Assembly (NCBI GenBank): GCA_032358255.1
Contig: JAULBX010009991.1
Location: forward strand, 248,001-312,000
Length of the DNA stretch: 64,000 nucleotides
Source of the DNA: Heterotrichella gracilis
Lineage: Eukaryota; Sar; Xanthophyceae; Tribonematales; Xanthonemataceae
Direction: 5' to 3'
Position 1 is the first letter of the stretch. Each line of letters opens with the position of its first letter. A program made the translations under genes and the position numbers. Positions 1 through 64,000 of the stretch are shown in pieces. The notes beneath the pieces are model-generated. The model was not told the DNA's origin. It searched no databases and saw nothing but the letters and a program-made list of their open reading frames with translations.

Positions 1-2189
1 TTGGCTGAGGAACTGCCGGAGGAGATTGAGGTGAGGGTTTGGAGTCAGGGGGTTGAAGGGTGATGTGCCTGGCCATGGTTGATATTGCCCTGCCGGGGTT
101 GAAATTGCCCGATCAAAAGAGGCTCGAGACCACTGTCTGTGTCCCTCATCCCAATTGCATTCAAGGCACCCCGATGAACCCTGACCATGCACAGGCACGA
201 CCCCAATCCAGCACATGCACACTCCCTCCCCCTCCCCTTTCCACTCACCCCTCCACTCCCCCCTACCCAGAACCTCACCGACTTTGGCCCCGTCAAGAAG
301 GGCTTTGACAACGTGGGCCTCAAGGCAATTGAGTCGCTCATCTCACTCACCTTCAAGGCTCCCGCCCTGGAGGAACAGCTCAAAAAGCTGTATGTGCACG
401 AGGAGTATTACTCGAGGCGAATCACGGCGGCGGTGCTGCGCACCATCAGGACCGCGGTGCAGGAATTTGATCAGAAGCTGGAGCCAACAGCATTCAGGAG
501 GTGGGTGGTGGTGGTGGTGAGGGGCGGGGCGGGGCGGGTGGTGGTGGTGGTATGGGGCTGGGGCCTAAAGGCTAAAGGGTGCATGGAGATTGATCAGAAG
601 CTAGAGCCAACAGCATTCAGGAGGTGGCTGGTGGTTACTTAATTAGGTAGTTACATGCATTCCGGCAATACAGCCAGATTAGCAGTCAGTCTTGCACATG
701 CGGCGCCACGCAGCTCTTTTCTGGCACTGTTTGAACCACTTATTGATCCCACGCGACTTGAGGTCCTGCTGGAGCAGGTCAGCCCACGTGGCCCTTGGCT
801 TACCTACCCCCTTTGCCCCCTGGTGGTGGTGCATGCGGAGTAAACCAATTTACTCCGACTGGGCAACTGCAGGCATCACACGATTCACCCCACCTCCACA
901 CACCATCCTCCGGCATCCCCAGGCTGGTCAACCATGGTTGCCCAATGGATATATATATATCAGCATACCGGCGCAAAGGCCCAATGCATGCATCACCCAA
1001 CTCCCCTCCCCACCCACGCACCCACCCACCCCCCACCCCCTGCAGGCTGGTCAACCGGGTCGCTGACGCCTGCATCACCCAGTTCACCACCCGCCTGCAC
1101 CAGAACGTGAAGTCCTCCAAGCGGGCAATCGATGAGGCGCTGCTGGGGGGCCTGGCTGCGGACTACGAGGATATCCAGCACCTGTTCACATTCTACCTCA
1201 AGCCGCCTGTGGTAAGCCGCCTGCTGCTGAACTGCTTTGTGTGTTTGCCTGTGGAAAGCGGTGTGTGGGGTGTGGAGGGGGGCGGTTTTGAGGGCGGGGG
1301 GGGGGAGGGCATGCAGGGAGTGCCGGGACAGTCTTGTGGTTGTATAAGGTGAATGAGTACCAGCTGTATGTACATGTAATTAAAAAGGAATTTGCCTCGT
1401 TTATTGAGCTCTGAAAACCCCAAAGGGATATGCCTTCTCAATTGTAGAGAATACCTAAACGTGCACATGAATACAAACTTGAAATGGGCCATTTCATGTT
1501 TGCAGGTTCAAGAGAAGTCCAAGAAGCTGCTGATGCTGATTGAGTTTGTGGGCGCTGCCAGCCTCGAGGACTACACGCTAGCCTACCAGCAGCTGCTCGA
1601 GGCCGACCCAACCATGTCGCCGGATGTGGTGTACCCACTGGTGCGCCAGCGGCAGGACATGACCTTCCAGGACATCAAGGAGGTGAGGGAGGAAACTCTA
1701 GACCCTTGACCCTAAACCCTGGTGTGGGGATGTAGTGTACTGTGTGGTGCGCCAGCGACGGGTGGAAACCCTATACCCTGAACCGTAGGGCAGGGTTGTG
1801 TGCCCCCTGGTGGAGCAGCATCAGGACATGACGTGACAGGACAAGCAGGAGGTGTTGAAAAGGGTGTGTGTACCCCGGCTCAGTGTATCAGTGACAATAG
1901 GAAGTGGCGTTCCCTCAAGCCCACCTCCCAGCCGTCACGCTTACGAAATATTGACACCCTCTTCCCCCCCTCCTCCCCCCTCCAGGTGTTTGACACGTGC
2001 AAGGAGGCCTACCGCAAGTGCCCCGCCTCCAAGAAGGAGGAGGAGTCGCGCACCATGTTCAGGTTCCTCACGGGCGAGGCAAGCTCAAGCCTGCGCGTCA
2101 ACGTGGACGCAAACTTTGTGGCCATGCAGGAGCGCATGTCAAAGCTGTTCACGTGGCAAACAAAACCCGCGCCAGCTGGCGCCACCTAG
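1..2189 (+). CDS. SEC6: Exocyst complex component SEC6 (EXOC3), C-terminal part
   Basis: SEC6 is a subunit of the octameric exocyst that tethers secretory vesicles to the plasma membrane. Five exons are visible: 1-30, 271-500, 1046-1211, 1506-1682 and 1986-2189, giving the last 268 residues. The gene enters from outside the window, so the N-terminal half is missing. The match to plant Sec6 is clear in the C-terminal helical bundle: an EERSFRR-like stretch (here EPTAFRR), then ASLEDYTLAYQQLLEAD (family: AESLDTFTLIY.NILE), then PDVVYPLVRQRQDM and a CKEAYRKCP segment before a short tail ending at TAG. Reading frame is continuous across all four junctions (phases 0, 2, 0, 0). The first exon (1-30, LAEELPEEIE) is less certain because it is short. 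Two of the introns contain copies of exon edges, described separately. It converges on CCB1, whose stop lies about 1.75 kb away. Confidence 0.88.
579..633 (+). repeat. Decayed copy of SEC6 exon 2 3' end within the next intron
   Basis: Positions 579-633 repeat 457-508, the last 44 or so bases of exon 271-500 plus its splice donor, with only a few substitutions. The core from 'gatcagaagct' to 'caggaggtgg' is nearly identical. The copy keeps a GAG|GTGG donor-like border. Confidence 0.85.
1729..1857 (+). repeat. Two decayed copies of a SEC6 exon 3' end in the following intron
   Basis: The end of exon 1506-1682 (about 1630-1685, encoding VYPLVRQRQDMTFQDIKE) is echoed at 1731-1758 ('gtgcgccagcg') and more fully at 1795-1857 (from 'gtgtgccccctggtg' to 'caggaggtg'). 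The second copy has an in-frame TGA, so it could not extend the protein if spliced. Confidence 0.8.
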
Positions 2190-2292
2190 GTATGGTCAGG
2201 CTGTTTCGCCTGGCACAGCAGGCTGTTTCACCTGGCAGCAGCAGCATCAACAGCTGGCGCCACGTGGCCAGGCTTTGTCACCTGGCACAGTC
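2166..2292 (+). repeat. Direct repeats over the SEC6 stop and 3' untranslated region
   Basis: The block 'cagctggcgccac' followed by 'caggctgttt..cctggcac' occurs at 2172-2217 and again at 2252-2290, with a further partial copy at 2219-2240. The first copy overlaps the last codons of SEC6. Confidence 0.7.
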
Positions 2293-3938
2293 AGTTGAAC
2301 ATGGCAGCGGCGACAGTGCGAGCGTGGGGTGGGGTGGGGGTGGGGGGTGGGGGTGGGCGCGATTTTGCGCACCCGCGTGACCTCTTGAGAGGGGACTGGG
2401 GCGCCATTTTGACTGCGGGAGATTTTGGGGTAAATTTTAGTAAGGATATCGTCGCTGCCATTGGCGATGGGGAGGACTGGTGCAGCCTGGTTGCTGCAGC
2501 AGGGGCTGGGGGGCAGGGGAGCGCCAGCATTGATTTGCACCAGCTGGAGTTGTAGAGCTGCAAGCAGCAGTGGGCGGGGTTGTAAGGGGCTCAATCCCGT
2601 GTGCCCCCTCCGCCACCAAGGAGTGTGCACCAGCTGCCGTGAATCGCAGCAACAGCAGCAGCCGCAGCGCGTGATGTGGTAGAGGGAACTCACACAGCAC
2701 CTGGTGGGATTCTGCCACGGGGCAGCCAGGAGGGTTTTAGGGTTTATGCCTGCCGCTGCTTGCCCGATGCCATCCGGTGTCCAGTTGTGTTCGTTGGATT
2801 CAGGGCGCCTCGCCTGGTCCTTTCCACATCGAATGCGGTTTATCGTAGTTTATCTATATAGGTGCTTTCTCCAGCACGTGACCTACTGGTAACCCACTTA
2901 TAGCTACCACCGGCAAGCCTCAGGGTATATCTCAAGGAAGGGTACAGCAGCAGACCCAGTGGATGGGAAGCGTATGGCATAAAGAATCCCTATTGGATAG
3001 GTAGTTCAACTCGTGATGAAATATATTATCCTTATGCATAACATGGCATATGTTTAAAAATTTCTGCTCTGCAAACATACCAAGGTTGTTTGGTGAGCCC
3101 CCTGTTGCTGACAGCCCCCTCGTTTCCCAGTGGGTGCAATTTTCGATAGAGCACCGTTGCAGGTTCAACCTGAGAGCTCAACTTGAGGGCTCAGTTGCAT
3201 GGGTTGTTGTGCAAGGCCTTGCGACCCGACCTGGTCCCTAGGGTTGTGCAAGTGACAGATGTATATGCGTTGACAGAAAAAATATTCGAAGCTTCATAGT
3301 ATATTGTGCCCACGTGGATGCCTAATTGGCATGCCATCTCCTTTCAGTAGGCGTATGTACATATGCTGATGGCGCTGCGGCAGCCCATGAACTTCAAGTC
3401 GTGAAATGGCAAGATCAATTTGATTGTAATATACACAATCTGAAGACTTCTAGTGTGTGAGATCTCCATCGATGCGCAGATCTGCTTACCAATGCCATGC
3501 ATGTCCAGTAACGATCAGATTTGTGCTTGCAACTCCCTGCATCAACGATCAACGGTTCGACGCCAATGTGGTAAATTGAAAGTGTCATGACATACTGAAA
3601 GAAATTTCGCCGAAAATCCCAACTGGCGAAAATCCCAAGCATGCATGCTCTCATATCCGAAAAACATCTGCACTGGTGCCGCATTTCAAAATTGGTGCTG
3701 AACTCAAATGCTCGCTGCGCACATATAGGACCACGCTGCCGCGGTGCTATATGGTGGCTGCTCCCAAGTTGCCAAATTTCCCTGCTGATGTTCGCTGCAG
3801 CGGTTCCATATTTCGCTGCTGAATGCCCCAGCTGCTGCATTGTAGGCGCCACGACCTCCACAACTGATCCCATCATGCGCCTTAAACCAATGCCAATATC
3901 CCGATACGTCAAAACTGAGCAGTTGATGTTGTCATCCC
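2190..3938. other. Intergenic region between convergent SEC6 and CCB1
   Basis: No gene is supported here. It should hold the two 3' untranslated regions. A TGTAA, the usual green-algal poly(A) signal, lies at about 2580-2584 on the SEC6 strand. A G-rich tract (2325-2360) produces open frames in several registers that show no family resemblance. Confidence 0.6.
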
Positions 3939-5970
3939 TCAATTCTCCAGCAGACCCTTTACGTACACCTTGCCCTTCTCAGGCAGAGACAGCTCCTGCA
4001 AGGAAGGGACGCACAACATAAGTCTCAAGGCAGATCTGGTGATAAGAAAGGCAAAGTACTCACAATTCCAGGTCCTCATGGCGCAATTCATTACTGGTTG
4101 GTGGCAAAGTACAGTATGTAGTGGGAAGCAATCAAACAGGCACCACGAGGACGATCATGCATATGTGTCCTCTTCGTTTATGCGTGGATGCCAATGCATG
4201 TTACAACGTAATTGCATTCCATGGAAAGACATGATGCCATGGCGCCATCACACAGAGTGCACATGCTGAAAATGTTGGTATGGGGACGCACCACACACGG
4301 CAACAACCACCCGACAAACCCTAAGCCCTAGACCTTAAAATGACATGGACGGCACACAGCGCATGATGCTGCACTGTACCATCATCCACAGCGCCACAAG
4401 CCGGTCATTAATTTAAGGTTTGCATGCAATGCAGATCCTCCCCAATTGCGTTTCCTCCCTCTCCCCTCCCCCCACCTTGCAGAACCTGTCCAGCTCCTCC
4501 CGGTCCCCCTCGCACACAATGTCGGTCACCTGGTCGTCGTCACTGGTCACCATCTTAACCTTCACCTGGGGGGAGGCACGGGGATGGCTTGCACATTCCT
4601 TTTCATATCACAAGCACACATATGGAGGATCAACATCTCGGTTATATGAGTGCCCATGAATACTTCAGCAGGCAATTTGCCGAGTGCCGCAACACCCTGC
4701 ATTTGCCAGGAATCGACAATCTCATGGTCCCATCCTTCGATTGATCCATCAATGGCCTTTCCACCAGCCCATAAACCTAATCTGGCCAAACCCCAGGACC
4801 AGCGCCTACAGCTAGGCCTACCCACAGTCTGAATTCCAGCCCCCGTACCCACCTCCTCTTTCCTGGTGCCCTTGGAGAGGTAGTAGGCGCCAGCAGCTGG
4901 GCTAAGCAGGGTCATTGAGTACCACCAGTTGCCGCCAAAGGGGGCCGCGATGCTCAGCACAAGGGCAGTGCTTGCCAGACCTGCGAATGGGGAGCAGACG
5001 GCATGACTTGGACGCAAGGGTTTAGGGTTTAGCGCTGGAGGATACAATGGGCAGGGGTTTTGAACAATAAGCACTGCGGTCCACATTTTTTATTGCCGAG
5101 AAAGCATGAAGACAGTATACTGCATTTCCAATCTGCACGTAGTTGACGCAGTGCTTTAAAGCCAATGGCTCGAAAAACACCCCCGCTCAAACACAGAACT
5201 TACTTAGGAACGTGTACAGCACAAGGGAAGCAGCCTGGCTCTTGCTGGCCTGGTACACTCCGGAGAAGGTGATGACGTCCCCGGTGTTCACCAGGTCATA
5301 GTTGTACTTCTTGAAGTATTGGAAGATGGAGCGGGCGCGGGCATCCAGGGGCATGGCGGTGGGCTGTGCTGGGCCTGGCACCTCATACGTCTTGCGCACC
5401 ACGGATGACTTGGGTGCACGCTTGATCAGAGACCACAGGCCTGGGAGAGTGGTTGAAGGGCGATGAGTTGGACAGAAGTGGTGTTTTGGGCCACCATGTA
5501 AAGTGTGCACATGCTAGCCACAACATCTGGGTGGCTGCTGGCATATTATTGGTGTGCAAGGCAAGACAACCCACTGCTGTGGGTGGCTCACCGTGTGGGA
5601 ACGGGTCAGAGGTATTCGGTTTTGATACTGTACCTGGTACTGTCATCACGAAGAGTCCCAGCGTGACGTAGTAGCTTTCCTTGGCAAAGCCATTGGGGGT
5701 GAGCTGGATAGCATCGGCCCTTGCAGGAAGCTCTGTGAGAAGCCACAGGCCAGCAGTGGTTCCAAACAGGATGTTGTTGATGAAAAACCTGTCCTCGGTG
5801 TGTTGGTCCCCGCCAGAGGGGCCCTCCTGTGCCTTGCATACCAGCTGGTGGCTGCTTGGCCGATGCGTTTGCTGTCGTACTGCAAAGGGTCGGAGGGAGG
5901 GCTGCAGGCCTCTTTGGGGCAGGACGCACCGTGAGCTGACGCTCGGTACCGAGAACGTGCGAGACTGCAT
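3939..5970 (-). CDS. CCB1: CCB1, cofactor assembly of complex C (cytochrome b6 haem attachment), plastid
   Basis: CCB1 is a thylakoid membrane factor of the CCB pathway, which attaches the extra haem (ci) covalently to cytochrome b6. Exons on the minus strand: 5970-5634, 5440-5204, 4980-4853, 4565-4476 and 3995-3939, giving 282 residues. All junctions are in phase. The first ~65 residues are rich in S, R, Q and P with few acids, as in a transit peptide. Membrane segments follow (FFINNILFGTTAGLWLLTEL and YYVTLGLFVMTVPGLWSLIK), and later a pair around LASTALVLSIAAPF and WYSMTLLSPAAGAYYL. Family landmarks include PGLWSLIKR, VRKT, GDVITFSG, GTRKEEVKVKM and the ending GKVYVKGLLE. The start at 5970 gives the plausible leader; another ATG ten bases upstream is in a different frame. 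It is divergent from ObgC with 503 bp between the starts. Confidence 0.9.
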
Positions 5971-6473
5971 GGTTTACCACTGCACGAAAGCTGTGGACCT
6001 TTTTCTGTGGTTAGTTTACTGGGCGCCACACCACGCTCTGATACAGGGCACTAGTTTGGCTGCGGCAGGTTGGATATGTCTCGGAACAGATTTGAATCTC
6101 TGTGTGGCAACGTGTTACTGCTACAGGACTGGAGTGTACACAATATAACAACCCTCTACTACTGCAAAAGGTTTGTGCATGCATCGAAGGATCCCTGTGG
6201 CTGCCTGGCAGTGTCCACGTGTCGCTCTACGCGTGGTTCCCAGTAGCCAGCCAGGTGTCGCCACCACAGAGCTCGGAGGTCCCGGGTTCTTTTTCACGCA
6301 TGGCCCTGGAGTGTTGCATGCATCTTTAATTACTTATCACAGCTACATATGCCTGTTCCATTGTTGTCTAAACAACTGCAGTCATCATCAAAATACCTCT
6401 TTTAACACACTTCTCAGGTCTGCTCAACAAAGAGCTTGCAAAACTGTGGGCTAGCTGCTGGGTCCCCACTGCG
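5971..6473. promoter_or_regulatory. Divergent intergenic region between CCB1 and ObgC
   Basis: 503 bp separate the two start codons, so both promoters must lie here or overlap. No TATA box or known element can be assigned with confidence. Both products are plastid proteins, which makes shared control plausible (inference). Confidence 0.45.
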
Positions 6474-9400
6474 ATGGCAACACCATACAGTCTTTCCTCA
6501 CCGCAAGGCGTCTATTCCACCTCCAGCTTGCGACCACGGAACTCGGATGCTGACCAACCAGTGCCGTCGACCAGCAGGGCCGCACAACAGTGCACTCTTA
6601 GGCCGCCCAACCGCGCGTGCGGCCGACCCAGCCGCCTGGTCTGCCAGGCTGTGAAGCAGACCGAGCCTGCACAGCTCAAGTCAGGTAGGTTACTCTGGTG
6701 GTTTAGAGCCCGTGTGGGTGTTTGGACAGCCCAGCCTTCTTGGTAGCTGCTGGGTGTTGTACTTGACACCGTGCTGTGTGTACACTTTGGAAGGGGTACA
6801 CGCTGCTGCGTACAGGCCCATTGAAAAAGCTGCAGCAGCAACCTGGTGTGGATTTAAGCTGAATTCATTTTTGCAGAAAAAATCAAGAAGGAGAAGCACA
6901 AGTACTTTGACGAGGCGGCCATCATTGTTAGGTGGGCTATGCATGCATATACAAACAGTGACTGAAAGACACCAAGCATGCCTGTCTGCTGTACACCGCA
7001 TACCACTTTCACATTGCACATGCCATCACACCCACACCTGCAACATGGCACCCCATCACGGCCGCTCATAGCGCATGCGAGTAGCACCATCCACTTGCCA
7101 CAAACCTATACAGTACGCCTTTGCTTGCATACCTGGAAACGACACTAGACAGCACCACAACGACCCCAAAATCGTCTTGTGCTGTGCCCACTTGTGTGGC
7201 ACCGGTACCAGCTCCCATGAAAATAAACATGTAGACAATTTCAACCCTAAACCCTCAAACCCTAAACACACCCCAACTGACCGCCTGCCTGGTGGCACCC
7301 CGCCCACGCAGGTCTGGCAAGGGGGGCAACGGGGAAATCGCGGTGAAGGGGTCGGGAAAGTGGGTCCCAAACTTCAAGTACAACCCGGGTGGCAACCTGT
7401 CCAAAACCATATGGCTGCCAGCTGGCGAGCCTGCGGACGGGGCGGAGGGTGCAAGTGTTGTGTGAGTGCCATTGACCCTCACCGACTGGATTTGTTGTCA
7501 AGCTGTGAGGTATTGCTTGCCTAGCCCTGTGGGGAATGCCTTGTAGATTTTGATTGCTGACTGAACAATTATCCGGTCATGGTAAGCGGTTAAACGTCTG
7601 CACGTTATTCTTCTCATTACAAACTATGAATTGGCGTTGGCCCGCAGCCTTTATGGAACCATTGTTTATCTACTACTTTTATGTGGAATTGCTGGCCCGC
7701 AGCCTGTTCATTGACACCTGCTACGCCTCCCTCCTGCACCTTCACGTTTATGAAAACCATATTATAATTATATTCGCCATTGTTGTACTAATTTGAAGAC
7801 CTTGGCTTGCAGGCTGTTTGTTGACACCCGCTACGACTCCCTTCTGCACCTGCATGAGCGCAAGGAGTGGACAGCAAAGACGGGCGCACATGGCGACCCC
7901 GCACAGGGCAGCGGGGGACCACGGTAGGCACGGTGCATGCTGGGGCCATTATTGTATTTTCTTTGAACCCGCTTGAAGCACAGGAATGCATGGCATTGCT
8001 GATACCCAGCTCCGACTAGTGGTTTCCTAGAGAGGGAAACCTGTGGACATAAGCTGGTCCCTACTAAAACTGAAAATATGGAACTAAATTTACTGCTCTT
8101 ATTCAGTACACGGGTACACAATCACAATAATCAAGTAACACAGGTATACGAAGACGATAAAGAATATAAAAACATTTCACAGGTCTCGGCGCAAGCAGAG
8201 CGTCAAGACGCAGCCCCTGCGCATCCCAGTCCCCCCGGGCACCCTGGTGCGGCGCAAGCGTGGGGGCCAGGTGCTGGGGGAGCTGGTGCACCCCGGGGAG
8301 TCACTGGTGGTGGCCAAGGGGGGCATAGGGGGCATTGGCGCAGTTGCGCCCAGCAGGGAGCAGAATGTGCGCCAGAGGCAGCGGTCGCAGAGCACGGTAC
8401 GTGTAGGGTTGCATGGTTGTTGGTATGGCGGTGGACGGCTTGCGAGGCTTTTTAGGGCAGACTACTTGGGACCTTTGGGGTGATGAGATCACTTGTTGGG
8501 GGCGTTGGGAAGAGGGGATTATGTGCTGGAGGCGTAGGCGCAGTTGCCCCCAGCAGGGAGCAGAATGTGCGCCAGAGGCAGCGGTTGCAGAGCAGGGTGT
8601 GTGTATGGTTACATGGGTTGTTGTCATGGCCTTGATACCCCAAAGCGAGCTTTGGAAGGGCCCTGGGGTACAAGAATATGCACCATTCATTAATTAAACC
8701 TCATCATATCACCATTCTCCTTTTCATTATAGCCTCCATACTGACCACCGTCCCCTCACAGGACTACGGCGATGTTGTTGAGGACGACAACTGGAAGTTG
8801 GATACCATAGGAGTGGCAGGGGAGGAGATCAGCCTGCAGCTGCTGCTACGGGTGGTGGCAGACGTGGGCATCATCGGCCTACCTAATGCAGGTGAATACT
8901 CCCTTGCTTTCCTTATTTGCTTTGCTTTATGCCCAGCTACAGTGATAGCAGGGGTACAGCTTATTGAAACGGCAAAAGCAGTGCAAGAGTATGCGTGGCT
9001 GCTGCAAGGGATGAAGAACTCTGCTGATCTGGCCTGACCGCTGGAGCGCATGTAACCAACTTCATGCACCTCTGGCTATATATTTGTTTATTTCTCCCAC
9101 TTTCTTGTAGCTCGCTCTTTATGTGACACACTCCATCCACGCAGGCAAATCCTCCCTCCTGGCGGCCCTCACGCGCGCCCTGCCTGAAATTGCGGCCTAC
9201 CCCTTCACCACCCTGGTGCCCAACCTGGGTGTGCTGACTGTGATGGATGGCAGCGGAGTGATGCCGGTGGGCACGCTCACGCTGGCGGACCTGCCGGGGC
9301 TCATCGAGGGGGCGCATGAGGTATGCTCGTGAAGACAAGGAACAATCGTTTTCTAGTTATTATTTTTGAACTGCGGTATTGGGCAGCGGGTTACCAAATG

Positions 9401-10604
9401 GGCGGGTGTGTCAGAAGTTGTTTTTGTGACTACAGCATATGAATTAATGCAATGTTATGTATCCCTGGCGTGTAATCTGATCATTGTTGTTGTTTGTCAG
9501 TAAATTAGGAGTAAGCTTCCTATAATTTTGGGTATCCATGTCGGGTATCCCCAGTAAGGTATCCCCAGTAGGTATCCTCTTTGTGTATTCACTTTGGGTA
9601 CCCTCTTGGACTGTGTGCCGCATGGTATCACTTGTGATAATGGTATGACTTGTAGTAATCAGAGTTGGATGGGTGGCTTGGGGATCGAAGGGCACATCTA
9701 ACTACATCGCAGGGACTACAGCAATCCCACCCATCACACCATGCACACCTGCCACGTGCAGAAATGCACATTTCCCCCTGCGCCTCCCCGCCCCATCCCG
9801 CATTCCAAGGATTGTACCACCCTCCCCTCCCCTGCCCCGTCCCACCCCTCACACCCCGCTCCCCACCCGCAGGGCAAGGGTCTGGGCCGCATGTTCCTGC
9901 GCCACCTGCGCCGCACGCGCCTCATCCTGCACGTCATCGACGCCGCGGCGGCCGACCCCGCTGCCGACTACACCGCTGTGCGCGAGGAGCTGCGCATGTA
10001 CAACCCCGACTACGTGCGCCGCCCACACCTGGTGGCGCTCAACAAGATGGACCTGGAGGACGCCGCTGAGCTGGCGGAGGAGGTGGCCGCGGAGGTGGCA
10101 GCGGCGGCGGCGAGGATACAGGTGGGCTGTTTTGGGTGAATGCGGTTCTTAGGGGTTTGAGTGCTCACAAAGGCAGGGTAATTAGTGCTGCTGAGCTGGC
10201 GGAGGAGTGGTGGGGGAAGTGGCGGCAGCGGCAAAATTGCAGACGTGGGGTAGGCAATGGGGGTACCTTTAAAGTCGTATGCAAGGTGGTGGTGCGCATC
10301 AAAGGTGTGGGCTTTCTGGAGGGGTGAGGGGTCAAAGGCAGGGCATGTTTTTGGGTGGTGGTGGGCCGTGCTCTTTGGTGGCAGGCAAGGGCAACAACGT
10401 GTCTTTTTGATGGTGCAGGCTGACTATGACGGGGAAGCCTCGCTCCCCGAAGCCATGATAGCGGTGAGCGCGCAGGAGGGCACAGGAGTGGCTGATCTGC
10501 AGGCGGCGCTGCTGCGCATGCTGGGGATAGGACAGGGGGAGGAGGAGGAGGAGGAGGAGGACGAGGAGGAGGTGCATTCAGATGATCCCACCCGCTTTTG
10601 GTAG
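6474..10604 (+). CDS. OBGC: Chloroplast Obg-family GTPase (ObgC)
   Basis: Obg GTPases assist assembly of the large ribosomal subunit; the plastid form acts on chloroplast ribosomes. Nine exons: 6474-6684, 6877-6931, 7312-7461, 7813-7923, 8183-8396, 8762-8891, 9145-9320, 9873-10121 and 10419-10604, giving 493 residues, all in phase. A leader of about 70 residues rich in S, R, P and Q is a likely transit peptide. The Gly-rich Obg fold begins at VRSGKGGNG (about residue 88). The G domain follows: G1 GLPNAGKSS (about 284-292), the [13 protein letters not shown] switch, G3 [19 protein letters not shown]4 NKMD (406-409) and G5 SAQEG. The protein ends in a run of acidic residues (Glu/Asp) and lacks an obvious bacterial-type OCT domain. 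Three introns carry copies of exon edges. A TGTAA at about 10751 may be the poly(A) signal. Confidence 0.96.
7692..7747 (+). repeat. Upstream copy of ObgC exon 4 start, with acceptor
   Basis: Positions 7692-7747 resemble the start of exon 7813-7923 including its acceptor: 'cgcagcctgttcattgac' against 'tgcaggctgtttgttgac', continuing to 'ctcctgcacct'. A shorter third copy of the acceptor region is at about 7636-7660. Both lie in the intron before exon 4. Confidence 0.82.
8487..8616 (+). repeat. Copy of ObgC exon 5 3' end and donor in the next intron
   Basis: Positions 8536-8616 repeat 8337-8414 almost exactly ('cagcagggagcagaatgtgc' is identical in both), crossing the donor of exon 8183-8396 into the intron. 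Weaker similarity extends back to 8487. The original donor is ACG|GTACGT and the copy has AGG|GTGTGT. Confidence 0.9.
9529..9605 (+). repeat. GGTATCC short tandem repeats in an ObgC intron
   Basis: The unit 'ggtatcc' occurs at least four times between 9529 and 9577, twice within 'ggtatccccagta', and decays towards 'gggtaccc' at about 9596. It sits in the intron between exons 7 and 8. Confidence 0.7.
10184..10262 (+). repeat. Decayed copy of ObgC exon 8 3' end in the next intron
   Basis: 'gctgagctggcggaggag' at 10192-10209 repeats 10065-10082 of exon 9873-10121, and similarity continues weakly through 'agtggcggcagcggc' and the donor-like 'cagacgtgggg'. Confidence 0.78.
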
Positions 10605-11688
10605 TGGGCGATTGACTCCATCTTGCACCAGTGGATGGGTTTGCTGGCGTCAAGTGTGGGAGGGGACTCAGGGGAGTGGGTGGGTGAGGCAGCTGCTTGG
10701 CCACCAGAGCAGTATGAGAGTGGTGTGGTTCTGCAGCAAGCCCATTACTCATGTAACTGTCGGGACGACAGAAGATGCTGAGGGCAACGTTGTGGAGCAC
10801 CCAATTGCACGTTAGCCATCGCCACCATCGGCACCTGCTTGCTACCATGTATGTGGCGCGCGGACCTGGAGGTAGGCTTCGTGAGTCACGTGTAGGGTCC
10901 TTGTAGCTGGAGGTGCTTGTATACATATGTAGCTGGAAGGCAACGCTTCGGCATAGGAGGAATTGTTTGGTCCGTACAGATGTGGACTCGTGAACACAGT
11001 TTGGGGGGTGCAGAAGTTGAGGGAGCTGTAGAACCTTGAGTGTGTGTAACTGAGTACCGGTGCTCTTTCCCGCAGCCGTATCGTTTCGTGTGATACCGGG
11101 TTTATCACGCTGCTGCTGTTCGAGCAATCGTATATGCATGCATAGCCGCAGGTTGAGAACCCGCGCCCATGTGGCTTTTCATGTGCCCGCCACGTCAGCG
11201 TCAAAAGTGTCCTTTTTTCGCCTGCATATAATACACCTACTTTGTGAGTCAGCTTCCTGCGGTTTGTGGGATCCTGTATGCCGCAACGCCAAAGGCAGAA
11301 GGTGCTTCAACTTCGTCAGTCAAGGTATTAATTGCTTCCCTGACGTCGCTGCAAGTGATATCGGAGACAGCTTACTTGTTGCCAGGGTTCGGTGCTGTTT
11401 GGTGATGTGCTGCGTCGTGATACTGCCGTGCTGCCGTGGGTATCCAGTTGAGGGACATCCAGTTTCGACGTTTGGGAGGTGGATGCTAGAATCTCGTTTC
11501 GCCCCTTGAGCGGCCACCTTGCGAAACCTTGCCCTCGACAGTATACCACTGCCTGCTCTGTCAATTGCTGCTTGGGGCGGCCCTCCACTGCTTGTAACGC
11601 CCTGGCTCTCCACGGCCAACTGGGCAGTAGCTACCCAACCTGAGCTGAGGTGGACGGATACCAACTTTGACACACGCCAAACACGTTT
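10605..11688. other. Intergenic region between ObgC and the CDK-inhibitor gene
   Basis: This should contain the ObgC 3' untranslated region and the promoter and leader of the next gene. Open frames (for example 11060-11509) have no family resemblance and a composition unlike the neighbouring exons. No regulatory motif is assigned. Confidence 0.5.
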
Positions 11689-12224
11689 ATGTCAAGGATG
11701 CCTTTGCAAGTAACTTCCGTGGAGGCCTGCACAGCGGCAGTCTCCAAGCTAACCACCTGCCCGATGGCAACATCCTGTGCTCGACCGCGCCCAGCAGGCG
11801 CTGCAGGGCACACTCCCGGAGTCTCGAAGGCCAGAGTACAGAAGTCGCATCGCAAGCTTTTTGGAGACGACTGCTCCAAGAAGCAGATCGCGGCCTTCTT
11901 CGACGATGCAGCTGCAGAGGTGGGTCGATGGGTATATTCCCTAGTGCGCTACCGCGTCGATACGGCGTGTTCACTGGTCACATGTGTAGCCAGTCGTTTC
12001 GGAGCAGTGGACAAGCCAGGCTGACGAGGACCGTGGCTAGTATCCATTCCCACTTGCATGCGCAGCGGGGTCTCGTATCTCGTGCCTGTTGGTGGAGTGT
12101 CCCTGAGTGTTTGAACTTGCTGTGGCAGGTGAAGGGACGCTTTTCTCAGCACTGGGGCTTCGACGTGACTCTGGGTCTTCCGATCCCTGCTTCCAACTGG
12201 GAGTACATTCGGTGCGAGACGTGA
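11689..12224 (+). CDS. Small Cip/Kip-type (p27/KRP-like) cyclin-dependent kinase inhibitor
   Basis: Two exons, 11689-11919 and 12129-12224, join in phase to give 108 residues. The C-terminal half matches the CDK-inhibitor domain shared by animal Cip/Kip and plant KRP/ICK proteins: RKLFGD, then an acidic and Ala-rich helix containing IAAFFDDAAAE, then RFSQHWGFDV, LGLP and NWEYIR near the end. In the family the last parts read KWNFD or KYNFD, a PL element, and GKYEW or GRYEW. Distance from LFG to FD is 28 residues here against 27 in human p27. Such proteins bind cyclin through RxL and occlude the CDK active site through the following helix and strand. The first ~50 residues are low in acid and rich in S, T, A and P, probably disordered. 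ATG 11689 is the first in frame; a second ATG lies three codons on. The assignment rests on motifs only. Confidence 0.68.
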
Positions 12225-14026
12225 CACGGCGGCGAGCACCGGGCCTTTTGCTCCTGGGAGATGCACGGACCTGCCAGGGCCGGGGTGTGGAGCGCTTTGA
12301 CGGCTGCTGGTGCCAGAAGGTCATTTATGGTTGCTTCGCGGGCTTTGGCGGGTCAAGGATGGTGCGATGCCATTGTGATGCCTCGTGAGAGGATACAGTG
12401 GGGAGGGGTGGTGGCTGACCTGGGTGTGGAACGACTATAGACTGGCCAACGCAGTGCTGCTGTTGCTGCTCGAGGTGGTCGCTCAACGGTTGCCCACCTG
12501 GGCATGTCTCCCAATCTCCCTCCGTGGACAGGGCGGGTTCCTCATCGTGGTATCCTGGAAGTTTTTTTCTCTCTGTCAGTTTAGTGTCCAAAGCTAGAGT
12601 TGTTGTGACTCTGGTTGGGGCTGGCAACACTCTGTAGTCTCTTTGTTGTTGGTGTACTTGTATCATACAAACCCACAGCATGCAGCACTTGAATGCTGGT
12701 CTTTTGTGCAGCGTGGTTGCAACCCGTTTTTTGCACCTTGTTTTAGCACCAAACACTTAACAACAATCGGCAAATTTGTACCATACTGTATGACTTATCT
12801 TGAGCTTGACTGCTATGCACTTCGGCCAGTGGACGTGGCAACGCAAGCAATTTTGTTACTGACAGCACTCGCACTTTTCAGCCTGGGTTGTTTCAAGCGC
12901 TGTGACCCCCCCCCATTCTACTTTGGGAGTGCTAGAGGGAGCAAATAACTCATCTGGACGTACCTTACAAACACCTTTGATAGTATGTTGGTTTCTTATT
13001 TCGTTCGCTGTGTCCTAAACTTGCGTTTCCATGGTTTGCCCTGCATGGCCTCCATAGGAAGGTGCATTTTTGTTTGACTGCAGGAATAGAGCACAGGCAT
13101 ACAGCAGGCCTTGTGCCATGCTTCACTGTCCCTGTTTTGTATTTTGTGTTTTGTGTCATCAACACCTTTTATTCTAGTGAGCCGGGGTTGGTTTCTTCCT
13201 CCTGACTGCTCAACACACCTACATCCTGTCCCGTGCCTCTTTTGCTATCAGATTTCTCTGGTGACGTTTGTTTTCCACAGCTGTTGTCCTGACGACCCAG
13301 TTGGCGTCCTGACATTGGCTCCTTCCACGCCCATGTTACCCACACCTTGTGGCCACATTGTTGGGTAGCCGCTGAGGCAGTCACCCGCTGCCCAGTACCA
13401 CCAAGCAAATTACACACAGGACTCATGTGTTAACACTGACCAGGGCAACTCAAAACCAATACTGTGGGCCAGGAGCCGTCTCAGGCAAGCGCAGCGCCAT
13501 GTATCAGGCATGTAGTGACATCACGGCGCCTGCGACGGGGTCCACCTGCCTGAAGAAAGTTTCAAGACTGATATAGAACCAGGGCTTGGATGTTTGGGTA
13601 TAGTGGGTACTGACAGGCCAACGAAAGTGCTTCACATGTTGCAACTCCAGTTGCCCCCCCTGGGACTCCCCCGTTTCCCAGACCGCCCACTAAAGTGCAT
13701 GCATGCATGTGTTGAGCTATTTTTTGGAGCTAATAGCTCCTGACTCTTGTACGTTGCACCCAGTAATCGGCTCGTGCGAGACTGTGTCATGCTAGTACTT
13801 TATCGTCTTCGCAGAGTGTCAGGGTAGCATCTTGATTGTCTGAGGCGTGTCTGACCAGTTTTCAAGGCCCTCCCTGTAAGAAAGATGCGCCCAGCACGCA
13901 CCATATCTACTCAAACTGCCAAGTGTTGATAGCAGAAAGATCTGGGTACCTTCTGAAGGCACACTATATACACAGCTGGTGCCATGCAGATGCACCATTG
14001 GTCGTGACCTTCAAGCCATACAGATG
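12225..14026. other. Long region with no recognisable gene
   Basis: It should include the 3' untranslated region of the CDK-inhibitor gene and the leader of the small membrane ORF. Base composition is more AT-rich than in exons. No open frame shows a family match, and I see no RNA gene. Confidence 0.5.
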
Positions 14027-14275
14027 CTTCCCCTGTCTTCACGAGACAGTGGAAAGTCCATCGTGTCCACTGCCCTCAAGCAACTGCAGCTGCGCACCAC
14101 CAGGAGGGTCCGCCGCAACCTCGCAAAGTGCGTCCAGACAGCCATCATCCTGCTCCTCATTGTGGTCACCTCCACAGGGCTGTGGTTCCTGCAAGCAAAG
14201 CTGTTGCAGAAGTATGACCCAGCCTCCAAACTCCACTACGAGGACACGTTTGCTGAGTTCATAGACCCACAGTGA
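14027..14275 (+). CDS. Hypothetical small single-pass membrane protein
   Basis: An uninterrupted frame of 82 codons from ATG 14027 to TGA 14275 (98 codons if ATG 13979 is used). It has a basic stretch (LRTTRRVRRNLAK), then one hydrophobic segment of about 22 residues (VQTAIILLLIVVTSTGLWFL), then a charged tail ending EDTFAEFIDPQ. Arg residues before the hydrophobic segment suggest the N-terminus faces the cytosol or stroma. 'tacag' immediately precedes ATG 14027 and looks like a splice acceptor, so this could be the last exon of a longer gene rather than a whole one. I do not recognise the family. Confidence 0.42.
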   Translation, partial: LPLSSRDSGKSIVSTALKQLQLRTTRRVRRNLAKCVQTAIILLLIVVTSTGLWFLQAKLLQKYDPASKLHYEDTFAEFIDPQ

Positions 14276-16143
14276 CCTGGTATCGTCATATACCTGCTAT
14301 ATACATAGCAGCTGGCAGCATGGCATTCCCAGCTCGTACAAAGCACTTCACCAGTAGTATTGAAGGGCAGCAGACAGAGTTTCTGCTGACGGCATACAGC
14401 GACAGGCTCCTGATTGCAGCCACACAGCTAGACACCTTGGGTACTTTGATGCTTGCAAGGTAAGGCGTCACGCGCTACTGGTCTACTGAACGCTCCAGGA
14501 CAAGACGTACACTGGTATGCAAATTTTGTGTATATGAACCCAGTAAAGCTGTATGTGTTGGTTACAATCCTTGTGCATGGTGAAACCCAATGAAGCCGTA
14601 TTTATGTGTTTAACTCAAAGCACTACCTTGCTAGTAAAGAATTGATGTCCATACTGTGCCTTTCTGAGCGTGATGGTGGTTGTTACAGTCAGGATGCTGT
14701 GCTGGAGGAAGGCGCTGTCTACTCGGTAAATATCTTACTGGGGAAGCGCGATGAACCTCTACTCCCCCTGTGCTGCCGCTTGCTTGCAGAACGGGTTTCG
14801 CAGACCGGGTACAAAAGGTGCGGGTTCATTGGGTCCCAGGTCTTTTGGCTGCTTTGATTCTCCTTCCTACCTCAAATGCCTGTGCTTGTGTTATCCCTCT
14901 ATTTTGCGCCCAGATGCATTGTTTTGCGCCCCTAAGGATGCATACGTCGCTGTGCAGGCCAATCCTGGTGTGCATAGGCTTGAAGCAGCACACCAGTGAA
15001 GCTGTGCGCGCTATTGTGGAGCAAGTGATGGAGCACCGGGTGTGGTAGAAGCGGTGGGTCACTCCCCAAAGGGCCCAGGGGAGCAGTTGCCCTACCTGCT
15101 GCATTCTCACCATGCAAGCTGGGAGCAGTGCCAATGCTGTTGATGGCTCACTGCCAGGGCGGGCACAACATGCAGCATAGTGCCCTGGTAAGAATGCCAA
15201 TCAAAAGCTGCTGTTGCTAGGAGTGGACTTCAATACCAGCTGCATTGTGGGAATGCGTGAGAGCCTTGGGCCAGATGGCTCAAAACTCAATCTGGGCAGC
15301 ACACCTCCATATGGTTGGCAATGCAACTAGCATGGCCGAGCTCGCCTTGGAACCCGTATCATGCAATGATGGCCCTTTTTTGCCATTGTGCTGTAGTTGC
15401 TAGGGGTGGCAGTCACTGCATTGAGGGCTGGCACTTATCTTGGATCGAACTGCAAACTTTTCACTAGTGCACCCAGTGGAAATTATTTGTCAACAGGAGG
15501 GAGCGACCAGCGCAAGGTTTTAGGGCGCGGAACAATACTCGCTGCAGGTATTGAGCTAACCAGTATACCTTGAAGATTTTTCAAACCCAAAATCCGCACT
15601 GCAGAACAAGCATTTGGCAGCTGTTAGGTATGCCGCATCACACCAAAAAAATTCAGTGGACTGTATATCCGTAGTCGTGATACCATCCTACTGTGTTGCC
15701 TTGCAGCTGTTGCAAAGCATTTACCATAGAAATTACCATTAATCACATGACATTTGCGATAGCACTGCTGAGCAGTATCATGAAAGGCTGAGGCGGCCAG
15801 GTGCAGCTAAGTCTAGCTTGATCGTGACACTGTGAATTTATGAGCACATGCAATATTGCCTTAAAGGTTGAGGGTCCCTCGTGACTGCCCGCAACCCTCT
15901 CGACTAAAGTATCATTATTGTTGGATACTATGCATGCCGCTGCGCCAATAAACACTTGGCATTATGCATTGCTGTGAATCACGCGCCAGCTCAATGCCAT
16001 GCCACTGGCCCCTCCCGGCCGTGTGCACCCTTGCAATCTGCGCCAGAGCCTGCACCCGGGGCCCATCATGCTGTGTCAAGTCAGTCTTGACAGATGCTGT
16101 GGCAATTCCGCCGGGCTGGGCGTCAACGTTGCCCCTGAGTGGA
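14276..16143. other. Region with no recognisable gene
   Basis: Contains the 3' flanks of the small membrane ORF (+) and of the DUF3783-like gene (-). Short open frames (for example 14606-14857 and 14770-15048) overlap in several registers and show no conserved features. No RNA gene or clear mobile element is seen. Confidence 0.5.
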
Positions 16144-18239
16144 TCACTGCCGCTGCGCAAGCCGCTCTTGTGCTTTCGCCTTCTGTAAACCCAAATTTGC
16201 AATTATTGCACATTGACAATGTTAAAATGACGCAATTGTCCAAAATGACAATAATGCAATATTGTCATATATATATGACGCACCATGTACTTGTGGTCCT
16301 CGTACACCTCTTCCACCAGCTCCGCAAGTATTTTCCCACTGTTGTTGGGGACCAGCGCAGCCCACACGGCTGGCGGCAGACCTGCAGCGCACACAACATC
16401 ATGCGCATGCATCCACCACATGGCCTCCAGCACCACCTACAACAGTGGTTCCCTTCTTCCTTCTCCAAGCTCATGCCATGCCAGTGCCATGTGATACGCG
16501 CACGTGCATCCAAATGAAGGGTGCAAAAGCAAAATTGCATGTGCATCCAAGTCTGTGGGTACCGAGCGGGCTGCTGTAGGGTTTAAAGCGTAGAGACAAT
16601 TAGCCCCAGCCCCCCTGCCTCCCTGTAGAGTCTAGGGTTTAGCGCAAGGGTTGAGGGGATGAGGGGCCTCTAGCCCTGGGCATCTTCCTCCTTGTATGCT
16701 GCCATAACCTCCACCCAGCTTCGTGGCAAATTATGGTAGGAATTAGGTTCATATTTAGGGTTCCCGGGCTTTGAGCCCTGCGCACCTTCCTCTTTGTATG
16801 CTGCTATCACCTCCACCAGCTCCCCGCTGTACATGCCTGACAGCACAACCGCCCGCTTGGACCCCAGGAGAGGCTGCAGGGGACCAGGGGGAAATGAGGT
16901 TGAACACAATTTACAAAGTGACTGGAATCAGTAGTCAGCAACCTTAACCAACTCCCGGGCAGAGCGTTTCCCAATCCTGGTAACCATACAAGAGCCACAC
17001 GCGCATCAATTAATCAATCCATTGCCTGCATCCCCTCGAGTGCACCTACATGCGGCTCACCTGCTCGTATGGTGGGGGTGGTGCTACCTGCAGTGCATCC
17101 CACAGGCTTCCGCTGAGCATGGCCTGGGTGCAAGGGATGATCTGCAAGGCAGGGAAAACCCTTAGGGTACACGGTGACCCTCAACCCTTAGGGTACGACA
17201 GGGCGCTCAACATGTGGGGTGCTTGGTGCCGTAGGGTTTGACATTTAGATTTTGGGTGCATGCACTCAGCAATGCATTCCTGCATACACCCATCCATCAC
17301 TCGAATGCGATGCATGCGGCATTCCATGGGCAGGTCCAAATCAGCACCCAGTCTTAAACCAATGGCATCAAGCAGTCCCACCCCTTCACCATGTGGTAAA
17401 CTCTAACTTTGACCGTAACCTTGATTCCGACCCTGACCCTGACCCAAAACACCCGTCCACCTTCCCCTCCCTACCTTGACCATATCCGCCTCCAATTGCA
17501 ACATCATGCTCCGCACCCCCTCCACCTCTACCTGCTGGAACCCCACCAGCAGCATGGCCTGCAGCCAGGGGGGTGTGATACAGGTCAGGGGAGGAAAGGC
17601 AGGGCAGGACGGACAAGGCTGTGGCAGATCATTTGAAATGAATCAATTCTTGAAATCACCTCTTCCACTTTGCGTTCGTGTAACCAGGGCGGCTTGCATT
17701 GCACGAGAGCTAGCATTGCGACACCCCTCGATGTGTCCCAAACCCTAAATCCATAGCCACGCCCCAAACCCTAAACCCCATAGCCATGCACAGCGGGTCC
17801 CAAACCCTAGATACCCAAACCCCAGAGACGTGCACCAGTGACCCATATGCCCTAAACCCTGAACCCTAACCCTAGACCCTAATCATACCAGTGGGCCAAA
17901 CGCGTCCTCGCTGGTCCCTCCTACCCCGCCAGCACTTTCCACCTCGATGGGGGCCAGCATCGGGCCCTCATCGCTGTTCTGGGTCCCACCAAAACCCTTG
18001 AGTAGGTCGTCGAACAGCCCGTGTGCAGCCACGCTCCGAGGCTGTCGTGCCACACACCCCGCGCATCGACCCCAACTGGACTGGTGTAAGGACCTTGGTG
18101 GTAGGGGTTGGTGGGAAAGTTTATGATAGTATTGACATGTCTGCAGTGGTTTATTGCGGTGGGTACTGGCAGGTTTAAGATTTGACAACCGCCCTGAGGT
18201 GGCCGCACCGTTGTGTGCTGAGGAACAGGTGGGACGCAT
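16144..18239 (-). CDS. Uncharacterised DUF3783-like protein, probably plastid-targeted
   Basis: Six exons on the minus strand: 18239-17889, 17558-17475, 17141-17061, 16873-16786, 16381-16284 and 16182-16144, giving 246 residues. Every junction is in phase. The first ~85 residues are rich in S, T, R, N and Q and low in acid, like a transit peptide; the start at 18239 was chosen for that reason. The body has two similar halves: AMLLVGFQQVEVEGVR.. to VKIIPCTQAMLSGSLWDAL, and RAVVLSGMYSGELVEVIAAY followed by GLPPAVWAALVPNN and LAELVEEVYEDH. The second half fits my memory of the DUF3783 pattern (a hydrophobic strand ending in SGF/SGM, a helix, then A.VP.N and ELVEE). No catalytic residues can be named. 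It ends with a basic KAKAQERLAQRQ tail. Introns hold telomere-like repeats and an exon echo. Confidence 0.7.
16672..16724 (-). repeat. Copy of an exon 3' end in the DUF3783-like gene
   Basis: Positions 16672-16724 ('cttcctccttgtatgctgcc') repeat 16775-16826 ('cttcctctttgtatgctgct'), which covers the donor and end of exon 16873-16786. On the coding strand the copy lies downstream, inside the following intron. Confidence 0.85.
17730..17882. repeat. Interstitial telomere-like CCCTAAA repeats in an intron
   Basis: About nine copies of 'aaccct' or 'ccctaa' variants occur between 17730 and 17882 within intron 1 of the DUF3783-like gene, right up to its donor. The unit matches the plant/green-algal telomere repeat TTTAGGG on the other strand. 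Confidence 0.75.
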
Positions 18240-18904
18240 TGCAACTGCAGAGTTGGTGGTGTTCAGCAACTTCCAAGTGATCGTGGGCTCAGATGCAGTA
18301 GTATTGATCCGATAAAAATGGTTTGGAGGTATTGTGTTGGTTATTGAGCGGTCTTGGGCCTGCTGGAAGTGTTGGGGCACTGGCGCAGCAACGCATGCAT
18401 GCGAGGTAATAGCCCACCAATGTCAGTCTAAGCAGCTTGGCACGGTGCAATTGCTACATGTATAGTGTATGTGTATTGTTTGGTTACGTCAATATCTTCT
18501 GCGTACAGTGACTGGCCAGCATATCAAAAGAGATGAAGGCATGCATGCATGTTGCCTACTTAGCAGACCTTCGAGTACAATGCATTTCCTCACTTCTTGT
18601 GTGCCCATCAAAACGACTTACAGTCCAGCAACATCCCACACAACCCACTCCCTGCTGGTCTCAAAGCGTGTCAGTTCGTGCTTCTGCCATCACAGCTAAC
18701 AAGAATTCACTGCCTGTTGATGTCACAACCAGTCATCCTTTAGTTCCTTCAGCAACCTGCAACAAACGCGCACCTGCACATTGCGTGACCTTAACCTTGC
18801 TAGTAACTCTTCACTGCTTTCCCCATACGGAAGCAGGAGCTACCCTGTGACAGATTACGTTCGTTGTGAAGCTGTGAAGCCTGTTACCTCGCCCACATAG
18901 CGCG
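18240..18904. promoter_or_regulatory. Divergent intergenic region between the DUF3783-like gene and MIC10
   Basis: 665 bp between start codons should hold both promoters. The region is AT-richer than the exons and includes a 'gcatgcatgc' palindrome at about 18540. No specific site is assigned. Confidence 0.4.
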
Positions 18905-19933
18905 ATGGCCGAGCCCCCTAAAGCCGAGATTTACCTCGACACCAAGTGGGACAGGTGCATAGACGTGACGCTGAGGAAGGTGGCGTATGGCACGCTAGCA
19001 GGCGCAGCAGCAGCACTGCTATTCTTCAGTAAGTGCAATATGCATGAGTCAAGGGTGGGCAATGCATGCATGACCAGGGTTGCGCCAAGCTGTATATATG
19101 TATGCGGGTCATTCACCATTTGTCACTGGTTGCACGTTTGTGTATATGAAGCATCTATGAGCTGGCCATATGTTCATGCATGTGCCAGGGTCACGGTGTC
19201 CCTGTCTCCAGGGTCTTCCCTTCCCCCCCTGTTCTTCATACCTTGTTGTGCATTCAATCACAAGTGCGTTTTATGCGCTGCTTCTCTGGGCCTACGGCCT
19301 CATACACACATACTGCCGGGTGGCGTTTTTGCTGCACTAGCTCCACTGCCACCGCACTGTTTAGGATTCAGGGTTTATGGTTGAGCGGCCTCACTGCCAA
19401 CTGCGCCGTGGGAGATTACCGTACTTGCATGCAATACCTTTCAAATCCCAGGCAATACCTTTAAAATTCCAGGCAAGAACCATATAGTGGGGCAGTGTCA
19501 TGTGCATTACCACCATAAAGCATCGCCCTAACCGGTGGTACCGGCAGAGCTTTGGCCTGGTGCAAGCTTTAGTGATGAACCATGACCAATGCAGGGGGCT
19601 CTGGGCGGGCGGCCTCGGTGGCGTTTGGAGCCGGGATGGGTGCTGGGTCAGCATATGAAGTCTGTGAACAAGAGGTAACACCCTAGTAGGGTATTGCAAT
19701 ACCTTCTGCCTCAATAGCAGCGGTAGTAATTTCACAACCAAAAGTATTTATTCGAGTGCTGGCCCTTACTGACGCATTGATGCCCTGCGCTGGGTGCTGT
19801 TCTATATGTATCCTGCATGCATGGTGTGCCAAACCTGTAGAGTGTTGAATGAGTTCCTGGCCACGCGGTTGCCTGGTGCTGACATGCGATGGTTTGCCTG
19901 CAGCTCAAGGACTTGACTCCTCCCAAGAAATAG
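18905..19933 (+). CDS. MIC10: MICOS complex subunit MIC10
   Basis: MIC10 oligomerises in the mitochondrial inner membrane and bends it at cristae junctions. Three exons: 18905-19028, 19595-19674 and 19904-19933, giving 77 residues, the usual size for the family. The sequence has the signature KWDRCIDVTLRKVAYGTLAG before the first membrane hairpin segment (AAAALLFF), a basic RGSGR turn, and a second segment with the Gly-rich motif AFGAGMGAGSAYEVC. Plant MIC10 reads KWD.C.DL..R and AFGAG.G.GSAY.DC at these places. The third exon adds only LKDLTPPKK. The first intron contains 'gcaatacctt' repeats. A TGTAA at about 20695 may be the poly(A) signal. Confidence 0.93.
19429..19476 (+). repeat. Short tandem repeat in MIC10 intron 1
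   Basis: The unit 'gcaatacctttnaaa..ccag' occurs twice in a row (19430 and 19452), each ending in an acceptor-like 'ccag'. A third 'gcaataccttctgcc' lies in intron 2 at about 19696. Confidence 0.65.
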
Positions 19934-20296
19934 CGGCACGGCAACGGATGGACTTTAGGACCAATGCCAGCAGTTGAAGCTTGCTGCAGCAGGAGGTTTC
20001 TCGCTAGGGAGTATGGGCACTGATTTGGGACATTGGCGGGGATTGGCAGCACTGCATTGGGGGTGGAGTGCACCAGCACGATCATGTTGCGGGTGCAGCA
20101 CACATGGGACTCAATCCTATAGGGCCAAACACACCTAGGTTCACAGTTTGAGTTGGACAGATAGTGAACGCTGGACTTGGTTGGGATGCATCATATGATC
20201 TCAATCAGGTGCACCTGGTCCAGCGGCTACTGCCAGTGATTGCCACAGCATCACTAAGTCTTATGAGTTCATGCTTCTCTGATAATTGACAACACA

Positions 20297-20371
20297 ACAC
20301 CATAGCAATTCTAAACTGTTGTAAGAGTTGACAAAGAAGCACCATAGCAATTCTGAACTGGTGTAAGAGAT
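20297..20371. repeat. Two-copy tandem repeat
   Basis: 'caccatagcaattct' followed by 'aactg.tgtaagag' occurs at 20298-20328 and 20340-20370, with two or three differences. Confidence 0.8.
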
Positions 20372-20901
20372 TCCACAAGATGAAATTGGATCCATGATCG
20401 ATGGGAAAGTGCTCCATGATCCACGTGTGATCAAACATGGTCACCATTGCGTGACAGTGACTGTCACGCAACCACGCAGCATGGCGGCGTGGCATGAAAG
20501 AAGAAAGAAAGAAAGAATTCTATGAATTGGAGGCACTAAGGCGGAATAAAGGGGCCTGTGGCACCATATGCCGTGCCACACTGACAGTGTGGGAGAATGA
20601 GTGCCAGTGATGGGCGGGTGTGGGGGTAAGGCTCTCCAGACTACTCCAGGAGTAGTATATATTCTCGGTCGGTGACACGTGGAAATCTGAATCGAATGTA
20701 ACAGCCTGGTTGACTGAGCATATATTCGATAACAATACAGGCCCTGCTCTGAGTCAGTGACACCTGGCACCGTCATCAACAGTACGCAGGGTCCAGGGAA
20801 AGTTTCAAACTCTGTGGAGTTGGGGTAACCTTAATAATATTAAGCTTGTTAATAACCGTTAAGGCAACTGCTAACTTAGCTATTAATGTGGCATATCTAA
20901 T

Positions 20902-20930
20902 ATGAAGGTTATTAATTTAATAACCTTCAT
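20902..20930. repeat. 29-bp AT-rich perfect palindrome
   Basis: Two 14-bp arms ('atgaaggttattaa' and its reverse complement) flank a single T. A third half-copy 'atgaaggttattaa' follows at 20935-20948. Confidence 0.85.
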
Positions 20931-21388
20931 GATATGAAGGTTATTAATTTCATAAAATTCATGATAATCAGGTACTACCTGGTGGGCCACAGGGCGCCAA
21001 TGCGCAGTACTGGCCAGTATCACTACAGTAATAGCTGGACCAGCCTTTGTGACAGTCCTACAATGGTACATACGCAGCACGGGTATCTTGCACACAAATT
21101 CATGCAATGCATGCATGCCATCAAAGCACACTGTGCTTTGACAGCGGCTGTCAGCAGCTGCTTGAACAAAAGGAAACCCTTAGTTTAACAAACGACGGCA
21201 CTCTGTGGTGACCAGGTATCTTTCAACAATACATCTTTATTAGAAGGTTGTAAACATACCTCAGCCCTTGTCCTGATTTCAGCGGAGGTGTGAGTATATA
21301 TCTTTCGTCAATGAAAGTTGTATAGGAGTATTCACACGTTGCTGGCTACAAAGAAAGGCATTCCACACCCAAAACGGCTTACTGCTGT

Positions 21389-21415
21389 GTGTGCCCTTCA
21401 AAGTGAAGGGCACAC
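21389..21415. repeat. Perfect 12-bp stem with 3-nt loop
   Basis: 'gtgtgcccttca' at 21389-21400 pairs exactly with 'tgaagggcacac' at 21404-21415, with loop AAG. No adjacent gene explains it. Confidence 0.8.
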
Positions 21416-22600
21416 ATAAGGGACGAAAAGTTCCCATAAAAAATGCAAGACATAAGTGGGTGAATACCGTAGGCTTCTAGCATCAAATTAACGCCCTGGA
21501 TTGCCATGGTATTCAGCGGTGGCCCGTCGAGTGGTGCCCAGTGCTACTTACATGAACATCTGCTAGTGAACAGAACAGTTGGGTCAACTTGCCAGGAGGT
21601 ATTGCCGCACGAATACTGTAACAGCTTGCCTGAAATCAAGTAGGGGGAGTGTGCCTACCATGACGAAAATATCAGAGATGGACTACCTAACCATGACGTC
21701 GCTGCCCACAGGCTGCGGCGCACTGTCCCCCAACCGTTGCAGCGCAAAGAGCGCTCCACCACCACCAACCAGCTGCAATTTGGTCTCAGGCACCATCATG
21801 GTGCGTCAGCTCGCAGCCGTCATAGTCCACTTGGGCCCAGCGCGCGCCCCCCTGCCACTCGCATGCCAGCTGGCGGTTGAAGAAGGCAGCGCGGTACGCC
21901 ATCTCAAGGGGTGTCCTCCTGCGTTTAGGGTTTAGGAGTTAGGGTTCAGGGGGGAGGAGGGGGGTGGAGGTGGGGAGGGGGGGCGAGAAAGCGGTTGTTT
22001 GCCTGGGATGAGGGGCAGGGGGGGGTGGAGGGTCACTGGGGGAGGAGGTCAAATGGGAGAGGAGATGTTGGCAGGGGTTGGGTTCCAACGGGGGCAAAAC
22101 TCCTCTCTGAATTTTCCAAATTCCATTTTTAAATGAAGAATGGATGGGCTGGTTGGCAGCGGATGGAAAAATCTGCCTACTAAATGGACTGCCGTATTTT
22201 CACAGTGACGCCTCCTTTTCATTAATGCTGACAGGAGGCCACAAAAAGAAATGTTTTTGACCCTATGCCAACATTTTTCAAGACTGACCTCTAGACACCT
22301 ACCCACTCCCCAAATCTCACAGAATGAGGCTAACAGGGTGGCAAACTGACCCTTGCGCAGTCCTCAATCCAATGGAAGAGTTGGCGGTTGAAGAAAGTTT
22401 GTAAAAGTTACAAACAAATTAACATATATCTCCTTTATGGGATAATATAATTGTATTTACATTTAATTTATACAGTAATTATATATTTATACAATCAAGA
22501 TCCTAATCATATAATTAAATAATCATTTTGTACCCATGCATGCTTATGCTGCATCGACTGTATGCCCTTTTGGGGCAAGTACAACCATTCTTATAGGTGT

Positions 22601-25387
22601 TAATCAAGGTCTTTCCACCTGTAGTTGCTTGTGACATGCATTAAGTTGGTAAAACAGGCTCGCAAAAAAAGTGAAGTGCTTTTTAATTTTTCCACTGAAC
22701 TTTTTCAAAGGGGCCTCAGCCCCCCCCACCCCCCCCCACCCCCAAAAACATGGTGTCATTTTTTTGGCTGGTGGGTGGCGGAGGTGGATGGTGGTGGTGG
22801 GTGGTGGGTGGTGGCGCACCCGGTGTGGAGCTGAGTGTGTGCGCCAGCCAGGGGGTGGTGGCTGGTGGTGGTGGCTGTGGTGACGCTGCACCCCCATCCC
22901 TGGGACCCCCACCACCCACCACACCGCCAGGGGAGGTGGGGGTTGCTGCGGATGGGTGTGCGGGCTGCGCAGGCGCCCTCTGCTCCACACACACACTAGG
23001 CACTGTGCCATTCCTCAACGCCTGCCCTGCATGTCCCCCACCCACCCGGCGCATGGGCTTGGGCGGTAGCTCCCCCCCCCTTCCCACCACCCCTCCACCC
23101 AACTGTGCCCCACCCGCCACCCCGCACATGGACAGCTTGCCCCCCAAACCTGCTCCATCCGAAGCCTCCAGAGAGAAGAGGGCCAAGGGGGGTAGAGCGC
23201 CCTCCCCTACCGGGATGCCAATGCCACCACTACCTCAGCGGGCTGCATCCCCACCGGAACCACTGGGGATTGCGTGTCCCTTCAGCGCCATCCCCACCGC
23301 CAGGGGGAAGGGGAATTCGCGGGGACTGAATGGCAGCCCCTCAGTCCCATGCCGCCGCAGGGGGTCAAACAGCGCCGGGCAGCTGCCTATCAGCTCTGCG
23401 GATATCTCCCTCCCCATTTGCACCGCCTTGGGTGCTGCCCCCTTGCCTGGTGCTGCAAGCGCCTTCCCGGATTTCCCGCCTTGGGTGCTTCCCCTTGCCT
23501 GCCTCCTCCAGTGCCCCACCTGGCCCATTGTGATAGCTACCGGGCTGGCGGGGTGCGCCACGTGTGACTGTGGGGGTGCTTTGGCCACGGGTGGTGGAGG
23601 TGGTGGTGGTGCTGCTGCTGGTGCTGCTGTGGCGGCGGCAGCTACTGGTGGAGCGTGGGCCACAGGTGGTGCTTTGGCGACGGGTGGTGGTGGTGGTGGT
23701 GGTGGTGGTGATGTTTTCGGCACGGGTGGTGGTGGTGCTGCTGCTGCCACAGGTGGACCTTGGGCTCGCGCGGCGGGATGGTGGGTGTGAGGTTCCGCCT
23801 GTGCCTGGCCCCTGTGGGGCGCCAGGTGGCGCACTGCCTCGGGGAGCTGGCCTGCCCTGTGGGCAAACAACACATCACATACCAGAAATTCCTGTTTTTT
23901 AAAATAATAGCAGACAGGGATCTAGATTCAATGTAAACCATGTCACATACCAGGATTTTATGTTCAGAATTCATCAGAAAGATGATAGTAAACAGGGATC
24001 TACACTTCAATGTGGCTTCATCATGCAATGTGAATTCATCATTCAAATGTGAAGTCATTATTCAACCTGGCACCACAACCACACAGCATTCACAGCCATT
24101 TTGACTTTGATGTGGTCGATTCTACAATCGGTCTGTGGAGGCAATCAAGGGCAAAGGGGCTGCCCTGGTTACCAAAGGCCTTACATGTACAGGTTTTATA
24201 GGTATACGGCTGCCAAGGTAGTGCCGAGTGGCGAAAAGCTGTGCAAGGCCAACTGCCAACCTAGCTGTGATGATGGAACGCAGAGGAGTTTTTCATTTTT
24301 GTATTGGCGTGGTATCATGCCTTGACTGACAACTGAGATAGTATCTCCACCAGAACACCATTTCAGTACGTGGATATAATCACCCAAAAAATGTATCATG
24401 CAATATTCATGGAAATTACATACAATACTTATGGAAATCCACGATAGTACACCAGCATTCACCTGTGGCTCAACTTGTGGGTGCGCCATGTGGCGGGCTA
24501 GCGCCACCCCCCTCCCTGCCATCCTGGCTGGTGGGGCTGCCTGCTGCAGGGGTGGGTGCTGGGGGGGTGGGTGCTGGGTGAGGGTGCTGCACCAAAAGGA
24601 GGACCAGGGGCGGGCGCTGACGGGAGGGGGGGGGGGGTGCTGCAGGGCCGAGGGGAGGGGAACGGTTGGATGCGGCAGGGGTAAGGGATGCTGCGAGATG
24701 GTGTTTGTCTTTAGGAACAGTCGGAGTCCTCACTACCCACACAGCTTATTGGTAGCGTGCTCGTTGCATGGCGAAAGGCACGCAGTGATGCCTGTCAGAC
24801 ATGGAGATGGGTTCCTGGATCACAGGATGGGCACCCCGCCTGCTGCACTGCCCAACCCAGGCAAGCTGCGGCACTTTCAGGTGGGGCATGGCGGCGAGGC
24901 GGGTAGTACTCCCACAGTAAAGCAACCAGCACCACTTACCAGCACAACCCACCGCATAACATGCACGACACCTTTGGCCCTCACACGCACAGCAGCAATG
25001 CACCCGCAAGCGCACCTGGACACATGCCATGCCACCCAGCAGCGCATCCCCTGCTCCATCCCCATCGTCATCATCATCCCCACCATAATTCCCGCACATC
25101 TGGTCGCACAGGGCTGCAGACATCTGCTAGTGCAGGTCCACACTGCCATCCTCCTCATCCCAACCCAGGGGCTCCAATCCATGTGCAGCCGGACATGTGG
25201 ACCCTGACGAGGGTGTTGATGTGGACCCTGGCAAGGGTGTTGCCCTGGCTGGTACTACTTAAGCCCCCACCGGACCACCCTCTGGCCGAGCTGGGGCTGC
25301 GGTGGCGGTAGTGGTGGTGGCTGTGGGGGCGGCTGCGGGTGGTGGTTTGCTGACGCGCCGAGTTTGCAGGGCGTTGTCACAGTGGGA
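22601..25387. other. Low-complexity GGT/CCA-rich region; possible proline-rich coding exons on the minus strand
   Basis: Long open frames run on both strands because of (GGT)n-type repeats. The minus frame 23871-23238 is the better coding candidate: it follows a good acceptor (TTTGCCCACAG), has an FH1-like run of prolines and a mixed-composition C-terminal part (for example AVQMGREISAELIGSCPALF), and is closed by TGA at 23237-23235. The same frame reopens downstream (to about 22716). Other possible minus exons end at donors near 24462 (VEPQ|GTGAAT) and 25015 (CVQ|GTGCGC). No family is recognised, and the plus frame (22750-23790, rich in G, W and P) cannot be excluded. Confidence 0.3.
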
Positions 25388-25424
25388 GGGGGGGGGGGGG
25401 GGGGCCCCCCCGGGGGGGGGGGGG
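25388..25424. other. G17-C7-G13 homopolymer block, possible assembly artefact
   Basis: Seventeen G, seven C and thirteen G in succession. This could fold on itself or form G-quadruplexes, but in an assembled genome such a block often marks a join or polishing error. Confidence 0.8.
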
Positions 25425-28400
25425 CAAGGGAGGGCTTAATTGCAGGGTGACATGTTACTTTTTAGTCCCCTTCTTCAGCTACCCACGGGCCAGCTGATTG
25501 GGTCGTTATAAACTGATTTTGCTCACATGTTTGCAAAGAATTTACTGGGGAAGGGCTTGTTGTAGGTTTATCAAACAAATTTATTGCTGGTGGGGAAGCA
25601 GCTTGAACGCTGTAGGTTTACTTGTGTAGGTGGCCTCTGCCTTTGTAGACACCATGGCACCAGCCAACGACTGCAGCTTGTACTTTGCCTATGCAGCCAC
25701 ACGCCTGCTTCGCAGTCCCTGCCACCACCTCTGGTGCCCTTGAACCCTGTTGGAGCTCTGGGTGTTGCTTCGTTTGGCTAGCATATTCAATAGTAGTACT
25801 ATGGAGCGTGGTGCAACTCGAGGTGATCAGACTCAAATTTTGGTCCACAGTTACAGTGGTTAGTTAGGTACAGTGACTGCCTGTAAGCACCAAGACTACG
25901 AGTATTGCTGAGCCCTGCGCTACGACTACACCAGACAGACGCCATGCTGCAGGCCGTACAATTGTGACACGTAAGGGTATATCAGATCTTTGTGGGCAAC
26001 GCCACGCACTATAAACTTCAATTATCAGCAGCACCGCCAGGCGGGCTTTGAAAGTGGACAGACAAACAGATATATATAGATAGCAACACAGGGTATTAGA
26101 CACCTGCAACAACAGGTGCCGAGACGCAGTAAAAGAAGACCCACTGGCTTTTGCAAGCACCGGGGTTAGATAAGTCACCTGAAAAACAGGTCCTGCCTAA
26201 TAGCAAAGGCCAGTTCACTGTTCGGGGTGTTGGGCAGCACATGAACAGCCTCACAGCCCACAGGAAGGGAAAAAAATTAGCCATGCAGCGGATAGCATCA
26301 TAAATACAGCTTCCTTTTGCAAAGTGTAGGAAACAAAAAAGGGTTTCATTCAACTAAGATCTACGTGAACTGGGCCACGAACAACAGGCCCTGCGAGCGA
26401 TCAACCAAATTTTCTGGAGCAAACCAGCCCCTTGTCACCAGTATGTCCCAGTGTAATGCAGGTAGCAGCAGCGTTCAAGCCACCCATCTGGCCATGCCCT
26501 CAAAATTTCCGTGCGGCTGTGCGACGTGCACCCTAACCTTCTCCCACAGCCGGCGCCGGCGAGGCGACTGCCCAGTTGGAGACGCACACGAGCTGGAGTC
26601 CGTCGCCCCCTCCGAACTCGAGTGGTTTGCCGACACTGCGCACTGCATGGGGGAGCAGCACGCTTGCGTGGGCTGCCTGCGAGGATGGCTCGAAGTCTGC
26701 ACGCTGCGAGCAGAGGTCACTGTGGTAGTCAACTGGCGGGGTTCCCTTGAAACCGGCACAGCAGGCGTCGTCCTTGCCGCGTCTGAGTGGGCAGCCTTGT
26801 GTGTTGGGGATCCAGGCGTGGCCTCGTGGCCTTGCATGGTGGGTGCCGTCTGGGGAGGCTGCCTTTTCCTCTCGGAGCAGTGCTTCCACTGGCCCCACCT
26901 CTCCCACGCAGAGGTAGCAGAGAACTGGCTGGAGTTGTGCAGCGTGGGGCCAGGCTCGCTGGACTCCGATGAGCTGAAACAAGGGCACACATGTCAGAGG
27001 CGGGTTTTTAGAAGAGAACACCTGCCGTCCAAGCAAACGTGGCAGCGTGCTGATGCACGTCCACTGCAGGTGGGCCAGAGACACAGCAAACAGGAGAGTT
27101 GTGGGGCTCACCTGGCCTGGGATTCGGTGCCGCTCCCGACAGCAGCAAACTGACGATGCGGGGGCACGCCCGTTGCCAGCCCACTTCGGCACATGGCTAC
27201 GTAGCTTCTGGAATCAAGAGTCGTCTCTGTGCTCTTGCCGTGTGTATGCAGGCAGGTTTGAAGCCTTTGCCTCTTTGCACGACTTGGGTCCAAGTTTGTG
27301 ATAAGTTGCGCACACAGACGGAAACGTTTTGTCTTGTTGCCCATCCTTTCCGAACTTTGGAAGCTTTTTGTGCATGCCACGGGGCCTCTGTGACTCACCG
27401 AGAGGCAGACTTGGCACTTTTTGTTCGTAGTCCCAATTGCGCTTTGAGTCATCTTCCAGCCAAACCCTGCAGCCACGTCAGACGCCAGGCGCTTTTCGCA
27501 GACCCTTTTGCAGGACAACCGGCAGAACCACGCAATATGGCGTCATTTACAAAATTACGGTATGCCGCGGCCTCGCGCGGCAGCGCGATCGGTCCACGCG
27601 CGCCACTGCTTTCGTAGAGTCAGCACTTTTCCGGCCGAGCACCACTCATAAAAGCCGGAAAGCGTACCAGACGACGAGCTTTTCCACTGTACGAATTGTA
27701 CCCAATTAGTACCCTGTACAAATACCATCTAGATGCATCTGTACCATTGCCCCCTTGGGTGGACGCGTGTTCGTCAGTGCCGGTTCGATGGCGGGGCCGT
27801 GGGCCACGCCACAACTGTGAACAGCTTTTTGGGGGGTTATTGCCCAATTCAAATGGGTTACGTCAGGGTTCCCCGACGCTATGGTATGGACGTTGTGGAC
27901 GTTATGGACGAGGATTGGGCAGTGACTTCAAGAGGGGTATGGGCCCACCTCCCCAGCTAGCCACCTCGTCAGTTGGGCAGGCCGGCATGCCAATGACATG
28001 CGGGTCAGAGTTCTGTGGGGTCTGGTCACCTAAAACCATTACTACAGCGACCCATTAATTCAGGTCGACTCACTGGGAGGCTGGGACAAAGGTCAATATG
28101 AAGCGCTTGCAAACCACCGAAGAACGTGCAACCCATTTGTAGTTACAGCAAGTGGCAAACTTGAAGTTATCGATTCACCACAGAAGACCTTCACACCAGT
28201 TTAAGTCCAATGTGTGGTGAACCAAGTAAGGTGGAATGTAGAGCAAACAATTGAAGCCAGAAGTGACGGTAATCTATCTATTAAATAGTCAAAAGCGGAC
28301 ACCTGACCCACCCCCATGCTGTCAACCTACCCACACCAAATGTCAGCAAGCCAAGAAAGGAGAAACATAATGCCCCCGCGCACCACTAGCCAGCAATTGA

Positions 28401-28669
28401 GAAATACACACAGACTGGGCAGCCTCCATTGAAACAAGGCGTGGGTAACGAGGAAAGCACTGGGGAGCAGAGCTGGCGGTGGCCATGCGGGCACGGGGGC
28501 CGCGGGGGCTGGCATAAATTAATAATTGGGATTCAGGGTTATGCAAATCAAATTGCGAGGGCGCCTGGCTGCCAGCAGCTTTATTGGCCACGAGTGTCTT
28601 GTGACTCTGCCTCAATATCATAGGAGACAGTACTACTCTGTATCAACCATGCCCAACGCCCTCCTGCTG
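25425..28669. other. Region with overlapping unassigned open frames
   Basis: Between 26317 and 27192 long frames are open on both strands (278 codons on plus, 26317-27153; 219 and 171 codons on minus). Minus frames follow acceptor-like 'cccttgtttcag' (about 26978 on plus) and 'cccacctgcag' (about 27067). None matches a family I know, so I leave them unassigned. 27540-27620 is locally CpG-rich and could be a promoter. 27880-27910 has a small 'tatggacgttgtggacg' repeat. A TGTAA on the minus strand near 28143 may serve the GT34 gene. Confidence 0.4.
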
Positions 28670-31233
28670 CTATTGGTCAGCCCCTCCTGGTGCATACTTG
28701 TGGGCCTCCGAGTGCCACGCCGCACCAAACCGCTCACCCCGGTCACCAATCCCGCTGTTCACCAAGTGCACAAGGAAGTCCCCTGGCTGCCACTCCGCCC
28801 CACAGTACTGCGCGGCTGGCTGGTCAAACGCGTTGATCATGCGCTGCGGGACTATCTTCACGCGGTTGCGCACGTCCTTGTTCTGCATCCAGAACATGAG
28901 CGATGACTGCTCCCACCACTCTGCAGCCAGGTGCGCATCTGTCTTGAGCCACGTGGCCACCATGAGGTGCAGCGCCCAGTCGGAGCCCCGCCAAATCATG
29001 CTGCCGGCGTTGATGCCGTTGCAGTCTGCCGAAATGATGAAGTCGTAGCGGGGGTCCACTATGTCCTGCAGGCCAATGCTGGGCTCCATGATCACTGTGT
29101 CAAGATCTATGATCCAAATCCAATCATACTTGCGCGCGTTCTCCATTACCAGCAGCAGCTTGTGCCACGAGGGGTGGCGGTCGACTTCGTGCAGGGACGA
29201 TGAAACAATTAGTTCATAGCCATGAAGGGCTGCGTACTCGCGCTTGTTGGTCAGGGACTTCTGCGCCCAATCTGCGCTGCTGTCTGTGCAAAGGAGCAGC
29301 ATGAGGAACTTGGGGGTGGAGCCTCCTGCTGCGCTGGCTGTGTGGTAGCCGTGCCCCTGTTTGGCGCTGGATTCAAAGTATGCATCCATCGACACGCTGC
29401 GGTTGGGTGTCGACATCCATGCGCGCAGGCTGTCAAGATGTCTGGACACATCATCTGCTTGCTGCACCTGCCCCGCAATGTGCGCCACCTCAAAAGCTGC
29501 GCCCGCATGCAGTGGGTCAATGGCCCTGGGCAGCAGCTGGTCAATTATCGTCTTCACAGTGCGTGCGGCACCCTGCACAGCAAAATATAGCAAGGTTGTT
29601 GCACCTTATCCCCTTGCACGTGCACTTTTGTGCCCTGTGCAATGGACATGCACATCAGGGTAGCAATTTAATCCCATGTGGCATGCGGTGGCATTTGGGG
29701 TGAAGATCCTTTGCAATGATTCGTACATGTGTGCGTAAATGTGTAGAAAAAAGGTACATTGCACGTATTATGAAGTACATACTGCACCATACCGTCAAGC
29801 TTGCGGTGCCGGTTGACAGCTCTGCCAGGCTCGATTTGAGTTGGCTGGCGCCCACATGGCACGCCTCAATTGGGTCATGCTCATTGGCAGCTACCTCTGC
29901 ACGGATCTGCACACCAAACATGTTATTATCACTTCAACGCAATGCCAGTGGATGAGATCATATCCTGCTTATATCCCAACCAGGCACTGCATCCTCACTC
30001 ACCCACACCAGGTGTCGTAAAACATTGCATCGCCACACAACGCATCAGATGCCAGTTGGCAATTGCATAAACTCACCGTGGCACTCATTGTTGCCAGGGA
30101 CTGATCCACGTGCCCCTCTGCTGCCTCCTTGACTTGCTGCACCAGGCTGGTTGTCCTAACCCTCCAATGCTGGTCAAGCGCAGGCGCCAAGCCTTGCTGG
30201 CCGTACCTCAGCACCAGGGCAGCCGCCTCAACCGCAGCGCCCAGGCTCCGTAGGCGCCAATGAAGTTCAGCATGCTGCTCCTGCTCTGGGGTATCCTGCG
30301 CCGTGGAAAGACTGGCCCTCAGCTTTGCAGGTTAGGTGTTGCAATAGAGGGTGGCCAACCACCATGATGGTCATGATAATCTGATGGCACAATGCAGGCC
30401 ATACAATGCAGCAACACCTGGTGCAGTGCCTCCACATGTGTTGACAACACATATTGCCCTCGCGTGACTGGTGCAGAGGCATTGTGTGCAATAGTTGGCA
30501 CAGCAGGCAATCAGCTAATGATAAGGATTTGATGGATGAGGGCTATCTGTCTCACCAACTCATATGCCTTCGACTTCACCCTGCCCATCTCGGCCTTCAG
30601 TAGCTCCTGCAGAGACAGACATGCAGCACTCACTCATAAGGCATGAAGATGTGAATGGAAATCAATGCAGAGTACGTGCACATGCAACGGAAAGGCAGTG
30701 CAAAAGCGTTAGCCAGGCGCACGTTCTCAGCTTGCAGCCTTCGCAGTTGGTTGGCAGCTTCGTCCAAGTGCGCTTGCAGCGTGCCCTCCTGCAGCCAGTG
30801 GCGCAACACGCAAGGGTCAAGCATACCCTGCTTGGGGTTGTGCACCTTTTGTGCATGTGAACTCTACCAAACAGGTTGCATGGTCACCTCTGTGCAGGTG
30901 ATGGCTCGATGGTGCCAGTACTAGGGTGACCTAGTGTACCCTACTAGGGTGATGGATGACCTAGCTGGGGGTTAATGGCAGGCCCACATGGCAGGCATTG
31001 TGAACCAGGTTGTCGCAGTGCACTCTGTATCGCACCTGCTTCTGCATCCATATGAGCAAGGTGCTGCTGACGCACAGCGCCGCCACCACTGCCAGGCCAA
31101 CAGCTGGCCAGGCATTCACCATGTGCCCTAAGGGCACCAGGGGTATTGGTGAGAACCTGGCGGGCTGGTTGCCTCCACAGCTGCGGCTGCTGTGCAATAC
31201 TGTGTAAGGTGCACTGCGGATAGGTGCATACAC
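28670..31233 (-). CDS. GT34-family glycosyltransferase (GMA12/MNN10 type), type II membrane protein
   Basis: GT34 enzymes transfer galactose or xylose in the Golgi (yeast Mnn10/Gma12, plant xyloglucan xylosyltransferases). Exons on the minus strand: 31233-31036, 30827-30723, 30606-30556, 30295-30077, 29906-29793 and 29572-28670, giving 529 residues in phase. A short tail precedes a signal anchor (AVGLAVVAALCVSSTLLIW, about residues 45-63). A long stem of about 240 residues has heptad-like helical stretches (ANQLRRLQAENELLKAEMGR). The catalytic part starts near residue 315 (KFLMLLLCTDSSADW), with HPSWHKLLL, the metal-binding DLD (about 385-387) in WIIDLDTVIMEPS, NAGSMIWRGSDWA, EWWEQSS and GDFLVHL. 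The start could instead be ATG 31122, which would remove most of the cytosolic tail. Acceptor substrate cannot be told from the sequence. Confidence 0.88.
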
Positions 31234-32356
31234 TGAGCCAGCTGGTGATAGCTCCCAAGGGGACCCCTGGTGGCATCACAAGTCAGGCCAAATTCTGGAG
31301 GTGCCGCACTGCCAAGGTGTTGAGAAACCCCAGGCCCAACATACCCTGGTAAGCTCTATTGTGAGCACCACGAGCAGGGAAAGTCTCCTTTCTATCAGAC
31401 TGACAAGGTTTTGAACTGGGCAGTTGCTACCATACTCCGGTGGTGGACTCCAGGCAGCACATGCGGGCAAAGTATGCACAGTTCCTGGCAAAGAGCGACT
31501 TGGTGTGCCTCAGAATCTGGGGCTGCTTTCAAAAATTGCTGCAAGCTTTTGGCAAAGTGTAACGCACTACAGGCGTTTGTCCAGTTACTGCACTAACAGT
31601 GATGGGTACAACGTTCAGTGAACAAAGGTATCTTTACTCAGCACCGCTTGCCAAACACCACAGCAGCCAGATGGGCAGTATCAAGTGCGGGTTAATGCGC
31701 TCTGGGTGGCTTACACCTCCTGTTTGAACACCACTGTTCGGGCCAAACGACGTTTCAAATAGTGATCTGTAGTAACACTGGGCAATGTCTCACTCTTAGC
31801 CACTGGCCAGCACGCGCAAAGTCTGAATAAAATGCTCCGCTGGTCACCTGCACGTCTATTAACCGCTGAATTTTAGTCTAAATGCGACGGCACCTGCCAG
31901 AGAGCGGTATGCGTACATGTGGACGCGGGTATATTATGCATGCATGCATTTCCAGCGCAGTGCAGATATATATAGTTGCAGAGCTGTATTCTTGACCACC
32001 CGCAAAGTACTTGCTTTTATCTATGTAGAGTGCAAGTTGGAAGACGTGTTTGCCTCATCAGGGTTGGTGTATTTGGGCTGTTACAGGAAATTGTGGAGAG
32101 TTCAACGTTTCAAAATTGTTAGGCCTGACCTCCACTTGGTGCAGTTTTCAGAGTTCACAAAGTACAGAAATAAACGTGATAAAACAGTATTTTGAAGTAA
32201 GCTGTTCCTTGTCGCAAAGCTGGACAACTTGGTGGGCTGAGGGAAACGTGGTAACATGGCGCACACATACAGGGCGCACAACACCTCCTATATTGAGCAC
32301 ACAAGGAGCCCACACGCCAGTTAACACATATTTCATATGAGATAGATACGTCCCAG
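31234..32356. other. Intergenic region between SurE and the GT34 gene
   Basis: Holds the SurE 3' flank and the GT34 promoter. Contains a 'gcatgcatgcatt' palindrome near 31937 followed by 'gatatatata'. No gene is supported. Confidence 0.5.
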
Positions 32357-34127
32357 TCACAAGCTATGCAGAATGTAGTTTGCCCGCAGTGGCGTGACGC
32401 TTATGTGCCCTTGTTTGATGGCGGACACGTCGCCACCAGGGTCGGGGGCTTCGGCGTTGAACGCCTTCAGCCCTTTAGGTTGCCAGAAGAAGCTCTCCGT
32501 GGCCCCATCCACAGGCTCCACACCCTCCTCCTCTGCCACCAGCCCTGCACACCCACACCCACAAGGCGATGAGCTGGGGCATCAAGAACGCACCCTGCAC
32601 TCAGTCTTCAACTAGTTGCACCACAGGCAGCCATATACCCACCGGTGACACAGCTCACCACACAGCACCAGCACCTCACCGTAGAGGGATGTGTACTGCG
32701 CCGACAGGTCCACGTGTGTGCGCAGCACTTGTTGCTCCCAGTCCTGGCTGCGGTCAGGCGGCCGGAAGCACACCGGCACGTTCACGTTGTACAGGTCGGC
32801 GCCCTCCCCGTCACCTGCGCCCTGCATCTCGTCCCACAGGCTCTGGGTCACCCTGCCAGCTGCCTGCAGCCACACACCAAGCGCCATTTACGCACAGGGG
32901 AGGCAGAATGGTATGAGGATATATACATTTGGCAGGACCGCCTGGACCATGGGCAGGTGGCTGGTACTCCACGGCATTCTTGAAACGTGACAGCGCATGC
33001 CCCAGTCTTGGCACAGCACGGCGCACGTGCATGTGGATGGTACAGGGGTTCTAGGGTTGTTTTGCGACGTGGGTCAAGGGTTGCACACCCCGCACCTCCA
33101 CTGCCTGCTGCACCTCCTCCGGCGTCCAGTTGTTCCAGCCGTACATGAACGGGAAGGAGATGGCGATGCCCTTGCGCCCCGCCACCACACCCTCCAGTGC
33201 AGCGCCCACAGTGCCAGAGGACAGTAGCGATGACCTGCACAGCAGGCAAACTGCTCAACCTCAAGCTCGGCCCTTCCTGGCGCATGCGGGTGCATGCTGC
33301 GGCAGGGTGGTGCAGCTAGCAGGACTGGTCGATGGTCCGTAGATACAACTAACTTCCTTATGCGAGGCTGTTCAGGGTGTGGCGGTATAAGCAAGGATGC
33401 ACTGCGCACACCACCACCCACCAACCAGGTGCCTACCATCCGCCAGCAGATCAGGAAAGTAAACAGTACCCCAGCAGCCACCCCCATGCACAGTAAATGC
33501 ACCACCGCCTGCCCCCATGTGCTTGCCCATGCCCCGCCGCCCTGCCCCGCACCTGCCCGTGTTGTGCCCCAGATTTGGCCCTGACACCACCAAGTCGCAG
33601 TCAGGTGAGTAATGGTGCAGCGCAAGGTTGACGCAGCTGGCGGGGCTGGCATCCACATGCACCCGGTGGGGGGACACGCGAGTGGCCTGCAGGGAGCGCA
33701 CATGGCAACACATAGTGGATGCCCGCTGGCATGGACATACAGTCTCCAGTGCAGTTGCAATTGAATTGACATGTGGTGGGGACTGTACACTTGGTTTGCA
33801 AGCATGGTGGTGTTTGGTGTGAGTGGGTGCGTCACGGCAGGGGCGGGTCTACATCTCAGCAGGTGCAGCAAAATTGAAACCAGAATAAATCGAAATTATA
33901 TTTACCTACCCTGCCCCCCGCCCCACCTTGAATGGCCCCTTGCTCACTGCCTTTGACACAAAGCTCTGCTGGTATGCGGGCACGCAGACAAAGGCCTCCC
34001 AGCCTAGCACCTGCTGCACATGCGGCACCCATGCGCGGAAGAAATCTGAGTCAGGGCCGTCGTCGTTTGTCAGCAGCACGCGGCGGGGCGGGGGAAGGCG
34101 TGGGCTGGCGGCGGCGGTGGCAGCCAT
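32357..34127 (-). CDS. surE: SurE-family 5'/3'-nucleotidase
   Basis: SurE enzymes hydrolyse nucleoside monophosphates using a divalent metal. Exons on the minus strand: 34127-33927, 33686-33553, 33234-33096, 32863-32680 and 32544-32357, giving 281 residues, close to family length. The N-terminal strand carries the metal-binding motif LLTNDDGPD (residues 18-26). HVDASPASCVNLALHH, VVSGPNLGHNTG and SSGTVGAALEG follow the family pattern, including the Ser/Gly and Asn residues near the metal. The C-terminal region has YNVNVP and the conserved DVSAIKQGHISVTPL ending. The start at 34127 gives a short Ala/Pro leader; the frame is open far upstream, so an earlier start or a weak targeting peptide is possible. 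Same strand as ARA1 and GT34 but well separated, so not an operon. Confidence 0.93.
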
Positions 34128-35632
34128 GCGGGGCAATGGGGCGCGGCGGCTGCACAGGTGGGTGGCGTGGGACCACCATTGGGGGGAAGGGTGGCGGGTG
34201 GTGGAGTGGTGGAGTGGCTCTGGATGGTTGTGGGGACTTGGCAACAACACGATGTAGCTGTCGTGCAACTGGTATGAAGGTGCAGGTGGTGGGGTGGATA
34301 GAGAACAGGGTCCCGCTGTGGGGCTCCACTGAAGCCTGGTAGGGCACTGGCTGGAGGGTTGGCGGTGGTAGTTCCAGACAGGCATATCCCTAGGCATCAC
34401 TGTGGTGCAGTGCACAAGTACCTTTTCTGCTGCAACAGCCTGCAGCGATTATTCACGTAAGCAGACGTCTCACTCCTCGACAAATGCCGTGCACTGTTCA
34501 ACATTAGACTGGGTGGATTATCCGTCCACTGGCCAAGCTTCGATAACCAATACAGTACCGAACCTGAGCAGATGACCGCTACGCAATAATTTCACCGTAA
34601 AACAATTGGGCTTTACTGCTTAGCAACTGTGGAAACCCGAGTGGTAAATGGTCACCTGAAGCTGTGGAGATGCATGCCTTTAACGAATGCATGCATGCAT
34701 ATGCGACGCCACGGAATTGTCACTCTATCCGCGGGCCTGGAATAGCAGATTGACAGATCGTGGGTTACTGAAATCGCCTAAGAGTACGGCGCTGTTCCCG
34801 TCTGCTGCGGCTGTTGCATTGCTGTGCAAGTACGTTCGTGGTCCACAGTACGGTACACAGAGTGGGGTCTAGGGTCTATTAGGATTTCAATTGGATTGCA
34901 GCTCAGCAGTGCTGAGAATGTGTTTGGTTGCTGTCGGATAGCAAAGCTGGTTCCACTCCCAAGAAAGTACGTTTGCATGATGCTCTAGTGTTGGAACACA
35001 GGTCCCTTCCAGAAGGTACTGCGCAGGTACCCACTGACATGGCCAATTCGTTTCTTCGGGGCCCATTTATTACAAAGTCGTAGACAGTTCTACTATTGCC
35101 TGGGCGTACAGCGCGTCAGCAAGCACGTTGTTTGCATCTAGTTGCAAGCAGTAACCATACTATACAGGAATTTATCACAAAAATGGCATGCACAAAAATG
35201 TCACAGTCAATAGAAGATCACTGCCATGAACAGTGGCCTCACTGGTGACACGTAGTAGTTCAAAATTGCACACACAAATTACCACAAGCAAATTCCACGA
35301 TTTTGACCAGTGCAGTAAGAACTGGCGCAATCCCCTGCATAAACCTGGTTTGTCCCACCACCCAACCCAGTGCGCACTGCCACTTAATTTCCATGCAGCC
35401 TCCCACGGGCTTACCCCTCACCGACACACGCACATCCATCCTGCCTGAACCATCCTTCCAATACTATTAAAAATCCCTTGCCCACAAAACCCCATTTGTC
35501 AGCTACACAAGCACCCTCCTCCCCCTTCCTACCCACCAGTGTGCAAGCTCCACAAAAAACCTGGATAAACAAAACCCAGCAAAACAAACCCTGACAAGCA
35601 AAAACAGTTTGCACTGCAGGGCCTGTAGGCTC
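34128..35632. other. Intergenic region between ARA1 and SurE
   Basis: Includes the SurE promoter/leader and the ARA1 3' flank. A 'gcatgcatgcat' palindrome lies near 34687. No other gene, RNA or element can be supported. Confidence 0.5.
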
Positions 35633-38600
35633 CTAAGATACCCCCTCCTCCTCAGCAGTGCCCTGCGTGTCCACCAATGCCCTGCGTTGCACCCTGAGAT
35701 GGCCGAAGCTCGCCGCACCCATCGACGATCCGCCAAACACCGTCGGTCGGTATGACGTCTCCGCCTCGTACTGCTGCACCACGCGGTTGAGGGCGGTCAC
35801 CCCCAGGTGGTCGGAGCGGCCCATGATGCACACAGTGCCTGGGGTAGGGGCGAAAGTGGGCGGGTGAGTGGGTGATTGCTCATAGGCAATGAGTTACACA
35901 GTCACTCACTTGCATGCATTCCATTAAATACAGCAAGCACAGCATTAGCTGTACACAAGGGGTTCCAAGCAGTCTATATCCTGCCACTGATTATACACCT
36001 TGTTGAGGAACCAAGTGCACAGGGGAGTTGCCATGCTCCATGTCCAGCGGCACACCAACATCCAGTGACGTGCAGGACTGCATGCCCACAGCAACACGCA
36101 CACACCAACCACCACACCCCCGCCGCTGCACCTCCACTTCCTCCCCCCGTGATCTTGGCCCCATAAAGGGGCGGTTCCCTCCCCGCCGCGCGCGCCGCCT
36201 CCATCTCCCCCCTCACCAGCGCCACCAGGCGGTCGGTACCTGCCGACCCCAGGCCACAGCGGCTGTAACTGGCATGTGACTGCAGCATGAGCTCCCCCAG
36301 GCACTCGAGGATGTCTGAGCTCTCGCTGGTGGAGGCGGCGACCAGGAGCTGCAGGCAAGTTTGGTACTTGGTTAGTTGGTTAGTTACACGATTTTAGCGT
36401 TATAGCCAGGTTCACAGTCGCCTTGCAGATGCTGCAGCCTGCAATGGGATGTGCTGCAAACGGTGGTGCACCTGGTGTGAGCGGGGTGAGCATTGGTGCT
36501 CAATGTCATAATGTAGAAGGTTGTATTTGATGCCAGGACGCGCAAGATGAACAGATGATAAGCAGTGCCAGGAACCATATGGCACACATGTGCAGAACTG
36601 GCTATAGTGGGTATATTGCTGTAGTTCATGTCGCTAAGTAAGGCAAATAAACGTAGCTTGCGAAGGCCCCCGGTGCACAACACAAGGCTTCGAATATGCA
36701 CAGGATGACCTCCCCATTCACCTGCTGGAAGGTCTTCACCCTTGCGTTCTCATGGATGGGGTGGCTGGTGGGTATCCGCACGCTGTATGTTGTCCCTGGC
36801 TTGACCTCGGTGGCGGTGCACCAGTGGCTGCCATAGGCACGCAGGAAGTCAGAACCCTGTATGGTCTCAGGCAGCTGCGTCTCGTAGGCGTGCAGGAACT
36901 CGCTGGGGCTGACGTTGGCCAGGTAGCCGCCACCTGGCAGCGGGAGGGATGATGTCATGACATGTGGCAGGAGGGCTGGGGAGCTGTGTTGGGCTGGGCC
37001 ACTGTCAGAGGGTGCATGCATGTGATGACTGATTGCGATGGTGATGGTGATAATTGATGATGGTGCGGATCGAAGAAATGATAATGATGGTGGTGGTGGT
37101 GGTTTCGGCTGTCGTAGATTCAGGCACTGCGTTGCCACTGTCTCCAGAGCAAGGTTATAGATTTGATGGTGGCAAGTAGCCAAATTTGCTGCTTTGCCAG
37201 GACTATGTACAAGTGGCGACAAGCAGATGGTCGGCGTAACACTAGGATGGCTAAAAGGATTATCTTGTAACCGTGCTTGTAGCTTATGCCCACACCCAAC
37301 CTGGGCCCTCACCTATCCTCGGCGGCTCCTCCACCACCCCATTCCCAAGGTGGCCCCTGCTCTTTGAAGGTGAACCCTGTGCAGCGCGCGCCTGTGCCTG
37401 CAGGTGACTCAGCATGCGCAGCCCCATGAAGGTTCCCACACGCACTGAACCGTAGTCGGCGCCCCCCACGCTGTGGCGGATGCCTTCGCGAGCAAAGGAC
37501 TAGGTTGGTGATAGAGTAAAGGGTGGGTGAAATCATACGGCACGCATGCCAGAGGGGGTATGTAGACCCGTCAAATATAAATATCCATCTATCCCAAGCC
37601 ATATGGCCGCTCATTGTGAGGAAGTGAGAAACATGTCCAGCCCACCATTGTCCAATTGACAAAATTGCGTACCCCGCCAACCACCTGGAAACAGTGGGCA
37701 GCCCCTGCCTACCCACCCACCCACACCCTCCCACCTGAGTCCATCCCCCAGAAGCGTATGTGGTGTGGGATGGCCACAGTCCCCTGTACCTCTGCGGGTT
37801 GGCACAGCAGCGCAAGCAGCTTGGACTCGCCCCCCAGTGCAGATGCCATCTGGTCCATCACACCGCAAGGGGCACCCACTACCAGGTTCTCAACCTGCAG
37901 AGGGGAGGAAAAAATGGCGCTGGGGTGTAGGTGGGTTTGTGTGTTGACACGGGGGGGGATGGGCAAATGGTGCAGGGGACGGATGGGTCGGGCGTGTTCA
38001 AGATTGCTGCATTGTTTCTTTTACTTGCGGCTTGATATTGTGTTACTCGCCATGCTTGTTTGTTGCATTAATCGGATTAGGTTCCATCAGGTTTCAGGTT
38101 CATCAGGTTTGCATCGCGCTGGATCCGGTTTCTATGCAATCCCCACCCAAAGCGCACAGCAGGGCAAAGCCACCACCTCCAAAAGCGGCAGGTATAAATC
38201 CCCCTGTCCGCCTACTATCCACCGGCCCCCCAACCCACCTTCTGGCACAGCAGCGCCAGCTCCCTCCCCTCCAGCACCAGCCCGTGCGCCGCCGCCAGCG
38301 CCGCCAGCACCGCCACCTCCACCGCCGCTGAGCTGGACACCCCCTTGCCCTCAGGCACCTCAGAGGACACCAGGATGGACAGCGCGTCAGGAACCACCAG
38401 ACCCCTCTCGCGCATGAGCACCAGGATGCCTCCAGCCACGTAGGCGGCCCAGCTGCATGGTGGCGGGGAGGGGGGTTATGGGTTTAGGGTTTAGGGTAGG
38501 GTTATGGGTTACATGTTGGCGGGGAGGGGAGGTTAATGGTGGGATGGGTTGGTATGTGCATGCACCACTACCCCATGATTGTATAGGGTTTTGGGGAGGG

Positions 38601-41600
38601 GGTGGGTGGTGCGGCGGCTGGAGAAGAGTTCGGTATCACAGGGACAGGAAACCAAGCAGGGGCAAATTTAATGGGGACATATTCTACACAGATGCAAGCA
38701 ACGCATGGAGCCACTTTCATGGGGCCATGTTGCTACAGGGATGTACTTGGAAGTTGCACTGCCAGCTGGCTGACCCACGTGGGTACACATATTCCAGCAA
38801 AGCACACCCGCTTCCCCTCCCCATGTCCCTACCTCTGTGCCGGGTCCCTTGCAAAGTATTTTTGTGCCTCCTGGTAGCTGATGGGCTGGCCATCGGCGCC
38901 CATCAGCTCGTCCAAATGCATGTCAAATGTAGGGCCCCGGTTGGTGGTGTCGGCGTGGAAGGACACGATGCGCAGCACTGGGCGGGGACCTGGGGAAGCC
39001 AAATTCCAGGTGAGCTTCGGAGATGAAGTGGCCTGGGAAGCCGGTGCAAGGGGCGATGGGCACATCATGAGTGCCAGGAAAGGTGTTCATAGTATCAATT
39101 CTTACAATTTATGAAATTCTGATGACGAATTCTTTAATTCCTACAATAATTAAATTCAGATGATGAAAATTATTAATTTAATCCATTTATTGAGTAATTT
39201 AATAAATTTCATCATCTGAAATTAACAATTGTAGTATTGAAACTTTTTCCTCCTCTTTTGGGCACACTCTCCAGACTTTCAAATCACAGTTGAACGCCCC
39301 CTTCCCCCCCCCCAGCCCCACCTGCCGCTGCCTGCCTTGCCTCCATGTGCCTCCACAGCCGCTGCCTGGCCACCGGCTGCCGCTGCAGCGCCACGTGGCA
39401 CGCCTCCCGCAGCGGCATCTGCAGCACCAGGCTGCCGCTGTAGTCGCTGATGCCGCCCATCACGTCAAGGCGGCCAGGGGCGCGCGTCACGATCAGGGGC
39501 TCCTACGCAGGCATGGGAGGAATGGTCGTTATGCGCCGAACGGTGCTCATGGACCCGTGAGGGATTGTGTTAAATTTTCTTTGAACAGCGGGCATTGATA
39601 TTAGATAAATGGTTCTGTACTTATAACATTCAAATCTGAAACTGTGAAAAATCTGCTTTTATTTCTGTTTATGAACAGGGCGTGGAAATCATGAGCTGCA
39701 GAAAATGTAAACCCAAATGCCTCTTGTGGACCATTCAGCATCAGCCGCACACCAGCCCCAAATGCGAATGAATTTATTTGAAAGTTTGCTGTTAGTTCTG
39801 CAATAAAATTTCTCCACATAGCCTCCAGTGATTTTCCAAGTCATTGTAAAAGCCAGCGCAGGCTCCCTGGTCATGACTGCAAAACAATCGGATAAATTAT
39901 GCCAAGCCCACCACTATTCATGGCCCCCATCCCACCTCCCATATGAACAGACTGCGAGCTGCCTTGTGCTCAGGCAGCTCACTGTGCGTGGCAGGCTCCT
40001 GAAGCTGGCCTAGGGTTTCCAAGAAGGCTAGGGTGTCGGGCATGCGGCTGAGGTCCACAGTGCCTGCAGCATGGATGGACAAGCTCATACACGGAAGCAG
40101 GATGCCTTGTCTGCTGCATGTTTTGAGGGGGTACAGGGACATGTGGGCTGACCTGACACACACGAACCTCGAAAAGAGCAGCACTTCAAGTGGTGTAAAC
40201 AGCATACAGGACAGTATCTGCACACTGCATGAATAGCCAACAAGCCAGGTACTGGTTCAACCAACCGACTGCCATCCATGGCCAGCATGGCTGCTCCACC
40301 CTGCAAAACATGCACACATGCAGAGCCACACGCGTTGTTCCCTTGCTCACGCTGCAACCCCCCGCTTCAGCTTAGATCGAGCACATGCATGCATCAGCAA
40401 GCTTGTAACAAAATAATCAAATAAATGGAATAAAATTAATCAGCAACGCACACACGCACCTTCCAGCACGTTCCAGCCGTCCACCGCGGCCGCCCCGTCC
40501 TCCTCCCCCCCCTCCGCCTCCGGCAGGCCATGCAGGTGTACTGACAGGGTGCGCTCGTGGTCCTCCCAGCTGGGCAGGTGGCCGCGCGCGTACCAGTCGG
40601 GGACCTCCACCTGGCACCAGTGCCATGTATGTGAGCATGAAATACATGAGATATGAGGCAGGGTGTTATTTCAAAAGTTTTGCTTCCTGAGGCCGATACT
40701 GACTGTGAAAATTTCAGTAGATGACATAGTACAGGTAGCGGCGGAGGTAAAAGACGGGGGTCTCCGCATGGGAAGCATTGACAGCAATGCATGTGAGCAA
40801 TGTTGGCGCACACAGCACGATTAGCAAACCCCCAGGGTACGCCTGCACCATGATGCATTATGCTCCTCCACCCTCATGACCGGGCACAAGCATCGACATG
40901 TCTAAACCACAAGCCTGCCTGTGCACAACATGGCCCGGCATGGACATAACTGCCCCCTGATCGGATGCAAGCATCAAGCACAGCCTGACTACGCACGCGT
41001 CCTAGCAACGCCAGTCGTGCCCCCTTGCCCTCACCTTGCTGGCCCGCTGGTGGTGCCTCTGGAGGATATAACCCCACACAATCGCGTCCCTCAGCCGCAC
41101 GTCCTGTGCCCGCTGCACCTGCGCATCCTCACCGCCACCCGGCGCATTGGGGCCACCCACCCCCCACCCGCGGGCTGTCTTCACCAGGAGATCGGCAACC
41201 ACCTCCGCTCCATTGGTGGGGGAACTGGGAGCATGCAGGCAGTGTTGGTGGTTGGGACCCACGTGGAGGGATGTTAGGGTGTATAAGAGTGTGAGATGTG
41301 GGGTGTGTGGATGGGCAGGTGGTATGGGTGTTGCGTTGACACCTTAAAGGCTCAGCGATTCAGCACCATCCCCCTCCATCCCCTCCGAATGAATTGTGTG
41401 TTAGGCAAGAAATCGGGAGGCACAGTTACAGGCTAAGGTGGAATAGCAAGTAGTGAAACCTCCATCCCCATCTTCCCAACAACGTCCGTCCGCCTCCACC
41501 CCCCCACCTGAAGTTCATGTCCAGCTCCACCGCCGCCTGCAGGTACGCACCCCAGTTGCCCGCCATGAAGTCGCGCCGCTTCATCTCCACGCACGCGCTG

Positions 41601-43590
41601 TGGATCTCCAGCAGCTTGCGCAGAAACGGCTCCTCGTTGAAGTAGTCGCGGCGCACAAACACAAGCGGGGTGGAGGCAGCAAGGCACTCCGACACAGTCC
41701 CGTACCCTATCTTGCCCAGGACGCAGTCTGCTGCGCCAATCTGTACATGGGAAGAGTAAGGAATTGGGGTGGAGGTGGAGAGAGGGGCCATGAGGAGTGG
41801 AATGGGGAGAGTGGGAAATCTGTGGGTGTGCTGGTGGTGGGTCCATCAATCAGATGGCGCATTGGTGCTGGGAACCTCTGGATGGTGCATGTAGTGCATT
41901 AGAATTCTCTGAAATCATGACATGAGGGTCCATGGTTGAATCTGGCTGAAGCTTGGACTGGAACGGCAGGCGATAGCCCATGTGCGGGGACAAATTTGAC
42001 ACTGTGCGCACGCACCAGGTCGGGTGTGTAGATGTCTGCCGGCGCCTGGCTGAAGTTGGGTGGCAGCGGCCCCTTGCTGATTGGCTTGCCCCCGCTGCAG
42101 ATGATGCACTGCCAGCCTGGGGGGAGAAAGTCCTCCTCCATGACCCATGCGCCTGAGGGGTGGCCGCCAAATGTGAACAGCACCAGGCGGGTGTCCATGG
42201 GGATGCCTAGCTCATCGCGCACCTAGGGAGGATTTGGATAGAGAAGTAGGTGATTGGCAGTCAGCCATATCGTCTACCCTGCTAGATGATTTGGTAGTGG
42301 ATTGGTTTGTTGAGTGCATGTGGAGAGCTGTGAGGTGACAGCAAGACCACCACCCAGGCAACTGGTGGCTTGTGTGCAGGTGGAGGGCAGTGAGTTGCGA
42401 GACCACGGACCAGGCATAGCACGTGTGCAGGTCCCAGAGCGGCTGTGCCAACATGTGCCACACAGGCACACAGGGAGTACCACAATGCTACATTCAAAGC
42501 GGTATAAAGGTACAAAAGTGCACACTCCTACCTCCTGTCTGCTGCGCTTTGGGTGCCTGACCACCAGCGGCACGTCCACCACGTGCCTGAAGGCGGGCAT
42601 GGGGCTGTAGCCAGGCAGGCGCAGCAGCAGGTCTGCCTTCGCCAGGTCCTCGGCTATCTGCCACACCACCTGGCGGAAGGAGCTGCCAGCCACGTTGAGG
42701 TATTCCGAGTAGATAAAGTCTGCAGGTGGCGTACGAGGGTTGGGGTTGAGAGCATGGGCAAGTGGGTTGCTTGTGTAGCGGTGGGCATCTTGTGGATATT
42801 TGCGGGGTAAAGCAGAGAAAGAGCCGATTTCACAGGTAACATGGCACCACCGTGCAATATGAGGTTTGGGTGACGAGCGGGCGCTCCAGTAGGATACCCA
42901 TGCATATGGCGCTGCGGGTTGGACTGGCATGACAGCTCAAATGGGTATTACCACGGTTCAAGCTGCGCACCATCACAGACAAGGTTTATGGGTACTCACC
43001 CCAAATGAATTTGGACACACACACACACGGCACCCAAGTAGGGCACCCATGCACATGCGGGTTGACTTGGGCATTACAAGTCGAATGGGTTTTTGCCATG
43101 GTTCAGGCTGCCACAAAGCACAGATCGGTTGATGGGTCCTGAGGTACTCACCCCACGTGAAGTTGGACACACACACGCATGGCACCCCAGCTGCAGCAGC
43201 AGCAGCGCATGCGATGGGGACCACATCTGTCACAACCAAGTCCCCTCCATTCGCCTTTATCCAAGCCACCTCCCTCTCCAGTATCGCCTCCCTCTGGTCA
43301 CCAGCGATCTTCTGGTACTCTTCCAGGGAGCCCTTTCTGTCCACTGTGAATGCATCTAGCTGCTTGGCACCACAGTCCAGCACTGCTTTTCTGAATGAGA
43401 ACTGCTTGGCAGGCACCTCCCGGAGGAATATGGAGGCTGGTACTGCCGTCACCACCACCACGCTGTGACCCAGCTCCACGAGGTGCTTACATATCTCTAC
43501 ACTCCGTGTTGCATGTCCATAGCCGTGCCCTGTGCAGTAGTACAGTATGTTCAGCGGTTCACCGCCCTCCATTGTTGTTCTGCCAAGCAC
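35633..43590 (-). CDS. ARA1: L-arabinokinase (ARA1 type): glycosyltransferase-like plus GHMP kinase domains
   Basis: ARA1 phosphorylates L-arabinose released from cell-wall polymers in the salvage route to UDP-arabinose. Fifteen exons on the minus strand: 43590-43152, 42719-42532, 42222-42016, 41740-41508, 41224-41035, 40610-40460, 40063-39936, 39502-39322, 38989-38833, 38452-38239, 37894-37735, 37483-37313, 36933-36722, 36348-36132 and 35838-35633. They join in phase to 1017 residues, like the plant enzyme. The N-terminal half resembles a glycosyltransferase ([10 protein letters not shown] near residue 23, [28 protein letters not shown]). The GHMP kinase half begins at [12 protein letters not shown] (about 518) with the ATP loop [25 protein letters not shown], and the C-terminal [13 protein letters not shown]. 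One acceptor (at 37484) reads AAG rather than CAG. Two introns contain an exon echo and an AT-rich foldback. Divergent from DDX42 with 422 bp between starts. Confidence 0.96.
39090..39243. repeat. AT-rich foldback (MITE-like) in an ARA1 intron
   Basis: Arms at about 39150-39179 and 39196-39225 ('cagatgatgaaa' and its complement at their cores) match at about 27 of 30 positions, with a 16-nt loop. Flanking sequence repeats parts of the arm ('gaattctttaattcctacaat'). The block is very AT-rich compared with its surroundings. Confidence 0.75.
42910..43040 (-). repeat. Copy of ARA1 exon 1 3' end plus donor and intron start
   Basis: 42991-43034 repeats 43138-43180, the end of exon 1 with its donor ('ggtactcacccca' and 'ttggacacacacac'). 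Flanking intron sequence is duplicated too: 42915-42990 resembles 43048-43137 (for example 'aatgggt' then 'ccacggttcaagctgc' against 'ccatggttcaggctgc'). It is a tandem duplication of roughly 140 bp across the splice site. Confidence 0.85.
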
Positions 43591-44012
43591 AATGCTACCA
43601 CGTCCTATTCATTCTGTCCAGGTGTTATACCTTGCTATAGCTAGCCTGCGCTTTGAAATTGGGCGCTGAGGCTTTCGAGCTGGGCTCCAGCTGGCTCTCA
43701 GGACTAGTCCTTCGCTGGCCCAGGACTGGGACTTCGCGTGTGGCACTGTAGTGCCATTGGGACAAAATACATATTTTAACATATTTCGCCCACTTCAGCT
43801 TATACGTTTAATAGGCAGTACCTTTCGTGCAACCACCTTTCTATGTGCACAAAAACATGTTTGTGGGTATCAGTCGCATCATAGAGTTCGCTCAAATTAA
43901 GATATTGACGTAAATGCATGCATGCGACCGTGTATGCATGCATAGTGAACCTGAGCGGGTGTGGAACTTTGTCGTTCTCCACTTGATGTGAAGGTATCTA
44001 AAGAGATTTACC
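43591..44012. promoter_or_regulatory. Divergent intergenic region between ARA1 and DDX42
   Basis: 422 bp between start codons should contain both promoters. It has a 'gcatgcatgcgac' stretch near 43917 and a second 'gtatgcatgcata' near 43932. No element is assigned. Confidence 0.45.
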
Positions 44013-47000
44013 ATGTCGCACAAGCGCCAGTTTCCATATTGGTCCTCTGTGCCAGAATTTGAGGTGAAGAGGCAGTATACTGGGCCGAACCCTGGGGAGT
44101 ACAACGAGGGTGGACCAAGAGTGTTTGATGGAGGGAAGAACTTCGATGACGTACAAGAGGTACTTGCGTGCTGAAGTGTTGGCTGAAACCTGCCAGTAAC
44201 TTGGGTCTCAAATGCTGACATGCACATGCACCCTGGCAGCAGAGCGCACTGACTGAGCGCACTGAGTTCTACACCTGGACGGAGCAGCAGATCAAGGTAG
44301 GGTTCAAAAGTTGCTGTAAAGGGTTTAACACAGATTTATCACCCTTCCGCTGCCGTAATTATGCACCCATGCGCAGGCCTTCCTAGACCTGAGAGGGGAG
44401 GACTATGATGACTGCCAGAGTATGGGAGACCTGGTGAGTGCTGCCCAACATGACAAGCTGTTCTTGTTACCCTCGCCCCTCACAAAACGCTCCTTCATGT
44501 GTTGCTGCATAAACCTCCTGACAACATAAGCACCCACGCTGTTCCACAACGCCACAGGTGATTCGTGCCCAGCAGTGCGAGATTGCCACTGGCCCCGCAC
44601 CCCCTCCAGGGGGAGGTGCAGATGGCAATAAAGCGGAGGAAGAGGAGGTAAGGCTATCATTTCCCGCCTGAGCAACAACACAATGTGCTCGTACTTCCCC
44701 ACAGCAAGCACAGCACTTCGTACTCCTGGCGCGGCCGTTTTCCCGCGGTCCAGCCGTGCTGCCCTGCCCATGGTCTTCCCAATGATGCAGGAGGTTGACC
44801 CGCTGGATGCATTCATGGCGGAGATGCACGCAGAGATGAAGAGCGCACCTGCTGCGCCTGCCGCCAAGCCCAAGGCTGGCGTTGAGCTGGATGAGGAGAC
44901 GGACCACGTGGCAGACTACATGATAGTGCGACCCGCAACCCACCCTCTCACCCACCCATGGCCTCACCCATGGCAAAAGTAGTTGCCATAGCACCACGCA
45001 TTCCGGCAGTACAGCCAGATTGTTAACATGCATGGACCAATGCAACTACTGGCAGGACCCACCCGTTGCATGGTATTGCTCAGGTTGAGCACATGCACCA
45101 TGGTTCTTGCTTCATTTGGTAAGCGGTGCATGCCGCTCCCCCCGCAGGCGCGCAAGGCCAAGCCCACAGCCACCATGCTCGCCGCAGCCTCCGCAGCAGC
45201 AGCCAGCGGGTATGGGTCGGACGACGAGGTGTATGCCACAGCCCAGGCCATGGGCACAGCTGTGGAGTACGACTCAGATGACAACCCCGTTGTGGTGCGG
45301 ACCAAGGACATTGGGCCCCTGCCTGCGCTGGATCACGAAAATGTGGAGTATGAGGAGTTTTGCAAGGAGTTTTACGAGGAGAAGCCGGAGGTTGCGGCCA
45401 TGAGCATGGCTGATGTGAATGCGCTGCGGCGGCAGCTGGGCGTGCGCACCTCTGGGTTTGATGTGCCCAAGCCCGCCACCTCGTTTGCGCAGTGCGGGTT
45501 TGATGCGCTGCTGATGGGGGCCATCAAGAAGGCAGGGTGAGTGGCCAGCATTGCAGTGAATGGCGGCCATGTGCATATGTCATGTTGCCAGCATGCACCC
45601 AAATGCATGGTACATAAGCATGCGGCGTCATGGGCGGATCAGCGCCATCGGCATGCATCTGCCCATGACGCCCCGCATGCTTATGTACCATGCATTTGGG
45701 TGCATGCTGGCAAACTGCCGCCACATAAACGATTTATCTTTCCAAGTTGCATGCCCCCTCCTGCACCTCCATGCATGGCCAGCAGGCGCCCCAGCCCCAC
45801 TGGGTGATCCGCCCATTGTAGCCTACAGCCTGTGCTATCTGCAGGTATGACAAGCCCACAGCCATCCAGGCGCAGGCCCTACCGGCAGCGCTGTCGGGGC
45901 GAGATGTGCTGGTGCGCAGCATGAAATTTGGTGTACCTTTGCTGCACCTGAAGTGGCAGACAGTCCAAAACAAGCGCATGTGTATTGCCGCATTGCATCA
46001 TGTCGTAACAAATGAATATATTCATTATATTTTTACCCAATGCATCACGCAATTTGAATCACTAGATGCCACCACATTTGGTCTAGCAGTGCCAACTTAT
46101 GCAACTTGACACCATTGAGTGGAATGCCCTAGATGCCTCAAAGCGCTTACCCATGATTCAGTCATGCCTTCTACACATGCCCGCGTACACACACCAGCAG
46201 CCCCACCCTGTGCCCCCGCCCAACACCACCATACACCGCACCTCCAGGGCATCGCCAAGACAGGGTCCGGCAAGACCGCCGCCTTTGTGCTGCCCATGCT
46301 TGTGCACATCATGGACCAGCGGGAGCTTGAGAAGGGCGAGGGGCCCATCGGGGTCATTGTGGCGCCCACCCGCGAGCTGGCAGAGCAGATCCACAAGGAG
46401 GCCAGGCGCTTCAGCAGGCCGTACAACCTGCGGGTGTGCGCTGCGTTTGGGGGCCTGAGCAAGCATGAGCAGTTCAAGGAGCTCAAGGCAGGGTCGGAGG
46501 TGGGTGACGGGGGGGGCAAGGGGGTTTTGAGTTGAAGGGGGTTGGGTTGGGGCTAAGCAAATGGCCTTGAGCTGTGCATAATGGGTATTGTGCTGCAAAG
46601 TAATGCAAGGAGTCAAATAGTGAACGGGCATCAAGTTTAGGTCTTGCAAAGCATATATAGCTTTGAAAACGTCTGCTGCTGCTACCCTTAAATGAGAGTT
46701 GGCCAGACCCCGTTGCACTGCCATGCCATCCCTACATCACTTTACAGGATTCACATACCTTACTGTTAAAGCCCATCCCCCTCTCCTTCCCATCCCCTTC
46801 CAGGTTGCCGTGTGCACCCCTGGCCGCATGATCGACCTTGTGAAGATGAAGGCGTGCACCACCACACGGGTAACCTACTTGGTGTTTGACGAGGCAGACA
46901 GGATGTTTGACATGGGATTTGAGCCACAGGTGCGGGTTGGGGTTTTGTAAGGGAGGGGGCGGATCGGAATGCGCATATCGTGGAGCCTGTAGGAGTTGCC

Positions 47001-50000
47001 TACTCATGCCATTCAGTATTACCTGCATGAATACTATCTGCATGCACTTGAATAATAATAATAATAATAATAATAACCTGACAGATGTTGTACCGTACTG
47101 CCATGGTGTGCATGCACATGTTACAGAGCATTGGGTGGCATGCATGGCTATGCCAGTGGCGCTTTGCCCCGTGTGGCACACATGGGCATGTGGGTATCAC
47201 ATGGGGAATGCAGGGTTCACATGTGCGTGCAATTGATGCAGGTGCGGTCCCTGATTGGCCAGATGCGCCCCGACCGCCAGACCCTCCTGTTCAGCGCCAC
47301 CATGCCGCGCAAGGTGGAGCGCCTGGTCACCGACGCACTCACCTCGCCTGTGCGCGTGACCGTGGGGGAGGTGGGCGGGGCAAACGAGGACATCAAGCAG
47401 GTGGGTGGCATGGGGGTTTTGGGGATACTAGGGCCTGCGTGTGCATTGCAGGTGCTGGGACTATGTTTGGGGATTCGGTGGGTGGTGTGGTTCTGTTGTG
47501 GAGATGGTGCAAGCTGACTTGCTGTGGTGGGACGTGCGTGTGGATCACATGAACGTTAGATGATGGCAAATGTCAGACAAGGGTAAAGCCACCATGTATA
47601 TAAGCTTGGTGCATCCCAGCCATATGGATATATATAGTGGCCTCTGCACAGTTGAATGCACTGCAGCCCTGTGGCTCACCTCCCCATCAACCCCATATAT
47701 ATCCCCCTCCACACCCTGGCTTGCAGGTTGTTGAGATTGTGGACAGCGACACCGCCAAGGTTGTGTGGCTCAACTTGCGCCTGCAGTCGTTCATCGATGA
47801 TGGGGATGTGCTGGTGTTTGCCGCACAGAAGGTCAGGGTGGATGAGCTGACAAGCGGGCTGCAGCAACAGGGGTTCAAGTACGTGGCATCAGGCCTTGCA
47901 CAGTCAGTCCATGTTGCACGATGGCATTTAACTCAATAGTTGGTGCGGTGGAATAAATTGTTGTGTTTTTTGGTACTTGATCATGTCCGGCATGCGCTTT
48001 TAAACGATTTGGTGCTTGTACACTTCCTGATGTGTGGCCTCAAAGCGGGCGTGCAATGTATGTATCTGTATGAGCCCCTGATGGCGGCCGGCAATAAATG
48101 GGACTTGTTATCAACTTTGTGTGAAAATTATAGCATTTTTTACAACATAAAACTTTTTAAAAACAATGAAATAATTATTTGCCCGGTTATGGCCACAGTA
48201 TGGTGTTTATTGTGCCAACTTATTCTGAAAATAAAAGGAAACAATAAATGTTGATTTGAATGCTTTGGTTTATCATTGGGGGCTAGTGTCGTCGAGAATC
48301 ATGAAAGTAAATAAAAAAATTCCCCTTTCGAATGTAATAAGCCTATGGGCCAAATGATACGCTTTTGAGGCCCGTTTATGCCACAGGGCGGCAGCCATAC
48401 ACGGCGACATGGACCAGCACACGCGCATGAAGGTGCTGGGCGAGTTCAAGTCAGGGGTGCACCACGTGCTGGTGGCCACTGATGTGGCGGCAAGGGGGCT
48501 GGACATCAAGTCGATCAAGACGGTGGTCAACTACGACGCTGCCAAGGACATCGACACACACGTGCACCGCATTGGGCGCACGGGGCGGGCGGGGGACAAG
48601 GACGGTGTTGCGTATACGCTGGTCAAGCCTAAGGAGACGCGCTTTGCAAGTGGGTGCTTGGGGTGGAGTAGCATGGGTCATGGGGCATTTGCGGACATAC
48701 CCTTGGGGCAGTAGCATGGCGATGGGGCATTTGGGGACCCTTGGGGAGTTGCATGCTCCTGTAGCAGGGAGAACCAGTTTGCGCTGCACCTCTTTGTGCA
48801 TGCAGCACCCCATTGCTTGTATGCTCACAACGGCGCCTCGTGACCAGCAACAGTCGCTTCACATGTACAGCCAGCTCAAACAGTTGACCTCGTTTCTGCA
48901 GGTGACCTGGTGCAGTCCCTAGCGGTGGCTGGTCAGGATGTGCCCAAGGCGCTCCATGACCTGGCCATGAAGGATGGGGGGTTCAGGGGGGGTGGCAGGG
49001 GGGGCAGGGGCAGCGGGAGGGGAGGTGGCAGGGGCAGGGGCCGCAAGGGCGCACAGCCTGGCGGTGCTGGTCTTGGCTTTGGGAACAGCGCAGCAGGTGG
49101 GTGCCAAAGCTGGTGTCGGGCCATATGGCACTTTGCACTGGCTTTTGCACTTCCACCGTCGCTGTGTAGTGTTTTGTTTTCCTTTCCCGGAATATATGTC
49201 CCAGCGATCCCAGCGATCAGGAATTCAAGTGAGCGACATGACAATTGCACCCTAATTTGTGAAGGAGGTTGACACCACAGTGCCTCATGCATATTGTGGC
49301 AGAGCAAAGGCAACGAGAATGCATTGTCCTTGCGACGCAACTAGCCACACGGGCTCACACCAATGCCATTGTTCTTTCTCCTGCAGCGTACCAAGCCTCC
49401 CTGCCCGAGCACCTGCGCCAGGCTTCCCGCCTTGCGGAGCCCGCCACAGGCTTTCACGACCCCAGAGGGTTTGTGCACGCCACCGCAGAGGAACCCTACA
49501 CAGTGCACGGCGGCGGGGAAGCAGGAACCAACCTCCAGCAGCCCCTGCCACACCCTCCCCCACCCCAGCCACAGCCATCCCAACCACCCACAGCAGGACA
49601 GGGTCGGCATATGTCAGAGTTTGTGTCAGCTAGCCCAAACCCTACCCAAGAGCCCCCTCCACAGCAGCAGCGTGCGCCATCTGGTTTTGTATCGGCGAGT
49701 ACCAGTGAGTCCTCGCAGCAATACCAGCCCCCGCAAGGGTTTGTGCCTGGCCCCCCGCAGCCCCGGCCGCCACCACCACAAGTGCAGCCGCCGATGGCGG
49801 AGGGTGGCCTTGCGGCCCTGGGGTATGATGAGCCCAGCCGGGAGCAGCAGGGGGTGTTTGGTGGTGGCGGCCTGCGGTCCATGTTTGCAGGTGGGCAGGT
49901 GCACAACAGCGCCATGGCACATGCAGCCCATTAATGGTGCTCGCTACTTCCCACTGCATTGCACATGCATGAGCCGCTCCGCAACAAACGGCATCCTGAT

Positions 50001-51110
50001 CATATCATGCTACTCATCATTGTGTTGTATATTATTATTGACCATATTAGTTACCATGTTGTTATATCATTTGTACCCACTTTTGCAGCATGGATTACAA
50101 ATTGCACGGGTAGCGCCCACCATTGTCTGTCAGGGTGGAAGATACATACTTATGGTGTATGTATACATTTAGGCAAGGATTACCTTGTGCACAGGTAGCA
50201 CCCACCATCATTGGCTAGGATGCGCTAGCTATGTCACTGTGTATCGTATCCATGCTGGATTGCAAAGTGCACATGTACCTCCTGCCACAGGCAACTTCCG
50301 GAGCTCCTTTGTTGCATCGGGGACCACTGGGGGCGACCAGCAGCAGCGCGCAACCATTGTGGCACCCAAGCACAGCACGGGGCGCTATGTGCCTCCGCCC
50401 CCAAAGCCCGTAACCGAGGTGCCACTGTACTCTGGCCCACCCCTGCCCTACATTGCGCATACGCCAATGGCGCCCTCGATGACTCCCAACTCGGAAGCCG
50501 CTCAAAAGGTGAGTAAAATACACAGGCTTACAACTTTTGTGTATAGAACATCCTTAGTACCTAATGCTGGGTGCACGTGTACCTTTTTTATATTGTCCAA
50601 GGTTGGTGTTTTGGTGCATTGTGGTTGATCTTCAAAAGGCATGGGTGGCATTGATGTGCACAGTCCTGCACTTCTGAGGCTCTCATCATAGCCGATCCAC
50701 TGATTGGTGCCACATATTGCGCCACCAAGCTGTACCTTGCACCTCAATGCCATGCGCACCAATAGTGGCGAATCTGCGTGCAGGCTATTGCGGCTGCGCA
50801 AGCCATAGCGGCTCGCCTGGCGGCACAGGCGGGTGCGTCCGCCAGCGATGCGGGGCCTGGGCCCAGTGGCGGCTCATTCAATGCAGCCCCAGTGGATTAT
50901 GATCAGCTGAATGCATCGGCAGGGGGGGCACGGCAGCGGGGACCCACAGGGTTTGACCAGATGCCTGGTGGGGTCGCGCCAAGGGGTGCGTCAGGTTTTG
51001 ATCAGCTGCCACTGCCTCCGCCACCACCTGTGCCCCCAGCGGTCCTGCCACCAGGGGAGGAAGAGCCACCCAGCAAGCGGCGAAGAAGGGGTTGGGATGT
51101 GCGGTCGTAA
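44013..51110 (+). CDS. DDX42: DEAD-box RNA helicase DDX42/RH24 (U2 snRNP-associated)
   Basis: DDX42 is an ATP-dependent RNA helicase that binds SF3B1 in the U2 snRNP before prespliceosome assembly. Sixteen exons: 44013-44159, 44240-44296, 44377-44433, 44558-44647, 44791-44925, 45148-45536, 45845-45911, 46248-46499, 46804-46929, 47242-47400, 47727-47878, 48387-48649, 48902-49096, 49387-49890, 50291-50508 and 50784-51110, giving 1045 residues in phase. The family mark [17 protein letters not shown] sits near residue 126. The core has [11 protein letters not shown] and the Q motif, [11 protein letters not shown] (about 317-327), [22 protein letters not shown] (427-430), [25 protein letters not shown] and [11 protein letters not shown] Gly/Arg-rich stretch (about 657-681) and a long Pro/Gln tail follow. 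The first four exons, encoding about 110 residues, do not resemble plant RH24. Introns carry a strong foldback, (AAT)n and repeats. Confidence 0.95.
44998..45021 (+). repeat. Dispersed 24-bp repeat, copy 2 (copy 1 at 657-680)
   Basis: 'gcattccggcagtacagc' continuing to 'cagatt' matches 657-680 with one difference. One copy is in a SEC6 intron and the other in a DDX42 intron, 44 kb apart; both are preceded by 'gtagtt'. Confidence 0.7.
45584..45715 (+). repeat. Long near-perfect inverted repeat (hairpin) in DDX42 intron 6
   Basis: Arm 45584-45634 and arm 45662-45715 are reverse complements over about 50 bp with only small indels (core 'ccagcatgcacccaaatgc'), separated by a 27-nt loop. Weaker pairing extends outward (tggcggcc against the complement of tgccgcca). 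The transcript would form a long stable hairpin between exons 6 and 7. Confidence 0.93.
47051..47076 (+). repeat. (AAT)n microsatellite in a DDX42 intron
   Basis: Eight or nine AAT units in a row in the intron between exons 9 and 10. Confidence 0.95.
48668..48750 (+). repeat. Two-copy tandem repeat in a DDX42 intron
   Basis: 'tagcatgg..tcatggggcatttg' with 'acccttgggg' occurs at 48669-48711 and again at 48712-48750, just after exon 12. Confidence 0.75.
50089..50292 (+). repeat. Three copies of the sequence before DDX42 exon 15
   Basis: 'ggattacaaattgcacgggt' (about 50092), 'ggattaccttgtgcacaggt' (about 50178) and 'ggattgcaaagtgcacatgt' (about 50258) recur at roughly 80-bp spacing. Each is followed by 'agc.cccaccat' or 'cctcctgccaca'; the last copy runs into the true acceptor at 50290. 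Confidence 0.75.
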
Positions 51111-52211
51111 CCGGGCCAGCCTGCCAGTGGGTGATGTCGAAATGGGCATCATGCACGCTTGGACAGGTCATGATCAATCAGCAATGAAATTAGTGCTCAG
51201 CTTCATGGATGCGTATTGATATTCTACGAAGACTTGTTATCTGCCCTGTGACTGGTACACAGGCCCTAGGTACCGTTGCCTGTCAGTGACAGTTGGCTCA
51301 CTATAGTGCAGTTGTCGCTGCATGCATTGTAATATGCATTGCAATGTCGATAAGATACACAGTAATCAAGTAATACTATATGATACATTGTGTAATTACC
51401 AATGGATTACAAGTTGAAGGGGTTTTCCCCATTAAATGGTAAATTACTTACAGATTAAATCCAGGTTCTTCAGGGCCTTCGTAATCATTACCATTATGCC
51501 GTCCAAAGTCCATTTATATAAGATGCAGAAGGAACTTCCATGGGCGAAAGCACGGCGTGCAAGACTTGGTACTGAGTACTGTCCCGGACTTGATTCTCCG
51601 GAGATGCATGATTTCACAGTGGTAACATGCATGTAAGTTGAACAATTGCAGCTGCACCAGCGCCCGTAACTGCACTGGCAGCTGGCCCACATTGACAGTG
51701 TGTCACAGGTACACATACCTGCCCAATCATAACGTAATGGCTCATTCAACAGGGCGTGTATGAGTCTAAATTAGTGAGCCCTAAATCATGTCATGACTGC
51801 AGTAGTTGCCTGTGATGATCCCACCAGACAAACGGCGCATCAGTAATTGGCATAAGGGAAGTTTACATCGTGCAACTATCATCAAAAGAGCATGATCCGC
51901 ATTGCGGCCACATTATGGCTATTTGCATTGACGCTACGATGCCTCGGCAACCAGGTGTACACATAAATCTTGGCAAATATCCCTTACAGAAGACTAGAAT
52001 AATTCCCTACAGTCCGTATTTCGAGCCAATGACATCCATTCACCAGTAATGACTGAAAGCCCTTGAATCCCAACCATGCAGATGCACTCTAGCACGATGC
52101 ACGCAGTCTCTTGCAACAAAGCCCATGTATTGATAAGTACCCCCACCCGAATGTGCTCCAATGAGCACCACGCCATGGACCCCTGTTGCCCACGACATCC
52201 ATACCCAGCAT
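51111..52211. other. Intergenic region between convergent DDX42 and Ycf66
   Basis: Should contain both 3' untranslated regions. TGTAA occurs on the DDX42 strand at about 51327 and 51391, and its complement (TTACA) near 51870 and 51987 could serve Ycf66. No gene is supported. Confidence 0.55.
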
Positions 52212-53926
52212 TCACCAGTCATCAATGCCATCAAAATCATCGCTCCGCTTGCTCCCACGGTACCGCTCCCCTTGCTGCTCTGAATAGCTCCCTGGCCTTT
52301 GCTGTGTGACGGCCCAATCAGACTGCTGCTGGTCTGGGTACGTGGGATAGGGGGGGTACTGTGGCGCTTCTCCTGGGGGGGAGTAGGTGTCTCCCCCTTG
52401 CCAGCGGCTGTCTCCCTCCCACTGACTGTCGTTGCCACTGCCGTAGCCGCTATCACTGGTGGAGGGCGAGTAGTCTGCTGGGTAGTAGCTGGGAGGATAC
52501 TGGCTACCCTGCAACACGGACCAGCCACAGTCATTGGTACTGGGATAGCAGAGTAACGGGGCATAGCCTAAGCTACCAAAGTTGATATATAAGCTGTGAA
52601 ATATACATGACAGCAGCTACCTGTGCAGCATGAATCTTGCAGACTTTTCCTGGCACCCTTTGCACAGTTTCTGTATCGGCAGAGCTGCAATAGCACGTCA
52701 CTATTTGACAGCATCACAAACAATTAATTTTAAGCCCGCCCACATCCCCATGCAGCTGCAACCCCTCACCTCCTGCTGGTAGTAGGGCGGCGGAGGCGGC
52801 GTGGCAGCTGGCCTGTCACCATACCCCTCCACGGAGCTGTCATAGTAGGCAGTGTAGGTGGACGCGGGGGGCAGCTGCCTGCTGTCCCGCTGCAGCACCT
52901 GCTCCTCGCGCTCCAGCTCATCCTCAGTGTCCCGCTGTGGAGTAAACCCTCACTTTCAGAGCTTGGAATGGCCATTGAGGCTGACAGTAACATAACAGTA
53001 ACATAGGTCAAGGCGGAGGTAGCAGCCCACACATGCCTCGCCGCTCTCCACAGAGGGGGAAAAAGCAGCAAACCACTAGGTGCACACAGATGTGTCCCCA
53101 CCACAAGTTGGCTTGACGGCATCAACTTGATACGTGGCGAACTAGGTGTGAAGGATGGCTGCAGAGTGCAGCGCAGTGTGTGGTCCTTACCAGCTGGTCC
53201 GCCATGGCTGAGCGCAGCCTGAGCGCCTCCACGGCAAAGGTGAGCGCGGCAGTGGCGGTCAGCAGCTGGCCCAGCAGCAGGAGAGGGTCCAAACGCCACC
53301 CCTGAACCACAAACAAACGTTGTGGTGGGAGAAGTGCCCCTTGGATTGGGCTCATCGCCCTGTTTTGATGCCACATGCATTACTGCGCATGTATCAAGTG
53401 GGCTGTTGCTGGCTGCGCACCTGGAACACCAAGATGCCGCCCACCAACAGGGACACGCAAGAGATGTACACGTCATAGTCCCGGGATATCCAAGGCTTGA
53501 CGGTGCGTATCTGGTACAGCGCCAGGCCTGCGACGATGCACCCAGAGCCCAGCACCAGGGAAGGGCTGACATCCACGTTCACCATGGCTCGCACAGGGAC
53601 CAAACTCCTTTGCCGGCTGGCATAGTGCTTTGCTGGTGCCACAGAAACGAGACGCTGGAACGTGAAAGACCCTGTACACCCAGCTTTGCTGACAGAAACC
53701 TTGGATGTGATGTGTCGCGCCTGTGGAGCAACACACACCACAACCGTTTTTATATGCATGCATACACCAGCAAACCAAAAAACAGTGCTGCTGCAGCAAC
53801 GCAAGTCATGCGTGGCCAGGCTTTGTGATTTTTCACCTGTGGTGTGCTTATCAGAGCCTGTACTCCCCTGCTTTGAAGCGAGCCTCTGGAGTGCTGGCAG
53901 CACGGCTGCAACCCCAGCCCCTTCAT
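52212..53926 (-). CDS. YCF66: Ycf66-family thylakoid membrane protein, nuclear-encoded with transit peptide
   Basis: Ycf66 is a conserved protein of cyanobacteria and of some plastid genomes; its function is not settled. Exons on the minus strand: 53926-53837, 53720-53421, 53301-53191, 52934-52770 and 52508-52212, giving 320 residues in phase. Residues 1-77 are rich in S, R, Q and K and low in acid, as expected for plastid import; the mature part begins at about AMVNVDVSPSLVLG. Two membrane segments follow (VLGSGCIVAGLALYQI and YISCVSLLVGGILVFQ), then GWRLDPLLLLGQLLTATAAL and FAVEALRLRSAMAD, all in line with the family. The tail is disordered, rich in P, Y, Q and S, and ends DDFDGIDDW. The first exon is the least certain: it was chosen because its donor joins in phase and it supplies a leader. 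Divergent from the KsgA-type gene. Confidence 0.88.
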
Positions 53927-54485
53927 GCTGCGTGTGTTGGCTACCTTCCAAGAAAGGTCCTGTTGACAATACACGCCCTCTGACAATGGGTTGCAACTTT
54001 AGCGTGAACGTCTCTGGGAGGAGGTTTCCAAGATATCTGGATCGGCCGTACAGCCTTGGGCCCGTGTGCCAGGTGTTCAAGCAGGGTTGGCACGGTAGAC
54101 ACTGAGCTACCCTGGGGCGTAGAGTTATAAGCCACGACCAACACAATACGCGCAGTGTGCTGCAAAACTTGAGACTTTTGTCCCCAACTCGAGAGGTTTC
54201 CCCCCACAAACTTTGTCAACTGCCCACGAGGGCTCAAGTGCCTGCAGCGCCACCGCCATCGACCAACACCTACGCGAGCAAATAAACTTGCCTCTCAACT
54301 ATGTAACTGCGCCTTTAAAGTACCCTGGATTTCGTTGTTGGTTCGAGACAAACGTACACTGCTCTATCTACAAGGGTGACCCATCTTTACGGTGCATGCA
54401 TGCATATGGGCCTGGTATAGTTGCGACACGGTCGGAACTACCAGTGAAGAATACTTGCACTCATGCTCTCGAGAAGCTGAATTTG
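53927..54485. promoter_or_regulatory. Divergent intergenic region between Ycf66 and the KsgA-type gene
   Basis: 559 bp between the chosen start codons. The frame leading into the KsgA gene is open back to ATG 54213, so part of this may be leader or coding. No specific motif is assigned. Confidence 0.4.
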
Positions 54486-56467
54486 ATGTTTCAAAGGGGT
54501 TCCTACACGCTGCCGGCTGGCACTAGTACCCAGTGCCACCTCCCAGTGCCACCTCGTGTGACCACCACATGCCGTGCAGCTCAGGTCAAAGCGGGCCTGC
54601 CCTCGGAGCAAAAGAGCTGGCTCCTGGACAGAAAAGCTTCAAAAACACCCAACAAACTGCAGAGTGACAGGCTACGGCCAAAAAAGTAAGGCTTCTCCTG
54701 GCGTTTGTTGGTATATAGCAGGCGGCACAGACTCCAGCTTTCAGCTGTGTGGGTGCTGTGCAGGGCGCTGGGGCAAAACTTCCTGGTGAAAGAGGACATC
54801 CTAGCAGCTATTGTGCGCACTGCCAGGATTGCACCTGGGGACCTGGTGGTGGAGATTGGCCCCGGCACGGGCAACCTCACCAAGTACCTGCTGTTGGCAG
54901 GTGCACGGGTGGTGGCTGTGGAGAAAGACGACGCGCTCTCAGCAAAGCTACAGCAAGACTTTGCCGAGGTACACAAACCAAAACCATAGCATGGTGCTCG
55001 AACCCACTGTGCAGCAAGCGTATCCTTGCACAGTCACACTCCCCGGGTGTGCCGCCCAGTCTGCTACACCCTAGTGGTTCCACGCAGTGAGGTCACCACA
55101 GCAAGCTTTTTGCATTGATTTTGCTGAGATGTGGTCTACATGCTGAGGTGGCACCTTGTGTGTGGTATCAGGTTGGTGAGCTGGAGGTGATCAACGCGGA
55201 TGTGCTGACCTGCAACCTGCCAGAGCTGCTGGCAGAGAGAATACAAGCGCACGCTGCAGCTGATGCCAGGTGGGTGCACTTGCATGCACCAGAATGGCGG
55301 GGTCGCTAACAGATGGAAGAATAGATTGGGCTGCCGATCACATACACATGCAGTAGCTATTCAAGAGGGTATGGCATTTTCTTGTAATATCGTGCTTGCA
55401 TTCAAAGACTGCCACCCAGCTATTATCCTCTTGTGCCATGCAGTGCGGGTCCCGCTGGCAGTGATGTGCGACGCAGGGTGAAGGTGGTTGCCAACCTTCC
55501 CTACAACATCAGCAAGGAGTGCCTGCAGCTGCTGCTGCCCATGGGCGACATGGTCTCCACAGTGCACCTCATGCTGCAGGTAGGGCTGGGGCCCAGATGG
55601 GCTGGATCACATGGGTAGGGTGGCCAAGCGGGTAGGGGCTGGGGTGTGTTTTTGCCTCCTAGCGACATGCGTCCATCAGCAAATTACGTCTTACGTCAGC
55701 ACCTCCCCATCGTCCAAGCAACTTTCTACCCCTCGTGCAGGAGGAGGTTGCCCAGCGCCTGACGCAGAAAGGGCAGGGCAGCGCCACTTACCGCGCAATC
55801 AACATCGAGACGCTCTACTTTGCTGACGTGACCTACTGCTTCAAGATAGACCGCTCCGCCTACTTCCCGGTGCCGGGCGTGCACGGGGCGGTGGTTGGGT
55901 TTGCACTGAAGCCGCCGCACGCCAGGCCGCAGGTGGCCTCAGAGGAGGGATTCCGGTCAATGGTGCGTACGGAGTGTGGCATCCTGCTTTGAGGCATGCC
56001 AGCAGCGGTAATTTAGCATGCACTGGCAGCGTGGCAGGGTTTGACTGCTGCATATCAGCATAGCAATACATCATCGACTGGAAGATTTTATAAAATGCAT
56101 GCACCATGGTGGGGGCTTACTGCGCACCAAATGCTGCATGCCAGATGGCCACCTCCGCCATCTGTGAGCAGTTGCTGGTGCAATACCAAGCTTTTTATGC
56201 CCACATTCCCGCAAGCAAAATCCCCCCTTTTGGATTCTGCAGGTGCGCCAGGGCTTCTCCCAGCGGCGCAAGATGCTGTGCAACAGCCTGCAGCCCGGCC
56301 ACTCCTCTGTGGTGGTCAAGGCGGCGCTGCAGGAGCTAGGCATGCGGGAGGAGGCGCGCGCACAGGATCTGGCCATGAAGGACTTTGTGGCGCTGCATGG
56401 GCTGCTGACTAAGGGGGGAGAGGGAGGGGAGGCAGCTGTGGGTGGGGGAATGGCGGGGGGAAGCTAA
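54486..56467 (+). CDS. rRNA adenine dimethyltransferase, KsgA/PFC1 type, probably plastid
   Basis: KsgA enzymes dimethylate two adjacent adenines at the 3' end of small-subunit rRNA; the plant plastid form is PFC1. Exons: 54486-54685, 54764-54968, 55172-55269, 55444-55579, 55741-55962 and 56243-56467, giving 361 residues in phase. A leader of about 60 residues rich in S, T, R and K precedes RPKKALGQNFL, the start of the catalytic fold. SAM-binding VVEIGPGTGNLT is near residue 95, AVEKDD follows, and the adenine-binding motif NLPYNIS lies near residue 186. Then come VHLMLQEEVAQRL, the FKIDRSAYFPVPGVHGAVV block and the C-terminal RQGFSQRRKMLCNSL. The start at 54486 is a choice; ATG 54396 and 54213 are also in frame. 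Exon 4 has two in-frame acceptors 18 nt apart. Plastid rather than mitochondrial targeting is inferred. Confidence 0.92.
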
Positions 56468-57335
56468 CCACTGGAATGATCAGTCGACTTTGAACTGAAA
56501 TTGAGATTGTTGCAGAGAGTGAGACTCTGAGGACATATGCATTGCCAGGTGATCATCATCTGGCAATGCCATCATGGTAGCATATGAAGTCAGACTCACA
56601 TGCATATACAGCGCTGGCCGTAGACAATTGTGTACAGCGTAACTGCACACATGTGAAATTGTACCATTTCAAAGATTGACGGTCAGTACAAATGTCGGTC
56701 TTTTACATGGAAAGAAAGCAAAACTTTTCTGCAGCCTTTGAGGCTACAATTTGTCACTTTGTCATCAATGCAATTGCACCTCTGAGCCCATGACTCCCTC
56801 AGGGAGTATGACCTGCGGGTCAGTAAGTTGGTACTGGTCAGTCATGACTTGCAGCAGCTAAGGGGAAAAAGTCCTTTCTCAAAGGAAATTGTAAAGTTTA
56901 ACGAGAAAATACTCACTGAACTAAATCTGTTGAACAGCTCTGGGATCCGAAACTGATCCCACGCAGACTGCAAATCAATTGTGCCAAACCCACGATGCCA
57001 GCTGCTGGCTGTGCTTGCTGACAGCCAAATGCGTACAGCCGGACATCACATGTGCACAAAGCATGTCCCCCAACAAAACTTACACTAGAATTGATGGCTA
57101 CGGCACCAGAATAACGGTGATTGGCTGGCACAGTAATGCTCAATCTATAAAATGGCCTCAGGTTGCCAGTGCCAGCTTCCCCTTGTCCCCCTTCCCAACC
57201 TCAAGCCCTCAACCCAACGAATGCAGCTCCATGCTGTGTCCATTGCTGCCACGATGCCCCTTCCTGCTCATGCCCCCAGGCGGTCCCCCAGTTCCCCTAC
57301 CTCCCCCCCCTCTCCCTCCCCCCCTCCAGCACCCC
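56468..57335. other. Intergenic region between convergent KsgA-type gene and DHX16
   Basis: Holds both 3' flanks. A hairpin 'cattgccag'..'ctggcaatg' (56540-56568) lies just after the KsgA stop. TTACA at about 57079 is TGTAA on the DHX16 strand. Confidence 0.55.
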
Positions 57336-63818
<6,483 letters not shown>

Positions 63819-64000
63819 CTGTCGGTGCGCGGTATGCCTCAGTTGGGTGCATGCAGGGGAACACTGGTTGGGTATGGCATCAACAGCGTGACATGCAGGG
63901 CTTTCAGAGCAGCCAGGGATGAGTTGCACCCTGTTGAGTAGACCCAACAATACCTTGAACGCTTTTCAGTAGGGGTACCGTGTGCTACTCATCAGCCCAC
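63819..64000 (-). other. Upstream part of DHX16, probably intron
   Basis: The first visible DHX16 exon starts after an acceptor at 63819, and no further N-terminal coding is evident up to the window end. This stretch is best read as intron. Confidence 0.5.

Follow-up and report, generated by a model that had tools for sequence, protein, structure and literature searches.

Copies of coding-exon edges in adjacent introns as possible scars of double-strand-break repair

Why do introns in one stretch of DNA carry decayed copies of the edges of neighbouring exons, and what process placed them there? The ways in which introns grow, and the origins of their sequence, are mostly obscure because the source sequences decay. 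In the pairs described here, which we call exon echoes, one copy is kept by coding constraint, so one can read where the added DNA came from, how old it is and how it is built. We analysed a stretch of 64,000 nt (the window) together with further stretches of the same algal genome. From the anatomy of the copies we infer, at about even confidence, that exon echoes were left where double-strand breaks at coding-exon edges were repaired.

Exon-edge copies in the window

The window was compared with itself for direct repeats, which were then paired with gene models predicted in this analysis. This self-comparison returned seven significant direct repeats no more than 2.5 kb apart and none at greater distances. 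According to the predicted models, all seven consist of an exon edge and adjacent intron, and they fall in seven introns of four genes (Table 1). Pfam matches support the identity of SEC6 (PF06046) and place an Obg domain in the ObgC-like gene (PF01018) and a GHMP kinase domain elsewhere in the ARA1-like gene. The SEC6 exon end at 1610-1685 has a third, partial copy at 1728-1762. The least clean pair is that at 10062 in the ObgC-like gene, which lies in alanine-rich sequence containing a coding repeat of 12 bp.

An initial annotation had counted at least eight introns in five genes. Seven introns in four genes stand. The echo of the SEC6 acceptor is marginal: it scores 15, and the background of 410 windows itself peaked at 14 and 15. 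The array in the DDX42-like gene was rejected as an exon echo: it stops at the acceptor, lies wholly within the intron and contains no exon copy.

Echo splice sites can mislead gene finders. In SEC6 the donor chosen was that of the echo (exon 271-623), and in the ObgC-like gene part of the echo at 8528-8661 was called exon (8557-8596). The proteins point to 456-512 and 8328-8458 as the probable coding copies of these two pairs.

Table 1 Features of the window, with the direct repeats found by self-comparison
Feature	Position	Strand	Self-comparison pair	Remarks
SEC6 exon end with donor, probable coding copy	456-512	+	456-512/578-635	Intron from 501; 91.4% identity to 578-635 over 58 columns
Intronic echo of SEC6 exon end and donor	578-635	+		Self-comparison; codon-position counts
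Marginal echo of SEC6 acceptor (1026-1056)	903-933	+		Score 15
SEC6 exon end with donor, coding copy	1610-1685	+	1626-1685/1795-1854	Exon ends 1682
Intronic echo of SEC6 1610-1685	1781-1854	+		76.7% over 60 columns
Telomere-repeat word (CCCTAAA type on + strand), spacer between SEC6 copies	1709-1720	-		
Intronic echo of ObgC acceptor and exon start	7693-7744	+	7693-7744/7803-7854	82.7% to 7803-7854
ObgC acceptor and exon start, coding copy	7803-7854	+		Exon from 7813
ObgC exon end with donor, probable coding copy	8328-8458	+	8328-8429/8528-8630	Exon ends 8396; 87.4% over 103 columns, longer with gaps
Intronic echo of ObgC 8328-8458	8528-8661	+		Gapped alignment; codon-position counts
ObgC exon end region, alanine-rich, coding copy	10062-10108	+	10062-10108/10187-10232	Exon ends 10121; 83.0% to 10187-10232
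Intronic echo of ObgC 10062-10108	10187-10232	+		
DUF3783 gene exon end with donor, coding copy	16766-16821	-	16664-16720/16766-16821	Exon 16786-16873; PF12646
Intronic echo of DUF3783 gene 16766-16821	16664-16720	-		84.2% over 57 columns
Telomere-repeat word TTTAGGGTT, spacer between DUF3783 gene copies	16754-16762	+		
ARA1-like gene exon end with donor and intron, coding copy	43029-43190	-	42880-43038/43029-43190	Exon 43152-43572
Intronic echo of ARA1-like 43029-43190, full tandem	42880-43038	-		73.1% over 171 columns
DDX42-like 85-bp intron array ending at acceptor	50072-50287	+		Self-alignment 50072-50207/50160-50287

Matches to own introns

The window (W) and two further 100-kb stretches (C2 and C24) also served as the training set of the gene finder; a 30-kb stretch (C57) lay outside it. 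Genes of less than 240 coding bp were ignored. Pairs with a low-complexity score of at least 0.8, or under the ungapped score, were dropped before the placement counts, which removed two pairs of the window (ObgC 10062 and ARA1 42880); the SEC6 462 pair was counted as within an exon because the gene finder had used the echo donor.

Exon flanks matched their own intron at a score of at least 20 in 28/734 cases, against 13/44,040 for introns of other genes and 11/7,057 for other introns of the same gene. This comparison of own with mismatched pairs, proposed in the initial annotation, excludes chance. The reverse complement of the own intron was matched by 1/734 flanks. The process extends beyond the window, as had been suggested: echoes occur in both 100-kb stretches and in the 30-kb stretch, which holds edge pairs at offsets of 104 and 152 and, within introns, one pair at 114 that neighbours the first edge pair and another at 32. 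No clustering by gene was found, with 5 genes carrying two or more echoes and 4.85 expected.

Constraint on one copy, decay of the other

Mismatches between coding and non-coding copies numbered 51/407 at codon position 1, 53/406 at position 2 and 86/405 at position 3 (chi-square p = 6.5e-4; 10/38 pairs that overlap were excluded, and overlapping pairs were likewise excluded from the placement counts). Where both copies are non-coding, mismatches numbered 132/606. The coding copy is under constraint and the intron or UTR copy decays neutrally, which bears out the proposed decay of the intronic copy. Splice dinucleotides were kept in the other copy in 27/35 cases, and retention above the neutral expectation of 0.766 was not found in this test of alternative splice sites. 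Retained at the neutral rate, the ‘spare’ sites therefore show no sign of use.

Placement, size and geometry

Among duplications of 60-260 bp that are not wholly coding, 26/31 lie at coding edges. Long duplications as a whole lie there in 26/35 cases, against 14.5 ± 2.9 under random placement, and in 22/29 against 11.9 ± 2.6 when the window is left out. Of 51 clusters, 12 are omitted from the Fisher table of placement (6 near an edge and 6 inside exons). Start- and stop-codon edges were duplicated in 4/128 cases and splice edges in 22/854. The former are thus affected as often as the latter: splicing is not required, and the idea of splice sites as the essential feature finds no support.

At offsets of 30-500, 44 pairs are direct and 0 inverted, in agreement with the orientation first reported. 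Such direct-only orientation is also compatible with plain tandem duplication. The duplicated stretch measures ~45-180 bp and spans or adjoins a coding edge; the copies mostly lie 70-210 bp apart. BLAST had suggested a minimum duplication size of 90 bp, which a diagonal scan did not confirm (offsets from <20 to ~220 bp); the apparent floor presumably reflects how BLAST treats near-diagonal matches.

The repeat covers less than 0.6 of the period in 49% of events and in 10% of simulated head-to-tail duplications, a deficit that reaches significance in just one of the three identity bins, the lowest (p = 2e-4; 0.17 and 0.066 in the others). On a first reading, most spacers lacked homology to their flanks; gapped extension softened this to the coverage figures just given. 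About half of the echoes are not plainly head-to-tail, and several loci are plain full tandem arrays. Tandem duplication in its plain form, the process originally proposed, is not favoured by this low coverage or by inter-copy DNA that is rich in telomere-like words. Echoes are present in 27/435 introns, and these introns are longer, as had been expected, with a median of 383 bp compared with 252 bp (p = 5e-4).

Telomere-like words between copies

Seven contigs begin with TTTAGGG arrays, which identify this unit as the genome’s own telomere repeat; TTTTAGGG is absent. Telomere-type 10-mers numbered 271 in 114.7 kb of introns, 38 in 85.9 kb of intergenic DNA, 2 in 93.4 kb of exons and 0 in shuffles. 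Telomere-like words make up 215/1,416 bp of the spacers between copies, against 34.5 ± 22.1 in random intron segments (0/1,000 draws as high), in a test run on the same events in which the words were first noticed. Compared with their own introns, the 15/24 spacers usable for this purpose contain 200/1,014 bp, against 41.8 ± 20.3 (0/5,000 draws). Such a word is found in 10/24 spacers, with 2.8 expected; 14/24 have none. Two of the word-bearing spacers (C2 59097 and W 1610) also contain a further repeat copy. Introns without an echo carry telomere words in 74/408 cases.

No repeated element was found as filler. Two spacers of the window occur only at their own genomic place in a search that skips simple repeats, and the 24 spacers, compared with the 294 kb less C57, share no family beyond weak or local matches. 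Insertion of an introner or transposon was rejected on these searches.

Proposed mechanism

Under the break-repair explanation, a staggered break would occur in or near an exon, and fill-in at both broken ends would duplicate the overhang. Extra DNA, sometimes TTTAGGG made by telomerase, may be added before the ends are joined. Selection would spare only events whose second copy lands in non-coding DNA; with survivors limited in this way, exon edges and a longer intron or UTR would therefore remain. Intron growth would then be linked to double-strand-break repair and telomerase, both potentially measurable in this genome. We advance more tentatively, as a possibility that we rate below an even chance, that coding exons are hotspots of staggered breaks often repaired with telomerase filler, and that edge copying places telomere repeats in roughly one intron in five and is a main engine of intron growth; gene structure would then be a readable record of break repair.

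Alternative explanations

Tandem duplication might instead occur everywhere at one rate, and those at coding edges would simply stay visible longer, since selection keeps one of the two copies unchanged. The constrained coding copy and the full tandem arrays speak for this explanation, which we consider rather unlikely, and at an assumed true visibility of 70% the edge excess (26/31) would be unremarkable (p = 0.06). A decay simulation with four parameter sets, however, put 47-49% of events at splice edges, against the 26/31 observed (p 2e-5 to 6e-5; 22/26 without the window); the simulation counts no edge events other than splice edges and the observed 26 include 4 CDS ends, whose pro rata inclusion lifts the expectation to an estimated 50% or so. 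Purely intergenic long clusters are lacking, against an expected 30-32%, and most of the short duplications (13/16), which lose similarity in the same way, are non-coding. Overlapping windows chosen without gene models reached a score of at least 20 in 3/782 intergenic and 1/62 intron cases, against 50/1,330 and 65/1,214 at exon edges.

The telomere-like words could also be splicing signals (branch-point-like CCCTAAA near acceptors and TTTAGGG G-runs near donors) whose position between copies is incidental. Their distribution between donor and acceptor halves of introns (TTTAGGG 19/9, CCCTAAA 24/33; p = 0.037) and the presence of a telomere-type 8-mer in 85/435 introns fit such a role; it nevertheless seems improbable, as the unit is the genome’s own telomere repeat, covers 3.1% of introns against 1.1-2.1% for 12 control heptamers of the same composition, and is enriched in spacers within the same introns. 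That echo sites are retained as alternative splice sites or exons is very improbable: GT or AG persists in many copies and the gene finder picked some of them, yet the persistence equals the neutral expectation, and the variation of non-coding copies at codon positions 1 and 2 is no more restricted than expected. Least probable of all, in our judgement, is intron birth by duplication of an exonic AG/GT segment (the Rogers-Hellsten model). It would explain exon-derived sequence in introns and the direct orientation; it also predicts alike surroundings of donor and acceptor at an offset equal to intron length, and this register test was negative in 336 introns (mean 11.05 against 11.15 at random; 1 pair with at least 22 matches, 0.26 expected).

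Comparison with known systems

Exon echoes are akin to known tandem-duplication models, break-repair models and interstitial telomeric repeats. No description of exon-edge copies with telomeric filler was found among the titles and abstract openings of openly licensed literature, which is weak evidence of absence; the initial statement that the pattern has no described name holds to that extent, although published models come close to it.

In intron birth by duplication (PMC4974935; Drosophila, PMC2891723), exonic sequence with splice sites is likewise directly duplicated, and in a potato gene the duplicate covers the 3′ side of an intron together with the beginning of the exon that follows. 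As described there, a new intron arises whose length in the basic model equals the duplication, whereas in our case an intron already present becomes longer, and the register test was negative. Tandem repeats with dual-specific AGGT sites (PMC10809524) show how genic repeats multiply AG/GT sites and how splicing can hide an extra copy; the introns in that account are multiples of the repeat unit, unlike those here. Gap-filling intron birth (PMC3443670) also leaves direct repeats around new intronic DNA, but the repeats it describes are short and the intron new, whereas copies of ~45-180 bp stand beside existing introns here.

Small tandem duplications attributed to CST/Pol alpha-primase (PMC8355091) arise when staggered ends are filled in and then joined, with direct duplications as the product. 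They were shown at induced breaks in mouse and human cells, whereas our events are read from old scars, many with filler. Interstitial telomeric sequences place a species’ telomere units in chromosome interiors, sometimes between direct copies of the target (PMC2246262, PMC7215372). Mammalian telomeric repeats inserted at breaks are reported with target duplication at 6/130 rodent and 4/25 primate loci (PMC2246262), and in horse at 3/66 loci plus 2 more that show mixed changes, for which staggered breaks are given as the cause (PMC7215372). The intronic share in human fits random insertion according to the same source (PMC7215372), whereas the duplications of this genome span coding edges, and its telomere words are five times as dense in introns as in intergenic DNA.

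Exon echoes in the sampled genome

We analysed the window (G000:C101:248001-312000) together with further stretches of the same genome (C2:1-100000, C24:1-100000 and C57:100001-130000) and eight kinase loci; the sample amounts to 294 kb plus the eight short loci, out of a genome of 68.5 Mb assembled into 903 contigs. Genes were modelled ab initio, from sequence only, with a purpose-written gene finder whose training set comprised the window, C2, C24 and the kinase loci. Its window proteins were sensible: Sec6 and DUF3783 were identified by Pfam, and Obg, GHMP-kinase and DEAD-box helicase domains agree with the gene names ObgC, ARA1 and DDX42 of the initial annotation.

Self-comparison of the window gave 7 significant direct repeats with copies ≤2.5 kb apart and none with copies farther apart. 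At offsets (distances between copies) of 30–500, 264 kb of scanned sequence held 44 direct pairs and no inverted pairs. The recurrent copying of exon edges into adjacent introns that had been described for the window was borne out by the comparison that the initial annotation had proposed: at a score of ≥20, exon flanks matched their own intron in 28 of 734 cases. Matches numbered 13 among 44,040 mismatched pairs, 11 among 7,057 comparisons of a flank with the gene's remaining introns, and 1 when the 734 flanks were aligned to their own intron in reverse complement. Alignments show exon ends or starts copied into the intron, frequently with the donor or acceptor plus some intron. The initial annotation had counted at least eight such introns in five genes; seven pairs in four genes stand. 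The acceptor echo in SEC6 is marginal, and the array in DDX42 was rejected because it copies no exon.

Echoes (score ≥20) are present in 27 of 435 introns, with a median length of 383 bp versus 252 bp in the remaining introns (P = 5 × 10−4), a median excess of about one offset; part of this difference may be opportunity, because longer introns give matches more room. Mismatches were counted in 28 of 38 pairs. Coding and non-coding copies mismatch at 51/407, 53/406 and 86/405 sites at codon positions 1, 2 and 3. As previously suggested, the non-coding copy decays (around 13% changed, irrespective of codon position); the coding copy has changed mostly at third positions. Where neither copy is coding, 132 of 606 sites mismatch, so two free copies diverge by nearly twice as much. 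Of 35 splice dinucleotides, 27 are retained, as many as expected under neutrality, and the echoes look like neutral relics.

Probable coding-edge preference

Duplicate pairs stay visible for longer because one copy is held by constraint, and visibility alone might concentrate them at exon borders. Random head-to-tail duplications decayed in simulation under four parameter sets predict 47–49% of detected duplications at splice edges and 30–32% between genes. Among 35 clusters at offsets of 60–260, 26 lie at coding edges, 5 are non-coding and 4 are inside predicted exons, and random placement gives 14.5 ± 2.9 edges; with the window left out, 22 of 29 are at edges versus 11.9 ± 2.6. Four of the five long non-coding clusters are ≤25 bp from an exon, and there is no purely intergenic cluster among the five. 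The 16 short duplications (offsets <60) show a different pattern: 1 lies at an edge, 13 are non-coding and 2 are inside exons. Edge clusters divide into 1 short and 26 long, versus 11 short and 1 long for the clearly non-coding. A model-free window comparison is consistent with edge preference. We think that the preference is real; it would disappear if the true visibility expectation were 70%.

Typical of the short non-coding class are intergenic tandem duplications at window positions 20286–20369 and 20900–20966 (units of 42 and 32 bp). An array in a predicted coding region (C2:35326-35737) has a 24-bp unit, a period that keeps frame.

The long edge events comprise 14 donors, 8 acceptors, 3 stops and 1 start. 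They affect 4 of 128 ends of coding sequences (CDSs) as well as 22 of 854 splice edges; splicing is therefore unnecessary, and splice sites as the essential feature are not supported. Common to edge events is one coding and one non-coding copy. Scaled up to the whole genome, the 26 long edge events found in 294 kb would correspond to some 6,000.

Telomere-type words

Telomere-type words were first noticed in alignments of echo events. Ten-mers of (TTTAGGG)n number 271 in 114.7 kb of introns, 38 in 85.9 kb of intergenic sequence and 2 in 93.4 kb of exons, with none in shuffled sequence. With one mismatch allowed, the unit covers 3.1%, 1.1% and 0.6%, respectively; 12 control heptamers cover 1.1–2.1% of introns. 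TTTAGGG is the telomere repeat of this genome: arrays of correct polarity lie ≤10 bases from the start of at least 7 contigs, and TTTTAGGG is absent. The palindromic word TGCATGCA is among the commonest 8-mers of the sampled introns (80 counts, both strands). The window has 16 exact telomere-type runs, 15 of them in predicted introns.

Short interstitial telomere-type words in the window
Feature	Position	Location
Telomere-type word	2736–2746	Outside genes
Telomere-type word	5017–5032	
Telomere-type word	7243–7267	
Telomere-type word	17740–17860	
Telomere-type word	21923–21936	
Telomere-type word	38480–38497	
Telomere-type word	62429–62442	

Spacers between copies are telomere-like over 215 of 1,416 bp versus 34.5 ± 22.1 in random intron segments, in a test on the same events in which the words had been noticed; 10 of 24 contain such a word (2.8 expected). 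When random segments are drawn only from the introns that hold the spacers, the 15 spacers usable in this way give 200 of 1,014 bp versus 41.8 ± 20.3, and 0 of 5,000 draws reached the observed cover. Telomere words occur in 11 of 27 echo introns versus 74 of 408 others (P = 0.0095) and, for introns ≥280 bp, in 11 of 21 versus 47 of 157 (P = 0.049). Across all sampled introns, TTTAGGG falls 19 times in donor halves and 9 times in acceptor halves, and CCCTAAA 24 and 33 times (P = 0.037); 13 intergenic runs ≤1 kb from a CDS have no clear strand lean. The intron lean is compatible with telomerase extending inward from the ends of exons, and splicing signals fit it too.

Proposed origin

Less than 0.6 of the period is covered by the copies in 49% of events versus 10% of simulated head-to-tail duplications (per identity bin, P = 2 × 10−4, 0.17 and 0.066). 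Two window spacers had no second occurrence in a whole-genome search.

Copy–telomeric filler–copy loci are described in mammals as a minority class of telomeric repeats inserted at staggered breaks (PMC2246262, PMC7215372), and in mouse and human cells small direct duplications have been shown to arise by fill-in of staggered ends (PMC8355091). On these precedents, we propose that echoes come from staggered-break repair, plus selection. Breaks would arise in or near coding exons, the staggered ends would be filled in during repair, telomerase may act in the process, and outcomes in which the second copy is read as protein would be removed by selection. Echo pairs with telomeric filler share the copy–filler–copy anatomy described for mammalian interstitial telomeric repeats (PMC2246262, PMC7215372).
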